Assembly (NCBI GenBank): GCA_961205875.1
Contig: OY540818.1
Span: 1,782,001-1,846,000 of the forward strand
Direction of reading: 5' to 3'
DNA: 64,000 bases
Source: Sialis fuliginosa
Lineage: Eukaryota; Arthropoda; Insecta; Megaloptera; Sialidae
Positions 1 through 64,000 of this stretch are shown one piece after another. Each line of letters opens with the position of its first letter. Position 1 is the first letter of the stretch. Below the pieces are notes generated by a model. The model did not search any database. It was not told the DNA's origin and worked only from the letters and a program-made list of their open reading frames with translations. Made by a program: the position numbers and the translations under genes.

Positions 1-978
1 AACAGTAAATTGAGAAAAATATTTTAAGCAAAAAACATTATATGAATATGTGTTCGTAAATTTTTCGTGAGGGGGCTACAGCTCTCCAAAGTTTTTAGTC
101 AAAATTAGTTTTTATTTAATATCTTGAGAACCCATTGTGCTACAGCTATGAAATTTGCTACAGGGTTAAGTATTAATAAGTGTTATCTATTTTCAGTATC
201 AACTACCAGTAATTTTGACCAGGGGTGTATGGGACCAATGGGCCCATCGATTTTTATCTAGTATTTTTTTTTTCCTGAGTAGAGCACTTAAATAAGATTG
301 TATGACACAAAATAGACAAAAATGTACTTTGCTCATTTATCATAGGATAAACCGTTTACTGGAAATATCGAAGTAAAAGAAAGCATGCAGAATTTTACTT
401 AATACGGATGCTTCAAATTACAAAAAATAATTTTATATTCTTGTTAATCAACAAATAACCATTTTAAGTATCGTATTTTAGTTAAGTTACTAAAGTACGT
501 GTAACAGTAATAGAACTGGCTATAGGTCTAAGAAGAAACATATTAGAAGTTATATTTATATGAACTTTATTTCTTACCTTTAATCATAGAACAAGAATAT
601 AAATTTATTTTTTGTAATTTGAAGCATCCGTATTAAGTAAAATTCTGCATGCTTTCTTTTACATCGATATTTCCAGTAAACGGTTTTTCCTATGATAAAT
701 GAGCAAAGTACATTTTTGTCTATTTTGTGTCATACAATCTTATTTAAGTGCTCTACTCAGGAAAAAAAAATTACTAGATAAAAATCGATAGGCCCACTGG
801 TCCCATACACCCCTGGTCAAAATTACTGGTAGTTGATACTGAAAATAGATAACACTTATTAATAGCTGTAGCACAATGGGCCCCTTTTTTTTGATTTACG
901 GACACATATTCATATAATGTTTTTTGCTTAAAATATGTTTCTCAATTTACTGTTCAAGTTTGGCACGACTGTGCTGAA
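1..978. mobile_element. Palindromic foldback element, family F1, copy 1 (left end cut by window)
   Basis: The two halves are reverse complements over almost the whole length. The first bases (AACAGTAAATTGAG) return inverted near 940-955, and the block around 405-425 returns inverted around 617-640. The right terminus reads ...GTTTGGCACGACTGTGCTGAA, matching the inverted left terminus of the copy at 22424-23580. The window begins about 19 bases inside the left terminal repeat. There is no coding potential, so this is a non-autonomous terminal-inverted-repeat element. Superfamily is not assigned because no target duplication can be read on the cut side. Confidence 0.75.
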
Positions 979-1489
979 TCAGCCTGTATACATTGTCATA
1001 GTGAGATACAATCGTGGTAATATATTTACTGTTTTCGAATTTTTTCATTAAGATCCCCCAAATTTAAAAATCTAAAAAAATTCACAATAATAGCTCTCCA
1101 AGTGACTATTCTATAGTAAAAAAACTGAGATAGGTAGTACTTGAGTTTTATCACACGAAAATATTTAAAAAAAAGTTTTGAAATTTTTTTTGAGTTTGAA
1201 TTTCCCGCCAAACATTTTTCAAAAAAATCATGCACGTTTATAATAATCGAAAGTAGTTATATGATTTTTTTCAGATTTTGTTTTATAATAGAAACTAAGA
1301 AAAAAAATAAAATCGAAAATGGACGTTTCTCCCCCTAACTAATCCAATATGGCGGCTAACAGTTTAAAATTTTGAGAAAAATGTTTTCTGACCTTATGCT
1401 TTCGAACGGCTAACTCGCCGTTTGATTCCTTTTGGGGGCACTTTTTGCATGCTTACCCGGCTATACCCTTTGCAATTAACATATTCAAA
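979..1489. other. AT-rich intergenic stretch, nothing recognised
   Basis: Mostly homopolymer-rich AT sequence. A short less AT-rich piece at 1340-1480 (GGCGGCTAAC, GGGGGCACTTTTTGCATGC) has the look of a degenerate repeat edge. No open frame here resembles a protein. Confidence 0.4.
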
Positions 1490-2710
1490 TTAGGTCAGGT
1501 AAGTATTAAGGAAAATTTACGATTGATATTATTTTATGCAAAAATATACAAAAACATAAAGTCAAATTTAAGGTAATTGTTATGTTTGTTTGAATTGTTT
1601 AATGTACAAAAAAATATTGAATAATTAAGGCAGATCCGTATTAAGGAAGTAATTTAAATAATATTTTCTAAAAAACTATATTCTATAGTTATAAGGTAAA
1701 AAAATGGAAAATAGTTGTTATATTGACAATATTTGAACAAATTATAATATTGAAAATTTAGTGCAGGCCCGTATTAACGAAAATTTATAATATTTTATAT
1801 TTAAAATATACAAAAATTTAAAGAAAAACTTAGACAGTTATGTTGATATAATTTAAATAAAATATAGAATTGTGCAGTTTAGGCAGACCTGTATTAACGA
1901 AAATTGACAAATGGTTTTTATCCTAAAAAATACAAAAAAAGAAAAATTATTGATAGTTATCGCTCGCGTTGTATAATTTTTTATACTTATTAACAGTAGA
2001 AATAATATTATTTTAAGATAGATATTGAAATATAATTTTTTTATATTTTTTGCTTTTTATTCATTATAAGGTACTGGCATAACATATGTGATGAGAATTC
2101 ATCATCAGAAGAAAGTGTGATTAACATAAAGACGACTGTTAATTAACATGCTTACTATGAATTTAATTTGATAATTGATTTAATTAATTGTTAGTTAAAT
2201 ACTTGCTTATTATTTGTGATTTATAATTTGTTAATTAAAAAAATACATTTAATTGTGTAACTATCATACATGTGTTTTACTAAAGCATCTGCACAAATTA
2301 TTAGATAATATTAATTGTATATTTTTCTTAATACGCCCCTGACTCAAAAATCACAATATAACAACTGCGAATGGTAAACATGTTCATGTTTATATAATTT
2401 TTATGAAAAAATATTCATTATAAATTTTTCTTAATACGTGTCTGACTAAAATATTAATATATACATTTTTGGTTTAACTACATCAATGCCATAACTTTCA
2501 TTGCTTAATGGTTTTATTTTTATACAATTTTTCTTAGAAAATATTAATTATAAATTCTTTTTAATACGTGCCTGGCTTAAATATACAATATGCATTATTG
2601 GTTTAGTTACATCAAAGTCATAACTACCATTACTTAATATTTTCATTTTTATAGAATTTTTATCAGAAAATTTTCTAATTATAAATTTTTCTTAATACGT
2701 AGCTGACTAA
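1490..2710. repeat. Inverted array of ~120 bp units carrying a CNGNNCGTATTAAG motif
   Basis: Four units in plus orientation carry the motif near 1495, 1627, 1750 and 1870 (for example CAGATCCGTATTAAGGAA and CAGGCCCGTATTAACGAA). Four units in minus orientation carry its complement near 2332, 2432, 2568 and 2691 (TTCTTAATACGNNNCTGACT). Spacing is 100-136 bp. The two sets face each other around 2100, so the whole is a divergent palindrome. The unit interior (CTGACT...TTTTTGGTTTAACTACATCAAT) resembles repeats inside the Helitrons further right. Confidence 0.6.
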
Positions 2711-2764
2711 AATATTCATATATGGGCAAATCCACAGAACTTGGCCGCATTAGCTTTAAATTAA

Positions 2765-3043
2765 AATACTCAAATGCTTCTTCAAAATGGAGCATTGAAC
2801 GCACACTCTTCTATGTCGTCTCAAAATCTTCGTAACAAAGAGAAGAATAATTGGTCTCAATTTCAGGAGTGTGCTTCGGATGTTCTAAAAGTTACAGCAA
2901 ATAAACCAAATAAAAAACGTTGAAATTGCCGTTCGCTGGATGAAACAATCGCGCAACAAGAGGTGTGCGCCTTTGAAACTCCGGGAAAAGGTTCATTGTA
3001 CCAAAAAACATGTCCAGTAAAAATTTCAGATTCATTGGTTTGA
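2765..3043 (+). pseudogene. Possible coding relic with one in-frame stop, unidentified
   Basis: One frame is open from 2765 to 3043 except for a TGA at 2921-2923. It gives about 52 codons, the stop, then 39 codons. A methionine lies at 2774 and another at 2813. Local GC is higher than in the surroundings and the residues are mixed and protein-like (WSQFQECASDVLK before the stop, DETIAQQEVCAFETPGKG after it). I do not recognise the family. It may be a fragment of a transposon protein or chance. A similarity search of the two peptides would decide. Confidence 0.2.
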
Positions 3044-3587
3044 ATCTAAGAAAATTGCGGTGGTATGAATTTTTCTTTTTTTAAAAGTTCCATTCTGAAA
3101 ACGTAAAAATAACCGATTTTTCAATGCAAATTGTGCTGCAGTTTTTATATGAATCAAGCAATCGACTTGTAACTCCATTTTTTATAATTTGTTATGAAAA
3201 AATTTTTTTTAAACTAAAGGTAAATATCATGAAATGTCATACAATAAATAAATAAGTAAATAGATTACATTTTTAATTAGAGCAGGGTCGTATTAAGTAA
3301 AATATTTCTAGTACTTTGGTACTAGAAATATCATTTTGCCATCACTGGGTTGCCATTACTGGTTTTACCTCTGCCACTACTGGAGAAAAAACATGATCAA
3401 AATAAATGGCTATAATTTAAAGAAAAAAACTATATTTGCGGATTTCGGTAATGAAATTGATTAAATAAAGAGTTACTTGTTTTATTAGTAACATGAGTTC
3501 ATGAAAATTACAAAAAACAAGCTCATTAATCCAAAAAACTGAAAACTTGCTCTTATAGTGGCCACCACTGGTGCCTTTACCTTATAT
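3044..3587. other. Intergenic stretch upstream of the H1 region
   Basis: AT-rich sequence with one more copy of the CGTATTAAGTAAAAT motif at about 3290-3310. A short purine/pyrimidine-balanced piece at 3310-3390 contains loosely repeated CCATTACTGG/CCACTACTGG words. No gene or RNA is recognised. Confidence 0.4.
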
Positions 3588-3766
3588 AAACATTATAATT
3601 TGTAATTTTCTTACAAATTAATAAAATGTATATCGAGTTAATCTACACGGTTCTGACGCACGTATGACTAACTGTGAATAGTCGGATTTGTGCTCAATAT
3701 AAAATATATACTACGTGTGAGCGTTTGCATATTTTATAAATATTTGTATTTATTATAACTATTAAA
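3588..3766 (+). promoter_or_regulatory. Histone H1 upstream region with TATA box
   Basis: TATAAAA lies at 3698-3704, about 63 bp before the H1 start codon, which would place transcription start near 3728-3735 and leave a short leader, as is usual for replication-dependent histone genes. The stretch 3588-3682 (TCGAGTTAA, CTACACGGTTCTGACG, TATGACTAACTGTGAATAG) recurs in diverged form at 24521-24660, which supports its being part of an old repeated histone unit. Confidence 0.6.
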
Positions 3767-4468
3767 ATGGCTGAGACAAATTCACCGTCTGCTGATGCGG
3801 CTGTTGCCGTTGCTTCGGCTACTACTCCTAAAAAAGCGAAGAAAAGTGCCGCCAAGAAACCGACACATCCAAAAACATCTGATATGGTGAACAACGCCAT
3901 TAAAGATCTTAAGGAACGTGGTGGTTCTTCACTACAGGCTATCAAAAAGTACGTCGCTGCTAATTATAAAGTTGATGCTGAAAAACTTGCTCCATTTATA
4001 AGAAAATACTTGAAGGCTGCGGTCACCAGCGGTGCTCTTGTGCAAACAAAAGGTAAAGGAGCGTCCGGGTCATTCAAATTAGCTGTCGCATCGTCAAAAG
4101 ATACTGGCAATGCCGCTGCCAAGAAACCAAAAGCTAAACGTGCTGCTCCCAGTTCCGCTACTGCTAAAAAACCAGTAAAGAAGGGTCCAGCTGCAAAATC
4201 AACTGTTGCGAAAAAGAAACCAGTTACGCCCAAAAAGAAACCCGCTGTTGCCGCTAAATCGATGAAACCTGTTGCGGATGCTGCTAAGAAAGTTGTTGCT
4301 AAGGCAAAATCAAAGAAAACAACTAAAGGACCAACCAAGAAACCAAAAACACCTAAACCTAAAAAGGTTGCTAAAACAGCAAAAAATCTACACGAAAAAA
4401 AAATTAAATTTAAACTTAGGTATACGAATACAACGACGTTATACATTTCTGACAAGTTGGCCCACTAG
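3767..4468 (+). CDS. Linker histone H1, C-terminal tail probably frameshifted
   Basis: Histone H1 binds linker DNA at the nucleosome entry/exit site and compacts chromatin in the nucleus. The 233-residue product has an Ala/Lys-rich N-terminal arm (1-33), a winged-helix globular domain (about 34-107, with [14 protein letters not shown] and the [17 protein letters not shown] wing), and a Lys/Ala/Pro-rich C-terminal tail with repeated KKP/KPKTPKP motifs. The start is supported by an A at -3, G at +4, and the TATA box upstream. There is no intron, as expected for this family. The last 27 residues (from Asn207) are not H1-like: the lysine/alanine pattern gives way to an Ile/Phe/Thr/Tyr-rich tail that ends inside the 3' stem-loop. 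A single-base loss in the A6 run at 4381-4386 would explain this, since the alternative frame continues KKSTRKKN and stops at 4405-4407, about 50 bp before the stem-loop. This could be a real mutation, making the copy a young pseudogene, or a homopolymer sequencing error. Confidence 0.9.
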
Positions 4469-4497
4469 GGCTATAATAACATTTACAAAAGAGTTAT
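4458..4497 (+). terminator. Histone-type 3' stem-loop and downstream purine-rich element (H1)
   Basis: TGGCCC-ACTA-GGGCTA (4458-4473) folds as a 6 bp stem, including one G-T pair, with a 4-base loop. It is followed after about 13 bases by ACAAAAGAGTTA (4485-4496), which resembles the histone downstream element that pairs with U7 snRNA. The H3 relic at 23639-23675 has the same arrangement. The H1 open frame currently terminates inside the stem (TAG 4466-4468), which is abnormal. Confidence 0.6.
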
Positions 4498-4523
4498 TAC
4501 AATAAATAATACAAGTTATTATA

Positions 4524-6011
4524 CAGGGTGGGGCAATAGTGTGTGGAAGTTCGATAGCTCGTAGACCATAACAGATAAAAAAAAAATTCTAATGCAGATG
4601 TAAACTGTAGGTAAATGCGCATACATAGAAATTATTTTCAAATATACAGGGTGCTACAAAAAAGTGTGGCACGCTGAAGGTAATTTTTTTTAAATGGAAA
4701 TCCCTGATTATTTTTGCATATTTAAAACTTCTCTTGGGATGTTTATTCATATCAAAAATATTAACCCCATCTGATGTCCGGTTTAGAAGTAATAATATTT
4801 TTTTCAAAAAAAATTACTTTTACATTACTCCACTTAAAAATTCACCACTTCCGCGGCCGCAGCTTTGAAGACGAAATTAAATATGGACCTTATTGTAGGA
4901 GGTTGGTGGGTGTTTTCGTTTAAATATCTTAGAGCCACCATGTACAGGGTGTTCAAAATTAATTTTCAAGTTTTGGGAACTTCAAAGTTATTTTTCTCAA
5001 CTATTTCAAATGGAACACCCTATATATTTTTTAATGATGTTATGTAGAATTACATAACGAACATTTTTTGTTTGTTCATCCTTATGGTTATTTGTAACCA
5101 TTTTTGAATTATTGAGCAAAAAGTACAAAATTCAGCAATATTTACTAAAAAAAAATAATTTTTTTTTCAAATAAAATAAAACACCATGTTTATGTTGCCC
5201 ATAAAAACAGCTTGAATTTTTTTCAGCTAGCAAACAGATGCTTTATTATTTTATTGAACACAAACAACCAAAATAATTTACAATCATATAAATTCATTAA
5301 TGAGCAGTGTGAAATTGAGACAGAAACATAAAATGCAGTTTTTATGGCCAACATGAACTTCCTGTACATGGTGTTTTATTTTATTTGAAAAAAATATTAT
5401 TTTTTTTAGTAAATATTGCAGAATTTTGTACTTTTTGCTCAATAATTCAAAAATGGTTACAAATAACCATAAGGATGAACAAACAAAAAATGTTCGTTAT
5501 ACATAACATCATTAAAAAATATATAAATAGAAATAGTTGAGAAAAATAACTTTGAAGTTCTCAAAACTTGAAAATTAATTTTGAACACCCTGTACATGGT
5601 GGCTCTAAGATATTTAAATGAAAACACCCACCAACCTCCTACAACAAGGTTCATATTTAATTTCGTCTTCAAAGCTGCGGCCGCGGAAGTGGTGAATTTT
5701 TAAGTGGAGTAATGTAAAAGTAATTTTTTTTGAAAAAAATATTATTACTTCTAAACCGGACATCAGATGGGGTTAATATTTTTGATATGAATAAACATCT
5801 CAAGAGAAGTTTTAAATATACAAAAATAATCAGGGCATTCCATTTAAAAAAAATACCTTCAGCGTGCCACACTTTTTTGTAGCACCCTGTATATTTGAAA
5901 ATAATTTCTATGTATGCGCATTTACCCACAGTTTACATCTGCATTAGAATTTTTTTTTATCTGTTATGGTCTACGAGCTATCGAACTTCCACACACTATT
6001 GCCCCACCCTG
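4524..6011. mobile_element. Palindromic CAGGGTG-terminated element, family P, copy 1
   Basis: The element starts CAGGGTGGGGCAATAGTG and ends with its complement, CCCCACCCTG, flanked by TA at 4522-4523 and 6012-6013. That suits a TA target duplication of the Tc1/mariner type, although the superfamily is inferred only from this. The ~740 bp arms are near-perfect reverse complements meeting around 5270. Short open frames in the arms mirror each other and are not genes. Inside each arm are further CAGGGTG-type ends (4645, 4944 and the complement at 5011-5028), so the arm is a composite of smaller nested modules. Confidence 0.75.
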
Positions 6012-6032
6012 TAGAACACAAAACACAATACA

Positions 6033-9000
6033 TCTTACATTATAATATAAACCCTAATATATACAGGGTGGGGCAATAGTGTGTGGAAGTGCGATAGCTC
6101 GTAGACCATAAAAGATAAAAAAATCTTTCTAATGCAGATGTAAACTATGAGTAAATGCACATACATAGAAATTATTTTCAAATATACAGGGTGCTACAAA
6201 AAAGTGTGGCATGCTTAAGGTAATTTTTTTTAAATGGAATGCCCCGAATATTTTTGCATATTTAACACTTCTCTTGGGATGTTTATTCATATCGAAAATA
6301 TTAGCCCCATCTGATGTCCGGTTTAGAAGTAATAGTATTTTTTTCAAAAAAATTGATGTTTACATAACTCCACTTAAAAATTCACCACTTCCGCGTCAGC
6401 ATCTTTGAAGACGAAATTAAATATGGACCTTATTGTAGGAGGTTGGTGGGTGCTTTTGTTAAAATATCTTAGAGCCACCATGTACAGGATGTTCAAAATT
6501 AATTTTCAAATTTTGAGAACTTCAAAGTTATTTTTCTCAACTATTTCAAATGGAACACCCTATATATTTTTTAACGATGTTATGTAGAATTACATATCAA
6601 ACATTTTTTGTTGTACATCCTTATGGTTATTTGTAACCATTTATGATTTATTGAGCAAAAAGTACAAAAATCAACAATATTTACTAAAAAAAATGATTTT
6701 TTTTTAAATAAAATAAAACACCATGTACAGGAAGTTCATGTTGCCCATTAAAACAGCATGAATTTTTTTCAGTTAGCAAACAGATGCTTTATTATTTTAT
6801 CAAACACAAATAACCAAAATAATTTACAATCATATAAATTCACTAATACGCAGTGTGAAATCGCGACAGAAACATAAAATGCTGTTTTTATGGGCAACAT
6901 GAACACTCTGTACATGTTGTTTTATTTTATTTGAAAAAAAAATCATTTTTTTAAGTAAATATTGTTGAATTTTGTTCTTTTTGCTCAATAAATCAAAAAT
7001 GGTAACAAATAACCATAAATATGTACAAAAAAAAATGTTCGTTATGTAATTTTACATAATATTGTTAAAAAATATATAGGGTGTTCCATTTGAAATAGTT
7101 GAGAAAAATAACTTTGAAGTTCTCAAAATTTGAAAATTAATTTTGAACACTCTGTACATGGTGGCTCTAAGATATTTTAACAAAAGCACCCACCAACCTC
7201 CTACAATAAGGTCCATATTTAATTTCGTCTTCAAAGATGCTGACGCGGAAGTGGTGAATTTTTAAGTGGAGTTATGTAAACATCAATTTTTTTGAAAAAA
7301 ATACTATTACTTCTAAACCGGACATCAGATGGGGCTAATATTTTCGATATGAATAAACATCCCAAGAGAAGTGTTAAATATGCAAAAATATTCGGGGCAT
7401 TCCATTTAAAAAAAATTACCTTAAGCATGCCACACTTTTTTGTAGCACCCTGTATATTTGAAAATAATTTCTATGTATGTGCATTTACTCATAGTTTACA
7501 TCTGCATTAGAAAGATTTTTTTATCTTTTATGGTCTACGAGCTATCGCACTTCCACACACTATTGCCCCACCCTGTATATATATTTAAAATTTATATGTC
7601 TGTCCGCCGACTATAAATGTATACGATCATAAACCTTTCAGTGGATTTTTTTCAAATGTTCACTGTTTTTAGATTCGTCCTTTATACAGTGCTTAGGCTA
7701 TTATTTTTGTTCAAAACATTTATACTTTTTATGCTCTTGATTTTTTTACAAAAAACGACGTGTAAAATTGGCACAAAATTTTACTTTCTGCGTTTGATTT
7801 GAAATTTAGCAGTTTCGACACTAGGCTTTTGTTTTTGGAATTCTTAGAATTTCGTCGCTGTGATTGGTCAAAAATTGACATTTCGTATGAATTTTAAACA
7901 CTCCACGTGGACTTGATATTTGCCTGTCATAAACAGCTGTTTTTTATTTGAAATACGTCAGGGGCGTGTACAGAAATGTGTCAAATTGGTACACTGCAAT
8001 TAAATTGTATATAAATGAAAATTTTAACCAAAATTGGTTGATATATTGATGTAATTAGTATAATTATTTATATTTAATATAAAAACGTTTATATTTAATA
8101 AGAATTACGTCAGGAGCGTGGTTACAAGAATATATTTTATTTCTTTTTTCTGTATTAAAATGAAACGGTTATTTTAGTCATTTAGTTGATGTGGGGATTG
8201 ATGTAATTTGCCCAAAAAATTATATTTATTAACAATTAAGTCAGGTGCGGCATACTAAAAAATATTTTAAATTGTTATATTTTAAGAGTTGTATAATAAA
8301 CATTTTTGAAAATCATTTGGTGGTTCAAAGATATATGTAATGTATCGAACAATTTATATTAAATAATAATAAAGACAGGGCTGGAGTATTAAGGGGAAAC
8401 GCCAGATATGTTGAAAAATTAATGATTTTTGCGATTTTTTAAATTTATTTAATAAATTCTTTTAGTATTGTCAGCATTAAAAAATATTTAAAATTGCTAT
8501 TTTTTAATCGTGACGAAAAAAAATTGATTTTATTGAAATTGAACTAAAGTTAAAATTTTAAGAAATTTATAAAAATAATAAATAAGTTAGCCTTGAAAAA
8601 AATTTTTTTTTGCTATTTTTTCATAAAATTGCGTAAACATAAAATAAAAATCGTAATAAGATAATTTAACCTAATAACTAACATCGAAAATGTTTCAACG
8701 CATTCTTTGAATATGTTGTAGGCAAAAAAATGTGGAAACTGATATTCACAATGATTTTTTGGTAATTTCTCAAAGGTATTATCAAAATTAATTGTGAAGG
8801 TATAAATTACGATGGATACGAGGGTTGCAGCCGAAGGCTGAGACTCGAGTACGTTCTGAGGTTAGGGTGATTTGTACATGTAAATTGTAAAATTATTGGA
8901 AAGGTAATAATGATAAATGATTATCCTCGCCAAATTGAAGAATTATTTACTTATCAGCATTTAAAACAATTACAGTGAAATATTTTATGAAAATTTGATA

Positions 9001-9109
9001 TGACAAAAGTAAATATAAAATAATAATTTATATTTTATCAAACAATATTTTATCAAATGTGGCACGATTTGGGGTTTGGGCGCGTAGCGCCCAGGGGCAA
9101 AGCCCCTAG
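6033..9109 (+). mobile_element. Non-autonomous Helitron A (interrupted by 6064-7575)
   Basis: The 5' end TCTTACATTATAATATAA follows an A at 6032. The 3' end has two hairpins, GGGCGCGTAGCGCCC and GGGGCAAAGCCCC, running straight into CTAG (9106-9109), with T after it. TC...CTAG between A and T with a subterminal hairpin is the Helitron signature. Without the nested element it is about 1.56 kb. There is no Rep/helicase coding sequence, so it depends on another copy for movement. The interior holds 100-120 bp units with GTCAGGNGCGTG motifs (about 7965, 8108, 8240, 8380) and a conserved GC-richer segment, GCAGCCGAAGGCTGAGAC, near 8826. Confidence 0.8.
6064..7575. mobile_element. Palindromic CAGGGTG-terminated element, family P, copy 2
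   Basis: This is a close relative of 4524-6011, with the same terminus CAGGGTGGGGCAATAGTG, TA on both sides (6062-6063, 7576-7577), and arms that are reverse complements. It sits in the TA-rich start of Helitron A. The equivalent Helitron on the right (end at 22423) lacks it and shows only a TA run there, so the insertion followed the duplication of the Helitrons or was lost from one arm. Mirror-image small open frames are not genes. Confidence 0.8.
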
Positions 9110-10894
9110 TCTTACATTATAATATAAACCCTAACGTATATATATTTGTTTATATGTCTGTCTATTTACAATCAATTTATAGCCTGCTAAACCTTTCAGT
9201 GGATTTCTTTCAAATTTTCACTGTTTTTAGATTCATTCTTAATACAGTGCTTAGGCTATATTTTTTTTACAACACTATAATAGTTTCTGTAATATGTATT
9301 TTTTAACAAGAAACGACGTGTAAAATTGGCACGAAATTTTACTTTCCAACTGAATTTAGGAGTTTCGACACTACGCTTTTGTTTTGTCAGGTAGTGTGAT
9401 GGTAGTTTGAAAAATACAGTTTTTACGGTAATTTGCTAAATACTAACATTTGACTGTTGTCTTTTGTTTACATCTGTCAGTATATGACATTTATAAAGAA
9501 GAAAACACATAGATTTTTTATTGACATTATAATAAAAAACACACTGATGAAATAATTGATTAATTTTAAAATGTCAGATTTGTGAATTAATTATAATTAA
9601 ATACATCAGGTGCGTGTACAGAATATTGATGAAATTAGTCTAATTATTTATATTTAATACCAAAAAGTTTATGTTTAATAATAATTACGTCAGGAGCGGC
9701 GAATTAAAAAATATTTATAATTGTTTTTTTTTCTAAATTGTTTAAAAATTAAAAATTCAGAAAAATATGAAAATAATAAATAAGTCAGAGGCGTGTAAAA
9801 AAATTACAATTATCATATTCTAATCAAATTTTATTTAAATATTTATTATTTTTTGGAAGCTGTAAGATTGACATAACATTATCTAAAAATTTATAAATAA
9901 AGTCAGGGGCGTCGTATTAAAAAAATTAAATTGCTTTTTTTTAATTGTGACAAAAAAATTGATTTTGATTGAAATTGTTGAAAAATTATAAATTTCAGAA
10001 AAATATGAAAATAATAAATAAATCATGAAATAAATTTACTTTGATCATTTTCTAATAAATTTTTATCTAATGATTTATTATTTTTTAAAACATGTGAGAT
10101 TGATATAACATTATCTAAAAATTTATATTTAAAAATAATAAAATCAGGAGCGTTGCATAAAAAATATTTAATTTTTTTATTTTTTAATAATGACGTAAAA
10201 AATTGATTCTGTTTGAAATTGAACAAAAATTAAAAACTTTAGAAACATATAAAAATAATAAATGAATCAAAAATTTGTATTCTTACACAATTTTACAAAC
10301 AAATAGTTTTTAATCATTCGGTTTTTGTGAAATTGATGTTATATACCCAACATTTTTTATTTTATAATAATTAAGTTAGGGGTGTGGTCTTAAAAATTTT
10401 TAATTAGTATTTTCTCATAAGATTATATAAATAACATAAAATAAAGATCGTAATAAAATAATTTAACCTAATAAATAACATCGAACATGCTTCTACGCAT
10501 TATTTGAATATGTTGAACGCAAAATAATGTGGAAATTAATATTCGCAATGGTAATTTTTTAAAGTAACAAAATTGATTGATAAGGGCATAAAATAAACAA
10601 ACGAGGGTCGCAGCCGAAGGCTGAGACCCGAGTACGTTTGAGGTTAGGGTGATTTGTACATGTAAATCGTAATATTAATGGAAAAGTAATAATGATAAAT
10701 GATTATCCCCGCCAAATTCAAGAATTATTTACTTATCAGCGTTTAAAATAATAATTACAGTGAAATATTTTATAAAAATTTGATATGACAGAAGTTAATA
10801 TAAAAAAATAATTTATATTTTATCAATCAATATTTTATCAAATGTGGCACGATTTGGGGTTGGGGCGCGTAGCGCCCAGGGGCAAGGCCCCTAG
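9110..10894 (+). mobile_element. Non-autonomous Helitron B, directly abutting Helitron A
   Basis: It begins TCTTACATTATAATATAA immediately after the CTAG of Helitron A with no intervening base. It ends in GGGCGC/GCGCCC and GGGGC/GGCCCC hairpins and CTAG (10891-10894), followed by T. The length is 1785 bp. It is related to but clearly diverged from A. It carries at least six interior units with CAGGNGCG motifs (about 9605, 9683, 9780, 9900, 10145, 10375). The small open frame at 10023-10226 is duplicated in the inverted copy and is not protein-like. Confidence 0.8.
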
Positions 10895-12099
10895 TTTCTT
10901 ACTATATTAATTAGCGACTTTGTTTTAAAAATTCACTTCTATCGAATGGATGACCGTAAAACATATATATTTTTACGAAAATTTTTATTTTAAAGCAGTA
11001 AAAACTAGGTATATTATGTTTAAATAAAAATAACAGGAATTCTCCAAATTAACTATATTTTTTTAATTTCTTGAGCACATTCTATAATTATAATAAAGGT
11101 ACCTTAAAAGATTTTTTTGTAAGCTTGAATTTTTTAATTTTTTTAAGTCATCAATAAGAAAAAAAAATCATAATAATGTTCGCATTACCTTTTTCAGGTC
11201 TATCTATTTAATATTTTCATTCGTAAATACCGGTATATTTATATTAATATATCTCCTAATATTTGTCATCACGTCTTAATAACTTGACTAAAAAACGAAA
11301 CTTCAAATAGCTATTTGTTGATAACGGTGTAATTTTGGAGGTATATTTATATGAACTTATTATCTTATTTTCAATCATAAAACAAGAATATAAGCTTATA
11401 TTGCGTAATTTGAATTGATTGGTCATACAAACAAATGAATAAAGTATATTTAAATGTTAAAAAAATTTACATTGCGTATTTATACAACTGCATAGTGCGT
11501 TAATAGGTTAAAACGTGATTTATATTTTATTATGACAGGCTATCAAATATTAATATAAAATCATAAATGCTAGTCGAATATCTAAATCTACGTCATTTGG
11601 TTAATATTGAATACAAAATGAGTAAGGCCCACATTAGATGTAAATGCCATATATGAAAATATTTTTCGGCAAACAGACTTATTGCATATTTTAGTTATTG
11701 TTTCTAGTTTTCGATATTTCCTACAAATACACCGAATAAATGTCAAATAATTACATGTTTTCGTATTTATGTTTAAATTATCTCTACATATCATAAATAA
11801 CATCATTTTAAAAATAAATTTGGCAATAAACACTTTTTTTACTCTAAAAACTTATATCAGGTATTATAAAGCTTACAAAATTTGTTAGCTAACAAGCAGT
11901 TTCAACGGGGTATTATTACTTTGTTGTTGAAGTTATACTAAAGATTAATTTAAAGCATTTCATAAATACCAGTTTAAATATTTTTTTCAAACTTTCTTTT
12001 AGTATTCTTTATATCTGTACATTTAACGCAACATCTGTTTTTTGTTTGTCTGTTTTTTTTCCAATAAAAATTCGAGAACTACTGATCTGATCATAAATA
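10895..12099. other. Left part of the spacer between the inverted Helitron arms
   Basis: AT-rich sequence without a supported gene. An 82-codon minus-strand open frame at 11588-11833 has no recognisable domain, and its composition matches the AT-rich background. A foldback fragment lies inside (next entry). Confidence 0.4.
11270..11440. mobile_element. Degenerate fragment of foldback family F1
   Basis: Words in order (AACTTGACTAAAAAACGA, GCTATTTGTTGATAACGGTG, TTTTGGAGGTATAT, AACAAGAATATAAGCTTAT) match the interior of the F1 copy at about 22995-23120. The termini are absent. Confidence 0.5.
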
Positions 12100-12716
12100 A
12101 AACAGCCAAGTGCGTTGGGCACGCACATGATAAGTTTCCGTAGTCATTACGATTTATAAACAAGAATTATTTCAATTTTTTTTATAAACTATTCTAGCTA
12201 CAGTGTTCGTTATAATTTTTATTGAAAGTACAAACTAAAAGCTACATTCTGGATTTTTTTTTAGATTTTTTGCATCGATAGTTTAGAATGTATAAGGTGG
12301 GAGGGGACGCTCTGATAACGACATTTAAATGCAAATATATTGTGACTGAAGTCAATGGGATATGTGAAAAAAAATGTGAGTTCACTTTTCAGTCTATGGG
12401 AGGGGGGTCCAAAATAATTTTGACAGTGTTCGTTATAATTTCCAGTGGAAGTACTAATTAAAAGCTACATTCTCGAATTTTTTCAGTTTTTTGAATAGGT
12501 AGTTTAGAAATTAAGGAGAGTGGGGGACGCTCTGATCACGTCTTTGAACGCAAATATATCGTGACTGAAGGGTTAAAATCAAATTGTCATATAACATTTT
12601 TTATTGCATTTTAGGAGACCTATCTAATGACCCCCCACTCAATGGGGTAAGTGAAAAAAAAATGTGAGTTAACTTTTCAGTCTATTGAAAGGGGGTAAGA
12701 AATATTTATGATGACA
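12100..12716 (+). repeat. Truncated copy of the GTTTCCGTAG repeat element
   Basis: It starts with GCCAAGTGCGTTGGGCACGC and GTTTCCGTAGTCATTACG, the same head as the element at 25727. It continues with two of the internal units marked by GACGCTCTGAT (12307 and 12526) and ATCGTGACTGAAGGGTTAAA. It stops before the (GGAC)n tail and the TACGGAAACC end seen at 26940-27004. Confidence 0.65.
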
Positions 12717-13053
12717 AAAAAAAGATTGTTGATTCGCCACACTAGGCCCTCAGGCTAAAGCCCTGTCAGCCCCATCTTTGTAGGAGTATATTTAATCTAA
12801 ATATATTTTTTGTAAGTTAACGAAAATAGGTTTTTCAAAACAAAATATATAGTAATTATAGTACCTATATTGTTTCATAGAATGACTGAAACTTTTAATT
12901 TAAGTTTCATATAATTTACTTTTTATTAATTTTAATACATATATTTAAACAAAATTATATTCTAAATTATGTAATCCATTTCATATTCATGCCATAAACA
13001 ACAAACACTAACAAGAATATGCTAGATACGATAATAATCTATAATTTATATTT
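12717..13053. other. AT-rich stretch with a short GC-rich hairpin
   Basis: Around 12740-12770 there is CACACTAGGCCCTCAGG and GCTAAAGCCCTGTCAGCCCC, which on the minus strand reads as short hairpins ending in CTAG followed by T. It may be a very diverged Helitron 3' end. The rest is featureless. Confidence 0.25.
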
Positions 13054-13899
13054 AACTAGCTGGGCCCACGCGGCTTCGCTCGCGTGGACTACGGAATTAT
13101 TGCTTAGGATTTAAAAAATATATAGTTTAATTAATTACAAACACGATTAGTTATTAATGTAATAAAAACCAAATAACACTTAAATTACCTACCTAACAAA
13201 AACGAATCATAACAAAAAGTAAAAATAATTTTTGTTCAATTTAAATTTAAAAGTTAATTATTGAAAACAAAATAAACAATTGATAATCAATAGAATACCT
13301 GTGTTGGCACGTTCCCTCGCCGCTCCCCGCACACGGTCACAATCGCGCGAATAATAAGTTCCAATATGTATATTTCGATATTTTCTAAACTATACGACCA
13401 AATTGGATGCTGTAAATGGCAAATTATATCTACATTAAGTACTTATGACGATGAAATCATTTATTTCGATAAGGATTAATGTTTTGCAGGTCATAAGTCC
13501 ACGTAAACAGAACCTAAATATTTTATGTTTTCTTTGTAACATAAAAGCAGTCATTGTGGCTTAAATATAAAAGTTAGACATATGGTGTCGCGGACTTTAT
13601 TGTAGAACTTTTGATTTTACACAATTCTTTAATACATTATTTTGTTCTATATTGAACGGTTTAGGCAGCGTATTACAAAACAGCGCGCCGACGTCAAAAT
13701 TTTTTCCGACTTGATTTACTATTATCGTCACTGCTTAGTTGTTGTTACTAACGTAAAAAAATTTTGCCTATAACCTGGCCAGAGAACGTACCTATGAATT
13801 AAAAAAAAAACACGTAAATCGGATAAGTGGTTCTCGAGTGATAAGGTAACTAACGGACAGACAGACAGACAGAGAGACGTTGAGCTTTATATACAGGGT
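13054..13899. repeat. Dispersed repeat with CTAGCTG...GCGGCTTCGCTCGCGTGG head
   Basis: The head AACTAGCTGGGCCCACG then CGGCTTCGCTCGCGTGG recurs at 24838. The tail has GTGGTTCTCGAGTGATAAGG and (ACAG)n followed by GAGCTTTATATACAGGGTG. Interspersed repeats with this kind of GC-rich head and CAGACAGACAG tail are common in insect genomes. I do not assign a class. No open reading frame survives. Confidence 0.55.
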
Positions 13900-15683
13900 G
13901 ACTAGGGGCCTTGCCCCTGGGCGCTACGCGCCCCAACCCCAAATCGTGCCACATTTGATAAAATATTGATTGATAAAATATAAATTATTTTTTTATATTA
14001 ACTTCTGTCATATCAAATTTTTATAAAATATTTCACTGTAATTATTTTAAACGCTGATAAGTAAATAATTCTTGAATTTGGCGGGGATAATCATTTATCA
14101 TTATTACTTTTCCATTAATATTACGATTTACATGTACAAATCACCCTAACCTCAAACGTACTCGGGTCTCAGCCTTCGGCTGCGACCCTCGTTTGTTTAT
14201 TTTATGCCCTTATCAATCAATTTTGTTACTTTAAAAAATTACCATTGCGAATATTAATTTCCACATTATTTTGCGTTCAACATATTCAAATAATGCGTAG
14301 AAGCATGTTCGATGTTATTTATTAGGTTAAATTATTTTATTACGATCTTTATTTTATGTTATTTATATAATCTTATGAGAAAATACTAATTAAAAATTTT
14401 TAAGACCACACCCCTAACTTAATTATTATAAAATAAAAAATGTTGGGTATATAACATCAATTTCACAAAAACCGAATGATTAAAAACTATTTGTTTGTAA
14501 AATTGTGTAAGAATACAAATTTTTGATTCATTTATTATTTTTATATGTTTCTAAAGTTTTTAATTTTTGTTCAATTTCAAACAGAATCAATTTTTTACGT
14601 CATTATTAAAAAATAAAAAAATTAAATATTTTTTATGCAACGCTCCTGATTTTATTATTTTTAAATATAAATTTTTAGATAATGTTATATCAATCTCACA
14701 TGTTTTAAAAAATAATAAATCATTAGATAAAAATTTATTAGAAAATGATCAAAGTAAATTTATTTCATGATTTATTTATTATTTTCATATTTTTCTGAAA
14801 TTTATAATTTTTCAACAATTTCAATCAAAATCAATTTTTTTGTCACAATTAAAAAAAAGCAATTTAATTTTTTTAATACGACGCCCCTGACTTTATTTAT
14901 AAATTTTTAGATAATGTTATGTCAATCTTACAGCTTCCAAAAAATAATAAATATTTAAATAAAATTTGATTAGAATATGATAATTGTAATTTTTTTACAC
15001 GCCTCTGACTTATTTATTATTTTCATATTTTTCTGAATTTTTAATTTTTAAACAATTTAGAAAAAAAAACAATTATAAATATTTTTTAATTCGCCGCTCC
15101 TGACGTAATTATTATTAAACATAAACTTTTTGGTATTAAATATAAATAATTAGACTAATTTCATCAATATTCTGTACACGCACCTGATGTATTTAATTAT
15201 AATTAATTCACAAATCTGACATTTTAAAATTAATCAATTATTTCATCAGTGTGTTTTTTATTATAATGTCAATAAAAAATCTATGTGTTTTCTTCTTTAT
15301 AAATGTCATATACTGACAGATGTAAACAAAAGACAACAGTCAAATGTTAGTATTTAGCAAATTACCGTAAAAACTGTATTTTTCAAACTACCATCACACT
15401 ACCTGACAAAACAAAAGCGTAGTGTCGAAACTCCTAAATTCAGTTGGAAAGTAAAATTTCGTGCCAATTTTACACGTCGTTTCTTGTTAAAAAATACATA
15501 TTACAGAAACTATTATAGTGTTGTAAAAAAAATATAGCCTAAGCACTGTATTAAGAATGAATCTAAAAACAGTGAAAATTTGAAAGAAATCCACTGAAAG
15601 GTTTAGCAGGCTATAAATTGATTGTAAATAGACAGACATATAAACAAATATATATACGTTAGGGTTTATATTATAATGTAAGA
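13900..15683 (-). mobile_element. Helitron B', inverted near-identical copy of Helitron B
   Basis: On the minus strand it starts TCTTACATTATAATATAA (right end 15683) and ends CTAG (complement at 13900-13903), followed by T. The length is 1784 bp against 1785 bp for copy B. A 67-codon open frame at 14567-14770 translates identically to the one at 10023-10226, showing how little the two copies have diverged. It directly abuts A' with no base between. Confidence 0.8.
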
Positions 15684-17170
15684 CTAGGGGCTTTGCCCCT
15701 GGGCGCTACGCGCCCAAACCCCAAATCGTGCCACATTTGATAAAATATTGTTTGATAAAATATAAATTATTATTTTATATTTACTTTTGTCATATCAAAT
15801 TTTCATAAAATATTTCACTGTAATTGTTTTAAATGCTGATAAGTAAATAATTCTTCAATTTGGCGAGGATAATCATTTATCATTATTACCTTTCCAATAA
15901 TTTTACAATTTACATGTACAAATCACCCTAACCTCAGAACGTACTCAAGTCTCAGCCTTCGGCTGCAACCCTCGTATCCATCGTAATTTATACCTTCACA
16001 ATTAATTTTGATAATACCTTTGAGAAATTACCAAAAAATCATTGTGAATATCAGTTTCCACATTTTTTTGCCTACAACATATTCAAAGAATGCGTTGAAA
16101 CATTTTCGATGTTAGTTATTAGGTTAAATTATCTTATTACGATTTTTATTTTATGTTTACGCAATTTTATGAAAAAATAGCAAAAAAAAATTTTTTTCAA
16201 GGCTAACTTATTTATTATTTTTATAAATTTCTTAAAATTTTAACTTTAGTTCAATTTCAATAAAATCAATTTTTTTTCGTCACGATTAAAAAATAGCAAT
16301 TTTAAATATTTTTTAATGCTGACAATACTAAAAGAATTTATTAAATAAATTTAAAAAATCGCAAAAATCATTAATTTTTCAACATATCTGGCGTTTCCCC
16401 TTAATACTCCAGCCCTGTCTTTATTATTATTTAATATAAATTGTTCGATACATTACATATATCTTTGAACCACCAAATGATTTTCAAAAATGTTTATTAT
16501 ACAACTCTTAAAATATAACAATTTAAAATATTTTTTAGTATGCCGCACCTGACTTAATTGTTAATAAATATAATTTTTTGGGCAAATTACATCAATCCCC
16601 ACATCAACTAAATGACTAAAATAACCGTTTCATTTTAATACAGAAAAAAGAAATAAAATATATTCTTGTAACCACGCTCCTGACGTAATTCTTATTAAAT
16701 ATAAACGTTTTTATATTAAATATAAATAATTATACTAATTACATCAATATATCAACCAATTTTGGTTAAAATTTTCATTTATATACAATTTAATTGCAGT
16801 GTACCAATTTGACACATTTCTGTACACGCCCCTGACGTATTTCAAATAAAAAACAGCTGTTTATGACAGGCAAATATCAAGTCCGCGTGGAGTGTTTAAA
16901 ATTCATACGAAATGTCAATTTTTGACCAATCACAGCGACGAAATTCTAAGAATTCCAAAAACAAAAGCCTAGTGTCGAAACTGCTAAATTTCAAATCAAA
17001 CGCAGAAAGTAAAATTTTGTGCCAATTTTATACGTCGTTTTTTGTAAAAAAATCAAGAGCATAAAAAGTATAAATGTTTTGAACAAAAATAATAGCCTAA
17101 GCACTGTATAAAGGACGAATCTAAAAACAGTGAACATTTGAAAAAAATCCACTGAAAGGTTTATGATCGT

Positions 17171-17464
17171 TGTTGGAAACATTGTTCCAACAGTAGCTAA
17201 GTAGCCTTAGCAAAATAAAATATGTAAGTTTGCTTTGCAAAACAAAAACAATACAATAAAAATTTTATATATTCAAACAACACAATTGTGTCAGTGCATT
17301 TTTATAAAAAAAATATCTTCAATTGAAGAATTAAATACAAATGTTTACAAGAACATTTGCTCTCAATTGAGAAAAGACAACATTTGTTGTCAACAATACT
17401 TGCAGTGATAAAACTGAACCAGCGACAAAAACTTGAATACAGTGTTGATGCATTTGCACTAACA
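17171..17464 (+). repeat. 5' LTR of the BEL/Pao element
   Basis: Starts TGTTGGAAACATTG and ends TTGCACTAACA (TG...CA). It carries AATAAA at 17255-17260 as a possible polyadenylation signal. It contains several short inverted words (TTGGAAACATTGTTCCAA and CAATTGAAG) able to form hairpins. Confidence 0.9.
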
Positions 17465-17466
17465 TT

Positions 17467-17484
17467 TGGTCACATTCGAGCAGG
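17467..17484 (+). promoter_or_regulatory. Primer-binding site of the BEL/Pao element
   Basis: TGGTCACATTCGAGCAGG begins two bases after the LTR. The leading TGG is complementary to a tRNA CCA end, and the following bases resemble the complement of a tRNA T-arm. The tRNA species was not identified. Confidence 0.6.
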
Positions 17485-17592
17485 ATATCGCTGCAAGGAA
17501 GAAAAAATAAGGTCCTTCGATTCAACGAACTAAACAATAAGACGTCAAGTGAATAACTGTGTTGAACTTTAACAGTAAATAAATTTATCATT

Positions 17593-20154
17593 ATGGCAGA
17601 AATTAAAAAACTCAAATCCAAAAGGACGCAAATCAAGACAAGAATATCAAGAATAGAAACGTTTGTCAATGAAAATTGCGAAGTGAATGAAGACTTGATA
17701 GTAGAATTCATCATACGAAGAGATATGGTGAAAGAACTGTTTAATAAATATCAAGATATTCAAGTTGAAATACTAAGCTTCGATGAAAATGATTGTGAAG
17801 ATGTGGATTTGGTAGAAGATAAATATTTGGACATTTTGGTGAAAATTAGTGCTAGTTTAAAAAAGATAAATAAAACAAATTCTTTTAATGACGACATTAA
17901 GCCAGATAGTTCTTCTAATACGGTAAATAATACATCAAATACTAAATTGCCTAATATAGACATACCATATTATAATGGTAAAGAAATAAATTTATTTAAG
18001 CCATTTAAAGATATGTTTACAGCAGTTATTCATAACAATTCTAAATTATCTGACGTTCAAAAATTATTTTATTTACGTAAATTTTTACGTGGCGAAGCAC
18101 TTGCTTTGATTAATAATTTACCTCTGGTGAATGAATCATATGATGAATCACTAGAAATTTTAAATAAAAGATTTGACAATATAACATTATTAGTCAATTC
18201 TCATATATATTTAATATTGGACACTCCAGCTTTGCATAATGGAAGTGCATCAAATTTAAGAGAATTTGTTTCTAAAATAAAGCAACAAATTAGTGCTTTA
18301 AAAAATTTAAAACAACCTATTGAGTTTTGGGACTCAATACTTGTATGCATTTTGTGCAGGAAACTTGATCAATATACGAATAGAGCATATCAGCTGGACA
18401 AATGTTCCACTGAGCTGCCAAAACTAGGTGATTTAATAAATTTCTTAGAAAGCAGAGCGACTGCATTAGAGTCAGCTACTGAACCTTTAGTAAAAATAAA
18501 TAAAGAAAAACAAAAAGTATCTAATTTAGCTACTAATAATGAAAAACATAAATATAAATCTAAATGTTTATTTTGTAATTTTCCTGGACACAGACTCTTT
18601 AATTGTTCAAAATTTAAAGCAATTTCAGTTTGTGATCGTGTTGCATTTGTCAAAAAAGGAAATATCTGTCAACTTTGTTTAAATAATCATCCAGGAAAAT
18701 GTTCATTAACGTTTAAATGCCCAATATGCAAACAAGAACATAATTATTTATTACATAATGATGACGTTTCATCAAATAATGAAACAGATGTTGTTTCAAC
18801 GCACCAGTTGACTTTTATGTCAAACAAAAATATTTCTAATAATGTGTTGCTTCCTACAACTAAAGTCAAATTAGTAGGCCCTAATAAGACAATTGTCGTA
18901 AAGGCTTTGTTGGATAGTGGCAGCCAAACATCATTTATCGTTGACAGTTTAGTTAAACAATTAAATATTCGATCATTTGATGATAATTTAAATGTTATAG
19001 GAATTTCAGATACAAATACCAAAATAACAAGGTCAGTAAATTTGGAAATACATTCATTGGTTTCCGATTTTAAAATCAGTGTCAATAACTGCGCTGTAGT
19101 GAAAAAGATAACGTCTAATTTACCTCAATGTTATTTTGATATTTCAAAAATGAATATACCAAAAAATGTCACAATGGCTGATGACAGTTTTAATATACCA
19201 GAAAACATTTCTTTATTATTAGGAGCAGACATACTGTTTCAATGTTTATTAACTGGTTATATTAAATTAGGTACAAATAATTTAATATTACAAAATACAC
19301 AATTTGGTTTCATAGTCAGTGGCTCTATACCTAGAGATTCACAAAAAGATTATGCTAATAATAACCATTTTGAATCTATTTCAATGCATTCAATTACAGA
19401 GAATGACAAATTAGAAACCATTTTAAATCGCTTTTGGGAAACTGAAAAGGTTCCAGAAACGTATAAAGAGTTCACTAGTGAACAGGAAGCTTGTGAACAA
19501 AATTTTCAAAATTCTGTAGAACAAATCAATAATAGGTTTCAAGTAAAACTTCCATTAAAATGTGAATTATCACAATTAAATTTAGGAAATTCCTTTTCAG
19601 TAGCCATAAAACGATTCCATAATTTAGAAAAAAGATTTTTATCAAACCCATTATTATTTGAGCAGTACTCAAATTTTATTAATGAATACTTAAGGTTAGG
19701 TCATGCTAAATATTATAATTTAAAAAATTATGACTTAATTAATGACCAAGTATATTTTCTTGCGCATCACCCAGTAATTCGCGAAGATAAAAGAACTACA
19801 AAATTGAGGGTAGTTTTTGATGGAAGCATGCGCTCAAAAAATAAAGTGTCTTTAAATGATTATTTAGCTAATGGTTCTGTTGTTCAGAAAGAACTGTTCG
19901 ATATATTAATTCTTTTTAGAACATATAAATTTATACTTTTAACTGACATCAAACAGATGTACAGACAAATTTTAATACATCCTTCACATAGGCAACTTCA
20001 AAATATACTATGGAGGGAAAATACTCATGATGATATACAATGTATTCAGTTATCAACGGTCACGTATGGACTTAAAAGTTCGCCTTTTTTAGCTACTAGA
20101 TGTCTTATAGAACTAGCTAATCAGGAAAAATTAAATTACCTGAAAATTTGTTAA
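17593..20154 (+). CDS. BEL/Pao gag-protease-partial reverse transcriptase
   Basis: The 853-residue product begins with a charged coiled-coil-like gag segment and a gag core (about 115-300). A CCHC zinc knuckle follows (Cys325, Cys328, His333, Cys338), then a Cys/His-rich region to about 390. A retropepsin-like protease motif, DSGS, lies at 441-444. The reverse-transcriptase fingers and first catalytic aspartate follow (LTDIKQMYRQ, Asp785; TVTYGLKSSPFLATR about 816-830). Translation then leaves the family sequence and stops at 20154. The expected Y-x-D-D box and thumb are absent, consistent with a deletion of perhaps 150-250 residues (family knowledge, not measured) near 20130-20140, where the frame also changes. 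The start is the first ATG after a 128 bp leader. Confidence 0.88.
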   Translation: MAEIKKLKSKRTQIKTRISRIETFVNENCEVNEDLIVEFIIRRDMVKELFNKYQDIQVEILSFDENDCEDVDLVEDKYLDILVKISASLKKINKTNSFNDDIKPDSSSNTVNNTSNTKLPNIDIPYYNGKEINLFKPFKDMFTAVIHNNSKLSDVQKLFYLRKFLRGEALALINNLPLVNESYDESLEILNKRFDNITLLVNSHIYLILDTPALHNGSASNLREFVSKIKQQISALKNLKQPIEFWDSILVCILCRKLDQYTNRAYQLDKCSTELPKLGDLINFLESRATALESATEPLVKINKEKQKVSNLATNNEKHKYKSKCLFCNFPGHRLFNCSKFKAISVCDRVAFVKKGNICQLCLNNHPGKCSLTFKCPICKQEHNYLLHNDDVSSNNETDVVSTHQLTFMSNKNISNNVLLPTTKVKLVGPNKTIVVKALLDSGSQTSFIVDSLVKQLNIRSFDDNLNVIGISDTNTKITRSVNLEIHSLVSDFKISVNNCAVVKKITSNLPQCYFDISKMNIPKNVTMADDSFNIPENISLLLGADILFQCLLTGYIKLGTNNLILQNTQFGFIVSGSIPRDSQKDYANNNHFESISMHSITENDKLETILNRFWETEKVPETYKEFTSEQEACEQNFQNSVEQINNRFQVKLPLKCELSQLNLGNSFSVAIKRFHNLEKRFLSNPLLFEQYSNFINEYLRLGHAKYYNLKNYDLINDQVYFLAHHPVIREDKRTTKLRVVFDGSMRSKNKVSLNDYLANGSVVQKELFDILILFRTYKFILLTDIKQMYRQILIHPSHRQLQNILWRENTHDDIQCIQLSTVTYGLKSSPFLATRCLIELANQEKLNYLKIC

Positions 20155-21740
20155 TTTTATGGCAAAATTTTGCTAAAAATCTCATTAATATGAAACCTGT
20201 TATAATAAAAAGGAATTTAAATACTTTTAAAGCTAATTCAATTGAATTAATTGGTTTTTGTGACTCATCGCAAGTTGCTTATGGCTGTTGTGTTTATTTG
20301 CGAGTATTGCATTCAAATAATGTTGATATCAACTTATATTGTTCAAAATCGCGAGTCGCGCCAATAAATAATAAATTAACTATTCCAAAACTTGAACTTA
20401 ATAGTGCCCTCTTAATGTCAAAACTAATTGATAAAGTATATACGTTATTAAAGTCTAAAATAAATAATATTTATTTATATTCAGATTCAAAAATAGCACT
20501 GTCATGGATAAAAACAAATCCATTAAATTTAAATCCTTATGTAGCCAATAGGGTAATACAAATACAAAATTTAACTTCGCAATTTGAGTGGTTATATGTT
20601 AACACTCAAGTCAGTCCCGCAGATTTAATTTCAAGAGGTATCGAACCTCAAGATATACATGATAATACATTATGGTGGCACGGTCCTTCATATTTATCTG
20701 ACATAAATTATGAACATAATAAAAATTTAAATATATTAATTTCTGATGATTTGCCTGAGATTAAACACACGGTGTTGACTCACACTGTTAGCCAATTACC
20801 ATTTTTTAGTAAATTTTCTAGCATTACGAAAATGCAACGTATTATGGCTTATATTTTACGCTTTATAAATAATACTAAAAATAAAATAAAAATTTCAGGA
20901 AATTTATCTCCAACTGAAATAAATAATTCTTTAAAAATTATTATTAAATATGTTCAACATACAAATTTTATAAGAGAAATTAATTCTTTAAATATTAAAA
21001 AAGAAATTGATACAAATTTAATATCTTTACATCCCTTTTTGGATAGTGAAGGCATTTTGCGCGTGGGTGGCAGGCTGCATAATGCTACCATATCATTTGC
21101 ACAAAAGCATCCTATGATTTTGCCTAAAAATAATCACATAACTGATTTAATTATTAAAAATGAACATGTACTATTATTACATGCTGGTCAAAAACAAGTT
21201 TTATCTAATTTAAATCAAAAATTCTGGATCATTAACGGACTCAGAGAAGTAAAAAAAAGTTTACATAAATGTATTGTGTGCTTCATATTAAAGGCCAAAT
21301 GCGCAGAACAATTAATGGGTTCGCTTCCATTTGATCGAGTAAATAAAGCTCGAACTTTTCAAAATACTGGAATTGATTTTTGTGGTCATTTTAATATTAA
21401 ACAATCCAGATTAAGAAAGGCTATAGTAACAAAAGGTTACGTAGCACTTTTTACTTGCTTTGTAACTAAGGCGATCCATCTCGAATTAGTTTCTGATTTA
21501 ACAACAGCCACATTTATGGCTGCTTTAAAAAGGTTTATTTCTAGAAGAGGTAAACCATCTAAAATATACTGCGATAATGCAGCTACTTTTAAAGGGGCGA
21601 ATAATATCATAAAAGATTATTGCAAATTATTTAAAGAAAAAGATCAATGTAATTACATTGAAAATAAAAGTGCCAACATGGGCATTGAATTTCATTTTAT
21701 ACCTAGTTATTCTCCTGTATTTGGTGGAATCATAAATTAA
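20148..21740 (+). CDS. BEL/Pao RNase H and truncated integrase
   Basis: This 530-residue frame overlaps the end of the upstream one by 7 bp. It is the distal part of the same polyprotein in a shifted frame; its ATG is probably not a real initiation site. RNase H spans about 34-165 (Asp39 in GFCDSS, Glu83 in KLELNSA, Asp113 in YSDSKIALSW). The integrase zinc region contains His340, His345, Cys375 and Cys378, and the catalytic core has Asp410 (GIDFCG) and Asp476 (CDNAATF). The frame ends FGGIIN and stop, just where family members continue to the third catalytic residue, a glutamate, so the integrase is inactive. The C-terminal domain is missing. Confidence 0.88.
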   Translation: MLILWQNFAKNLINMKPVIIKRNLNTFKANSIELIGFCDSSQVAYGCCVYLRVLHSNNVDINLYCSKSRVAPINNKLTIPKLELNSALLMSKLIDKVYTLLKSKINNIYLYSDSKIALSWIKTNPLNLNPYVANRVIQIQNLTSQFEWLYVNTQVSPADLISRGIEPQDIHDNTLWWHGPSYLSDINYEHNKNLNILISDDLPEIKHTVLTHTVSQLPFFSKFSSITKMQRIMAYILRFINNTKNKIKISGNLSPTEINNSLKIIIKYVQHTNFIREINSLNIKKEIDTNLISLHPFLDSEGILRVGGRLHNATISFAQKHPMILPKNNHITDLIIKNEHVLLLHAGQKQVLSNLNQKFWIINGLREVKKSLHKCIVCFILKAKCAEQLMGSLPFDRVNKARTFQNTGIDFCGHFNIKQSRLRKAIVTKGYVALFTCFVTKAIHLELVSDLTTATFMAALKRFISRRGKPSKIYCDNAATFKGANNIIKDYCKLFKEKDQCNYIENKSANMGIEFHFIPSYSPVFGGIIN

Positions 21741-22035
21741 AATAATTTGTCTTCACTGCATGCATCTAATACATTTGTAATTTCTATGCTTGTAATCAAA
21801 TTATGTAATCTTTTTTATAATTTTGTTAATGATATTATATAATATTTTATCATTCATTATTTAATTAGGTATAGTAGAACATTTGTTCTTGCTGGTCTCA
21901 TAACATGAACATTTGTTCATGTCGACCGCCTAACATTTAAATGTATCATTCATTTGATTGATAATATTCATACGGCACAGCAGAATTTTATTCTTGCCGG
22001 TCTTTTAATCAACATTTGTTGTCGGCCGCCTAGCA
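21741..22035 (+). other. BEL/Pao 3' non-coding region with a twice-repeated hairpin module
   Basis: There is no purine-rich tract immediately before the right LTR. Instead, two related modules occur. Each contains an inverted word (GAACATTTGTTC near 21890 and 21917; CAACATTTGTTG near 22010) followed by GTCGACCGCCTAACA or GTCGGCCGCCTAGCA. The second ends directly at the LTR. Their role in priming or packaging is unknown. Confidence 0.45.
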
Positions 22036-22330
22036 TGTTGGAAACATTGTTCCAACAGTAGCTAAGTAGCCTTAGCAAAATAAAATATGTAAGTTTGCTT
22101 TGCAAAACAAAAACAATACAATAAAAATTTTATATATTCAAACAACACAATTGTGTCAGTGCATTTTTTATAAAAAAAATATCTTCAATTGAAGAATTAA
22201 ATACAAATGTTTACAAGAACATTTGCTCTCAATTGAGAAAAGACAACATTTGTTGTCAACAATACTTGCAGTGATAAAACTGAACCAGCGACAAAAACTT
22301 GAATACAGTGTTGATGCATTTGCACTAACA
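22036..22330 (+). repeat. 3' LTR of the BEL/Pao element
   Basis: Identical to the 5' LTR except for one extra T in the run near 22165. It is followed by the target duplication ATCGT. Confidence 0.9.
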
Positions 22331-22423
22331 ATCGTATAAATTTATAGTCGGCGGACAGACATATAAATTTTAAATATATATATATATATATATATATATT
22401 AGGGCTTATATTATAATGTAAGA

Positions 22424-23580
22424 TTCAGCACTGTCGTGCCAAACTTGAACAGTAAATTAAGAGACATATTTTAAGCAAAAAACATTATATGAACATGTGT
22501 CCGGAAATTTTTCATAAGGGGGCTACAGCCCTCCAAAGATTTTATTCAAAATTAGTTTTTATTTAATATCTTGAGAACCCATTGTGATACAGTAATGAAA
22601 TTACTGTTTTAGTAGTACGGTTTAGGTTAGTGTTATCGATATCAGGTATCAACCAATAGTAATTTTAACCAGGGTTGTGTGGGCCAGGGGGGCCGTTGAT
22701 TTTTATCGAGTATTTTATTGTTCTTTATTTTTTCCTGAGTTAGACGTTTAGTAAGATTATGTAACACAAAATACACAAAAATATACTTTACTCATTTATC
22801 ATAGGATAAGCCGTTTACAAGAAATATCGATGCAAAAGAAAACATGCAGAATTTTACTTAATACGAATGCTTCAAATTACACAAACTAATTTTATATTCT
22901 TATTCTATGATTAAAGGTAAGAAAAAAAGTTCATGTACATATATCACCTAATAAGTATCCTCTTAGACCTATTGCCAGTTCTATTACAGTTACAAGTACT
23001 TTACTAACATAACTAAAAAGCGATACTTTAAATGGCTATTTGTTGATAAGTGTGAATTTTTGGAGGTATATGTATAAAAAAATTTGTCTTATTTTTTATT
23101 ATAGAACAAGAATATAAATTTATTTTTTGTAATTTGAAGCATCCGTATTAAGTAAAATTCTGCATGCTTTCATTTGCATCGATATTTCTCGTAAACGGTT
23201 TATCCTATGATAAATTAGCTAAATATATTTTTGTGTATTTTGTGTCATAGAGTCTTATTCCAATGTTTAACTCAGGAAAAAGTTAAAGAACAAAAAAATA
23301 CTGGCTAAAAATCGATGGGCCTACTGGCCCCATACAGCCTTGGTCTAAATTATGATTGGTTAATACTGGAAATCGATAACACTTATTAATACTAAACCCT
23401 ATACCAAATTTTATAATTTTATCAGTATGGGTATTCAAGATAATAAATAAAACCCAATTTCGAATAAAATCTTTGGAGGGCTGTAGCCCCTTCACGAAAA
23501 ATTTCCGGACACATGTTCATATAATGTTTTTTGCTTAAAATATATTTCTTAATTTACTGTTTAAGTTTGGCACGACAGTG
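22424..23580. mobile_element. Palindromic foldback element, family F1, copy 2
   Basis: The left terminus CACTGTCGTGCCAAACTTG (from 22430) returns inverted as GTTTGGCACGACAGTG ending at 23580. The arms are reverse complements through most of 1.15 kb, with GGCTACAGCCCTCCAAAG on the left and its complement near 23470. It lies between the 5' end of Helitron A' and the 3' side of the H3 relic. It has no coding capacity. The exact outer boundary is uncertain by a few bases because no target duplication is evident. Confidence 0.75.
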
Positions 23581-23638
23581 TTATTTAAATATTAGTGATA
23601 AAAATCAAAGTAAATGTTCCTTTCAACATTAATAGTGT

Positions 23639-23675
23639 TAACTCTTTTTTGAAATATTTTTGGCTCTAAAGAGCC
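23639..23675 (-). terminator. Histone 3' stem-loop and downstream element of the H3 relic
   Basis: On the minus strand GGCTCTTTAGAGCC (23675-23662) lies 33 bases after the H3 stop. It is followed about 10 bases later by CAAAAAAGAGTTA (23651-23639), a histone-downstream-element-like purine stretch. The hairpin is two bases shorter than the usual 16-base form (GGYYCT-4-AGRRCC). Confidence 0.7.
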
Positions 23676-23708
23676 GTTGTCGAGGGATAAAAGTGGTAAA
23701 AAAGCCGT

Positions 23709-24520
<812 letters not shown>

Positions 24521-24700
24521 AAACATTATATTTTATAATTTGCATTTATAATAATAAAAACTATGTCGAGTTAAGGGCAACGATGAGATCCAAAAGAAGA
24601 TTTCTAGAAACGGTTGTTTTTTCTACATGGTTCTGATGAATATATGACGTTCTGTGACTGGTCTGTTATAATCATTGTGTATTTACTAGAGGTCACAGAA
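24521..24700 (+). pseudogene. Diverged copy of the H1 upstream region (gene lost)
   Basis: Ordered words match 3588-3690: AAACATTATA...ATAATTTG, AATAAAA, TATGTCGAGTTAA, CTACATGGTTCTGATG, TATGACGTTCTGTGACTGG. There is an extra ~50 bp after GAGTTAA. No H1 coding sequence follows. Lying head to head with the H3 relic, it suggests that an ancestral unit had H3(-) and H1(+) diverging from a shared spacer. Confidence 0.5.
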
Positions 24701-24837
24701 CACAGTGTTGCCAACTATAATTTTAAAATTCCGTCTAGCGTAGCAAAAAATTCCGTCAGAAATCCGTTGAAAAAATTTTTTCGTCGATTTTGACCATAAG
24801 ATGGCGTGGACGACAATTAACATACATATATAATATA
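24701..24837. other. Short unassigned stretch
   Basis: Contains TTCCGTC words repeated twice (24729 and 24752) and no recognisable gene. Confidence 0.3.
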
Positions 24838-25023
24838 CTAGCTGCTACCCGCGGCTTCGCTCGCGTGGATTTCGAAACCTCCATCCCCATGATATTTATT
24901 CCGCCGGATCGAATGAAACTAATTACAACTATTCATAGTTTTATAAATCATACCTCATAAGATCGATCCTGTTAATTATATATTGTTCACCCAAAGGATT
25001 TATTTATTTCTATATCCACTATA

Positions 25024-27174
25024 CAGGGTGGATTTAAAGTGTTACAGTTGATTATCTCAGAACCATCGCATATTTCAAAAAAATGTTTCAACCAAAAAAT
25101 GTTTGGTTGTAAGGGGGTAATCGAATAGTAACATTTATTTGCTATTTTAACGTGGCCTTTAAGGATATTTGAAGGTCAACATCATTTTTTTAAATAGGAA
25201 CCTATAGTTTTTATTTAGTAATCTTATTCTACGTGAAAAAACACGAATCTTTCATTGAAAACTTTTTTTGAACAACCCAATCTTTCCAAGGTATCTAACA
25301 AAATAATTCGAGATTTTGAACTTTCAAGAATTTTTTACTCAGAACCCACAAACTTTAGAAAAAAGTGCAGGATACACAAAATATTTATTTTGGTCTAATA
25401 CAGCGTGGATAATTATTTTAAAAAATTTAAAAACTTTTTCTATTTATTTTATTTTAGCAAAAACAAAAAAAAGTACGAAATGTTAAAAAAAATCAAGAAT
25501 AATTCTCCAAGTTTCATTAGACCAAAATAAACATTTTTTGTAACTTATACTTTTTTCTAAAGCTTATGGTTTCTAAGTAAAAAATTCTTGAAAATTCAAA
25601 ATCTCGAATTATTTTGTTAGATACCTTGGGTTTTGGGTTGTTCAAAAAAAAGTTTTCAATGAAAGATTCGTATTTTTTTACGTAGAATAAGATTACTAAA
25701 TAAAAACTATAGGTTCCTATTTAAAATAAAACGGCCAAGTGCGTGTTGGGCACGCACATGATAGGTTTCCGTAGTCATTACGATTTATAAACAATAATTA
25801 TTTCAACGGACGCTCTGATAACGACATTTAAAAGCAAATATATCGTGACTGAAGGGTTAAAATCAAAAGGTCATATAACATTTTTTGTTGAATTTTAGGA
25901 GACCTATCTAAAGATACCCCACTCAATGGGTTAAGTGAAAAAAAATTTGAGAACAATTTTCAGTCTATGGGAGGGGGTCCAAAATAATTTTGACAGTGTT
26001 CGTTATAATTTTCAGTGAAAGTACTAAAACTCAAAGCTACATTCTGAATTTTTTTCAGATTTTTTGAATAGATAGTTTAGAAATTAGGGTGGGGGGACGC
26101 TCTGATAACGACATTTAAATGCAAATATATCGTGACTGAAGGGTTAAAATCAAAAGATCATTTAACAAGTTTTGTTGCATTTTGGGAGACCTATCTAATG
26201 ACATCCCACTCAATGGGTTAAGTGAAAAAAAATGTGAGTTCATTTTTCAGTCTATGAGGGGGGTCCAAAATAATTTTGACAGTGTTCGTTATAATTTTCA
26301 GTGGAGGTACTAATTAAAAGCTACATTCTAAATTTTTTTCAGATTTTTTGAAAAGATAGTTTAGAAATTAAGGGGGGGGGGACGCTCTGATAACGACATT
26401 TAAATGCAAATATATCGTGACTGAAGGGTTAAAATCAAAAGATCATTTAACATTTTTTGTTGCATTTTAGGATACCTATCCAATGACATCACATTCAATG
26501 GGATATGTGAAAAAAAATTGTGAGTTCATTTTTCAGTCTATAGGAGGGGGGTCCAAAATAATGTTGACAGTGTTCGTTATAATTTTCAGTGGAAGTACTA
26601 ATTAAAGGCAACATTCATGAATTTTTTCAGATTTTTTAAATTGATACTTTAGAAATTAGGGTGGGGAGGACGCTTTTATCACGACTTTGAACGCAATTAT
26701 ATCGTGACTGAAGGGTTAAAATCAAAATGTCATATTGCATTTTTTATTGCATTTTAGGAGACCTATCTAAAGACTCCCCACTTAATGGATTAAGTGAAAA
26801 AATTTTTTTGAAAATACTTTTCAATCTATGGAAAGGGGGTCCAAAAAAATTTTTTTTTCAAAAATATTATCATTTCTGTTTTTGGGTTACCAGTCTTCGT
26901 CTGTATACCAAATTTCATCTTAATTGGCTTAAAATTTTTGAGGACGGACGGACGGACGGAAGGACATGGAGAAACTATAAGGTTCCCTAGTTTTCTACGG
27001 AAACCTAAAAATGCTGTTGACCTTCAAATATCCTTGAAGGCCACGTTAAAATACAAATAAATATTACTATTCGATTACCCCCTTACAACCTAACATTTTT
27101 TGGTTGAAATATTTTTTTCAAATATGCGATGGTTCTGAGATAATCAACTGTAACACTTTAAATGCCCCACCCTG
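25024..27174. mobile_element. Palindromic CAGGGTGG-terminated element, family Q
   Basis: Begins CAGGGTGGATTTAAAGTG and ends GCCCCACCCTG, with TA on both sides (25022-25023, 27175-27176). The arms (TTACAGTTGATTATCTCAG, GGGGGTAATCGAATAGTA, GACCTTCAAATATCCTT) are reverse complements centred near 25440. The right arm is split by the repeat at 25727-27009. It shares terminal bases with family P at 4524 and 6064, but its interior is different. Confidence 0.75.
25727..27009 (+). repeat. GTTTCCGTAG...CTACGGAAAC element with four ~285 bp internal units
   Basis: The head is GGCCAAGTGCGTGTTGGG then GGTTTCCGTAGTCATTACG, and the tail is (GGAC)n, then GGTTCCCTAGTTTTCTACGG and AAACCTAAAAA. Internal units are marked by GACGCTCTGATAACGAC-type words at 25810, 26095, 26388 and 26667, 279-293 bp apart. 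It is inserted into the A-rich part of the right arm of the family Q palindrome. The 87-codon open frame at 26727-26990 crosses the last unit and the (GGAC)n tail and is not a gene. Confidence 0.6.
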
Positions 27175-27400
27175 TATAGTCCAAGTAAATTAGATATTTT
27201 AAAAGAAAATATTCATAAAGTTTTGATACTTTGTCCACGATCTCTTAGTAGGGTTTGAAATAAGAGCCCGAAAAGTTCCCACCTAAATCGTGGATGGAAC
27301 ATCCACTTTCACGTAAAAAACTACCCCCGGAATGAAATTTATTCCAGTTTTTCCCATTTTTCATCCGAACCGTTGTTCGGAAAAAAAAAATTACAGGAAT
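25933..27400 (+). repeat. Segmental duplication, copy 1 (offset 3944 bp)
   Basis: This interval and the first few hundred bases of satellite after it recur at 29877 with only scattered substitutions, for example TCAGTCTATGAGG against TCAGTTTATGAGG and CATGGAGAAAC against CATGGCGAAAC. Confidence 0.9.
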
Positions 27401-28198
27401 TACTTAAACTTAAACATAAACTTAAACATAAACTAAAAACATAAACTTAAACATAAACTTAAACATAAATTAAAACATAAACTTAAACATAAACTTGAAC
27501 ATAAACTTAAACATAAACTTAAACATAAATTTAAACATAAATTAAAACATTACCTTAAACATAAATTAAAACATAAACTTAAACATAAACTTAGACATAA
27601 ATTCAAACATAAATTTAAACATAAATTTAGACATAAACTTAAACTTAAATTTAAACATAAACTTAAACATAAACTTAAACATAAACTTAAACATAAACTT
27701 AAACATAAACTTAAACATAAACTTAAACATAAACTTAAACATAAACTTAAACATAAACTTAAATATAAACATAAACATAAACTTAAACATAAACTTAAAC
27801 ATAAAATTAAACATAAACTTAAACATAAATTAAAACATAAACTTAAACATAAACTTAAATATAAACTTAAACATAAACTTAAACATAAACTTAAACATAA
27901 ATTAAAACATAAACTTAAACATAATTTAAAACATAAACTTAAACATAAACTTGGACATAAATTCAAACATAAATTTAAACATAAATTTAGACATAAACTT
28001 AAACATAAATTTAAATATAAACTTAAACATAAACTTAAACATAAATTAAAACATAAACTTAAACATAAACTTAGACATAATTTCAAACATAAATTTAAAC
28101 ATAAATTTTGACATAAACTTAAACTTAAATTTAAACATAAACTTAAACATAAACATAAACTTAAACATAAACTTAAACATAAACTTAAACGTAAACTT
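27401..28198 (+). repeat. Satellite block 0: degenerate AAACTTAAACAT 12-mers
   Basis: The array starts directly from the dispersed repeat (AGGAATTACTTAAACTTAAACAT). The 12-mer is two hexamers, AAACTT and AAACAT. Variants AAACAT-AAATTA, AAATTTAGACAT, AAATTCAAACAT and AAATATAAAC break the regularity. Confidence 0.9.
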
Positions 28199-28420
28199 AA
28201 ACGTAAACGTAAACGTAAACGTAAACGTAAACGTAAACGTAAACGTAAACGTAAACGTAAACGTAAACGTAAACGTAAACGTAAACGTAAACGTAAACGT
28301 AAACGTAAACGTAAACGTAAACGTAAACGTAAACGTAAACGTAAACGTAAACGTAAACGTAAACGTAAACGTAAACGTAAACGTAAACGTAAACGTAAAC
28401 GTAAACGTAAACGTAAACGT
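28199..28420 (+). repeat. (AAACGT)37 perfect array
   Basis: Thirty-seven uninterrupted AAACGT hexamers. This is a CpG-containing derivative of AAACAT and the only CpG-rich tract in the satellite besides 31819-31932. Confidence 0.95.
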
Positions 28421-28742
28421 AAACATAAACATAAACATAAACATAAACATAAACATAAACATAAACATAAATTTAAACATAAACTTGGACATAAATTCAA
28501 ACATAAATTTAAACATAAATTTAAACATAAATTAAAACATAAACTTAAATTTAAATATAAATTTAAACATAAATTTAAACATAAATTTAAACATAAAGTT
28601 AAAAATAAATTTAAACATAAATTTAAATATAAATTTAAAAATAAATTTAAACATAAATTAAAACAAACTTAAATTTAAACATAAATTAAAACATAAACTT
28701 CAATTTAAACATAAACTTAAACATAAACTTAAACATAAATTT
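28421..28742 (+). repeat. Mixed AAACAT and AAATTTAAACAT satellite
   Basis: A short (AAACAT)n run to about 28470 is followed by degenerate 12-mers with AAACTTGGACAT and AAAGTTAAAAAT variants. Confidence 0.85.
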
Positions 28743-29876
28743 AAACATAAACATAAACATAAACATAAACATAAACATAAACATAAACATAAACATAAAC
28801 ATAAACATAAACATAAACATAAACATAAACATAAACATAAACATAAACATAAACATAAACATAAACATAAACATAAACATAAACATAAACATAAACATAA
28901 ACATAAACATAAACATAAACATAAACATAAACATAAACATAAACATAAACATAAACATAAACATAAACATAAACATAAACATAAACATAAACATAAACAT
29001 AAACATAAACATAAACATAAACATAAACATAAACATAAACATAAACATAAACATAAACATAAACATAAACATAAACATAAACATAAACATAAACATAAAC
29101 ATAAACATAAACATAAACATAAACATAAACATAAACATAAACATAAACATAAACATAAACATAAACATAAACATAAACATAAACATAAACATAAACATAA
29201 ACATAAACATAAACATAAACATAAACATAAACATAAACATAAACATAAACATAAACATAAACATAAACATAAACATAAACATAAACATAAACATAAACAT
29301 AAACATAAACATAAACATAAACATAAACATAAACATAAACATAAACATAAACATAAACATAAACATAAACATAAACATAAACATAAACATAAACATAAAC
29401 ATAAACATAAACATAAACATAAACATAAACATAAACATAAACATAAACATAAACATAAACATAAACATAAACATAAACATAAACATAAACATAAACATAA
29501 ACATAAACATAAACATAAACATAAACATAAACATAAACATAAACATAAACATAAACATAAACATAAACATAAACATAAACATAAACATAAACATAAACAT
29601 AAACATAAACATAAACATAAACATAAACATAAACATAAACATAAACATAAACATAAACATAAACATAAACATAAACATAAACATAAACATAAACATAAAC
29701 ATAAACATAAACATAAACATAAACATAAACATAAACATAAACATAAACATAAACATAAACATAAACATAAACATAAACATAAACATAAACATAAACATAA
29801 ACATAAACATAAACATAAACATAAACATAAACATAAACATAAACATAAACATAAACATAAACATAAACATAAACAT
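28743..29876 (+). repeat. (AAACAT)189 perfect array
   Basis: One hundred and eighty-nine uninterrupted hexamers with no visible variant. The array is cut at 29876 by the start of the duplicated flank, with only TAA shared at the join. Confidence 0.95.
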
Positions 29877-31350
29877 AAGTGAAAAAAAATTTGAGAACAA
29901 TTTTCAGTCTATGGGAGGGGGTCCAAAATAATTTTGACAGTGTTCGTTATAATTTTCAGTGAAAGTACTAAAACTCAAAGCTACATTCTGAATTTTTTTC
30001 AGATTTTTTGAATAGATAGTTTAGAAATTAGGGTGGGGGGACGCTCTGATAACGACATTTAAATGCAAATATATCGTGACTGAAGGGTTAAAATCAAAAG
30101 ATCATTTAACAAGTTTTGTTGCATTTTGGGAGACCTATCTAATGACATCCCACTCAATGGGTTAAGTGAAAAAAAATGTGAGTTCATTTTTCAGTTTATG
30201 AGGGGGGTCCAAAATAATTTTGACAGTGTTCGTTATAATTTTCAGTGGAGGTACTAATTAAAAGCTACATTCTAAATTTTTTTCAGATTTTTTGAAAAGA
30301 TAGTTTAGAAATTAAGGGGGGGGGGACGCTCTGATAACGACATTTAAATGCAAATATATCGTGACTGAAGGGTTAAAATCAAAAGATCATTTAACATTTT
30401 TTGTTGCATTTTAGGATACCTATCCAATGACATCACATTCAATGGGATATGTGAAAAAAAATTGTGAGTTCATTTTTCAGTCTATAGGAGGGGGGTCCAA
30501 AATAATGTTGACAGTGTTCGTTATAATTTTCAGTGGAAGTACTAATTAAAGGCAACATTCATGAATTTTTTCAGATTTTTTAAATTGATACTTTAGAAAT
30601 TAGGGTGGGGAGGACGCTTTTATCACGACTTTGAACGCAATTATATCGTGACTGAAGGGTTAAAATCAAAATGTCATATTGCATTTTTTATTGCATTTTA
30701 GGAGACCTATCTAAAGACTCCCCACTTAATGGATTAAGTGAAAAAATTTTTTTGAAAATACTTTTCAGTCTATGGAAAGGGGGTCCAAAAAAATTTTTTT
30801 TTCAAAAATATTATCATTTCTGTTTTTGGGTTACCAGTCTTCGTCTGTATACCAAATTTCATCTTAATTGGCTTAAAATTTTTGAGGACGGACGGACGGA
30901 CGGAAGGACATGGCGAAACTATAAGGTTCCCTAGTTTTCTACGGAAACCTAAAAATGCTGTTGACCTTCAAATATCCTTGAAGGCCACGTTAAAATACAA
31001 ATAAATATTACTATTCGATTACCCCCTTACAACCTAACATTTTTTGGTTGAAATATTTTTTTCAAATATGCGATGGTTCTGAGATAATCAACTGTAACAC
31101 TTTAAATGCCCCACCCTGTATAGTCCAAGTAAATTAGATATTTTAGAAGAAAAAATTCATAAAGTTTTGATACTTTGTCCACGATCTCTTAGTAGGGTTT
31201 GAAATAAGAGCCCGAAAAGTTCCCACTTAAATCGTGGATGGAACATCCACTTTCACGTAAAAAACTACCCCCGGAATGAAATTTATTCCAGTTTTTCCCA
31301 TTTTTCATCCGAACCGTTGTTCGGAAAAAAAAAATTACAGGAATTACTTA
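29877..31350 (+). repeat. Segmental duplication, copy 2
   Basis: Repeats 25933-27400 and continues into 12-mer satellite. It carries the last internal units of the GTTTCCGTAG element, its (GGAC)n tail, the right arm of the family Q palindrome (ending GCCCCACCCTG) and the tail of the CTAGCTG repeat. The left breakpoint lies inside an internal unit at AAGTGAAAAAAAATTTG and joins the hexamer array directly. Confidence 0.9.
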
Positions 31351-32268
31351 AACTTAAACATAAACTTAAACATAAACTAAAAACATAAACTTAAACATAA
31401 ACTTAAACATAAATTAAAACATAAACTTAAACATAAACTTTAACATAAACTTAAACATAAACTTAAACATAAATTTAAACATAAATTAAAACATTAACTT
31501 AAACATAAATTAAAACATAAACTTAAACATAAACTTAGACATAAATTCAAACATAAATTTAAACATAAATTTAGACATAAACTTAAACTTAAATTTAAAC
31601 ATAAACTTAAACATAAACTTAGACATAAACTTAAACATAAATTTAAATATAAACTTAAACATAAACTTAAACATAAATTAAAACATAAACTTAAACATAA
31701 ACTTAGACATAATTTCAAACATAAATTTAAACATAAATTTTGACATAAACTTAAACTTAAATTTAAACATAAACTTAAACATAAACATAAACTTAAACAT
31801 AAACTTAAACATAAACTTAAACGTAAACGTAAACGTAAACGTAAACGTAAACGTAAACGTAAACGTAAACGTAAACGTAAACGTAAACGTAAACGTAAAC
31901 GTAAACGTAAACGTAAACGTAAACGTAAACGTAAACATAAACATAAACATAAACATAAACATAAACATAAACATAAACATAAACATAAATTTAAACATAA
32001 ATTTAAACATAAATTTAAACATAAATTTAAACATAAATTCAAACATAAATTTAAACATAAATTTAGACATAAACTTAAACTTAAATTTAAACATAAACTT
32101 AAACATAAACTTAGACATAAACTTAAACATAAATTTAAATATAAACTTAAACATAAACTTAAACATAAATTAAAACATAAACTTAAACATAAACTTAGAC
32201 ATAATTTCAAACATAAATTTAAACATAAATTTTGACATAAACTTAAACTTAAATATAAACGTAAACTT
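31351..32268 (+). repeat. Satellite block: degenerate 12-mers with a second AAACGT run
   Basis: The start matches block 0 at the same 3944 bp offset (for example AAAACATTAACTTAAACAT at 31487 against 27543). (AAACGT)19 lies at 31819-31932, followed by a short AAACAT run and then AAATTTAAACAT/AAATTTAGACAT variants. Confidence 0.9.
31819..31932 (+). repeat. (AAACGT)19 perfect array
   Basis: Nineteen uninterrupted copies in the position equivalent to the 37-copy run at 28199-28420, so the two copies of the duplication differ in array length. Confidence 0.95.
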
Positions 32269-32478
32269 AAACATAAACATAAACATAAACATAAACATAA
32301 ACATAAACATAAACATAAACATAAACATAAACATAAACATAAACATAAACATAAACATAAACATAAACATAAACATAAACATAAACATAAACATAAACAT
32401 AAACATAAACATAAACATAAACATAAACATAAACATAAACATCAACATAAACTTAAACATAAACATAAACATAAACAT
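32269..32478 (+). repeat. (AAACAT)n left arm of core 1
   Basis: About 35 hexamers with AAACATCAACAT and AAACTT interruptions near the right end. Confidence 0.9.
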
Positions 32479-32723
32479 TATTTTTAATTATAAAAAATAA
32501 TTGAGTCGAAAATCATCATTTGACTCAAATTACAACAAATAATGTTAAATCTAGTCATTTAAACACTAAATTTATGATAAGTATCCAAACTGATGGAATT
32601 GAATTAAAATAATTTGATCCGATTGTTATTGGTACGAATCGAGTCGTTTATTATCAAAATAGACCGATTTAATACAAATCGAGTCGATTTGCAGTTGTTG
32701 TTATATTTAGGTGTATGATTTTG
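32479..32723 (+). repeat. Satellite core 1 (245 bp)
   Basis: A non-hexameric unit from TATTTTTAATTATAAAAAAT to GTGTATGATTTTG. It contains GAGTCGAAAATC...GACTC (an 8 bp hairpin) and two AATCGAGTCG words, one in the near-palindrome AAATCGAGTCGATTT. Differences in this copy: AAATCTAGTC, and TTTATGATAAG where most copies have TTTCCGATAAG. Confidence 0.9.
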
Positions 32724-33370
32724 TTTATGTTTAATGCTTATGTTTATGTTTATGTTTATGTATATGTTTATGTTTATGTTTAAGTTTATGTTTATGTTTA
32801 TGTTTATGTTTATGTTTATGTTTATGTTTAAGTTTATGTTTATGTTTATGTTTATGTTTATGTTTATGTTTATGTTTATGTTTATGTTTATGTTTATGTT
32901 TATGTTTATGTTTATGTTTATGTTTATGTTTATGTTTATGTTTATGTTTATGTTTATGTTTATGTTTATGTTTATGTTTATGTTTATGTTTATGTTTATG
33001 TTTATGTTTATGTTTATGTTTGTTTATGTTTATGTTTATGTTTATGTTTATGTTTATGTTTATGTTTATGTTTATTTTTATGTTTATGTTTATGTTTATG
33101 TTTATGTTTATGTTTATGTTTATGTTTATGTTTATGTTTATGTTTATGTTTATGTTTATGTTTATGTTTATGTTTATGTTTATGTTTATGTTTATGTTTA
33201 TATAAATGTTTACGTTTATGTTTATATTTACGTTTATGTTTAAGTATATGTTTAAATTTATGTTTAAGTTTATGTTTAAATTTATGTTTAAATTTATGTT
33301 TAAATTTATGTTTAAAATGAATGTTTAAATTTATGTTTATGTTTTAATTTATGTCTAAATTTATGATTAA
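32724..33370 (+). repeat. (TTTATG)n right arm of core 1
   Basis: This is the reverse complement of the left-arm hexamer. It has two landmark slips, TGTTTGTTTATG (about 33017) and TTTATTTTTATG (about 33070). It ends with TTTATATAAATGTTTACG (33197) and then TTTAAATTTATG 12-mers. The strand switch back to A-rich is at ATTAAATTC, 33366-33374. Confidence 0.9.
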
Positions 33371-33851
33371 ATTCAAACATAAATTTAAACATAAAATTAA
33401 ACATAAATTTAAACATAAATTTAAACATAAATTTAAACATAAATTTAAACATAAATTTAAACATAAATTAAATAATCAATTTAAACTTAAATTTAAACAT
33501 AAATTTAAACATAAATTTAAACATAAACATAAACATAAATTTAAACCCTAAATTTAAACATAAATTTAAACATAAATTTAAACATAAATTTAAACATAAA
33601 TTTAAACATAAATTTAAACATAAATTTAAACATAAATTAAAACATAAATATAAATTTAAACTTAAATTTAAACATAAATTAAAACATAAATTAAAACATA
33701 AACTTAAACATAAACATAAACATAAACATAAACATAAACATAAACATAAACATAAACATAAACATAAACATAAACATAAACATAAACATAAACATAAACA
33801 TAAACATAAACATAAACATAAACATAAACATAAACATAAACATAAAACATA
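33371..33851 (+). repeat. AAATTTAAACAT block 1 and (AAACAT)n
   Basis: A short A-rich block compared with those of later units. It includes the landmark TAAATAATCAATTTAAAC and a run of AAACAT at 33708-33847, leading into the heptamer array. Confidence 0.9.
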
Positions 33852-34705
33852 AAACATTAAACATTAAACATTAAACATTAAACATTAAACATTAAACATT
33901 AAACATTAAACATTAAACATTAAACATTAAACATTAAACATTAAACATTAAACATTAAACATTAAACATTAAACATTAAACATTAAACATTAAACATTAA
34001 ACATTAAACATTAAACATTAAACATTAAACATTAAACATTAAACATTAAACATTAAACATTAAACATTAAACATTAAACATTAAACATTAAACATTAAAC
34101 ATTAAACATTAAACATTAAACATTAAACATTAAACATTAAACATTAAACATTAAACATTAAACATTAAACATTAAACATTAAACATTAAACATTAAACAT
34201 TAAACATTAAACATTAAACATTAAACATTAAACATTAAACATTAAACATTAAACATTAAACATTAAACATTAAACATTAAACATTAAACATTAAACATTA
34301 AACATTAAACATTAAACATTAAACATTAAACATTAAACATTAAACATTAAACATTAAACATTAAACATTAAACATTAAACATTAAACATTAAACATTAAA
34401 CATTAAACATTAAACATTAAACATTAAACATTAAACATTAAACATTAAACATTAAACATTAAACATTAAACATTAAACATTAAACATTAAACATTAAACA
34501 TTAAACATTAAACATTAAACATTAAACATTAAACATTAAACATTAAACATTAAACATTAAACATTAAACATTAAACATTAAACATTAAACATTAAACATT
34601 AAACATTAAACATTAAACATTAAACATTAAACATTAAACATTAAACATTAAACATTAAACATTAAACATTAAACATTAAACATTAAACATTAAACATTAA
34701 ACATT
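33852..34705 (+). repeat. (AAACATT)122 heptamer array
   Basis: One hundred and twenty-two uninterrupted heptamers, the hexamer plus one T. The frame of the satellite changes with period 7 only here in the window. Confidence 0.95.
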
Positions 34706-34831
34706 AAACATAAACATAAACATAAACATAAACATAAACATAAACATAAACATAAACATAAACATAAACATAAACATAAACATAAACATAAACATAAACA
34801 TAAACATAAACATAAACATAAACATAAACAT
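34706..34831 (+). repeat. (AAACAT)21 left arm of core 2
   Basis: Twenty-one perfect hexamers between the heptamer array and core 2, the shortest left arm in the window. Confidence 0.9.
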
Positions 34832-35075
34832 TATTTTTAATTATAAAAAATAATTGAGTCGAAAATCATCATTTGACTCAAATTACAACAAATAATGTTA
34901 AATCAGTCATTTAAACACTAAATTTCCGATAAGTATCCAAACTGATGGAATTGAATTAAAATAATTTGATCCGATTGTTATTGGTACGAATCGAGTCGTT
35001 TATTATCAAAATAGACCGATTTAATACAAATCGAGTCGATTTGCAGTTGTTGTTATATTTAGGTGTATGATTTTG
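34832..35075 (+). repeat. Satellite core 2 (244 bp)
   Basis: Has AAATCAGTC, one base shorter than core 1 here, and TTTCCGATAAG. Otherwise it matches core 1 closely. Confidence 0.9.
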
Positions 35076-35749
35076 TTTATGTTTAATGCTTATGTTTATG
35101 TTTATGTTTATGTTTATGTTTATGTTTATGTTTAAGTTTATGTTTATGTTTATGTTTATGTTTATGTTTATGTTTATGTTTATGTTTATGTTTATGTTTA
35201 AATTTATGTTTATGTTTATGTTTATGTTTATGTTTATGTTTATGTTTATGTTTATGTTTATGTTTATGTTTATGTTTATGTTTATGTTTATGTTTATGTT
35301 TATGTTTATGTTTATGTTTATGTTTATGTTTATGTTTATGTTTATGTTTATGTTTATGTTTATGTTTATGTTTGTTTATGTTTATGTTTATGTTTATGTT
35401 TATGTTTATGTTTATGTTTATTTTTATGTTTATGTTTATGTTTATGTTTATGTTTATGTTTATGTTTATGTTTATGTTTATGTTTATGTTTATGTTTATG
35501 TTTATGTTTATGTTTATATAAATGTTTACGTTTATGTTTATATTTACGTTTATGTTTAAGTTTATGTTTAAATTTATGTTTAAGTTTATGTTTAAGTTTA
35601 TGTTTTAATTTATGTTTTAATTTATGTTGAAATTTATGTTTAACTTTATGTTTAAATTTATGTTTAAATTTATGTTTAAATTTATGTTTAAAATGAATGT
35701 TTAAATTTATGTTTATGTTTTAATTTATGTCTAAATTTATGATTAAATT
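35076..35749 (+). repeat. (TTTATG)n right arm of core 2
   Basis: Same landmark order as after core 1 (GTTTGTTTATG, TTTATTTTTATG, TATATAAATGTTTACG at 35515), then TTTAAGTTTATG and TTTAAATTTATG 12-mers. The switch point is at 35741-35750. Confidence 0.9.
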
Positions 35750-38238
35750 CAAACTTAAATTTAAACATAAAATTAAACATAAATTTAAACATAAATTTAA
35801 ACATAAATTTAAACATAAATTTAAACATAAATTAAAAAATCAATTTAAACTTAAATTTAAACATAAATTTAAAGATAAATTAAAACATAAATTTAATCAT
35901 AAATTTAAACATTAATTTAAACATAAATTTAAACATAAATTTAAACATAAATTTAAACTTAAATTTAAACATAAATTTAAACATAAATTTAAACATAAAT
36001 TTAAACATAAATTAAAACATAAACTTCAATTTAATCATAAACTTAAACATAAACTTAAACATAAATTTAAATATAAATTTAAACATAAATTTAAACTTAA
36101 ATTTAAACATAACTTAAAACATAAATTTAAACATGAATTTAAACATAAATTTAAACATAAATTTAAACTTAAATTTAAACATAAATTTAAACATAAATTA
36201 AAACATAAATATAAATTTAAACTTAAATTTAAACATAAACTTAAACATAAATTTAGACATAAATTTAAACATAAAATTAAACATTAATTTAAACATAAAT
36301 TTAAACTTAAATTTAAACATAAATTTAAACATAAATTTAAACATAAATTTAAACATAAAGTTAAACATAAATTTAGACATAAATTTAAACATAAATTTAA
36401 ACATAAATTTAAACATAAATTTAAACTTAAATTTAAAAATAAATTTAAACATAAATTTAAACATAAATTTAAACATAAACTTAAACATAAATTTAGACAT
36501 AAATTTAAACATATATTTACAGATAAATTTAAACATAAATTTAAACTTAAATTTAAACATAAATTTAAACATAAATATAAACATAAATTTAAACATAAAT
36601 TAAAACATAAACTTCAATTTAAACATAAACTTAAACATAAACTTAAACATAAATTTAAATATAAATTTAAACATAAATTTAAACATAAAATTAAACATAA
36701 TTTTAAACATAAATTTAAACATAAATTTAAACATAAATTTAAACATAAATTAAAAAATCAATTTAAACTTAAATTTAAACATAAATTTAAAGATAAATTA
36801 AAACATAAATTTAATCATAAATTTAAACATTAATTTAAACATAAATTTAAACATAAATTTAAACATAAATTTAAACTTAAATTTAAACATAAATTTAAAC
36901 ATAAATTTAAACATAAATTTAAACATAAATTAAAACATAAACTTCAATTTAATCATAAACTTAAACATAAACTTAAACATAAATTTAAATATAAATTTAA
37001 ACATAAATTTAAACTTAAATTTAAACATAACTTAAAACATAAATTTAAACATGAATTTAAACATAAATTTAAACATAAATTTAAACTTAAATTTAAACAT
37101 AAATTTAAACATAAATTAAAACATAAATATAAATTTAAACTTAAATTTAAACATAAACTTAAACATAAATTTAGATATAAATTTAAACATAAAATTAAAC
37201 ATTAATTTAAACATAAATTTAAACTTAAATTTAAACATAAATTTAAACATAAATTTAAACATAAATTTAAACATAAAGTTAAACATAAATTTAGACATAA
37301 ATTTAAACATAAATTTAAACATAAATTTAAACATAAATTTAAACTTAAATTTAAAAATAAATTTAAACATAAATTTAAACATAAATTTAAACATAAACTT
37401 AAACATAAATTTAGACATAAATTTAAACATAAATTTACAGATAAATTTAAACATAAATTTAAACTTAAATTTAAACATAAATTTAAACTTAAATTTAAAC
37501 ATAAATTTAAACATAAATATAAACATAAATTTAAACATAAATTAAAACATAAACTTCAATTTAAACATAAACTTAAACATAAACTTAAACATAAATTTAA
37601 ATATAAATTTAAACATAAATTTAAACATAAATTTAAACATAAATTTACATAAATTTAAACATAAGTTTAAACATAAATTAAAACATAAATTTAAACATAA
37701 ATTTAAACATAAATTTAAACATAAATTTAAATATAAATATAAACATAAATTTAAACATAAATTTAAAAATAAATTAAAACATAAACATAAATTTAAACAT
37801 AAATTTAAACATAAATTTAAACATAAATTTAAACATAAATCAAACATAAATTTAAACATAAATTAAAACATAAATTATAACATAAACTTAAACATAAACA
37901 TAAACACTAATTTAAACCCTAAATTTAAACATAAATTTAAACATAAATTTAAACATAAATTTAAACATAAATTTAAACATAAATTTAACCATAAATTTAA
38001 ACATAAATTAAAACATAAACTTAAACATAATTTTAAACTTAAATTTAAACATAAATTTAAACATAAATTTAAACATAAATTTAAACATAAATTAAAACAT
38101 AAACTTAAATTAAAACATAAATTTAAACATAAATTTAAACATAAATTTAAACATAAATTTAAACATAAATTAAAACATAAACTTAAACTTGAACATAAAT
38201 TTAAACATAAATTAAAACATAAATTAAAACATAAACTT
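35750..38238 (+). repeat. AAATTTAAACAT block 2, with a 918 bp internal duplication
   Basis: Landmark words (ATTAAAAAATCAATTTAAAC at 35831 and 36749; AAAGATAAATTAAAACAT; AAATTTAATCAT) recur exactly 918 bp apart, so about 35750-36667 and 36668-37585 are tandem copies. Another landmark, ACACTAATTTAAACCCTAAA, appears at 37903. Confidence 0.85.
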
Positions 38239-39222
38239 AAACATAAACATAAACATAAACATAAACATAAACATAAACATAAACATAAACATAAACATAA
38301 ACATAAACATAAACATAAACATAAACATAAACATAAACATAAACATAAACATAAACATAAACATAAACATAAACATAAACATAAACATAAACATAAACAT
38401 AAACATAAACATAAACATAAACATAAACATAAACATAAACATAAACATAAACATAAACATAAACATAAACATAAACATAAACATAAACATAAACATAAAC
38501 ATAAACATAAACATAAACATAAACATAAACATAAACATAAACATAAACATAAACATAAACATAAACATAAACATAAACATAAACATAAACATAAACATAA
38601 ACATAAACATAAACATAAACATAAACATAAACATAAACATAAACATAAACATAAACATAAACATAAACATAAACATAAACATAAACATAAACATAAACAT
38701 AAACATAAACATAAACATAAACATAAACATAAACATAAACATAAACATAAACATAAACATAAACATAAACATAAACATAAACATAAACATAAACATAAAC
38801 ATAAACATAAACATAAACATAAACATAAACATAAACATAAACATAAACATAAACATAAACATAAACATAAACATAAACAGAAACAGAAACAGAAACATAA
38901 ACATAAACATAAACATAAACATAAACATAAACATAAACATAAACATAAACATAAACATAAACATAAACATAAACATAAACATAAACATAAACATAAACAT
39001 AAACATAAACATAAACATAAACATAAACATAAACATAAACATAAACATAAACATAAACATAAACATAAACATAAACATAAACATAAACATAAACATAAAC
39101 ATAAACATAAACATAAACATAAACATAAACATAAACATAAACATAAACATAAACATAAACATAAACATAAACATAAACATAAACATAAACATAAACATAA
39201 ACATAAACATAAACATAAACAT
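38239..39222 (+). repeat. (AAACAT)164 left arm of core 3, with three AAACAG units
   Basis: One hundred and sixty-four hexamers. All are AAACAT except three adjacent AAACAG at 38875-38892, a local cluster consistent with a point change spread by slippage. Confidence 0.95.
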
Positions 39223-39466
39223 TATTTTTAATTATAAAAAATAATTGAGTCGAAAATCATCATTTGACTCAAATTACAACAAATAATGTTAAATCAGTCG
39301 TTTAAACACTAAATTTCCGATAAGTATCCAAACTGATGGAATTGAATTAAAATAATTTGATCCGATTGTTATTGGTACGAATCGAGTCGTTTATTATCAA
39401 AATAGACCGATTTAATACAAATCGAGTCGATTTGCAGTTGTTGTTATATTAAGGTGTATGATTTTG
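39223..39466 (+). repeat. Satellite core 3 (244 bp)
   Basis: Copy-specific changes are CAGTCGTTTAAACAC and TTATATTAAGGTG. Confidence 0.9.
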
Positions 39467-40205
39467 TTTATGTTTAATGCTTATGTTTATGTTTATGTTT
39501 ATGTTTATGTTTATGTTTATGTTTATGTTTAAGTTTATGTTTATGTTTATGTTTATGTTTATGTTTATGTTTATGTTTATGTTTAAATTTATGTTTATGT
39601 TTATGTTTATGTTTATGTTTATGTTTATGTTTATGTTTATGTTTATGTTTATGTTTATGTTTATGTTTATGTTTATGTTTATGTTTATGTTTATGTTTAT
39701 GTTTATGTTTATGTTTATGTTTATGTTTATGTTTATGTTTATGTTTATGTTTATGTTTATGTTTATGTTTATGTTTATGTTTATGTTTATGTTTATGTTT
39801 ATGTTTGTTTATGTTTATGTTTATGTTTATGTTTATGTTTATGTTTATGTTTATTTTTATGTTTATGTTTATGTTTATGTTTATGTTTATGTTTATGTTT
39901 ATGTTTATGTTTATGTTTATGTTTATGTTTATGTTTATGTTTATGTTTATGTTTATATAAATGTTTACGTTTATGTTTATATTTACGTTTATGTTTAAGT
40001 TTATGTTTAAATTTATGTTTAAGTTTATGTTTAAGTTTATGTTTTAATTTATGTTTTAATTTATGTTGAAATTTATGTTTAACTTTATGTTTAAATTTAT
40101 GTTTAAATTTATGTTTAAATTTATGTTTAAAATGAATGTTTAAATTTATGTTTATGTTTAAATTTATGTTTATGTTTTAATTTATGTCTAAATTTATGAT
40201 TAAAT
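39467..40205 (+). repeat. (TTTATG)n right arm of core 3
   Basis: Longest right arm apart from the duplicated ones. Landmark slips as after core 2, TATATAAATGTTTACG at 39953, then TTTAAATTTATG 12-mers. The switch is at 40199-40206. Confidence 0.9.
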
Positions 40206-42038
40206 TCAAACTTAAATTTAAACATAAAATTAAACATAAATTTAAACATAAATTTAAACATAAATTTAAACATAAATTTAAACATAAATTAAAAAATCAA
40301 TTTAAACTTAAATTTAAACATAAATTTAAAGATAAATTAAAACATAAATTTAATCATAAATTTAAACATTAATTTAAACATAAATTTAAACATAAATTTA
40401 AACATAAATTTAAACTTAAATTTAAACATAAATTTAAACATAAATTTAAACATAAATTTAAACATAAATTAAAACATAAACTTCAATTTAATCATAAACT
40501 TAAACATAAACTTAAACATAAATTTAAATATAAATTTAAACATAAATTTAAACTTAAATTTAAACATAAATTAAAACATAAATTTAAACATGAATTTAAA
40601 CATAAATTTAAACATAAATTTAAACTTAAATTTAAACATAAATTTAAACATAAATTAAAACATAAATATAAATTTAAACTTAAATTTAAACATAAACTTA
40701 AACATAAATTTAGACATAAATTTAAACATAAAATTAAACATTAATTTAAACATAAATTTAAACTTAAATTTAAACATAAATTTAAACATAAATTTAAACA
40801 TAAATTTAAACATAAAGTTAAACATAAATTTAGACATAAATTTAAACATAAATTTAAACATAAATTTAAACATAAATTTAAACTTAAATTTAAAAATAAA
40901 TTTAAACATAAATTTAAACATAAATTTAAACATAAACTTAAACATAAATTTAGACATAAATTTAAACATAAATTTACAGATAAATTTAAACATAAATTTA
41001 AACTTAAATTTAAACATAAAATTAAACATAAATATAAACATAAATTTAAACATAAATTAAAACATAAACTTCAATTTAAACATAAACTTAAACATAAACT
41101 TAAACATAAATTTAAATATAAATTTAAACATAATATTAAACATAAATTTAAACATAAATTTACATAAATTTAAACATAAGTTTAAACATAAATTAAAACA
41201 TAAATTTAAACATAAATTTAAACATAAATTTAAACATAAATTTAAATATAAATATAAACATAAATTTAAACATAAATTTAAAAATAAATTAAAACATAAA
41301 CATAAATTTAAACATAAATTTAAACATAAATTTAAACATAAATTTAAACATAAATCTAACATAAATTTAAACATAATATTAAACATAAATTTAAACATAA
41401 ATTTACATAAATTTAAACATAAGTTTAAACATAAATTAAAACATAAATTTAAACATAAATTTAAACATAAATTTAAACATAAATTTAAATATAAATATAA
41501 ACATAAATTTAAACATAAATTTAAAAATAAATTAAAACATAAACATAAATTTAAACATAAATTTAAACATAAATTTAAACATAAATTTAAACATAAATCT
41601 AACATAAATTTAAACATAATTTAAAACATAAATTATAACATAAACTTAAACATAAACATAAACACTAAATTAAACCCTAAATTTAAACATAAATTTAAAC
41701 ATAAATTTAAACATAAATTTAAACATAAATTTAAACATAAATTTTACCATAAATTTAAACATAAATTAAAACATAAACTTAAACATAATTTTAAACTTAA
41801 ATTTAAACATAAATTTATACATAAATTTAAACATAAATTTAAACATAAATTAAAACATAAACTTAAATTAAAACATAAATTTAAACATAAATTAAAACAT
41901 AAACTTAAATTAAAACATAAATTTAAACATAAATTTAAACATAAATTTAAACATAAATTTAAACATAAATTAAAACATAAACTTAAACTTGAACATAAAT
42001 TTAAACATAAATTAAAACATAAATTAAAACATAAACTT
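40206..42038 (+). repeat. AAATTTAAACAT block 3, with a 243 bp tandem duplication
   Basis: The variant TAATATTAAACAT at 41131 recurs at 41374 together with the following landmarks (AAATTTACATAAATTT, AAGTTTAAACAT, AAATATAAATATAAACAT), giving two copies of 243 bp. The block ends in AACTTAAACTTGAACAT and a few AAATTAAAACAT units before the next AAACAT array. Confidence 0.85.
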
Positions 42039-42476
42039 AAACATAAACATAAACATAAACATAAACATAAACATAAACATAAACATAAACATAAACATAA
42101 ACATAAACATAAACATAAACATAAACATAAACATAAACATAAACATAAACATAAACATAAACATAAACATAAACATAAACATAAACATAAACATAAACAT
42201 AAACATAAACATAAACATAAACATAAACATAAACATAAACATAAACATAAACATAAACATAAACATAAACATAAACATAAACATAAACATAAACATAAAC
42301 ATAAACATAAACATAAACATAAACATAAACATAAACATAAACATAAACATAAACATAAACATAAACATAAACATAAACATAAACATAAACATAAACATAA
42401 ACATAAACATAAACATAAACATAAACATAAACATAAACATAAACATAAACATAAACAACAACATAAACATAAACAT
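42039..42476 (+). repeat. (AAACAT)n left arm of core 4
   Basis: About 73 hexamer units ending with the interruption AAACAACAACAT shared by the arms of cores 4-8. Confidence 0.9.
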
Positions 42477-42721
42477 TATTTTTAATTGTAAAAAATAATT
42501 GAGTCGAAAATCATCATTTGACTCAAATTACAACAAATAATGTTAAATCTAGTCATTTAAACACTAAATTTCCGATAAGTATCCAAACTGATGGAATTGA
42601 ATTAAAATAATTTGATCCGATTGTTATTGGTATGAATCGAGTCGTTTATTATCAAAATAGACCGATTTAATACAAATCGAGTCGATTTGCAGTTGTTGTT
42701 ATATTTAGGTGTATGATTTTG
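42477..42721 (+). repeat. Satellite core 4 (245 bp)
   Basis: Copy-specific changes are TTTTAATTGTAAAA, AAATCTAGTC (as in core 1) and GGTATGAATCGAGTCG, where other copies have GGTACGAATCG. Confidence 0.9.
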
Positions 42722-43079
42722 TTTATGTTTAATGCTTATGTTTATGTTTATGTTTATGTTTATGTTTATGTTTATGTTTAAGTTTATGTTTATGTTTATG
42801 TTTATGTTTATGTTTAAGTTTATGTTTATGTTTATGTTTATGTTTATGTTTATGTTTATGTTTATGTTTATGTTTATGTTTATGTTTATGTTTATGTTTA
42901 TGTTTATGTTTATGTTTATGTTTATGTTTATGTTTATGTTTCAATTTATGTTTAAATTTATGTTTAACTTTATGTTTAAATTTATGTTTAAATTTATGTT
43001 TAAAATGAATGTTTAAATTTATGTTTATGTTTAAATTTATGTTTATGTTTTAATTTATGTCTAAATTTATGATTAAATT
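42722..43079 (+). repeat. (TTTATG)n right arm of core 4, shortened
   Basis: The only right arm that lacks the TATATAAATGTTTACG landmark. It passes through TTTCAATTTATG to 12-mers at about 42950. Confidence 0.9.
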
Positions 43080-45850
43080 TAAACATAAATTTAAACATAA
43101 ATTTAAACATAAATTTAAACATAAATTTAAACATAAATTTAAACATAAATTTAAACATAAATTAAAAAATCAATTTAAACATAAATTTAAACATAATTTT
43201 AAACATAAATTTAAACATAAACATAAACATAAATTTAAACCCTAAATTTAAACATAAATTTAAACATAAATTTAAACATAAATTTAAACATAAATTTAAA
43301 CATAAATTAAAACATAAATATAAATTTAAACTTAAATTTAAACATAAACTTAAACATAAATTTAGACATAAATTTAAACATAAAATTAAACATAAATTTA
43401 AACATAAATTGAAACATAAATTAAAACATAAACTTAAACATAAACTTAAACATAAACATAAACATAAACATAAACATAAACATAAATTTAAACCCTAAAT
43501 TTAAACATAAATTTAAACATAAATTTAAACATAAATTTAAACATAAATTTAAACATAAATTAAAACATTAATATAAATTTAAACTTAAATTTAAACATAA
43601 ATTTAAACATAAATTTAGACATAAATTTAAACATAAAATTAAACATAAATTTAAACATAAATTTAAACTTAAATTAAAACATAAATTTAGACATAAATTT
43701 AAACATAAATTTAAACATAAATTTAAACATAAATTTAAACTTAAATTTAAAAATAAATTTAAACATAAATTTAAACATAAATTTAAACATAAACTTAAAC
43801 ATAAATTTAGACATAAATTTAAACATAAATTTAAAGATAAATTTAAACATAAATTTAAAGATAAATTTAAACATAAATTTAAACTTAAATTTAAACATAA
43901 ATTTAAACATAAATATAAACATAAATTTAAACATAAATTAAAACATAAACTTCAATTTAAACATAAACTTAAACATAAACTTAAACATAAATTTAAATAT
44001 AAATTTAAACATAAATTTAAACATAAATTTAAACATAAATTTACATAAATTTAAACATAAATTTAAACATAAATTAAAACATAAATTTAAACATAAATTT
44101 AAACATAAATTTAAATATAAATATAAACATAAATTTAAACATAAATTTTAAAATAAATTAAAACATAAACATAAATTTAAACATAAATTTAAACATAAAT
44201 TTAAACATAAATTTGAACATAAATCTAACATAAATTTAAACATAAATTAAAACATAAATTATAACATAAACTTAAACAAAAACATAAACACTAATTTAAA
44301 CCCTAAATTTAAACATAAATTTAAACATAAATTTAAACATAAATTTAAACATAAATTTAACCATAAATTTAAACATAAATTAAAACATAAACTTAAACAT
44401 AATTTTAAACTTTAATTTAAACATAAATTTAAACATAAATTTAAACATAATTTTAAACATAAATTTAAACATAAATTTAAACATAAATTTAAACATAAAT
44501 TTAAACATAAATTTAAACTTAAATTAAAACATAAATTTAAACATAAATTTAAACATAAATTAAAACATAAACTTAAATTAAAACTTAAATTTAAACATAA
44601 ATTTAAAGATAAATTAAAACTTAAATTTAATCATAAATTTAAACATTAATTTAATCATAAATTTAAACATAAATTTAAACATAAATTTAAACTTAAATTT
44701 AAACATAAATTTAAACATAAATTAAAACATAAACTTCAATTTAATCATAAACTTAAACATAAACTTAAACATAAATTTAAATATAAATTTAAACATAAAT
44801 TTAAACTTAAATTAAAACATAAATTAAAACATAAATTTAAACATAAATTTAAACATAAATTTAAACTTAAATTTAAACATAAATTTAAACATAAATTAAA
44901 ACATAAATATAAATTTAAACTTAAATTTAAACATAAACTTAAACATAAATTTAGACATAAATTTAAACATAAAATTAAACATAAATTTAAACATAAATTT
45001 AAACATAAATTTAAACTTAAATTTAAACATAAATTTAAACATAAATATAAACATAAATTTAAACATAAATTAAAACATAAACTTCAATTTAAACATAAAC
45101 TTAAACATAAACTTAAACATAAATTTAAATATAAATTTAAACATAAATTTAAACATAAATTTAAACATAAATTTACATAAATTTAAACATAAATTTAAAC
45201 ATAAATTAAAACATAAATTTAAACATAAATTTAAACATAAATTTAAACATAAATTTAAATATAAATATAAACATAAATTTAAACATAAATTTAAAAATTA
45301 ATTAAAACATAAACATAAATTTAAACATAAATTTAAACATAAATTTAAACATAAATTTAAACATAAATTTAAACATAAATTTAAACATAAATCTAACATA
45401 AATTTAAACATATATTAAAACATAAATTATAACATAAACTTAAACATAAACATAAACACTAATTTAAACCCTAAATTTAAACATAAATTTAAACATAAAT
45501 TTAAACATAAATTTAAACATAAATTTAAACATAAATTTAACCATAAATTTAAACATAAATTAAAACATAAACTTAAACATAATTTTTAACTTAAATTTAA
45601 ACATAAATTTAAACATAAATTTAAACATAATTTTAAACATAAATTTAAACATAAATTTAAACATAAATTAAAACATAAACTTAAATTAAAACATAAATTA
45701 AAACATAAATTTAAACATAAATTTAAACATAAATTTAAACATAAATTTAAACATAAATTAAAACATAAACTTAAACTTGAACATAAATTTAAACATAAAT
45801 TAAAACATAAATTAAAACATAAACTTAAACATTAACATAAACATAAACAT
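43080..45850 (+). repeat. AAATTTAAACAT block 4
   Basis: Mixed 12-mers with AAATTTAGACAT, AAATTTAAAGAT, AAATTTAATCAT and AAATTGAAACAT variants. AAATTTAAACCCTAAA words are at 43231, 43490, 44296 and 45467. Many stretches match block 5 in the same order. Confidence 0.85.
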
Positions 45851-46138
45851 GAACATGAACATGAACATGAACATGAACATGAACATGAACATGAACATGA
45901 ACATGAACATGAACATGAACATGAACATGAACATGAACATGAACATGAACATGAACATGAACATGAACATGAACATGAACATGAACATGAACATGAACAT
46001 GAACATGAACATGAACATGAACATGAACATGAACATGAACATGAACATGAACATGAACATGAACATGAACATGAACATGAACATGAACATGAACATGAAC
46101 ATGAACATGAACATGAACATGAACATGAACATGAACAT
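45851..46138 (+). repeat. (GAACAT)48 perfect array
   Basis: Forty-eight uninterrupted GAACAT hexamers. They switch abruptly to AAACAT at 46139. Confidence 0.95.
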
Positions 46139-46576
46139 AAACATAAACATAAACATAAACATAAACATAAACATAAACATAAACATAAACATAAACATAA
46201 ACATAAACATAAACATAAACATAAACATAAACATAAACATAAACATAAACATAAACATAAACATAAACATAAACATAAACATAAACATAAACATAAACAT
46301 AAACATAAACATAAACATAAACATAAACATAAACATAAACATAAACATAAACATAAACATAAACATAAACATAAACATAAACATAAACATAAACATAAAC
46401 ATAAACATAAACATAAACATAAACATAAACATAAACATAAACATAAACATAAACATAAACATAAACATAAACATAAACATAAACATAAACATAAACATAA
46501 ACATAAACATAAACATAAACATAAACATAAACATAAACATAAACATAAACATAAACAACAACATAAACATAAACAT
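46139..46576 (+). repeat. (AAACAT)n left arm of core 5
   Basis: About 73 hexamers with the AAACAACAACAT interruption before the core. Confidence 0.9.
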
Positions 46577-46820
46577 TATTTTTAATTATAAAAAATAATT
46601 GAGTCGAAAATCATCATTTGACTCAAATTACAACAAATAATGTTAAATCAGTCATTTAAACACTAAATTTCCGATAAGTATCCAAACTGATGGAATTGAA
46701 TTAAAATAATTTGATCCGATTGTTATTGGTACGAATCGAGTCGTTTATTATCAAAATAGACCGATTTAATACAAATCGAGTCGATTTGCAGTTGTTGTTA
46801 TATTTAGGTGTATGATTTTG
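46577..46820 (+). repeat. Satellite core 5 (244 bp)
   Basis: Matches the majority core sequence (AAATCAGTC, TTTCCGATAAG, GGTACGAATCG). Confidence 0.9.
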
Positions 46821-47393
46821 TTTATGTTTAATGCTTATGTTTATGTTTATGTTTATGTTTATGTTTATGTTTAAGTTTATGTTTAATGTTTATGTTTATG
46901 TTTATGTTTATGTTTATGTTTATGTTTAAATTTATGTTTATGTTTATGTTTATGTTTATGTTTATGTTTATGTTTATGTTTATGTTTATGTTTATGTTTA
47001 TGTTTATGTTTATGTTTATGTTTGTTTATGTTTATGTTTATGTTTATGTTTATGTTTATGTTTATGTTTATTTTTATGTTTATGTTTATGTTTATGTTTA
47101 TGTTTATGTTTATGTTTATGTTTATGTTACTGTTTATGTTTATGTTTATGTTTATGTTTATGTTTATGTTTATGTTTATGTTTATGTTTATATAAATGTT
47201 TACGTTTATGTTTATATTTACGTTTATGTTTAAGTTTATGTTTAAATTTATGTTTAAGTTTATGTTTAAGTTTATGTTTAAATTTATGTTTAAATTTATG
47301 TTTAAATTTATGTTTAAAATGAATGTTTAAATTTATGTTTATGTTTAAATTTATGTTTATGTTTTAATTTATGTCTAAATTTATGATTAAATT
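46821..47393 (+). repeat. (TTTATG)n right arm of core 5
   Basis: Contains TTTAATGTTTATG (46881) and a single TTACTG variant at 47128. TATATAAATGTTTACG is at 47190 and the switch point at 47387-47394. Confidence 0.9.
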
Positions 47394-50351
47394 CAAACAT
47401 AAATTTAAACATAAAATTAAACATAAATTTAAACATAAATTTAAATATAAATTTAAACATAAATTTAAACATAAATTAAAAAATCAATTTAAACTTAAAT
47501 TTAAACATAAATTTAAACATAAATTTAAACATAAACATAAACATAAATTTAAACCCTAAATTTAAACATAAATTTAAACATAAATTTAAACATAAACATA
47601 AACATAAATTTAAACCCTAAATTTAAACATAAATTTAAACATAAATTTAAACATAAATTTAAACATAAATTTAAACATAAATTAAAACATAAATATAAAT
47701 TTAAACTTAAATTTAAACATAAACTTAAACATAAATTTAGACATAAATTTAAACATAAAATTAAACATAAATTTAAACATAAATTGAAACATAAATTAAA
47801 ACATAAACTTAAACATAAACTTAAACATAAACATAAACATAAACATAAACATAAACATAAATTTAAACCCTAAATTTAAACATAAATTTAAACATAAATT
47901 TAAACATAAATTTAAACATAAATTAAAACATTAATATAAATTTAAACTTAAATTTAAACATAAATTTAAACATAAATTTAGACATAAATTTAAACATAAA
48001 ATTAAACATAAATTTAAACATAAATTTAAACTTAAATTAAAACATAAATTTAGACATAAATTTAAACATAAATTTAAACATAAATTTAAACATAAATTTA
48101 AACTTAAATTTAAAAATAAATTTAAACATAAATTTAAACATAAATTTAAACATAAACTTAAACATAAATTTAGACATAAATTTAAACATAAATTTAAAGA
48201 TAAATTTAAACATAAATTTAAAGATAAATTTAAACATAAATTTAAAGATAAATTTAAACATAAATTTAAACTTAAATTTAAACATAAATTTAAACATAAA
48301 TATAAACATAAATTTAAACATAAATTAAAACATAAACTTCAATTTAAACATAAACTTAAACATAAACTTAAACATAAATTTAAATATAAATTTAAACATA
48401 AATTTAAACATAAATTTAAACATAAATTTACATAAATTTAAACATAAATTTAAACATAAATTAAAACATAAATTTAAACATAAATTTAAACATAAATTTA
48501 AATATAAATATAAACATAAATTTAAACATAAATTTTAAAATAAATTAAAACATAAACATAAATTTAAACATAAATTTAAACATAAATTTAAACATAAATT
48601 TAAACATAAATTTGAACATAAATCTAACATAAATTTAAACATAAATTAAAACATAAATTATAACATAAACTTAAACAAAAACATAAACACTAATTTAAAC
48701 CCTAAATTTAAACATAAATTTAAACATAAATTTAAACATAAATTTAAACATAAATTTAACCATAAATTTAAACATAAATTAAAACATAAACTTAAACATA
48801 ATTTTAAACTTTAATTTAAACATAAATTTAAACATAAATTTAAACATAATTTTAAACATAAATTTAAACATAAATTTAAACATAAATTTAAACATAAATT
48901 TAAACATAAATTAAAACATAAACTTAAATTAAAACATAAATTTAAACATAAATTTAAACATAAATTAAAACATAAACTTAAATTAAAACTTAAGTTTAAA
49001 CATAAATTTAAAGATAAATTAAAACTTAAATTTAATCATAAATTTAAACATTAATTTAATCATAAATTTAAACATAAATTTAAACATAAATTTAAACTTA
49101 AATTTAAACATAAATTTAAACATAAATTAAAACATAAACTTCAATTTAATCATAAACTTAAACATAAACTTAAACATAAATTTAAATATAAATTTAAACA
49201 TAAATTTAAACTTAAATTAAAACATAAATTAAAACATAAATTTAAACATAAATTTAAACATAAATTTAAACTTAAATTTAAACATAAATTTAAACATAAA
49301 TTAAAACATAAATATAAATTTAAACTTAAATTTAAACATAAACTTAAACATAAATTTAGACATAAATTTAAACATAAAATTAAACATAAATTTAAACATA
49401 AATTTAAACTTAAATTTAAACATAAATTTAAACATAAATTTAAACATAAACTTAAACATAAATTTAGACATAAATTTAAACATAAATTTAAAGATAAATT
49501 TAAACATAAATTTAAACTTAAATTTAAACATAAATTTAAACATAAATATAAACATAAATTTAAACATAAATTAAAACATAAACTTCAATTTAAACATAAA
49601 CTTAAACATAAACTTAAACATAAATTTAAATATAAATTTAAACATAAATTTAAACATAAATTTAAACATAAATTTACATAAATTTAAACATAAATTTAAA
49701 CATAAATTAAAACATAAATTTAAACATAAATTTAAACATAAATTTAAACATAAATTTAAATATAAATATAAACATAAATTTAAACATAAATTTAAAAATT
49801 AATTAAAACATAAACATAAATTTAAACATAAATTTAAACATAAATTTAAACATAAATTTAAACATAAATTTAAACATAAATTTAAACATAAATCTAACAT
49901 AAATTTAAACATAAATTAAAACATAAATTATAACATAAACTTAAACATAAACATAAACACTAATTTAAACCCTAAATTTAAACATAAATTTAAACATAAA
50001 TTTAAACATAAATTTAAACATAAATTTAAACATAAATTTAACCATAAATTTAAACATAAATTAAAACATAAACTTAAACATAATTTTAAACTTAAATTTA
50101 AACATAAATTTAAACATAAATTTAAACATAATTTTAAACATAAATTTAAACATAAATTTAAACATAAATTAAAACATAAACTTAAATTAAAACATAAATT
50201 AAAACATAAATTTAAACATAAATTTAAACATAAATTTAAACATAAATTTAAACATAAATTAAAACATAAACTTAAACTTGAACATAAATTTAAACATAAA
50301 TTAAAACATAAATTAAAACATTAACTTAAACATTAACATAAACATAAACAT
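47394..50351 (+). repeat. AAATTTAAACAT block 5
   Basis: The longest 12-mer block. It parallels block 4 through most of its length, with the same AAACCCTAAA, ATTAACTT and AACTTGAACAT landmarks, consistent with duplication of a unit of about 4.5 kb. Confidence 0.85.
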
Positions 50352-50681
50352 GAACATGAACATGAACATGAACATGAACATGAACATGAACATGAACATG
50401 AACATGAACATGAACATGAACATGAACATGAACATGAACATGAACATGAACATGAACATGAACATGAACATGAACATGAACATGAACATGAACATGAACA
50501 TGAACATGAACATGAACATGAACATGAACATGAACATGAACATGAACATGAACATGAACATGAACATGAACATGAACATGAACATGAACATGAACATGAA
50601 CATGAACATGAACATGAACATGAACATGAACATGAACATGAACATGAACATGAACATGAACATGAACATGAACATGAACAT
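50352..50681 (+). repeat. (GAACAT)55 perfect array
   Basis: Fifty-five uninterrupted hexamers, 4501 bp downstream of the 48-copy array and in the same position relative to the next core. Confidence 0.95.
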
Positions 50682-51083
50682 AAACATAAACATAAACATA
50701 AACATAAACATAAACATAAACATAAACATAAACATAAACATAAACATAAACATAAACATAAACATAAACATAAACATAAACATAAACATAAACATAAACA
50801 TAAACATAAACATAAACATAAACATAAACATAAACATAAACATAAACATAAACATAAACATAAACATAAACATAAACATAAACATAAACATAAACATAAA
50901 CATAAACATAAACATAAACATAAACATAAACATAAACATAAACATAAACATAAACATAAACATAAACATAAACATAAACATAAACATAAACATAAACATA
51001 AACATAAACATAAACATAAACATAAACATAAACATAAACATAAACATAAACATAAACATAAACAACAACATAAACATAAACAT
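50682..51083 (+). repeat. (AAACAT)n left arm of core 6
   Basis: 67 hexamer-length units, including the AAACAACAACAT interruption just before the core. Confidence 0.9.
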
Positions 51084-51327
51084 TATTTTTAATTATAAAA
51101 AATAATTGAGTCGAAAATCATCATTTGACTCAAATTACAACAAATAATGTTAAATCAGTCATTTAAACACTAAATTTCCGATAAGTATCCAAACTGATGG
51201 AATTGAATTAAAATAATTTGATCCGATTGTTATTGGTACGAATCGAGTCGTTTATTATCAAAATAGACCGATTTAATACAAATCGAGTCGATTTGCAGTT
51301 GTTGTTATATTTAGGTGTATGATTTTG
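51084..51327 (+). repeat. Satellite core 6 (244 bp)
   Basis: Same majority sequence as core 5. Confidence 0.9.
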
Positions 51328-51935
51328 TTTATGTTTAATGCTTATGTTTATGTTTATGTTTATGTTTATGTTTATGTTTATGTTTAAGTTTATGTTTAAT
51401 GTTTATGTTTATGTTTATGTTTATGTTTATGTTTATGTTTAAATTTATGTTTATGTTTATGTTTATGTTTATGTTTATGTTTATGTTTATGTTTATGTTT
51501 ATGTTTATGTTTATGTTTATGTTTATGTTTATGTTTATGTTTATGTTTATGTTTATGTTTATGTTTGTTTATGTTTATGTTTATGTTTATGTTTATGTTT
51601 ATGTTTATGTTTATTTTTATGTTTATGTTTATGTTTATGTTTATGTTTATGTTTATGTTTATGTTTATGTTTATGTTTATGTTTATGTTTATGTTTATGT
51701 TTATGTTTATGTTTATGTTTATGTTTATGTTTATATAAATGTTTACGTTTATGTTTATATTTACGTTTATGTTTAAGTTTATGTTTAAATTTATGTTTAA
51801 GTTTATGTTTAAGTTTATGTTTAAATTTATGTTTAAATTTATGTTTAAATTTATGTTTAAAATGAATGTTTAAATTTATGTTTATGTTTAAATTTATGTT
51901 TATGTTTTAATTTATGTCTAAATTTATGATTAAAT
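51328..51935 (+). repeat. (TTTATG)n right arm of core 6
   Basis: Same TTTAATGTTTATG landmark as after core 5, without the TTACTG variant. TATATAAATGTTTACG is at 51732. Confidence 0.9.
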
Positions 51936-53984
51936 TCAAACATAAATTTAAACATAAAATTAAACATAAATTTAAACATAAATTTAAATATAAATTTAAA
52001 CATAAATTTAAACATAAATTAAAAAATCAATTTAAACTTAAATTTAAACATAAATTTAAACATAAATTTAAACATAAACATAAACATAAATTTAAACCCT
52101 AAATTTAAACATAAATTTAAACATAAATTTAAACCAAAATTTAAACATAAATTTAAACATAAATTAAAACATAAATATAAATTTAAACTTAAATTTAAAC
52201 ATAAACTTAAACATAAATTTAGACATAAATTTAAACATAAAATTAAACATAAATTTAAACATAAATTTAAACTTAAATTTAAACATAAATTTAAACATAA
52301 ATTTAAACATAAATTTAAACATAAAGTTAAACATAAATTTAGACATAAATTTAAACATAAATTTAAACATAAATTTAAACTTAAATTTAAACATAAATTT
52401 AAACATAAATTTAAACATAAATTTAAACATAAACTTAAACATAAATTTAGACATAAATTTAAACATAAATTTAAACATAAATTTAAACATAAATTTAAAC
52501 TTAAATTTTAACATTAATTTAAACATAAATTTAAACATAAATTAAAACATAAACTCTAATTTAAACATAAACTTAAACATAAACTTAAACATAAATTTAA
52601 ATATAAATTTTAACATAAATTAAAACATAAACTTCAATTTAAACATAAACTTAAACATAAACTTAAACATAAATTAAAACATAAATTTAAACATAAATTT
52701 AAACATAAATTTAAACATAAATTTAAATATAAATATGAACATAAATTTAAACATAAATTTAAAAATAAATTAAAACATAAACATAAATTTAAACATAAAT
52801 TAAAACATAAACATAAATTTAAACATAAATTTAAACATAAATTTAAACATAAATTTAAACATAAATCTAACATAAATTTAAACATAAATTAAAACATAAA
52901 TTATAACATAAACTTAAACATAAACATAAACACTAATTTAAACCCTAAATTTAAACATAAATTTAAACATAAATTTAAACATAAATTTAAACATAAATTT
53001 AAACATAAATTTAACCATAAATTTAAACATAAATTAAAACATAAACTTAAACATAATTTTAAACTTAAATTTAAACATAAATTTAAACATAAATTTAAAC
53101 ATAATTTTAAACATAAATTTAAACATAAATTTAAACATAAATTTAAACATAAATTAAAACATAAACTTAAATTAAAACATAAATTTAAACATAAATTTAA
53201 ACATAAATTTAAACATAAATTTAAACATAAACTTCAATTTAAACATAAACTTAAACATAAACTTAAACATAAATTTAAATATAAATTTAAACATAAATTA
53301 AAACATAAACTTCAATTTAAACATAAACTTAAACATAAACTTAAACATAAATTAAAACATAAATTTAAACATAAATTTAAACATAAATTTAAACATAAAT
53401 TTAAATATAAATATAAACATAAATTTAAACATAAATTTAAAAATAAATTAAAACATAAACATAAATTTAAACATAAATTTAAACATAAATTTAAACATAA
53501 ATTTAAACATAAATTTAAACATAAATCTAACATAAATTTAAACATAAATTAAAACATGAATTATAACATAAACTTAAACATAAACATAAACACTAATTTA
53601 AACCCTAAATTTAAACATAAATTTAAACATAAATTTAAACATAAATTTAAACATAAATTTAAACATAAATTTAACCATAAATTTAAACATAAATTAAAAC
53701 ATAAACTTAAACATAATTTTAAACTTAAATTTAAACATAAATTTAAACATAAATTTAAACATAATTTTAAACATAAATTTAAACATAAATTTAAACATAA
53801 ATTTAAACATAAATTTAAACATAAATTAAAACATAAACTTAAATTAAAACATAAATTTAAACATAAATTTAAACATAAATTTAAACATAAATTTAAACAT
53901 AAATTTAAACATAAATTAAAACATAAACTTAAACTTGAACATAAATTTAAACATAAATTAAAACATAAATTAAAACATAAACTT
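51936..53984 (+). repeat. AAATTTAAACAT block 6
   Basis: Contains a repeated module around AAACTTCAATTTAAACAT (52632 and 53310, about 680 bp apart), ending each time in AACACTAATTTAAACCCTAAA. Confidence 0.85.
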
Positions 53985-54386
53985 AAACATAAACATAAAC
54001 ATAAACATAAACATAAACATAAACATAAACATAAACATAAACATAAACATAAACATAAACATAAACATAAACATAAACATAAACTTAAACATAAACATAA
54101 ACATAAACATAAACATAAACATAAACATAAACATAAACATAAACATAAACATAAACATAAACATAAACATAAACATAAACATAAACATAAACATAAACAT
54201 AAACATAAACATAAACATAAACATAAACATAAACATAAACATAAACATAAACATAAACATAAACATAAACATAAACATAAACATAAACATAAACATAAAC
54301 ATAAACATAAACATAAACATAAACATAAACATAAACATAAACATAAACATAAACATAAACATAAACAACAACATAAACATAAACAT
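53985..54386 (+). repeat. (AAACAT)n left arm of core 7
   Basis: One AAACTT unit at about 54082 and the AAACAACAACAT interruption near the end. Confidence 0.9.
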
Positions 54387-54630
54387 TATTTTTAATTATA
54401 AAAAATAATTGAGTCGAAAATCATCATTTGACTCAAATTACAACAAATAATGTTAAATCAGTCATTTAAACACTAAATTTCCGATAAGTATCCAAACTGA
54501 TGGAATTGAATTAAAATAATTTGATCCGATTGTTATTGGTACGAATCGAGTCGTTTATTATCAAAATAGACCGATTTAATACAAATCGAGTCGATTTGCA
54601 GTTGTTGTTATATTTAGGTGTATGATTTTG
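54387..54630 (+). repeat. Satellite core 7 (244 bp)
   Basis: Majority core sequence. Confidence 0.9.
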
Positions 54631-55408
54631 TTTATGTTTAATGCTTATGTTTATGTTTATGTTTATGTTTATGTTTATGTTTATGTTTAAGTTTATGTTT
54701 ATGTTTATGTTTATGTTTATGTTTATGTTTATGTTTATGTTTATGTTTATGTTTATGTTTATGTTTATGTTTATGTTTATGTTTATGTTTATGTTTATGT
54801 TTATGTTTATGTTTATGTTTATGTTTATGTTTATGTTTATGTTTATGTTTATGTTTATGTTTATTTTTATGTTTATGTTTATGTTTATGTTTATGTTTAT
54901 GTTTATGTTTATGTTTATGTTTATGTTTATGTTTATGTTTATGTTTATGTTTATGTTTATGTTTATGTTTATGTTTATGTTTATGTTTATATAAATGTTT
55001 ACGTTTATGTTTATATTTACGTTTATGTTTAAGTTTATGTTTAAATTTATGTTTAAGTTTATGTTTATGTTTATGTTTATTTTTATGTTTATGTTTATGT
55101 TTATGTTTATGTTTATGTTTATGTTTATGTTTATGTTTATGTTTATGTTTATGTTTATGTTTATGTTTATGTTTATGTTTATGTTTATGTTTATATAAAT
55201 GTTTACGTTTATGTTTATATTTACGTTTATGTTTAAGTTTATATTTAAATTTATGTTTAAGTTTATGTTTAAGTTTATGTTTAAGTTTATGTTTAAATTT
55301 ATGTTTAAATTTATGTTTAAATTTATGTTTAAAATGAATGTTTAAATTTATGTTTATGTATAAATTTATGTTTATGTTTTAATTTATGTCTAAATTTATG
55401 ATTAAATT
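54631..55408 (+). repeat. (TTTATG)n right arm of core 7, internally duplicated
   Basis: The landmark TATATAAATGTTTACG occurs twice (54989 and 55192), so a piece of about 200 bp of this arm is repeated. The same duplication is present after core 8. Confidence 0.9.
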
Positions 55409-57497
55409 CAAACATAAATTTAAACATAAAATTAAACATAAATTTAAACATAAATTTAAACATAAATTTAAACATAAATTTAAACATAAATTAAAAAATC
55501 AATTTAAACTTAAATTTAAACATAAATTTAAACATAAATTTAAACATAAACATAAACATAAATTTAAACCCTAAATTTAAACATAAATTTAAACATAAAT
55601 TTAAACATAAATTTAAACATAAATTTAAACATAAATTAAAACATAAATATAAATTTAAACTTAAATTTAAACATAAACTTAAACATAAATTTAGACATAA
55701 ATTTAAACATAAAATTAAACATAAATGAAACATAAATTTAAACTTAAATTTAAACATAAATTTAAACATAAATTTAAACATAAATTTAAACATAAAGTTA
55801 AACATAAATTTAGACATAAATTTAAACATAAATTTAAACATAAATTTAAACTTAAATTTAAACATAAATTTAAACATAAATTTAAACATAAATTTAAACA
55901 TAAACTTAAACATAAATTTAGACATAAATTTAAACATAAATTTAAACATAAATTTAAACATAAATTTAAACTTAAATTTAAACATTAATTTAAACATAAA
56001 TTTAAACATAAATTTAAACATAAATTAAAACATAAACTTCAATTTAAACATAAACTTAAACATAAACTTAAACATAAATTTAAATATAAATTTAAACATA
56101 AATTAAAACATAAACTTCAATTTAAACATAAACTTAAACATAAACTTAAACATAAATTAAAACATAAATTTAAACATAAATTTAAACATAAATTTAAACA
56201 TAAATTTAAATATAAATATAAACATAAATTTAAACATAAATTTAAAAATAAATTAAAACATAAACATAAATTTAAACATAAATTTAAACATAAATTTAAA
56301 CATAAATTTAAACATAAATTTAAACATAAATTTAAACATAAATCTAACATAAATTTAAACATAAATTAAAACATAAATTATAACATAAACTTAAACATAA
56401 ACATAAACACTAATTTAAACCCTAAATTTAAACATAAATTTAAACATAAATTTAAACATAAATTTAAACATAAATTTAAACATAAATTTAACCATAAATT
56501 TAAACATAAATTAAAACATTAACTTAAACATAATTTTAAACTTAAATTTAAACATAAATTTAAACATAAATTTAAACATAATTTTAAACATAAAGTTAAA
56601 CATAAATTTAAACATAAATTTAAACATAAATTTAAACATAAATTAAAACATAAACTTAAATTAAAACATAAATTTAAACATAAATTTAAACATAAATTTA
56701 AACATAAATTTAAACATAAACTTCAATTTAAACATAAACTTAAACATAAACTTAAACATAAATTTAAATATAAATTTAAACATAAATTAAAACATAAACT
56801 TCAATTTAAACATAAACTTAAACATAAACTTAAACATAAATTAAAACATAAATTTAAACATAAATTTAAACATAAATTTAAACATAAATTTAAATATAAA
56901 TATAAACATAAATTTAAACATAAATTTAAAAATAAATTAAAACATAAACATAAATTTAAACATAAATTTAAACATAAATTTAAACATAAATTTAAACATA
57001 AATTTAAACATAAATCTAACATAAATTTAAACATAAATTAAAACATAAATTATAACATAAACTTAAACATAAACATAAACACTAATTTAAACCCTAAATT
57101 TAAACATAAATTTAAACATAAATTTAAACATAAATTTAAACATAAATTTAAACATAAATTTAACCATAAATTTAAACATAAATTAAAACATAAACTTAAA
57201 CATAATTTTAAACTTAAATTTAAACATAAATTTAAACATAAATTTAAACATAATTTTAAACATAAATTTAAACATAAATTTAAACATAAATTTAAACATA
57301 AATTTAAACATAAATTAAAACATAAACTTAAATTAAAACATAAATTTAAACATAAATTTAAACATAAATTTAAACATAAATTTAAACATAAATTTAAACA
57401 TAAATTTAAACATAAATTTAAACATAAATTAAAACATAAACTTAAACTTGAACATAAATTTAAACATAAATTAAAACATAAATTAAAACATAAACTT
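55409..57497 (+). repeat. AAATTTAAACAT block 7
   Basis: Follows block 6 in landmark order, including two AAACTTCAATTTAAACAT modules (56115 and 56799, 684 bp apart). Confidence 0.85.
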
Positions 57498-57899
57498 AAA
57501 CATAAACATAAACATAAACATAAACATAAACATAAACATAAACATAAACATAAACATAAACATAAACATAAACATAAACATAAACATAAACATAAACATA
57601 AACATAAACATAAACATAAACTTAAACATAAACATAAACATAAACATAAACATAAACATAAACATAAACATAAACATAAACATAAACATAAACATAAACA
57701 TAAACATAAACATAAACATAAACATAAACATAAACATAAACATAAACATAAACATAAACATAAACATAAACATAAACATAAACATAAACATAAACATAAA
57801 CATAAACATAAACATAAACATAAACATAAACATAAACATAAACATAAACATAAACATAAACATAAACATAAACATAAACAACAACATAAACATAAACAT
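57498..57899 (+). repeat. (AAACAT)n left arm of core 8
   Basis: 402 bp long, like the left arm of core 7, with a single AAACTT and the AAACAACAACAT interruption. Confidence 0.9.
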
Positions 57900-57935
57900 T
57901 ATTTTTAATTATAAAAAATAATTGAGTCGAAAATC
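57900..57935 (+). repeat. Satellite core 8, left part
   Basis: The first 36 bases of the core. It is interrupted after TCGAAAATC, which is the left target duplication of the inserted element. Confidence 0.9.
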
Positions 57936-57944
57936 GATTTGCGG

Positions 57945-58303
57945 TCAATTTATCGTAAACAGTTTATCGTAAAACAGTTTATCGTAAACAGTTCATCGTA
58001 AAACAATTTACCGAACGAACAATTTATCGTATGAACAATTTACCGTAAGAACAATTTATCGTAAAACAATTTATCGTAAGAACAATTTATCGTATGGACA
58101 ATTTACCGTAAGAACAATTTATCGTAAAACAATTTATCGTAAGAACAATTTATCGTATGGACAATTTACCGTATGAACAATTTATCGTAAAACAATTTAT
58201 CGTAGAACAATTTATCGTAAAACAATTTATCGTAAAGCAATTTATCGTAAAGCAATTTATCGTAAAACAATTTATCGTAAAACAATTTATCGTAAAACAA
58301 TTT
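57945..58303 (+). repeat. Subterminal ACAATTTATCGTAAA minisatellite, left arm
   Basis: About two dozen units of 13-16 bp sharing CAATTTATCGTA, with ACCGTAAG and CGTATGG variants. The open frame that reads Glu-Gln-Phe-Ile-Val-Lys repeats here is a by-product. Confidence 0.9.
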
Positions 58304-60847
58304 ATGTATTATTATTGTCACAGACTCCACTGGACTTTCTTATACGTATTAAGGTCAAATCAATTATGAAAATATTATATAATATATTATTATATAGAAA
58401 CCTTGTTTTCTAATTTTATCAATTAAAAAAAATGTACAGATGCGTATTAAGTTAGATTTTAGGCCCAAATTATTAAAATAATAAATACACATTACATATA
58501 AATAATATATATAAACCTTATTTATTATTTAATCAATTAAAAAAAAAATGTACAGAAGCGTATTGAGTAATTATTGAGACCCGTGTATTAAACTAATTAA
58601 TAAACTCACAACTCGCCCCCTGTCACAGATGGAGGGTTGTAACTGGTTTCATTGGATCCGGCGGGAAAAATACTATAGGATTCTAGGGGAATGGGGGGCA
58701 AAACAACCCTCTATCTAGCACAGGAGTCGAGATATTTACGATTTTCTGTAATGAATACCATAAGTAGCGAAACAGAAAAATTCAATATTTACAATAAATA
58801 CTGCATATAAACATAAGATATTATTATTTAATTTAATAGAATGAAAAAAAAAGTTCAGGCATGTATTAAGTGATATTTTAGGCCCGTATTGTTAAAACAA
58901 CAAATACACATATGTATATAGAAACCTTGTTTATAATTTAGTCAGTTAAAAATAATTGTACAGAAGCGTATTGAGTGATTTTTGAGGCCCGTGTATTAAA
59001 CTAATTAAAAAACTCACAAATCGCCCCCTATCACAGATGGAGGATTGTAACTGGTCTCATTGGATCCGGCGGTAAAAATACTATAGGATTCTAGGGGAAT
59101 GGGGGGCAAAACAACCCTCTATCTAGCACAGGAGTCGAGATATTTACGATTTTCTGTAATGAATACCATAAGTAGCGAAACAGAAAAATTCAATATTTAC
59201 AATAAATATTGCATAGAAACATAAGATATTATTATTTAATTTAATAGAATGAAAAAAAAGTTCAGGCATGTATTAAGTGATATTTTAGGTCTGTATTGTT
59301 AAAATAATAAACATACATATATAGAAACCTTGTTTATAATTTAGTCAATTAAAAATAATTGTACAGAAGCGTATTGAGTGATTTTTGAGTCCCGTGTATT
59401 AAACTAATTAAAAACAACCCCCTTACTCGTATAGGTGACGTGTTAATTACGATTTTCTATAATGAATAAATAGTGAAAAAGAAACAAAATCAATATCCAC
59501 CTCTTACACAATAATAATATACCTTAGATATTATTACTAAATTAAATAAATTTTAAAAATGTACAGATGTATATCAAGTGATAATATAGGCCTGTATTCT
59601 TAAAATAACAAATTCACGTATACCTACTATTTAGAAACATTGAATAATATTTAATCGATTTGCGTTCAATTTATGGTAAACAGTTCAATGTAAAACAATG
59701 TTATATTACATTCTTTCATCATGTGACAGAGGCGAGTTTATTAATTAGTTTAATACACGGGCCTCAAAAATCACTCAATATGGTTCTGTACAATTATTTT
59801 TAATTAACTAAATTATAAACAAGGTTTCTATTTAATATATGTGTATTTGTTGTTTTAACAATACGGGCCTAAAATATCACTTAATACATGCCTGAACTTT
59901 TTTTTTCATTCTATTAAATTAAATAATAATATCTTATGTTTATATGCAGTATTTATTGTAAATATTGAATTTTTCTGTTTCGCTACTTATGGTATTCATT
60001 ACAGAAAATCGTAAATATCTCGACTCCTGTGCTAGATAGAGGGTTGTTTTGCCCCCCATTCCCCTAGAATCCTATAGTATTTTTCCCGCCGGATCCAATG
60101 AGACCAGTTACAACCCTCCATTTGTGACAGGGGGCGATTTGTGAGTTTTTTAATTAGTTTAATACACGGGCCTCAAAAATCACTCAATACGCTTCTGTAC
60201 AATTATTTTTAACTGACTAAATTATAAACAAGGTTTCTATATACATATGTGTATTTGTTGTTTTAACAATACGGGCCTAAAATATCACTTAATACATGCC
60301 TGAACTTTTTATTTCATTCTATTAAATTAAATAATAATATCTTATGTTTATATGCAGTATTTATTGTAAATATTGAATTTTTCTGTTTCGCTACTTATGG
60401 TATTCATTACAGAAAATCGTAAATATCTCGACTCCTGTGCTAGATAGAGGGTTGTTTTGCCCCCCATTCCCCTAGAATCCTATAGTATTTTTCCCGCCGG
60501 ATCCAATGAGACCAGTTACAACCCTCCATCTGTGACAGGGGGCGAGTTGTGAGTTTATTAATTAGTTTAATACACGGGTCTCAATAATTACTCAATACGC
60601 TTCTGTACATTTTTTTTTTAATTGATTAAATAATAAATAAGGTTTATATATATTATTTATATGTAATGTGTATTTATTATTTTAATAATTTGGGCCTAAA
60701 ATCTAACTTAATACGCATCTGTACATTTTTTTTAATTGATAAAATTAGAAAACAAGGTTTCTATATAATAATATATTATATAATATTTTCATAATTGATT
60801 TGACCTTAATACGTATAAGAAAGTCCAGTGGAGTCTGTGACAGTAAT

Positions 60848-61200
60848 AATACATAAATTGTTTTACGATAAATTGTTTTACGATAAATTGCTCTACGATA
60901 AATTGTTTTACGATAAATTGTTCTACGATAAATTGTTTTACGATAAATTGTTTTACGATAAATTGTTCATACGGTAAATTGTCCATACGATAAATTGTTC
61001 TTACGATAAATTGTTTTACGATAAATTGTTCTTACGGTAAATTGTCCATACGATAAATTGTTCTTACGATAAATTGTTTTACGATAAATTGTTCTTACGG
61101 TAAATTGTTCATACGATAAATTGTTCGTTCGGTAAATTGTTTTACGATAAACTGTTGTACGATAAACTGTTTACGATAAACTGTTTACGATAAATTGACC
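60848..61200 (-). repeat. Subterminal minisatellite, right arm
   Basis: Reverse complement of the left array (TACGATAAATTGTTT units), with the same variant order read inward and small differences in copy number. Confidence 0.9.
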
Positions 61201-61207
61201 GGAACCC

Positions 61208-61424
61208 TCGAAAATCATCATTTGACTCAAATTACAACAAATAATGTTAAATCAGTCATTTAAACACTAAATTTCCGATAAGTATCCAAACTGATGGAAT
61301 TGAATTAAAATAATTTGATCCGATTGTTATTGGTACGAATCGAGTCGTTTATTATCAAAATAGACCGATTTAATACAAATCGAGTCGATTTGCAGTTGTT
61401 GTTATATTTAGGTGTATGATTTTG
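61208..61424 (+). repeat. Satellite core 8, right part
   Basis: Resumes at the duplicated TCGAAAATC and continues to GTATGATTTTG. It is otherwise identical in layout to core 7. Confidence 0.9.
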
Positions 61425-62059
61425 TTTATGTTTAATGCTTATGTTTATGTTTATGTTTATGTTTATGTTTATGTTTAAGTTTATGTTTATGTTTATGTTT
61501 ATGTTTATGTTTATGTTTATGTTTATGTTTATGTTTATGTTTATGTTTATGTTTATGTTTATGTTTATGTTTATGTTTATGTTTATGTTTATGTTTATGT
61601 TTATGTTTATGTTTATTTTTATGTTTATGTTTATGTTTATGTTTATGTTTATGTTTATGTTTATGTTTATGTTTATGTTTATGTTTATGTTTATATAAAT
61701 GTTTACGTTTATGTTTATATTTACGTTTATGTTTAAGTTTATGTTTAAATTTATGTTTAAGTTTATGTTTATGTTTATGTTTATTTTTATGTTTATGTTT
61801 ATGTTTATGTTTATGTTTATGTTTATGTTTATGTTTATGTTTATGTTTATGTTTATGTTTATGTTTATGTTTATGTTTATGTTTATATAAATGTTTACGT
61901 TTATGTTTATATTTACGTTTATGTTTAAGTTTATGTTTAAATTTATGTTTAAGTTTATGTTTAAGTTTATGTTTAAATTTATGTTTAAATTTATGTTTAA
62001 ATTTATGTTTAAAATGAATGTTTAAATTTATGTTTATGTCTAAATTTATGATTAAATTC
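61425..62059 (+). repeat. (TTTATG)n right arm of core 8, internally duplicated
   Basis: TATATAAATGTTTACG occurs at 61693 and 61886, as after core 7, showing that units 7 and 8 derive from one another. Confidence 0.9.
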
Positions 62060-64000
62060 AAACATAAATTTAAACATAAAATTAAACATAAATTTAAACA
62101 TAAATTTAAACATAAATTTAAACATAAATTTAAACATAAATTAAAAAATCAATTTAAACTTAAATTTAAACATAAATTTAAACATAAATTTAAACATAAA
62201 CATAAACATAAATTTAAACCCTAAATTTAAACATAAATTTAAACATAAATTTAAACATAAATTTAAACATAAATTTAAACATAAATTAAAACATAAATAT
62301 AAATTTAAACTTAAATTTAAACATAAACTTAAACATAAATTTAGTCATAAATTTAAACATAAAATTAAACATAAATTTAAACATAAATTTAAACTTAAAT
62401 TTAAACATAAATTTAAACATAAATTTAAACATAAATTTAAACATAAAGTTAAACATAAATTTAGACATAAATTTAAACATAAATTTAAACATAAATTTAA
62501 ACTTAAATTTAAACATAAATTTAAACATAAATTTAAACATAAATTTAAACATAAACTTAAACATAAATTTAGACATAAATTTAAACATAAATTTAAACAT
62601 AAATTTAAACATAAATTTAAACTTAAATTTAAACATTAATTTAAACATAAATTTAAACATAAATTTAAACATAAATTAAAACATAAACTTCAATTTAAAC
62701 ATAAACTTAAACACAAACTTAAACATAAATTTAAATATAAATTTAAACATAAATTAAAACATAAACTTCAATTTAAACATAAACTTAAACATAAACTTAA
62801 ACATAAATTAAAACATAAATTTAAACATAAATTTAAACATAAATTTAAACATAAATTTAAATATAAATATAAACATAAATTTAAACATAAATTTAAAAAT
62901 AAATTAAAACATAAACATAAATTTAAACATAAATTTAAACATAAATTTAAACATAAATTTAAACATAAATTTAAACATAAATCTAACATAAATTTAAACA
63001 TAAATTAAAACATAAATTATAACATAAACTTAAACATAAACATAAACACTAATTTAAACCCTAAATTTAAACATAAATTTAAACATAAATTTAAACATAA
63101 ATTTAAACATAAATTTAAACATAAATTTAACCATAAATTTAAACATAAATTAAAACATTAACTTAAACATAATTTTAAACTTAAATTTAAACATAAATTT
63201 AAACATAAATTTAAACATAATTTTAAACATAAATTTAAACATAAATTTAAACATAAATTTAAACATAAATTCAAACATAAATTAAAACATAAACTTAAAT
63301 TAAAACATAAATTTAAACATAAATTTAAACATAAATTTAAACATAAACTTCAATTTAAACATAAACTTAAACATAAACTTAAACATAAATTTAAATATAA
63401 ATTTAAACATAAATTAAAACATAAACTTCAATTTAAACATAAACTTAAACATAAACTTAAACATAAATTAAAACATAAATTTAAACATAAATTTAAACAT
63501 AAATTAAAACATAAATTTAAATATAAATATAAACATAAATTTAAACATAAATTTAAAAATAAATTAAAACATAAACATAAATTTAAACATAAATTTAAAC
63601 ATAAATTTAAACATAAATTTAAACATAAACATAAACATAAATTTAAACCCTAAATTTAAACATAAATTTAAACATAAATTTAAACATAAATTTAAACATA
63701 AATTTAAACATAAATTAAAACATAAATATAAATTTAAACTTAAATTTAAACATAAACTTAAACATAAATTTAGACATAAATTTAAACATAAAATTAAACA
63801 TAAATTTAAACATAAATTTAAACTTAAATTTAAACATAAATTTAAACATAAATTTAAACATAAATTTAAACATAAAGTTAAACATAAATTTAGACATAAA
63901 TTTAAACATAAATTTAAACATAAATTTAAACTTAAATTTAAACATAAATTTAAACATAAATTTAAACATAAATTTAAACATAAACTTAAACATAAATTTA
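62060..64000 (+). repeat. AAATTTAAACAT block 8 (runs off the window)
   Basis: Same landmark order as block 7 (AAACTTCAATTTAAACAT at 62766 and 63426). Near 63629 it jumps to an AAACATAAACATAAATTTAAACCC segment equivalent to the one at 62205, so the block repeats itself from there to the window edge. Confidence 0.85.

Follow-up and report, generated by a model that had tools for sequence, protein, structure and literature searches.

Macro-dyad symmetry is known from satellites of Tribolium madens (TmSat1 and TmSat2), and macro-dyads are stated, in the portion of the source available, to be documented exclusively in Tribolium (PMC13081366). The monomers of these dyads derive from a ~110-bp unit, and the dyads extend for up to tens of kb (PMC13081366). 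In the available portion of PMC13427858, the term 'macro-dyad' occurs only within the reference list. In Drosophila virilis, the foldback-derived satellite Tetris/TIR-220 carries tandem repeats in its inverted arms; the available text gives 8-9-bp target duplications for complete Tetris copies, and 9-10 bp for rearranged copies (PMC4079207). The Tm1 Mutator/Foldback family from root-knot nematodes, as far as its available description goes, combines asymmetric 7-bp ends, a 3-bp motif, 13-15-bp tandem repeats in the inverted arms, and a 9-bp target duplication (PMC3169594).

The window analyzed here, a stretch of 64,000 nucleotides from chromosome C10 of Sialis fuliginosa, contains a satellite that has several properties in common with the Tribolium macro-dyads, including orientation-switching arrays, conserved inversion sites at which inverted subarrays could form hairpins, the presence of one satellite as a cassette within another, and the occupation of large chromosomal regions (PMC13081366). 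The original prediction stated that it knew of no described satellite with this layout; the macro-dyad satellites of Tribolium are a published case of satellites with this symmetry (PMC13081366). Querying the literature with the repeat strings matched no paper. The dyads of this window consist of 6/12-bp simple repeats placed around an asymmetric core that is related to a 169-bp satellite, and they are set apart from those of Tribolium by unit length rather than by alignment. The backbone is a strand-asymmetric simple satellite, composed of AAACAT hexamers and the 12-mers AAATTTAAACAT/AAACTTAAACAT. There are eight cores, seven of them intact and one split, and each has AAACAT hexamers as its left flank and ATGTTT hexamers as its right, after which the sequence returns to A-rich 12-mers. 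The features, in window coordinates, are as follows:

27405..29878, + strand: A-rich 12-mer and hexamer lead array at the left edge of the block, coreless (TRF, sequence)
29876..31348, + strand: non-satellite segment repeating 25932ff at an offset of 3944, including ~287-bp repeats (TRF, sequence; first 40 bases identical)
31349..32478, + strand: second copy of the A-rich lead array, with AAACAT hexamers at its end abutting core 1 (TRF, sequence)
32471..32726, + strand: core 1 (blastn)
32727..33373, - strand: T-rich arm 1, ATGTTT hexamers then 12-mers, up to the strand switch (sequence)
33694..34833, + strand: left arm of core 2, a local heptamer variant (AAACATT)n, then hexamers (TRF, sequence)
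34824..35078, + strand: core 2 (blastn)
35079..35749, - strand: T-rich arm 2 (sequence)
39215..39469, + strand: core 3 (blastn)
39470..40206, - strand: T-rich arm 3 (sequence)
42469..42724, + strand: core 4 (blastn)
42725..43079, - strand: T-rich arm 4, with a slightly different junction near 43080 (sequence)
46569..46823, + strand: core 5 (blastn)
46824..47393, - strand: T-rich arm 5 (sequence)
51076..51330, + strand: core 6 (blastn)
51331..51936, - strand: T-rich arm 6 (sequence)
54379..54633, + strand: core 7 (blastn)
54634..55408, - strand: T-rich arm 7, internally part-duplicated (sequence)
57892..57935, + strand: left piece of core 8, with the 9-bp target duplication (57927-57935) at its end (blastn)
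57936..61207, no strand assigned: foldback transposon within core 8 (sequence)
61208..61427, + strand: right piece of core 8, with the 9-bp target duplication (61208-61216) at its start (blastn)
61428..62058, - strand: T-rich arm 8 (sequence)
62059..64000, + strand: A-rich 12-mer backbone leaving the window, the next core lying at C10:1847930 (TRF, sequence)

The layout of inverted hexamers around eight cores, followed by a switch to A-rich 12-mers, had been proposed in the original prediction, and was confirmed by sequence and blastn. The proposed near-identity of the intact cores was also borne out (cores 2-7 are 98.0-100% identical to core 1 by blastn), and the spacing of the seven intact cores, 2353-4507 bp, agrees with the proposed unit length of 2.4-4.5 kb. 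A hairpin hundreds of bases long had been anticipated as well. The left and right flanks of the seven intact cores were found to be 84-93% complementary over 378-795 alignment columns, and one core with its arms, folded as single-stranded DNA, gave a predicted energy of -199.8 kcal/mol, compared to -64 +/- 5.4 kcal/mol for 20 shuffles; on this prediction, each unit has the potential to form a giant hairpin. The feature had been placed at 32269..64000, and its presence there stood, but its start did not, since the array begins at 27405 and the block continues well past the right end of the window. The array edge is a tandem duplication, in which the sequence from 25932 onward appears again from 29876, and the A-rich lead appears again at 31349. 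Within 32269-64000, AAACAT occurs 1786 times (shuffle mean 66) and ATGTTT 627 times (shuffle mean 13; 50 single-base shuffles). A recurrent switch sequence is present at the arm ends, with the strand switching back at 33359, 35735, 40192, 47379, 51922, 55394, and 62044. Cores, arms, and switches bear variants specific to single units, and T-rich arms that lack a core are also present in the C10 array. No known RNA family reached its gathering score within the window.

A search of the full assembly placed the core beyond this contig, confinement to which had been named in the original prediction as a sign of misassembly: a 50-mer from the core, at 3 or fewer mismatches, gave 646 matches (296 forward, 350 reverse), compared to 0 for a control pattern. 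The sequence (AAACAT)5 had 186,355 exact matches in the genome (control 0), and the 100 matches listed all fell on C1, beginning at 32.112 Mb. In sampling that took in C1 and C4-C14, cores were seen on eight of the 14 chromosomes (C1 and C7-C13), and the array was absent from eight small samples on C4-C6. The blocks lie ~1-2.3 Mb from one chromosome end on seven chromosomes, and at 32.1-32.7 Mb on C1:

C10: 1.81 to 2.2 Mb (continuous reading to 2.046 Mb, array samples to 2.2 Mb)
C9: 2.115 to 2.3 Mb
C13: 1.96-2.15 Mb
C1: 32.11-32.70 Mb
C11: 1.12-1.41 Mb
C12: samples at 1.9 and 2.2 Mb
C7 and C8: 2.2 Mb (1.8-2 kb of sequence each)

In the stretches sampled, a single block was seen per chromosome on these eight chromosomes, in addition to a 169-bp array on C14. 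All core matches listed fell inside blocks (best 40 of 1455, 100 of 646, and best 40 of 1558), and in the search with the C11 core, the best 40 of 1558 candidates were all on C11. Core identity within groups was 99.5% for C10 (+), 98.0% for C10 (-), 99.2% for C1, and 99.0% for C9, whereas between groups it was 94-98% among C1, C9, and C10, 86-90% between these and C11, and 72-74% between C7/C8 and the rest. The core subfamilies are therefore chromosome-specific, copies within a chromosome being more alike than copies between chromosomes, which is the pattern of concerted evolution. Three of the segments between cores in the C10 + run (9, 11, and 13) were 99.8-100% identical over 2.7 kb, values that are inflated by the cheap gaps used in aligning simple repeats. 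The blocks are satellite DNA, in the form of long head-to-tail arrays of related units, and the proposal of a higher-order satellite was upheld by near-identical, kb-long units and a family present on many chromosomes.

A conventional, nucleosome-length relative of the core was found on C14, where a head-to-tail 167-169-bp satellite is present in 8.3 copies at 3.10 Mb (TRF). This satellite aligned to the C11 core with 78% identity over 155 columns (score 171, compared to at most 74 in 200 shuffles). The tail of the core aligned to the following monomer with scores that were reached by 0 of 300 shuffles for C9, C11, and C8, and by 6 of 300 for C12; a core of 1.5 monomers should also contain an internal repeat, and this was weak (reached by 2 of 300 shuffles for C9 and for C11). 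As judged from these alignments, the ~245-bp core is homologous to the 169-bp satellite of C14, and appears to span roughly 1.5-2 of its monomers. Hexamers were absent from 1.4 kb of the C14 array, whereas the eight hexamer chromosomes showed related sequence only as the ~1.5-2-monomer core inside inverted hexamer arms.

Farther along C10 the core is reversed, while the position of the outer arm is unchanged. Across 264 kb of C10, 45 occurrences of the outer-arm mark TTTAAAATG[A/T]ATGTTTAAA were counted on the + strand, and none of its mirror; the mark accompanies cores of either orientation, and the same outer-arm end was found again on C1 and C9. We infer that the core flipped through recombination between its arms. 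Independent insertions in both directions would also account for two core orientations, but would leave the shared outer-arm mark unexplained. The arrangement is that of a macro-dyad, with inverted subarrays at recurrent inversion points: A-rich sequence lies to the left and T-rich sequence to the right of 50 of the 51 testable cores, the sole exception being a core split by a transposon. The palindrome AAATCGAGTCGATTT is the longest invariant run across eight representative cores, with modest conservation statistics (permutation p 0.04; 2 of 65 windows). An exact copy is present in 44 of 47 aligned cores and missing from 1.4 kb of the C14 array.

The explanation that we favor, with reasonable confidence, is that the window captures the edge of a large, probably (peri)centromeric satellite block, in which a simple-repeat backbone carries repeated core cassettes between opposed hexamer runs. 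The core would be a relic of ~1.5-2 monomers of the nucleosome-length 169-bp satellite, embedded in the backbone. Unequal exchange or break-induced copying, with the cassette as its unit, may have spread the cassettes inside each block, slippage may have altered the lengths of the hexamer runs, and the inverted arms may pair or recombine, which would flip the core. The blocks would mark the pericentromere or centromere. A centromere-proximal location is consistent with the single block seen per sampled chromosome, and the function is one that we infer; if the species were holocentric, the centromere reading would fall.

There is some chance, though a minor one, that this is a commonplace heterochromatic satellite uninvolved in centromere function, whose inverted arms arose incidentally by template switching and hitch-hiked in amplification. 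All the features described can be produced in the absence of selection, by slippage, unequal exchange, and inversion; coreless T-rich arms exist, and the palindrome is neither exact in all aligned cores nor found in the C14 sample. However, the layout is common to eight chromosomes despite core divergence to ~72%, the inverted arms were kept at nearly every testable core, and the palindrome is the longest unchanged run of the representative cores, modest as those statistics are. A more specific proposal, which we regard as doubtful, is that giant AT hairpin cassettes, with 1.5-2 monomers at the tip, took the place of an ancestral 169-bp centromere satellite on most chromosomes, C14 retaining the plain array; the cassettes may keep a putative palindromic protein-binding site, AAATCGAGTCGATTT, at the loop (CENP-B-box-like by analogy), with the core flipping via arm recombination. 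The lack of the exact palindrome in 3 of 47 aligned cores, and in the 1.4 kb of C14, makes this proposal slightly less likely.

The eighth core is interrupted by a 3272-bp transposon with 15-bp tandem repeats at either end, inverted arms of ~1.47 kb (96.8% identity), and a 9-bp target duplication. Relatives of this element are scattered over 13 of the 14 chromosomes, and it is a dispersed, recently active foldback transposon. Its 9-bp duplication, ends, and arm repeats are those of a Tm1-type Mutator/foldback element, and its plan matches that of Tm1 in each of the properties given above, the two being compared by description rather than by sequence alignment (PMC3169594). The original prediction had overlooked this transposon, as well as the kinship of the core to the 169-bp satellite and the inversion of the core along the array.

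A genuine foldback element in the same array raises the question of whether the core and its hexamer arms are themselves a foldback transposon that gave rise to a satellite by amplification, its inverted arms being made of tandem repeats and its loop non-coding. The plan is alike, with composite inverted arms of variable length around a loop, and Tetris provides a precedent, in which tandem repeats in inverted arms and satellite amplification are combined, as here (PMC4079207). Unlike Tetris, the hexamer cassette has no termini or target duplications that could be defined by eye in the stretches examined on C10, C1, C9, and C11 (PMC4079207). Every core seen, or among the matches listed, lies inside a block, in contrast to the dispersed relatives of the nested transposon. 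Because the outer-arm mark is one-sided (45 to 0), no listed copy lies outside the blocks, and a 169-bp tandem satellite shares homology with the core, a foldback origin of the hexamer cassette was judged quite unlikely.

That the inverted arms are an assembly artefact of chimeric reads or collapsed repeats is highly improbable: such simple repeats are hard to assemble, and the 400 bases sampled at 2.2 Mb of C9 are Ns, but the variants are unit-specific in cores, arms, and switches, eight chromosomes share the layout, with sequences that have diverged and junctions that differ, and 10 of the 14 chromosome starts carry telomere repeats (3 read N, and 1 is neither), which suggests that the assembly is good. 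These telomeres are TTAGG-type, unlike the TCAGG repeat of Tribolium, and so speak against that genus as the source. A lepidopteran source was likewise discarded, since the mitochondrial tRNA order is I-Q-M, and that of ditrysian Lepidoptera is M-I-Q.

The favored reading, a probably (peri)centromeric block of core cassettes in a simple-repeat backbone, bears on the role of dyad symmetry versus primary sequence at centromeres, which is described as an open question in the available text of two sources (PMC9070824; PMC13081366). If the blocks are centromeric, macro-dyad satellites would extend beyond the one genus in which the available text of the 2026 paper documents them (PMC13081366). One genome would then hold a plain 169-bp array on C14 beside hairpin cassettes, with pieces of a related sequence, on eight other chromosomes, and core orientation would vary inside one array, so that CENP-A profiling could put the role of dyad symmetry to a direct test. 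Should the blocks prove non-centromeric, they still offer a sequence-level view of how a canonical satellite may end up inside a simple-repeat satellite.

The cores, the ~245-bp conserved sequences that centre the satellite units, were found between oppositely oriented hexamers as predicted from the sequence, seven of them intact and 98-100% alike, the eighth split into two pieces. To the left of each core lie AAACAT hexamers; to its right come ATGTTT hexamers, then 12-mers, and finally a return to A-rich sequence. Hexamer counts exceeded those of single-base shuffles by over an order of magnitude. The original prediction had begun the satellite stretch at 32269, which proved too late; the true array start is at 27405, past a tandem duplication of the array edge. 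Two features of this stretch are:

25932-32268: array edge, duplicated in tandem at an offset of 3944, including ~287-bp repeats and the A-rich lead array
57936-61207: foldback transposon, 3272 bp, inside the split (eighth) core, with a 9-bp target duplication

Landmarks recur in a shared order along the right arms of all eight units, which vary in hexamer number. In the + run of C10 (the contig carrying the window, at 1782001-1846000; + and - denote core orientation), inter-core segments 9, 11, and 13 (3 of 14; 2738-2774 bp) were mutually 99.8-100% alike, figures for other segments being inflated in this comparison, which used cheap gaps and in which segment 3 spans a core missed by the core pattern. 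The near-identity of these three segments, together with the variable hexamer number, indicates duplication of whole cassettes (core plus arms) and changes in the length of the hexamer runs, for which slippage is the presumed cause.

The nested foldback transposon has asymmetric 7-bp ends followed by a GGT motif and 15-bp tandem repeats, and its inverted arms measure ~1.47 kb (96.8%), a plan common to it and Tm1 (PMC3169594). A search with the transposon middle, scoring 40 of 1052 candidates, gave 40 places at 99-100%, window copy included, spread over 13 of the 14 chromosomes and both strands, plus one place at 71%. The element looks mobile and recent, and probably belongs to a recently active family; the behaviour of the core differs markedly from that of this transposon. 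Besides the satellite block, the window contains a large inverted repeat (7623-10895 and 13901-17170; ~3.27-kb arms, 99.8% identical, ~3-kb spacer) with 232-bp tandem repeats in its arms, BEL/Pao retroelement frames adjoining its right end (17593-21740; Pfam DUF1759, Peptidase_A17, Integrase_H2C2), and a linker-histone H1 reading frame (3767-4468; PF00538, E 5e-30).

The 392-Mb genome consists of 14 chromosome-size contigs (C1-C14) and six small contigs, among them one with the sequence of a mitochondrion; CCTAA telomere repeats were present at 10 of the 14 chromosome starts and N at three (C1, C11, C14), with neither on C10. Confinement of the core to one contig had been raised as a sign of an assembly artefact, and it was not found: a 50-mer from the core, allowing up to 3 mismatches, gave 646 genome matches, compared to 0 for a control pattern, and cores were observed on eight chromosomes (C1, C7, C8, C9, C10, C11, C12, and C13). 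The 50-mer places come from 100 of the 646 matches, with at least one exact C1 match outside these; the C7 and C8 evidence spans 1.8-2 kb each, and the other arrays were mostly sampled rather than read end to end. Exact matches to (AAACAT)5 numbered 186,355 (control, 0), and all of the 100 listed lay on C1, the first at 32.112 Mb. No array was present in eight small samples of C4, C5, and C6 (C2 and C3 lay outside the sampling), and 0 of 16 C14 samples held hexamer arrays. Samples of C1 at 32.30, 32.45, and 32.56 Mb had a T-rich backbone and the sample at 32.70 Mb an A-rich one, indicating that the strand flips at block scale also; the change within the block, at 32.56-32.70 Mb, is a possible macro-inversion centre.

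Across 264 kb of C10, the cores form two runs: 14 intact + cores and a split one at 1.8145-1.8705 Mb, and beyond them 28 - cores at 1.874-2.042 Mb. The array was still present in samples at 2.08, 2.115, 2.15, and 2.20 Mb, and absent from the sample at 2.3 Mb. Throughout the 264 kb, the backbone is mainly A-rich on the + strand beneath both + and - cores, and several T-rich arms lack a core. A sequence mark at the outer arm end occurred 45 times on one strand, under cores of either orientation, and its mirrored form 0 times; the outer-arm end recurs on C1 and C9. Marks near the core go with the core itself. We infer an inversion of the core, between its own arms, in one lineage, followed by amplification. 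Among 51 testable cores located by their palindrome (one C12 core, too close to the edge, was left out), 50 had the A-rich arm on the left and the T-rich arm on the right and 0 the reverse, the sole exception being the transposon-split core; the C13 core follows the common arrangement. Since this arrangement is its own reverse complement, the count shows that inverted arms are kept, not that core direction is fixed.

Of 49 core hits, 47 were aligned, leaving aside the split core's left piece and a - core that lacked the end pattern; the split core's right piece had been filtered out beforehand. The alignment gave mean identities of 99.5% within the C10 + cores, 98.0% within C10 -, 99.2% within C1, and 99.0% within C9, and of 94-98% between the C10, C1, and C9 groups. 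The C11 core was 86-90% identical to these, and a search with it, scoring 40 of 1558 candidates, placed 40/40 on C11 at 1.12-1.41 Mb. C12 cores lack the first ~60 bp, are directly adjoined by 12-mers, and match the others at 83% by local alignment with gaps or 92-93% over ungapped columns; over such columns, C7/C8 cores were 72-74% identical to other cores and 93% to each other. The longest invariant run over eight representative cores, the 16-bp AAATCGAGTCGATTTG, coincides with the best core palindrome, which measures 15-17 bp, or 23 bp on C7/C8. A run of this length had p 0.04 by column permutation, and ungapped windows of 15 columns were fully invariant in 2 of 65 cases. The exact palindrome 15-mer occurred in 44 of the 47 aligned C1, C9, and C10 cores and nowhere in 1.4 kb of a C14 array described below; from these alignments, conservation of the palindrome is suggestive only.

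On C14 (3099501-3100900), a head-to-tail satellite with a 167-169 bp unit was found, 8.3 copies in 1400 bp, with no hexamers within that stretch. Aligned with the C11 core over 155 columns, it was 78% identical and scored 171, compared to at most 74 in 200 shuffles. The remainder of the core matched the next monomer, with a score that none of 300 shuffles reached for C9, C11, or C8 and that 6 of 300 reached for C12. C7/C8 cores align across about two C14 monomers at 60%. The internal repeat expected of a 1.5-monomer core was weak (reached by 2 of 300 shuffles). Because the array matches the core and the following monomer matches its remainder, the core, on sequence grounds, most likely represents what remains of ~1.5-2 monomers from a satellite of nucleosome length.

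From this anatomy, cassettes would multiply through unequal exchange or break-induced copying, slippage would set arm length, and the inverted arms would permit hairpins and core flipping; the predicted hairpin of one cassette had -200 kcal/mol, compared to -64 for shuffles. The original prediction knew of no satellite with this layout. Macro-dyad symmetry satellites are known in Tribolium, and only there according to a 2026 paper (PMC13081366), and a Drosophila virilis satellite is described as having grown out of foldback arms (PMC4079207). A limited survey found no description of the combination seen here, in which inverted arms of simple repeats enclose a 169-bp satellite piece on eight chromosomes and a plain 169-bp array lies on another, and a literature search with the repeat strings themselves returned no paper. 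Within the scope of that survey, the combination appears new. The blocks most likely represent a (peri)centromeric satellite and, if the species is monocentric, may have a centromere function.
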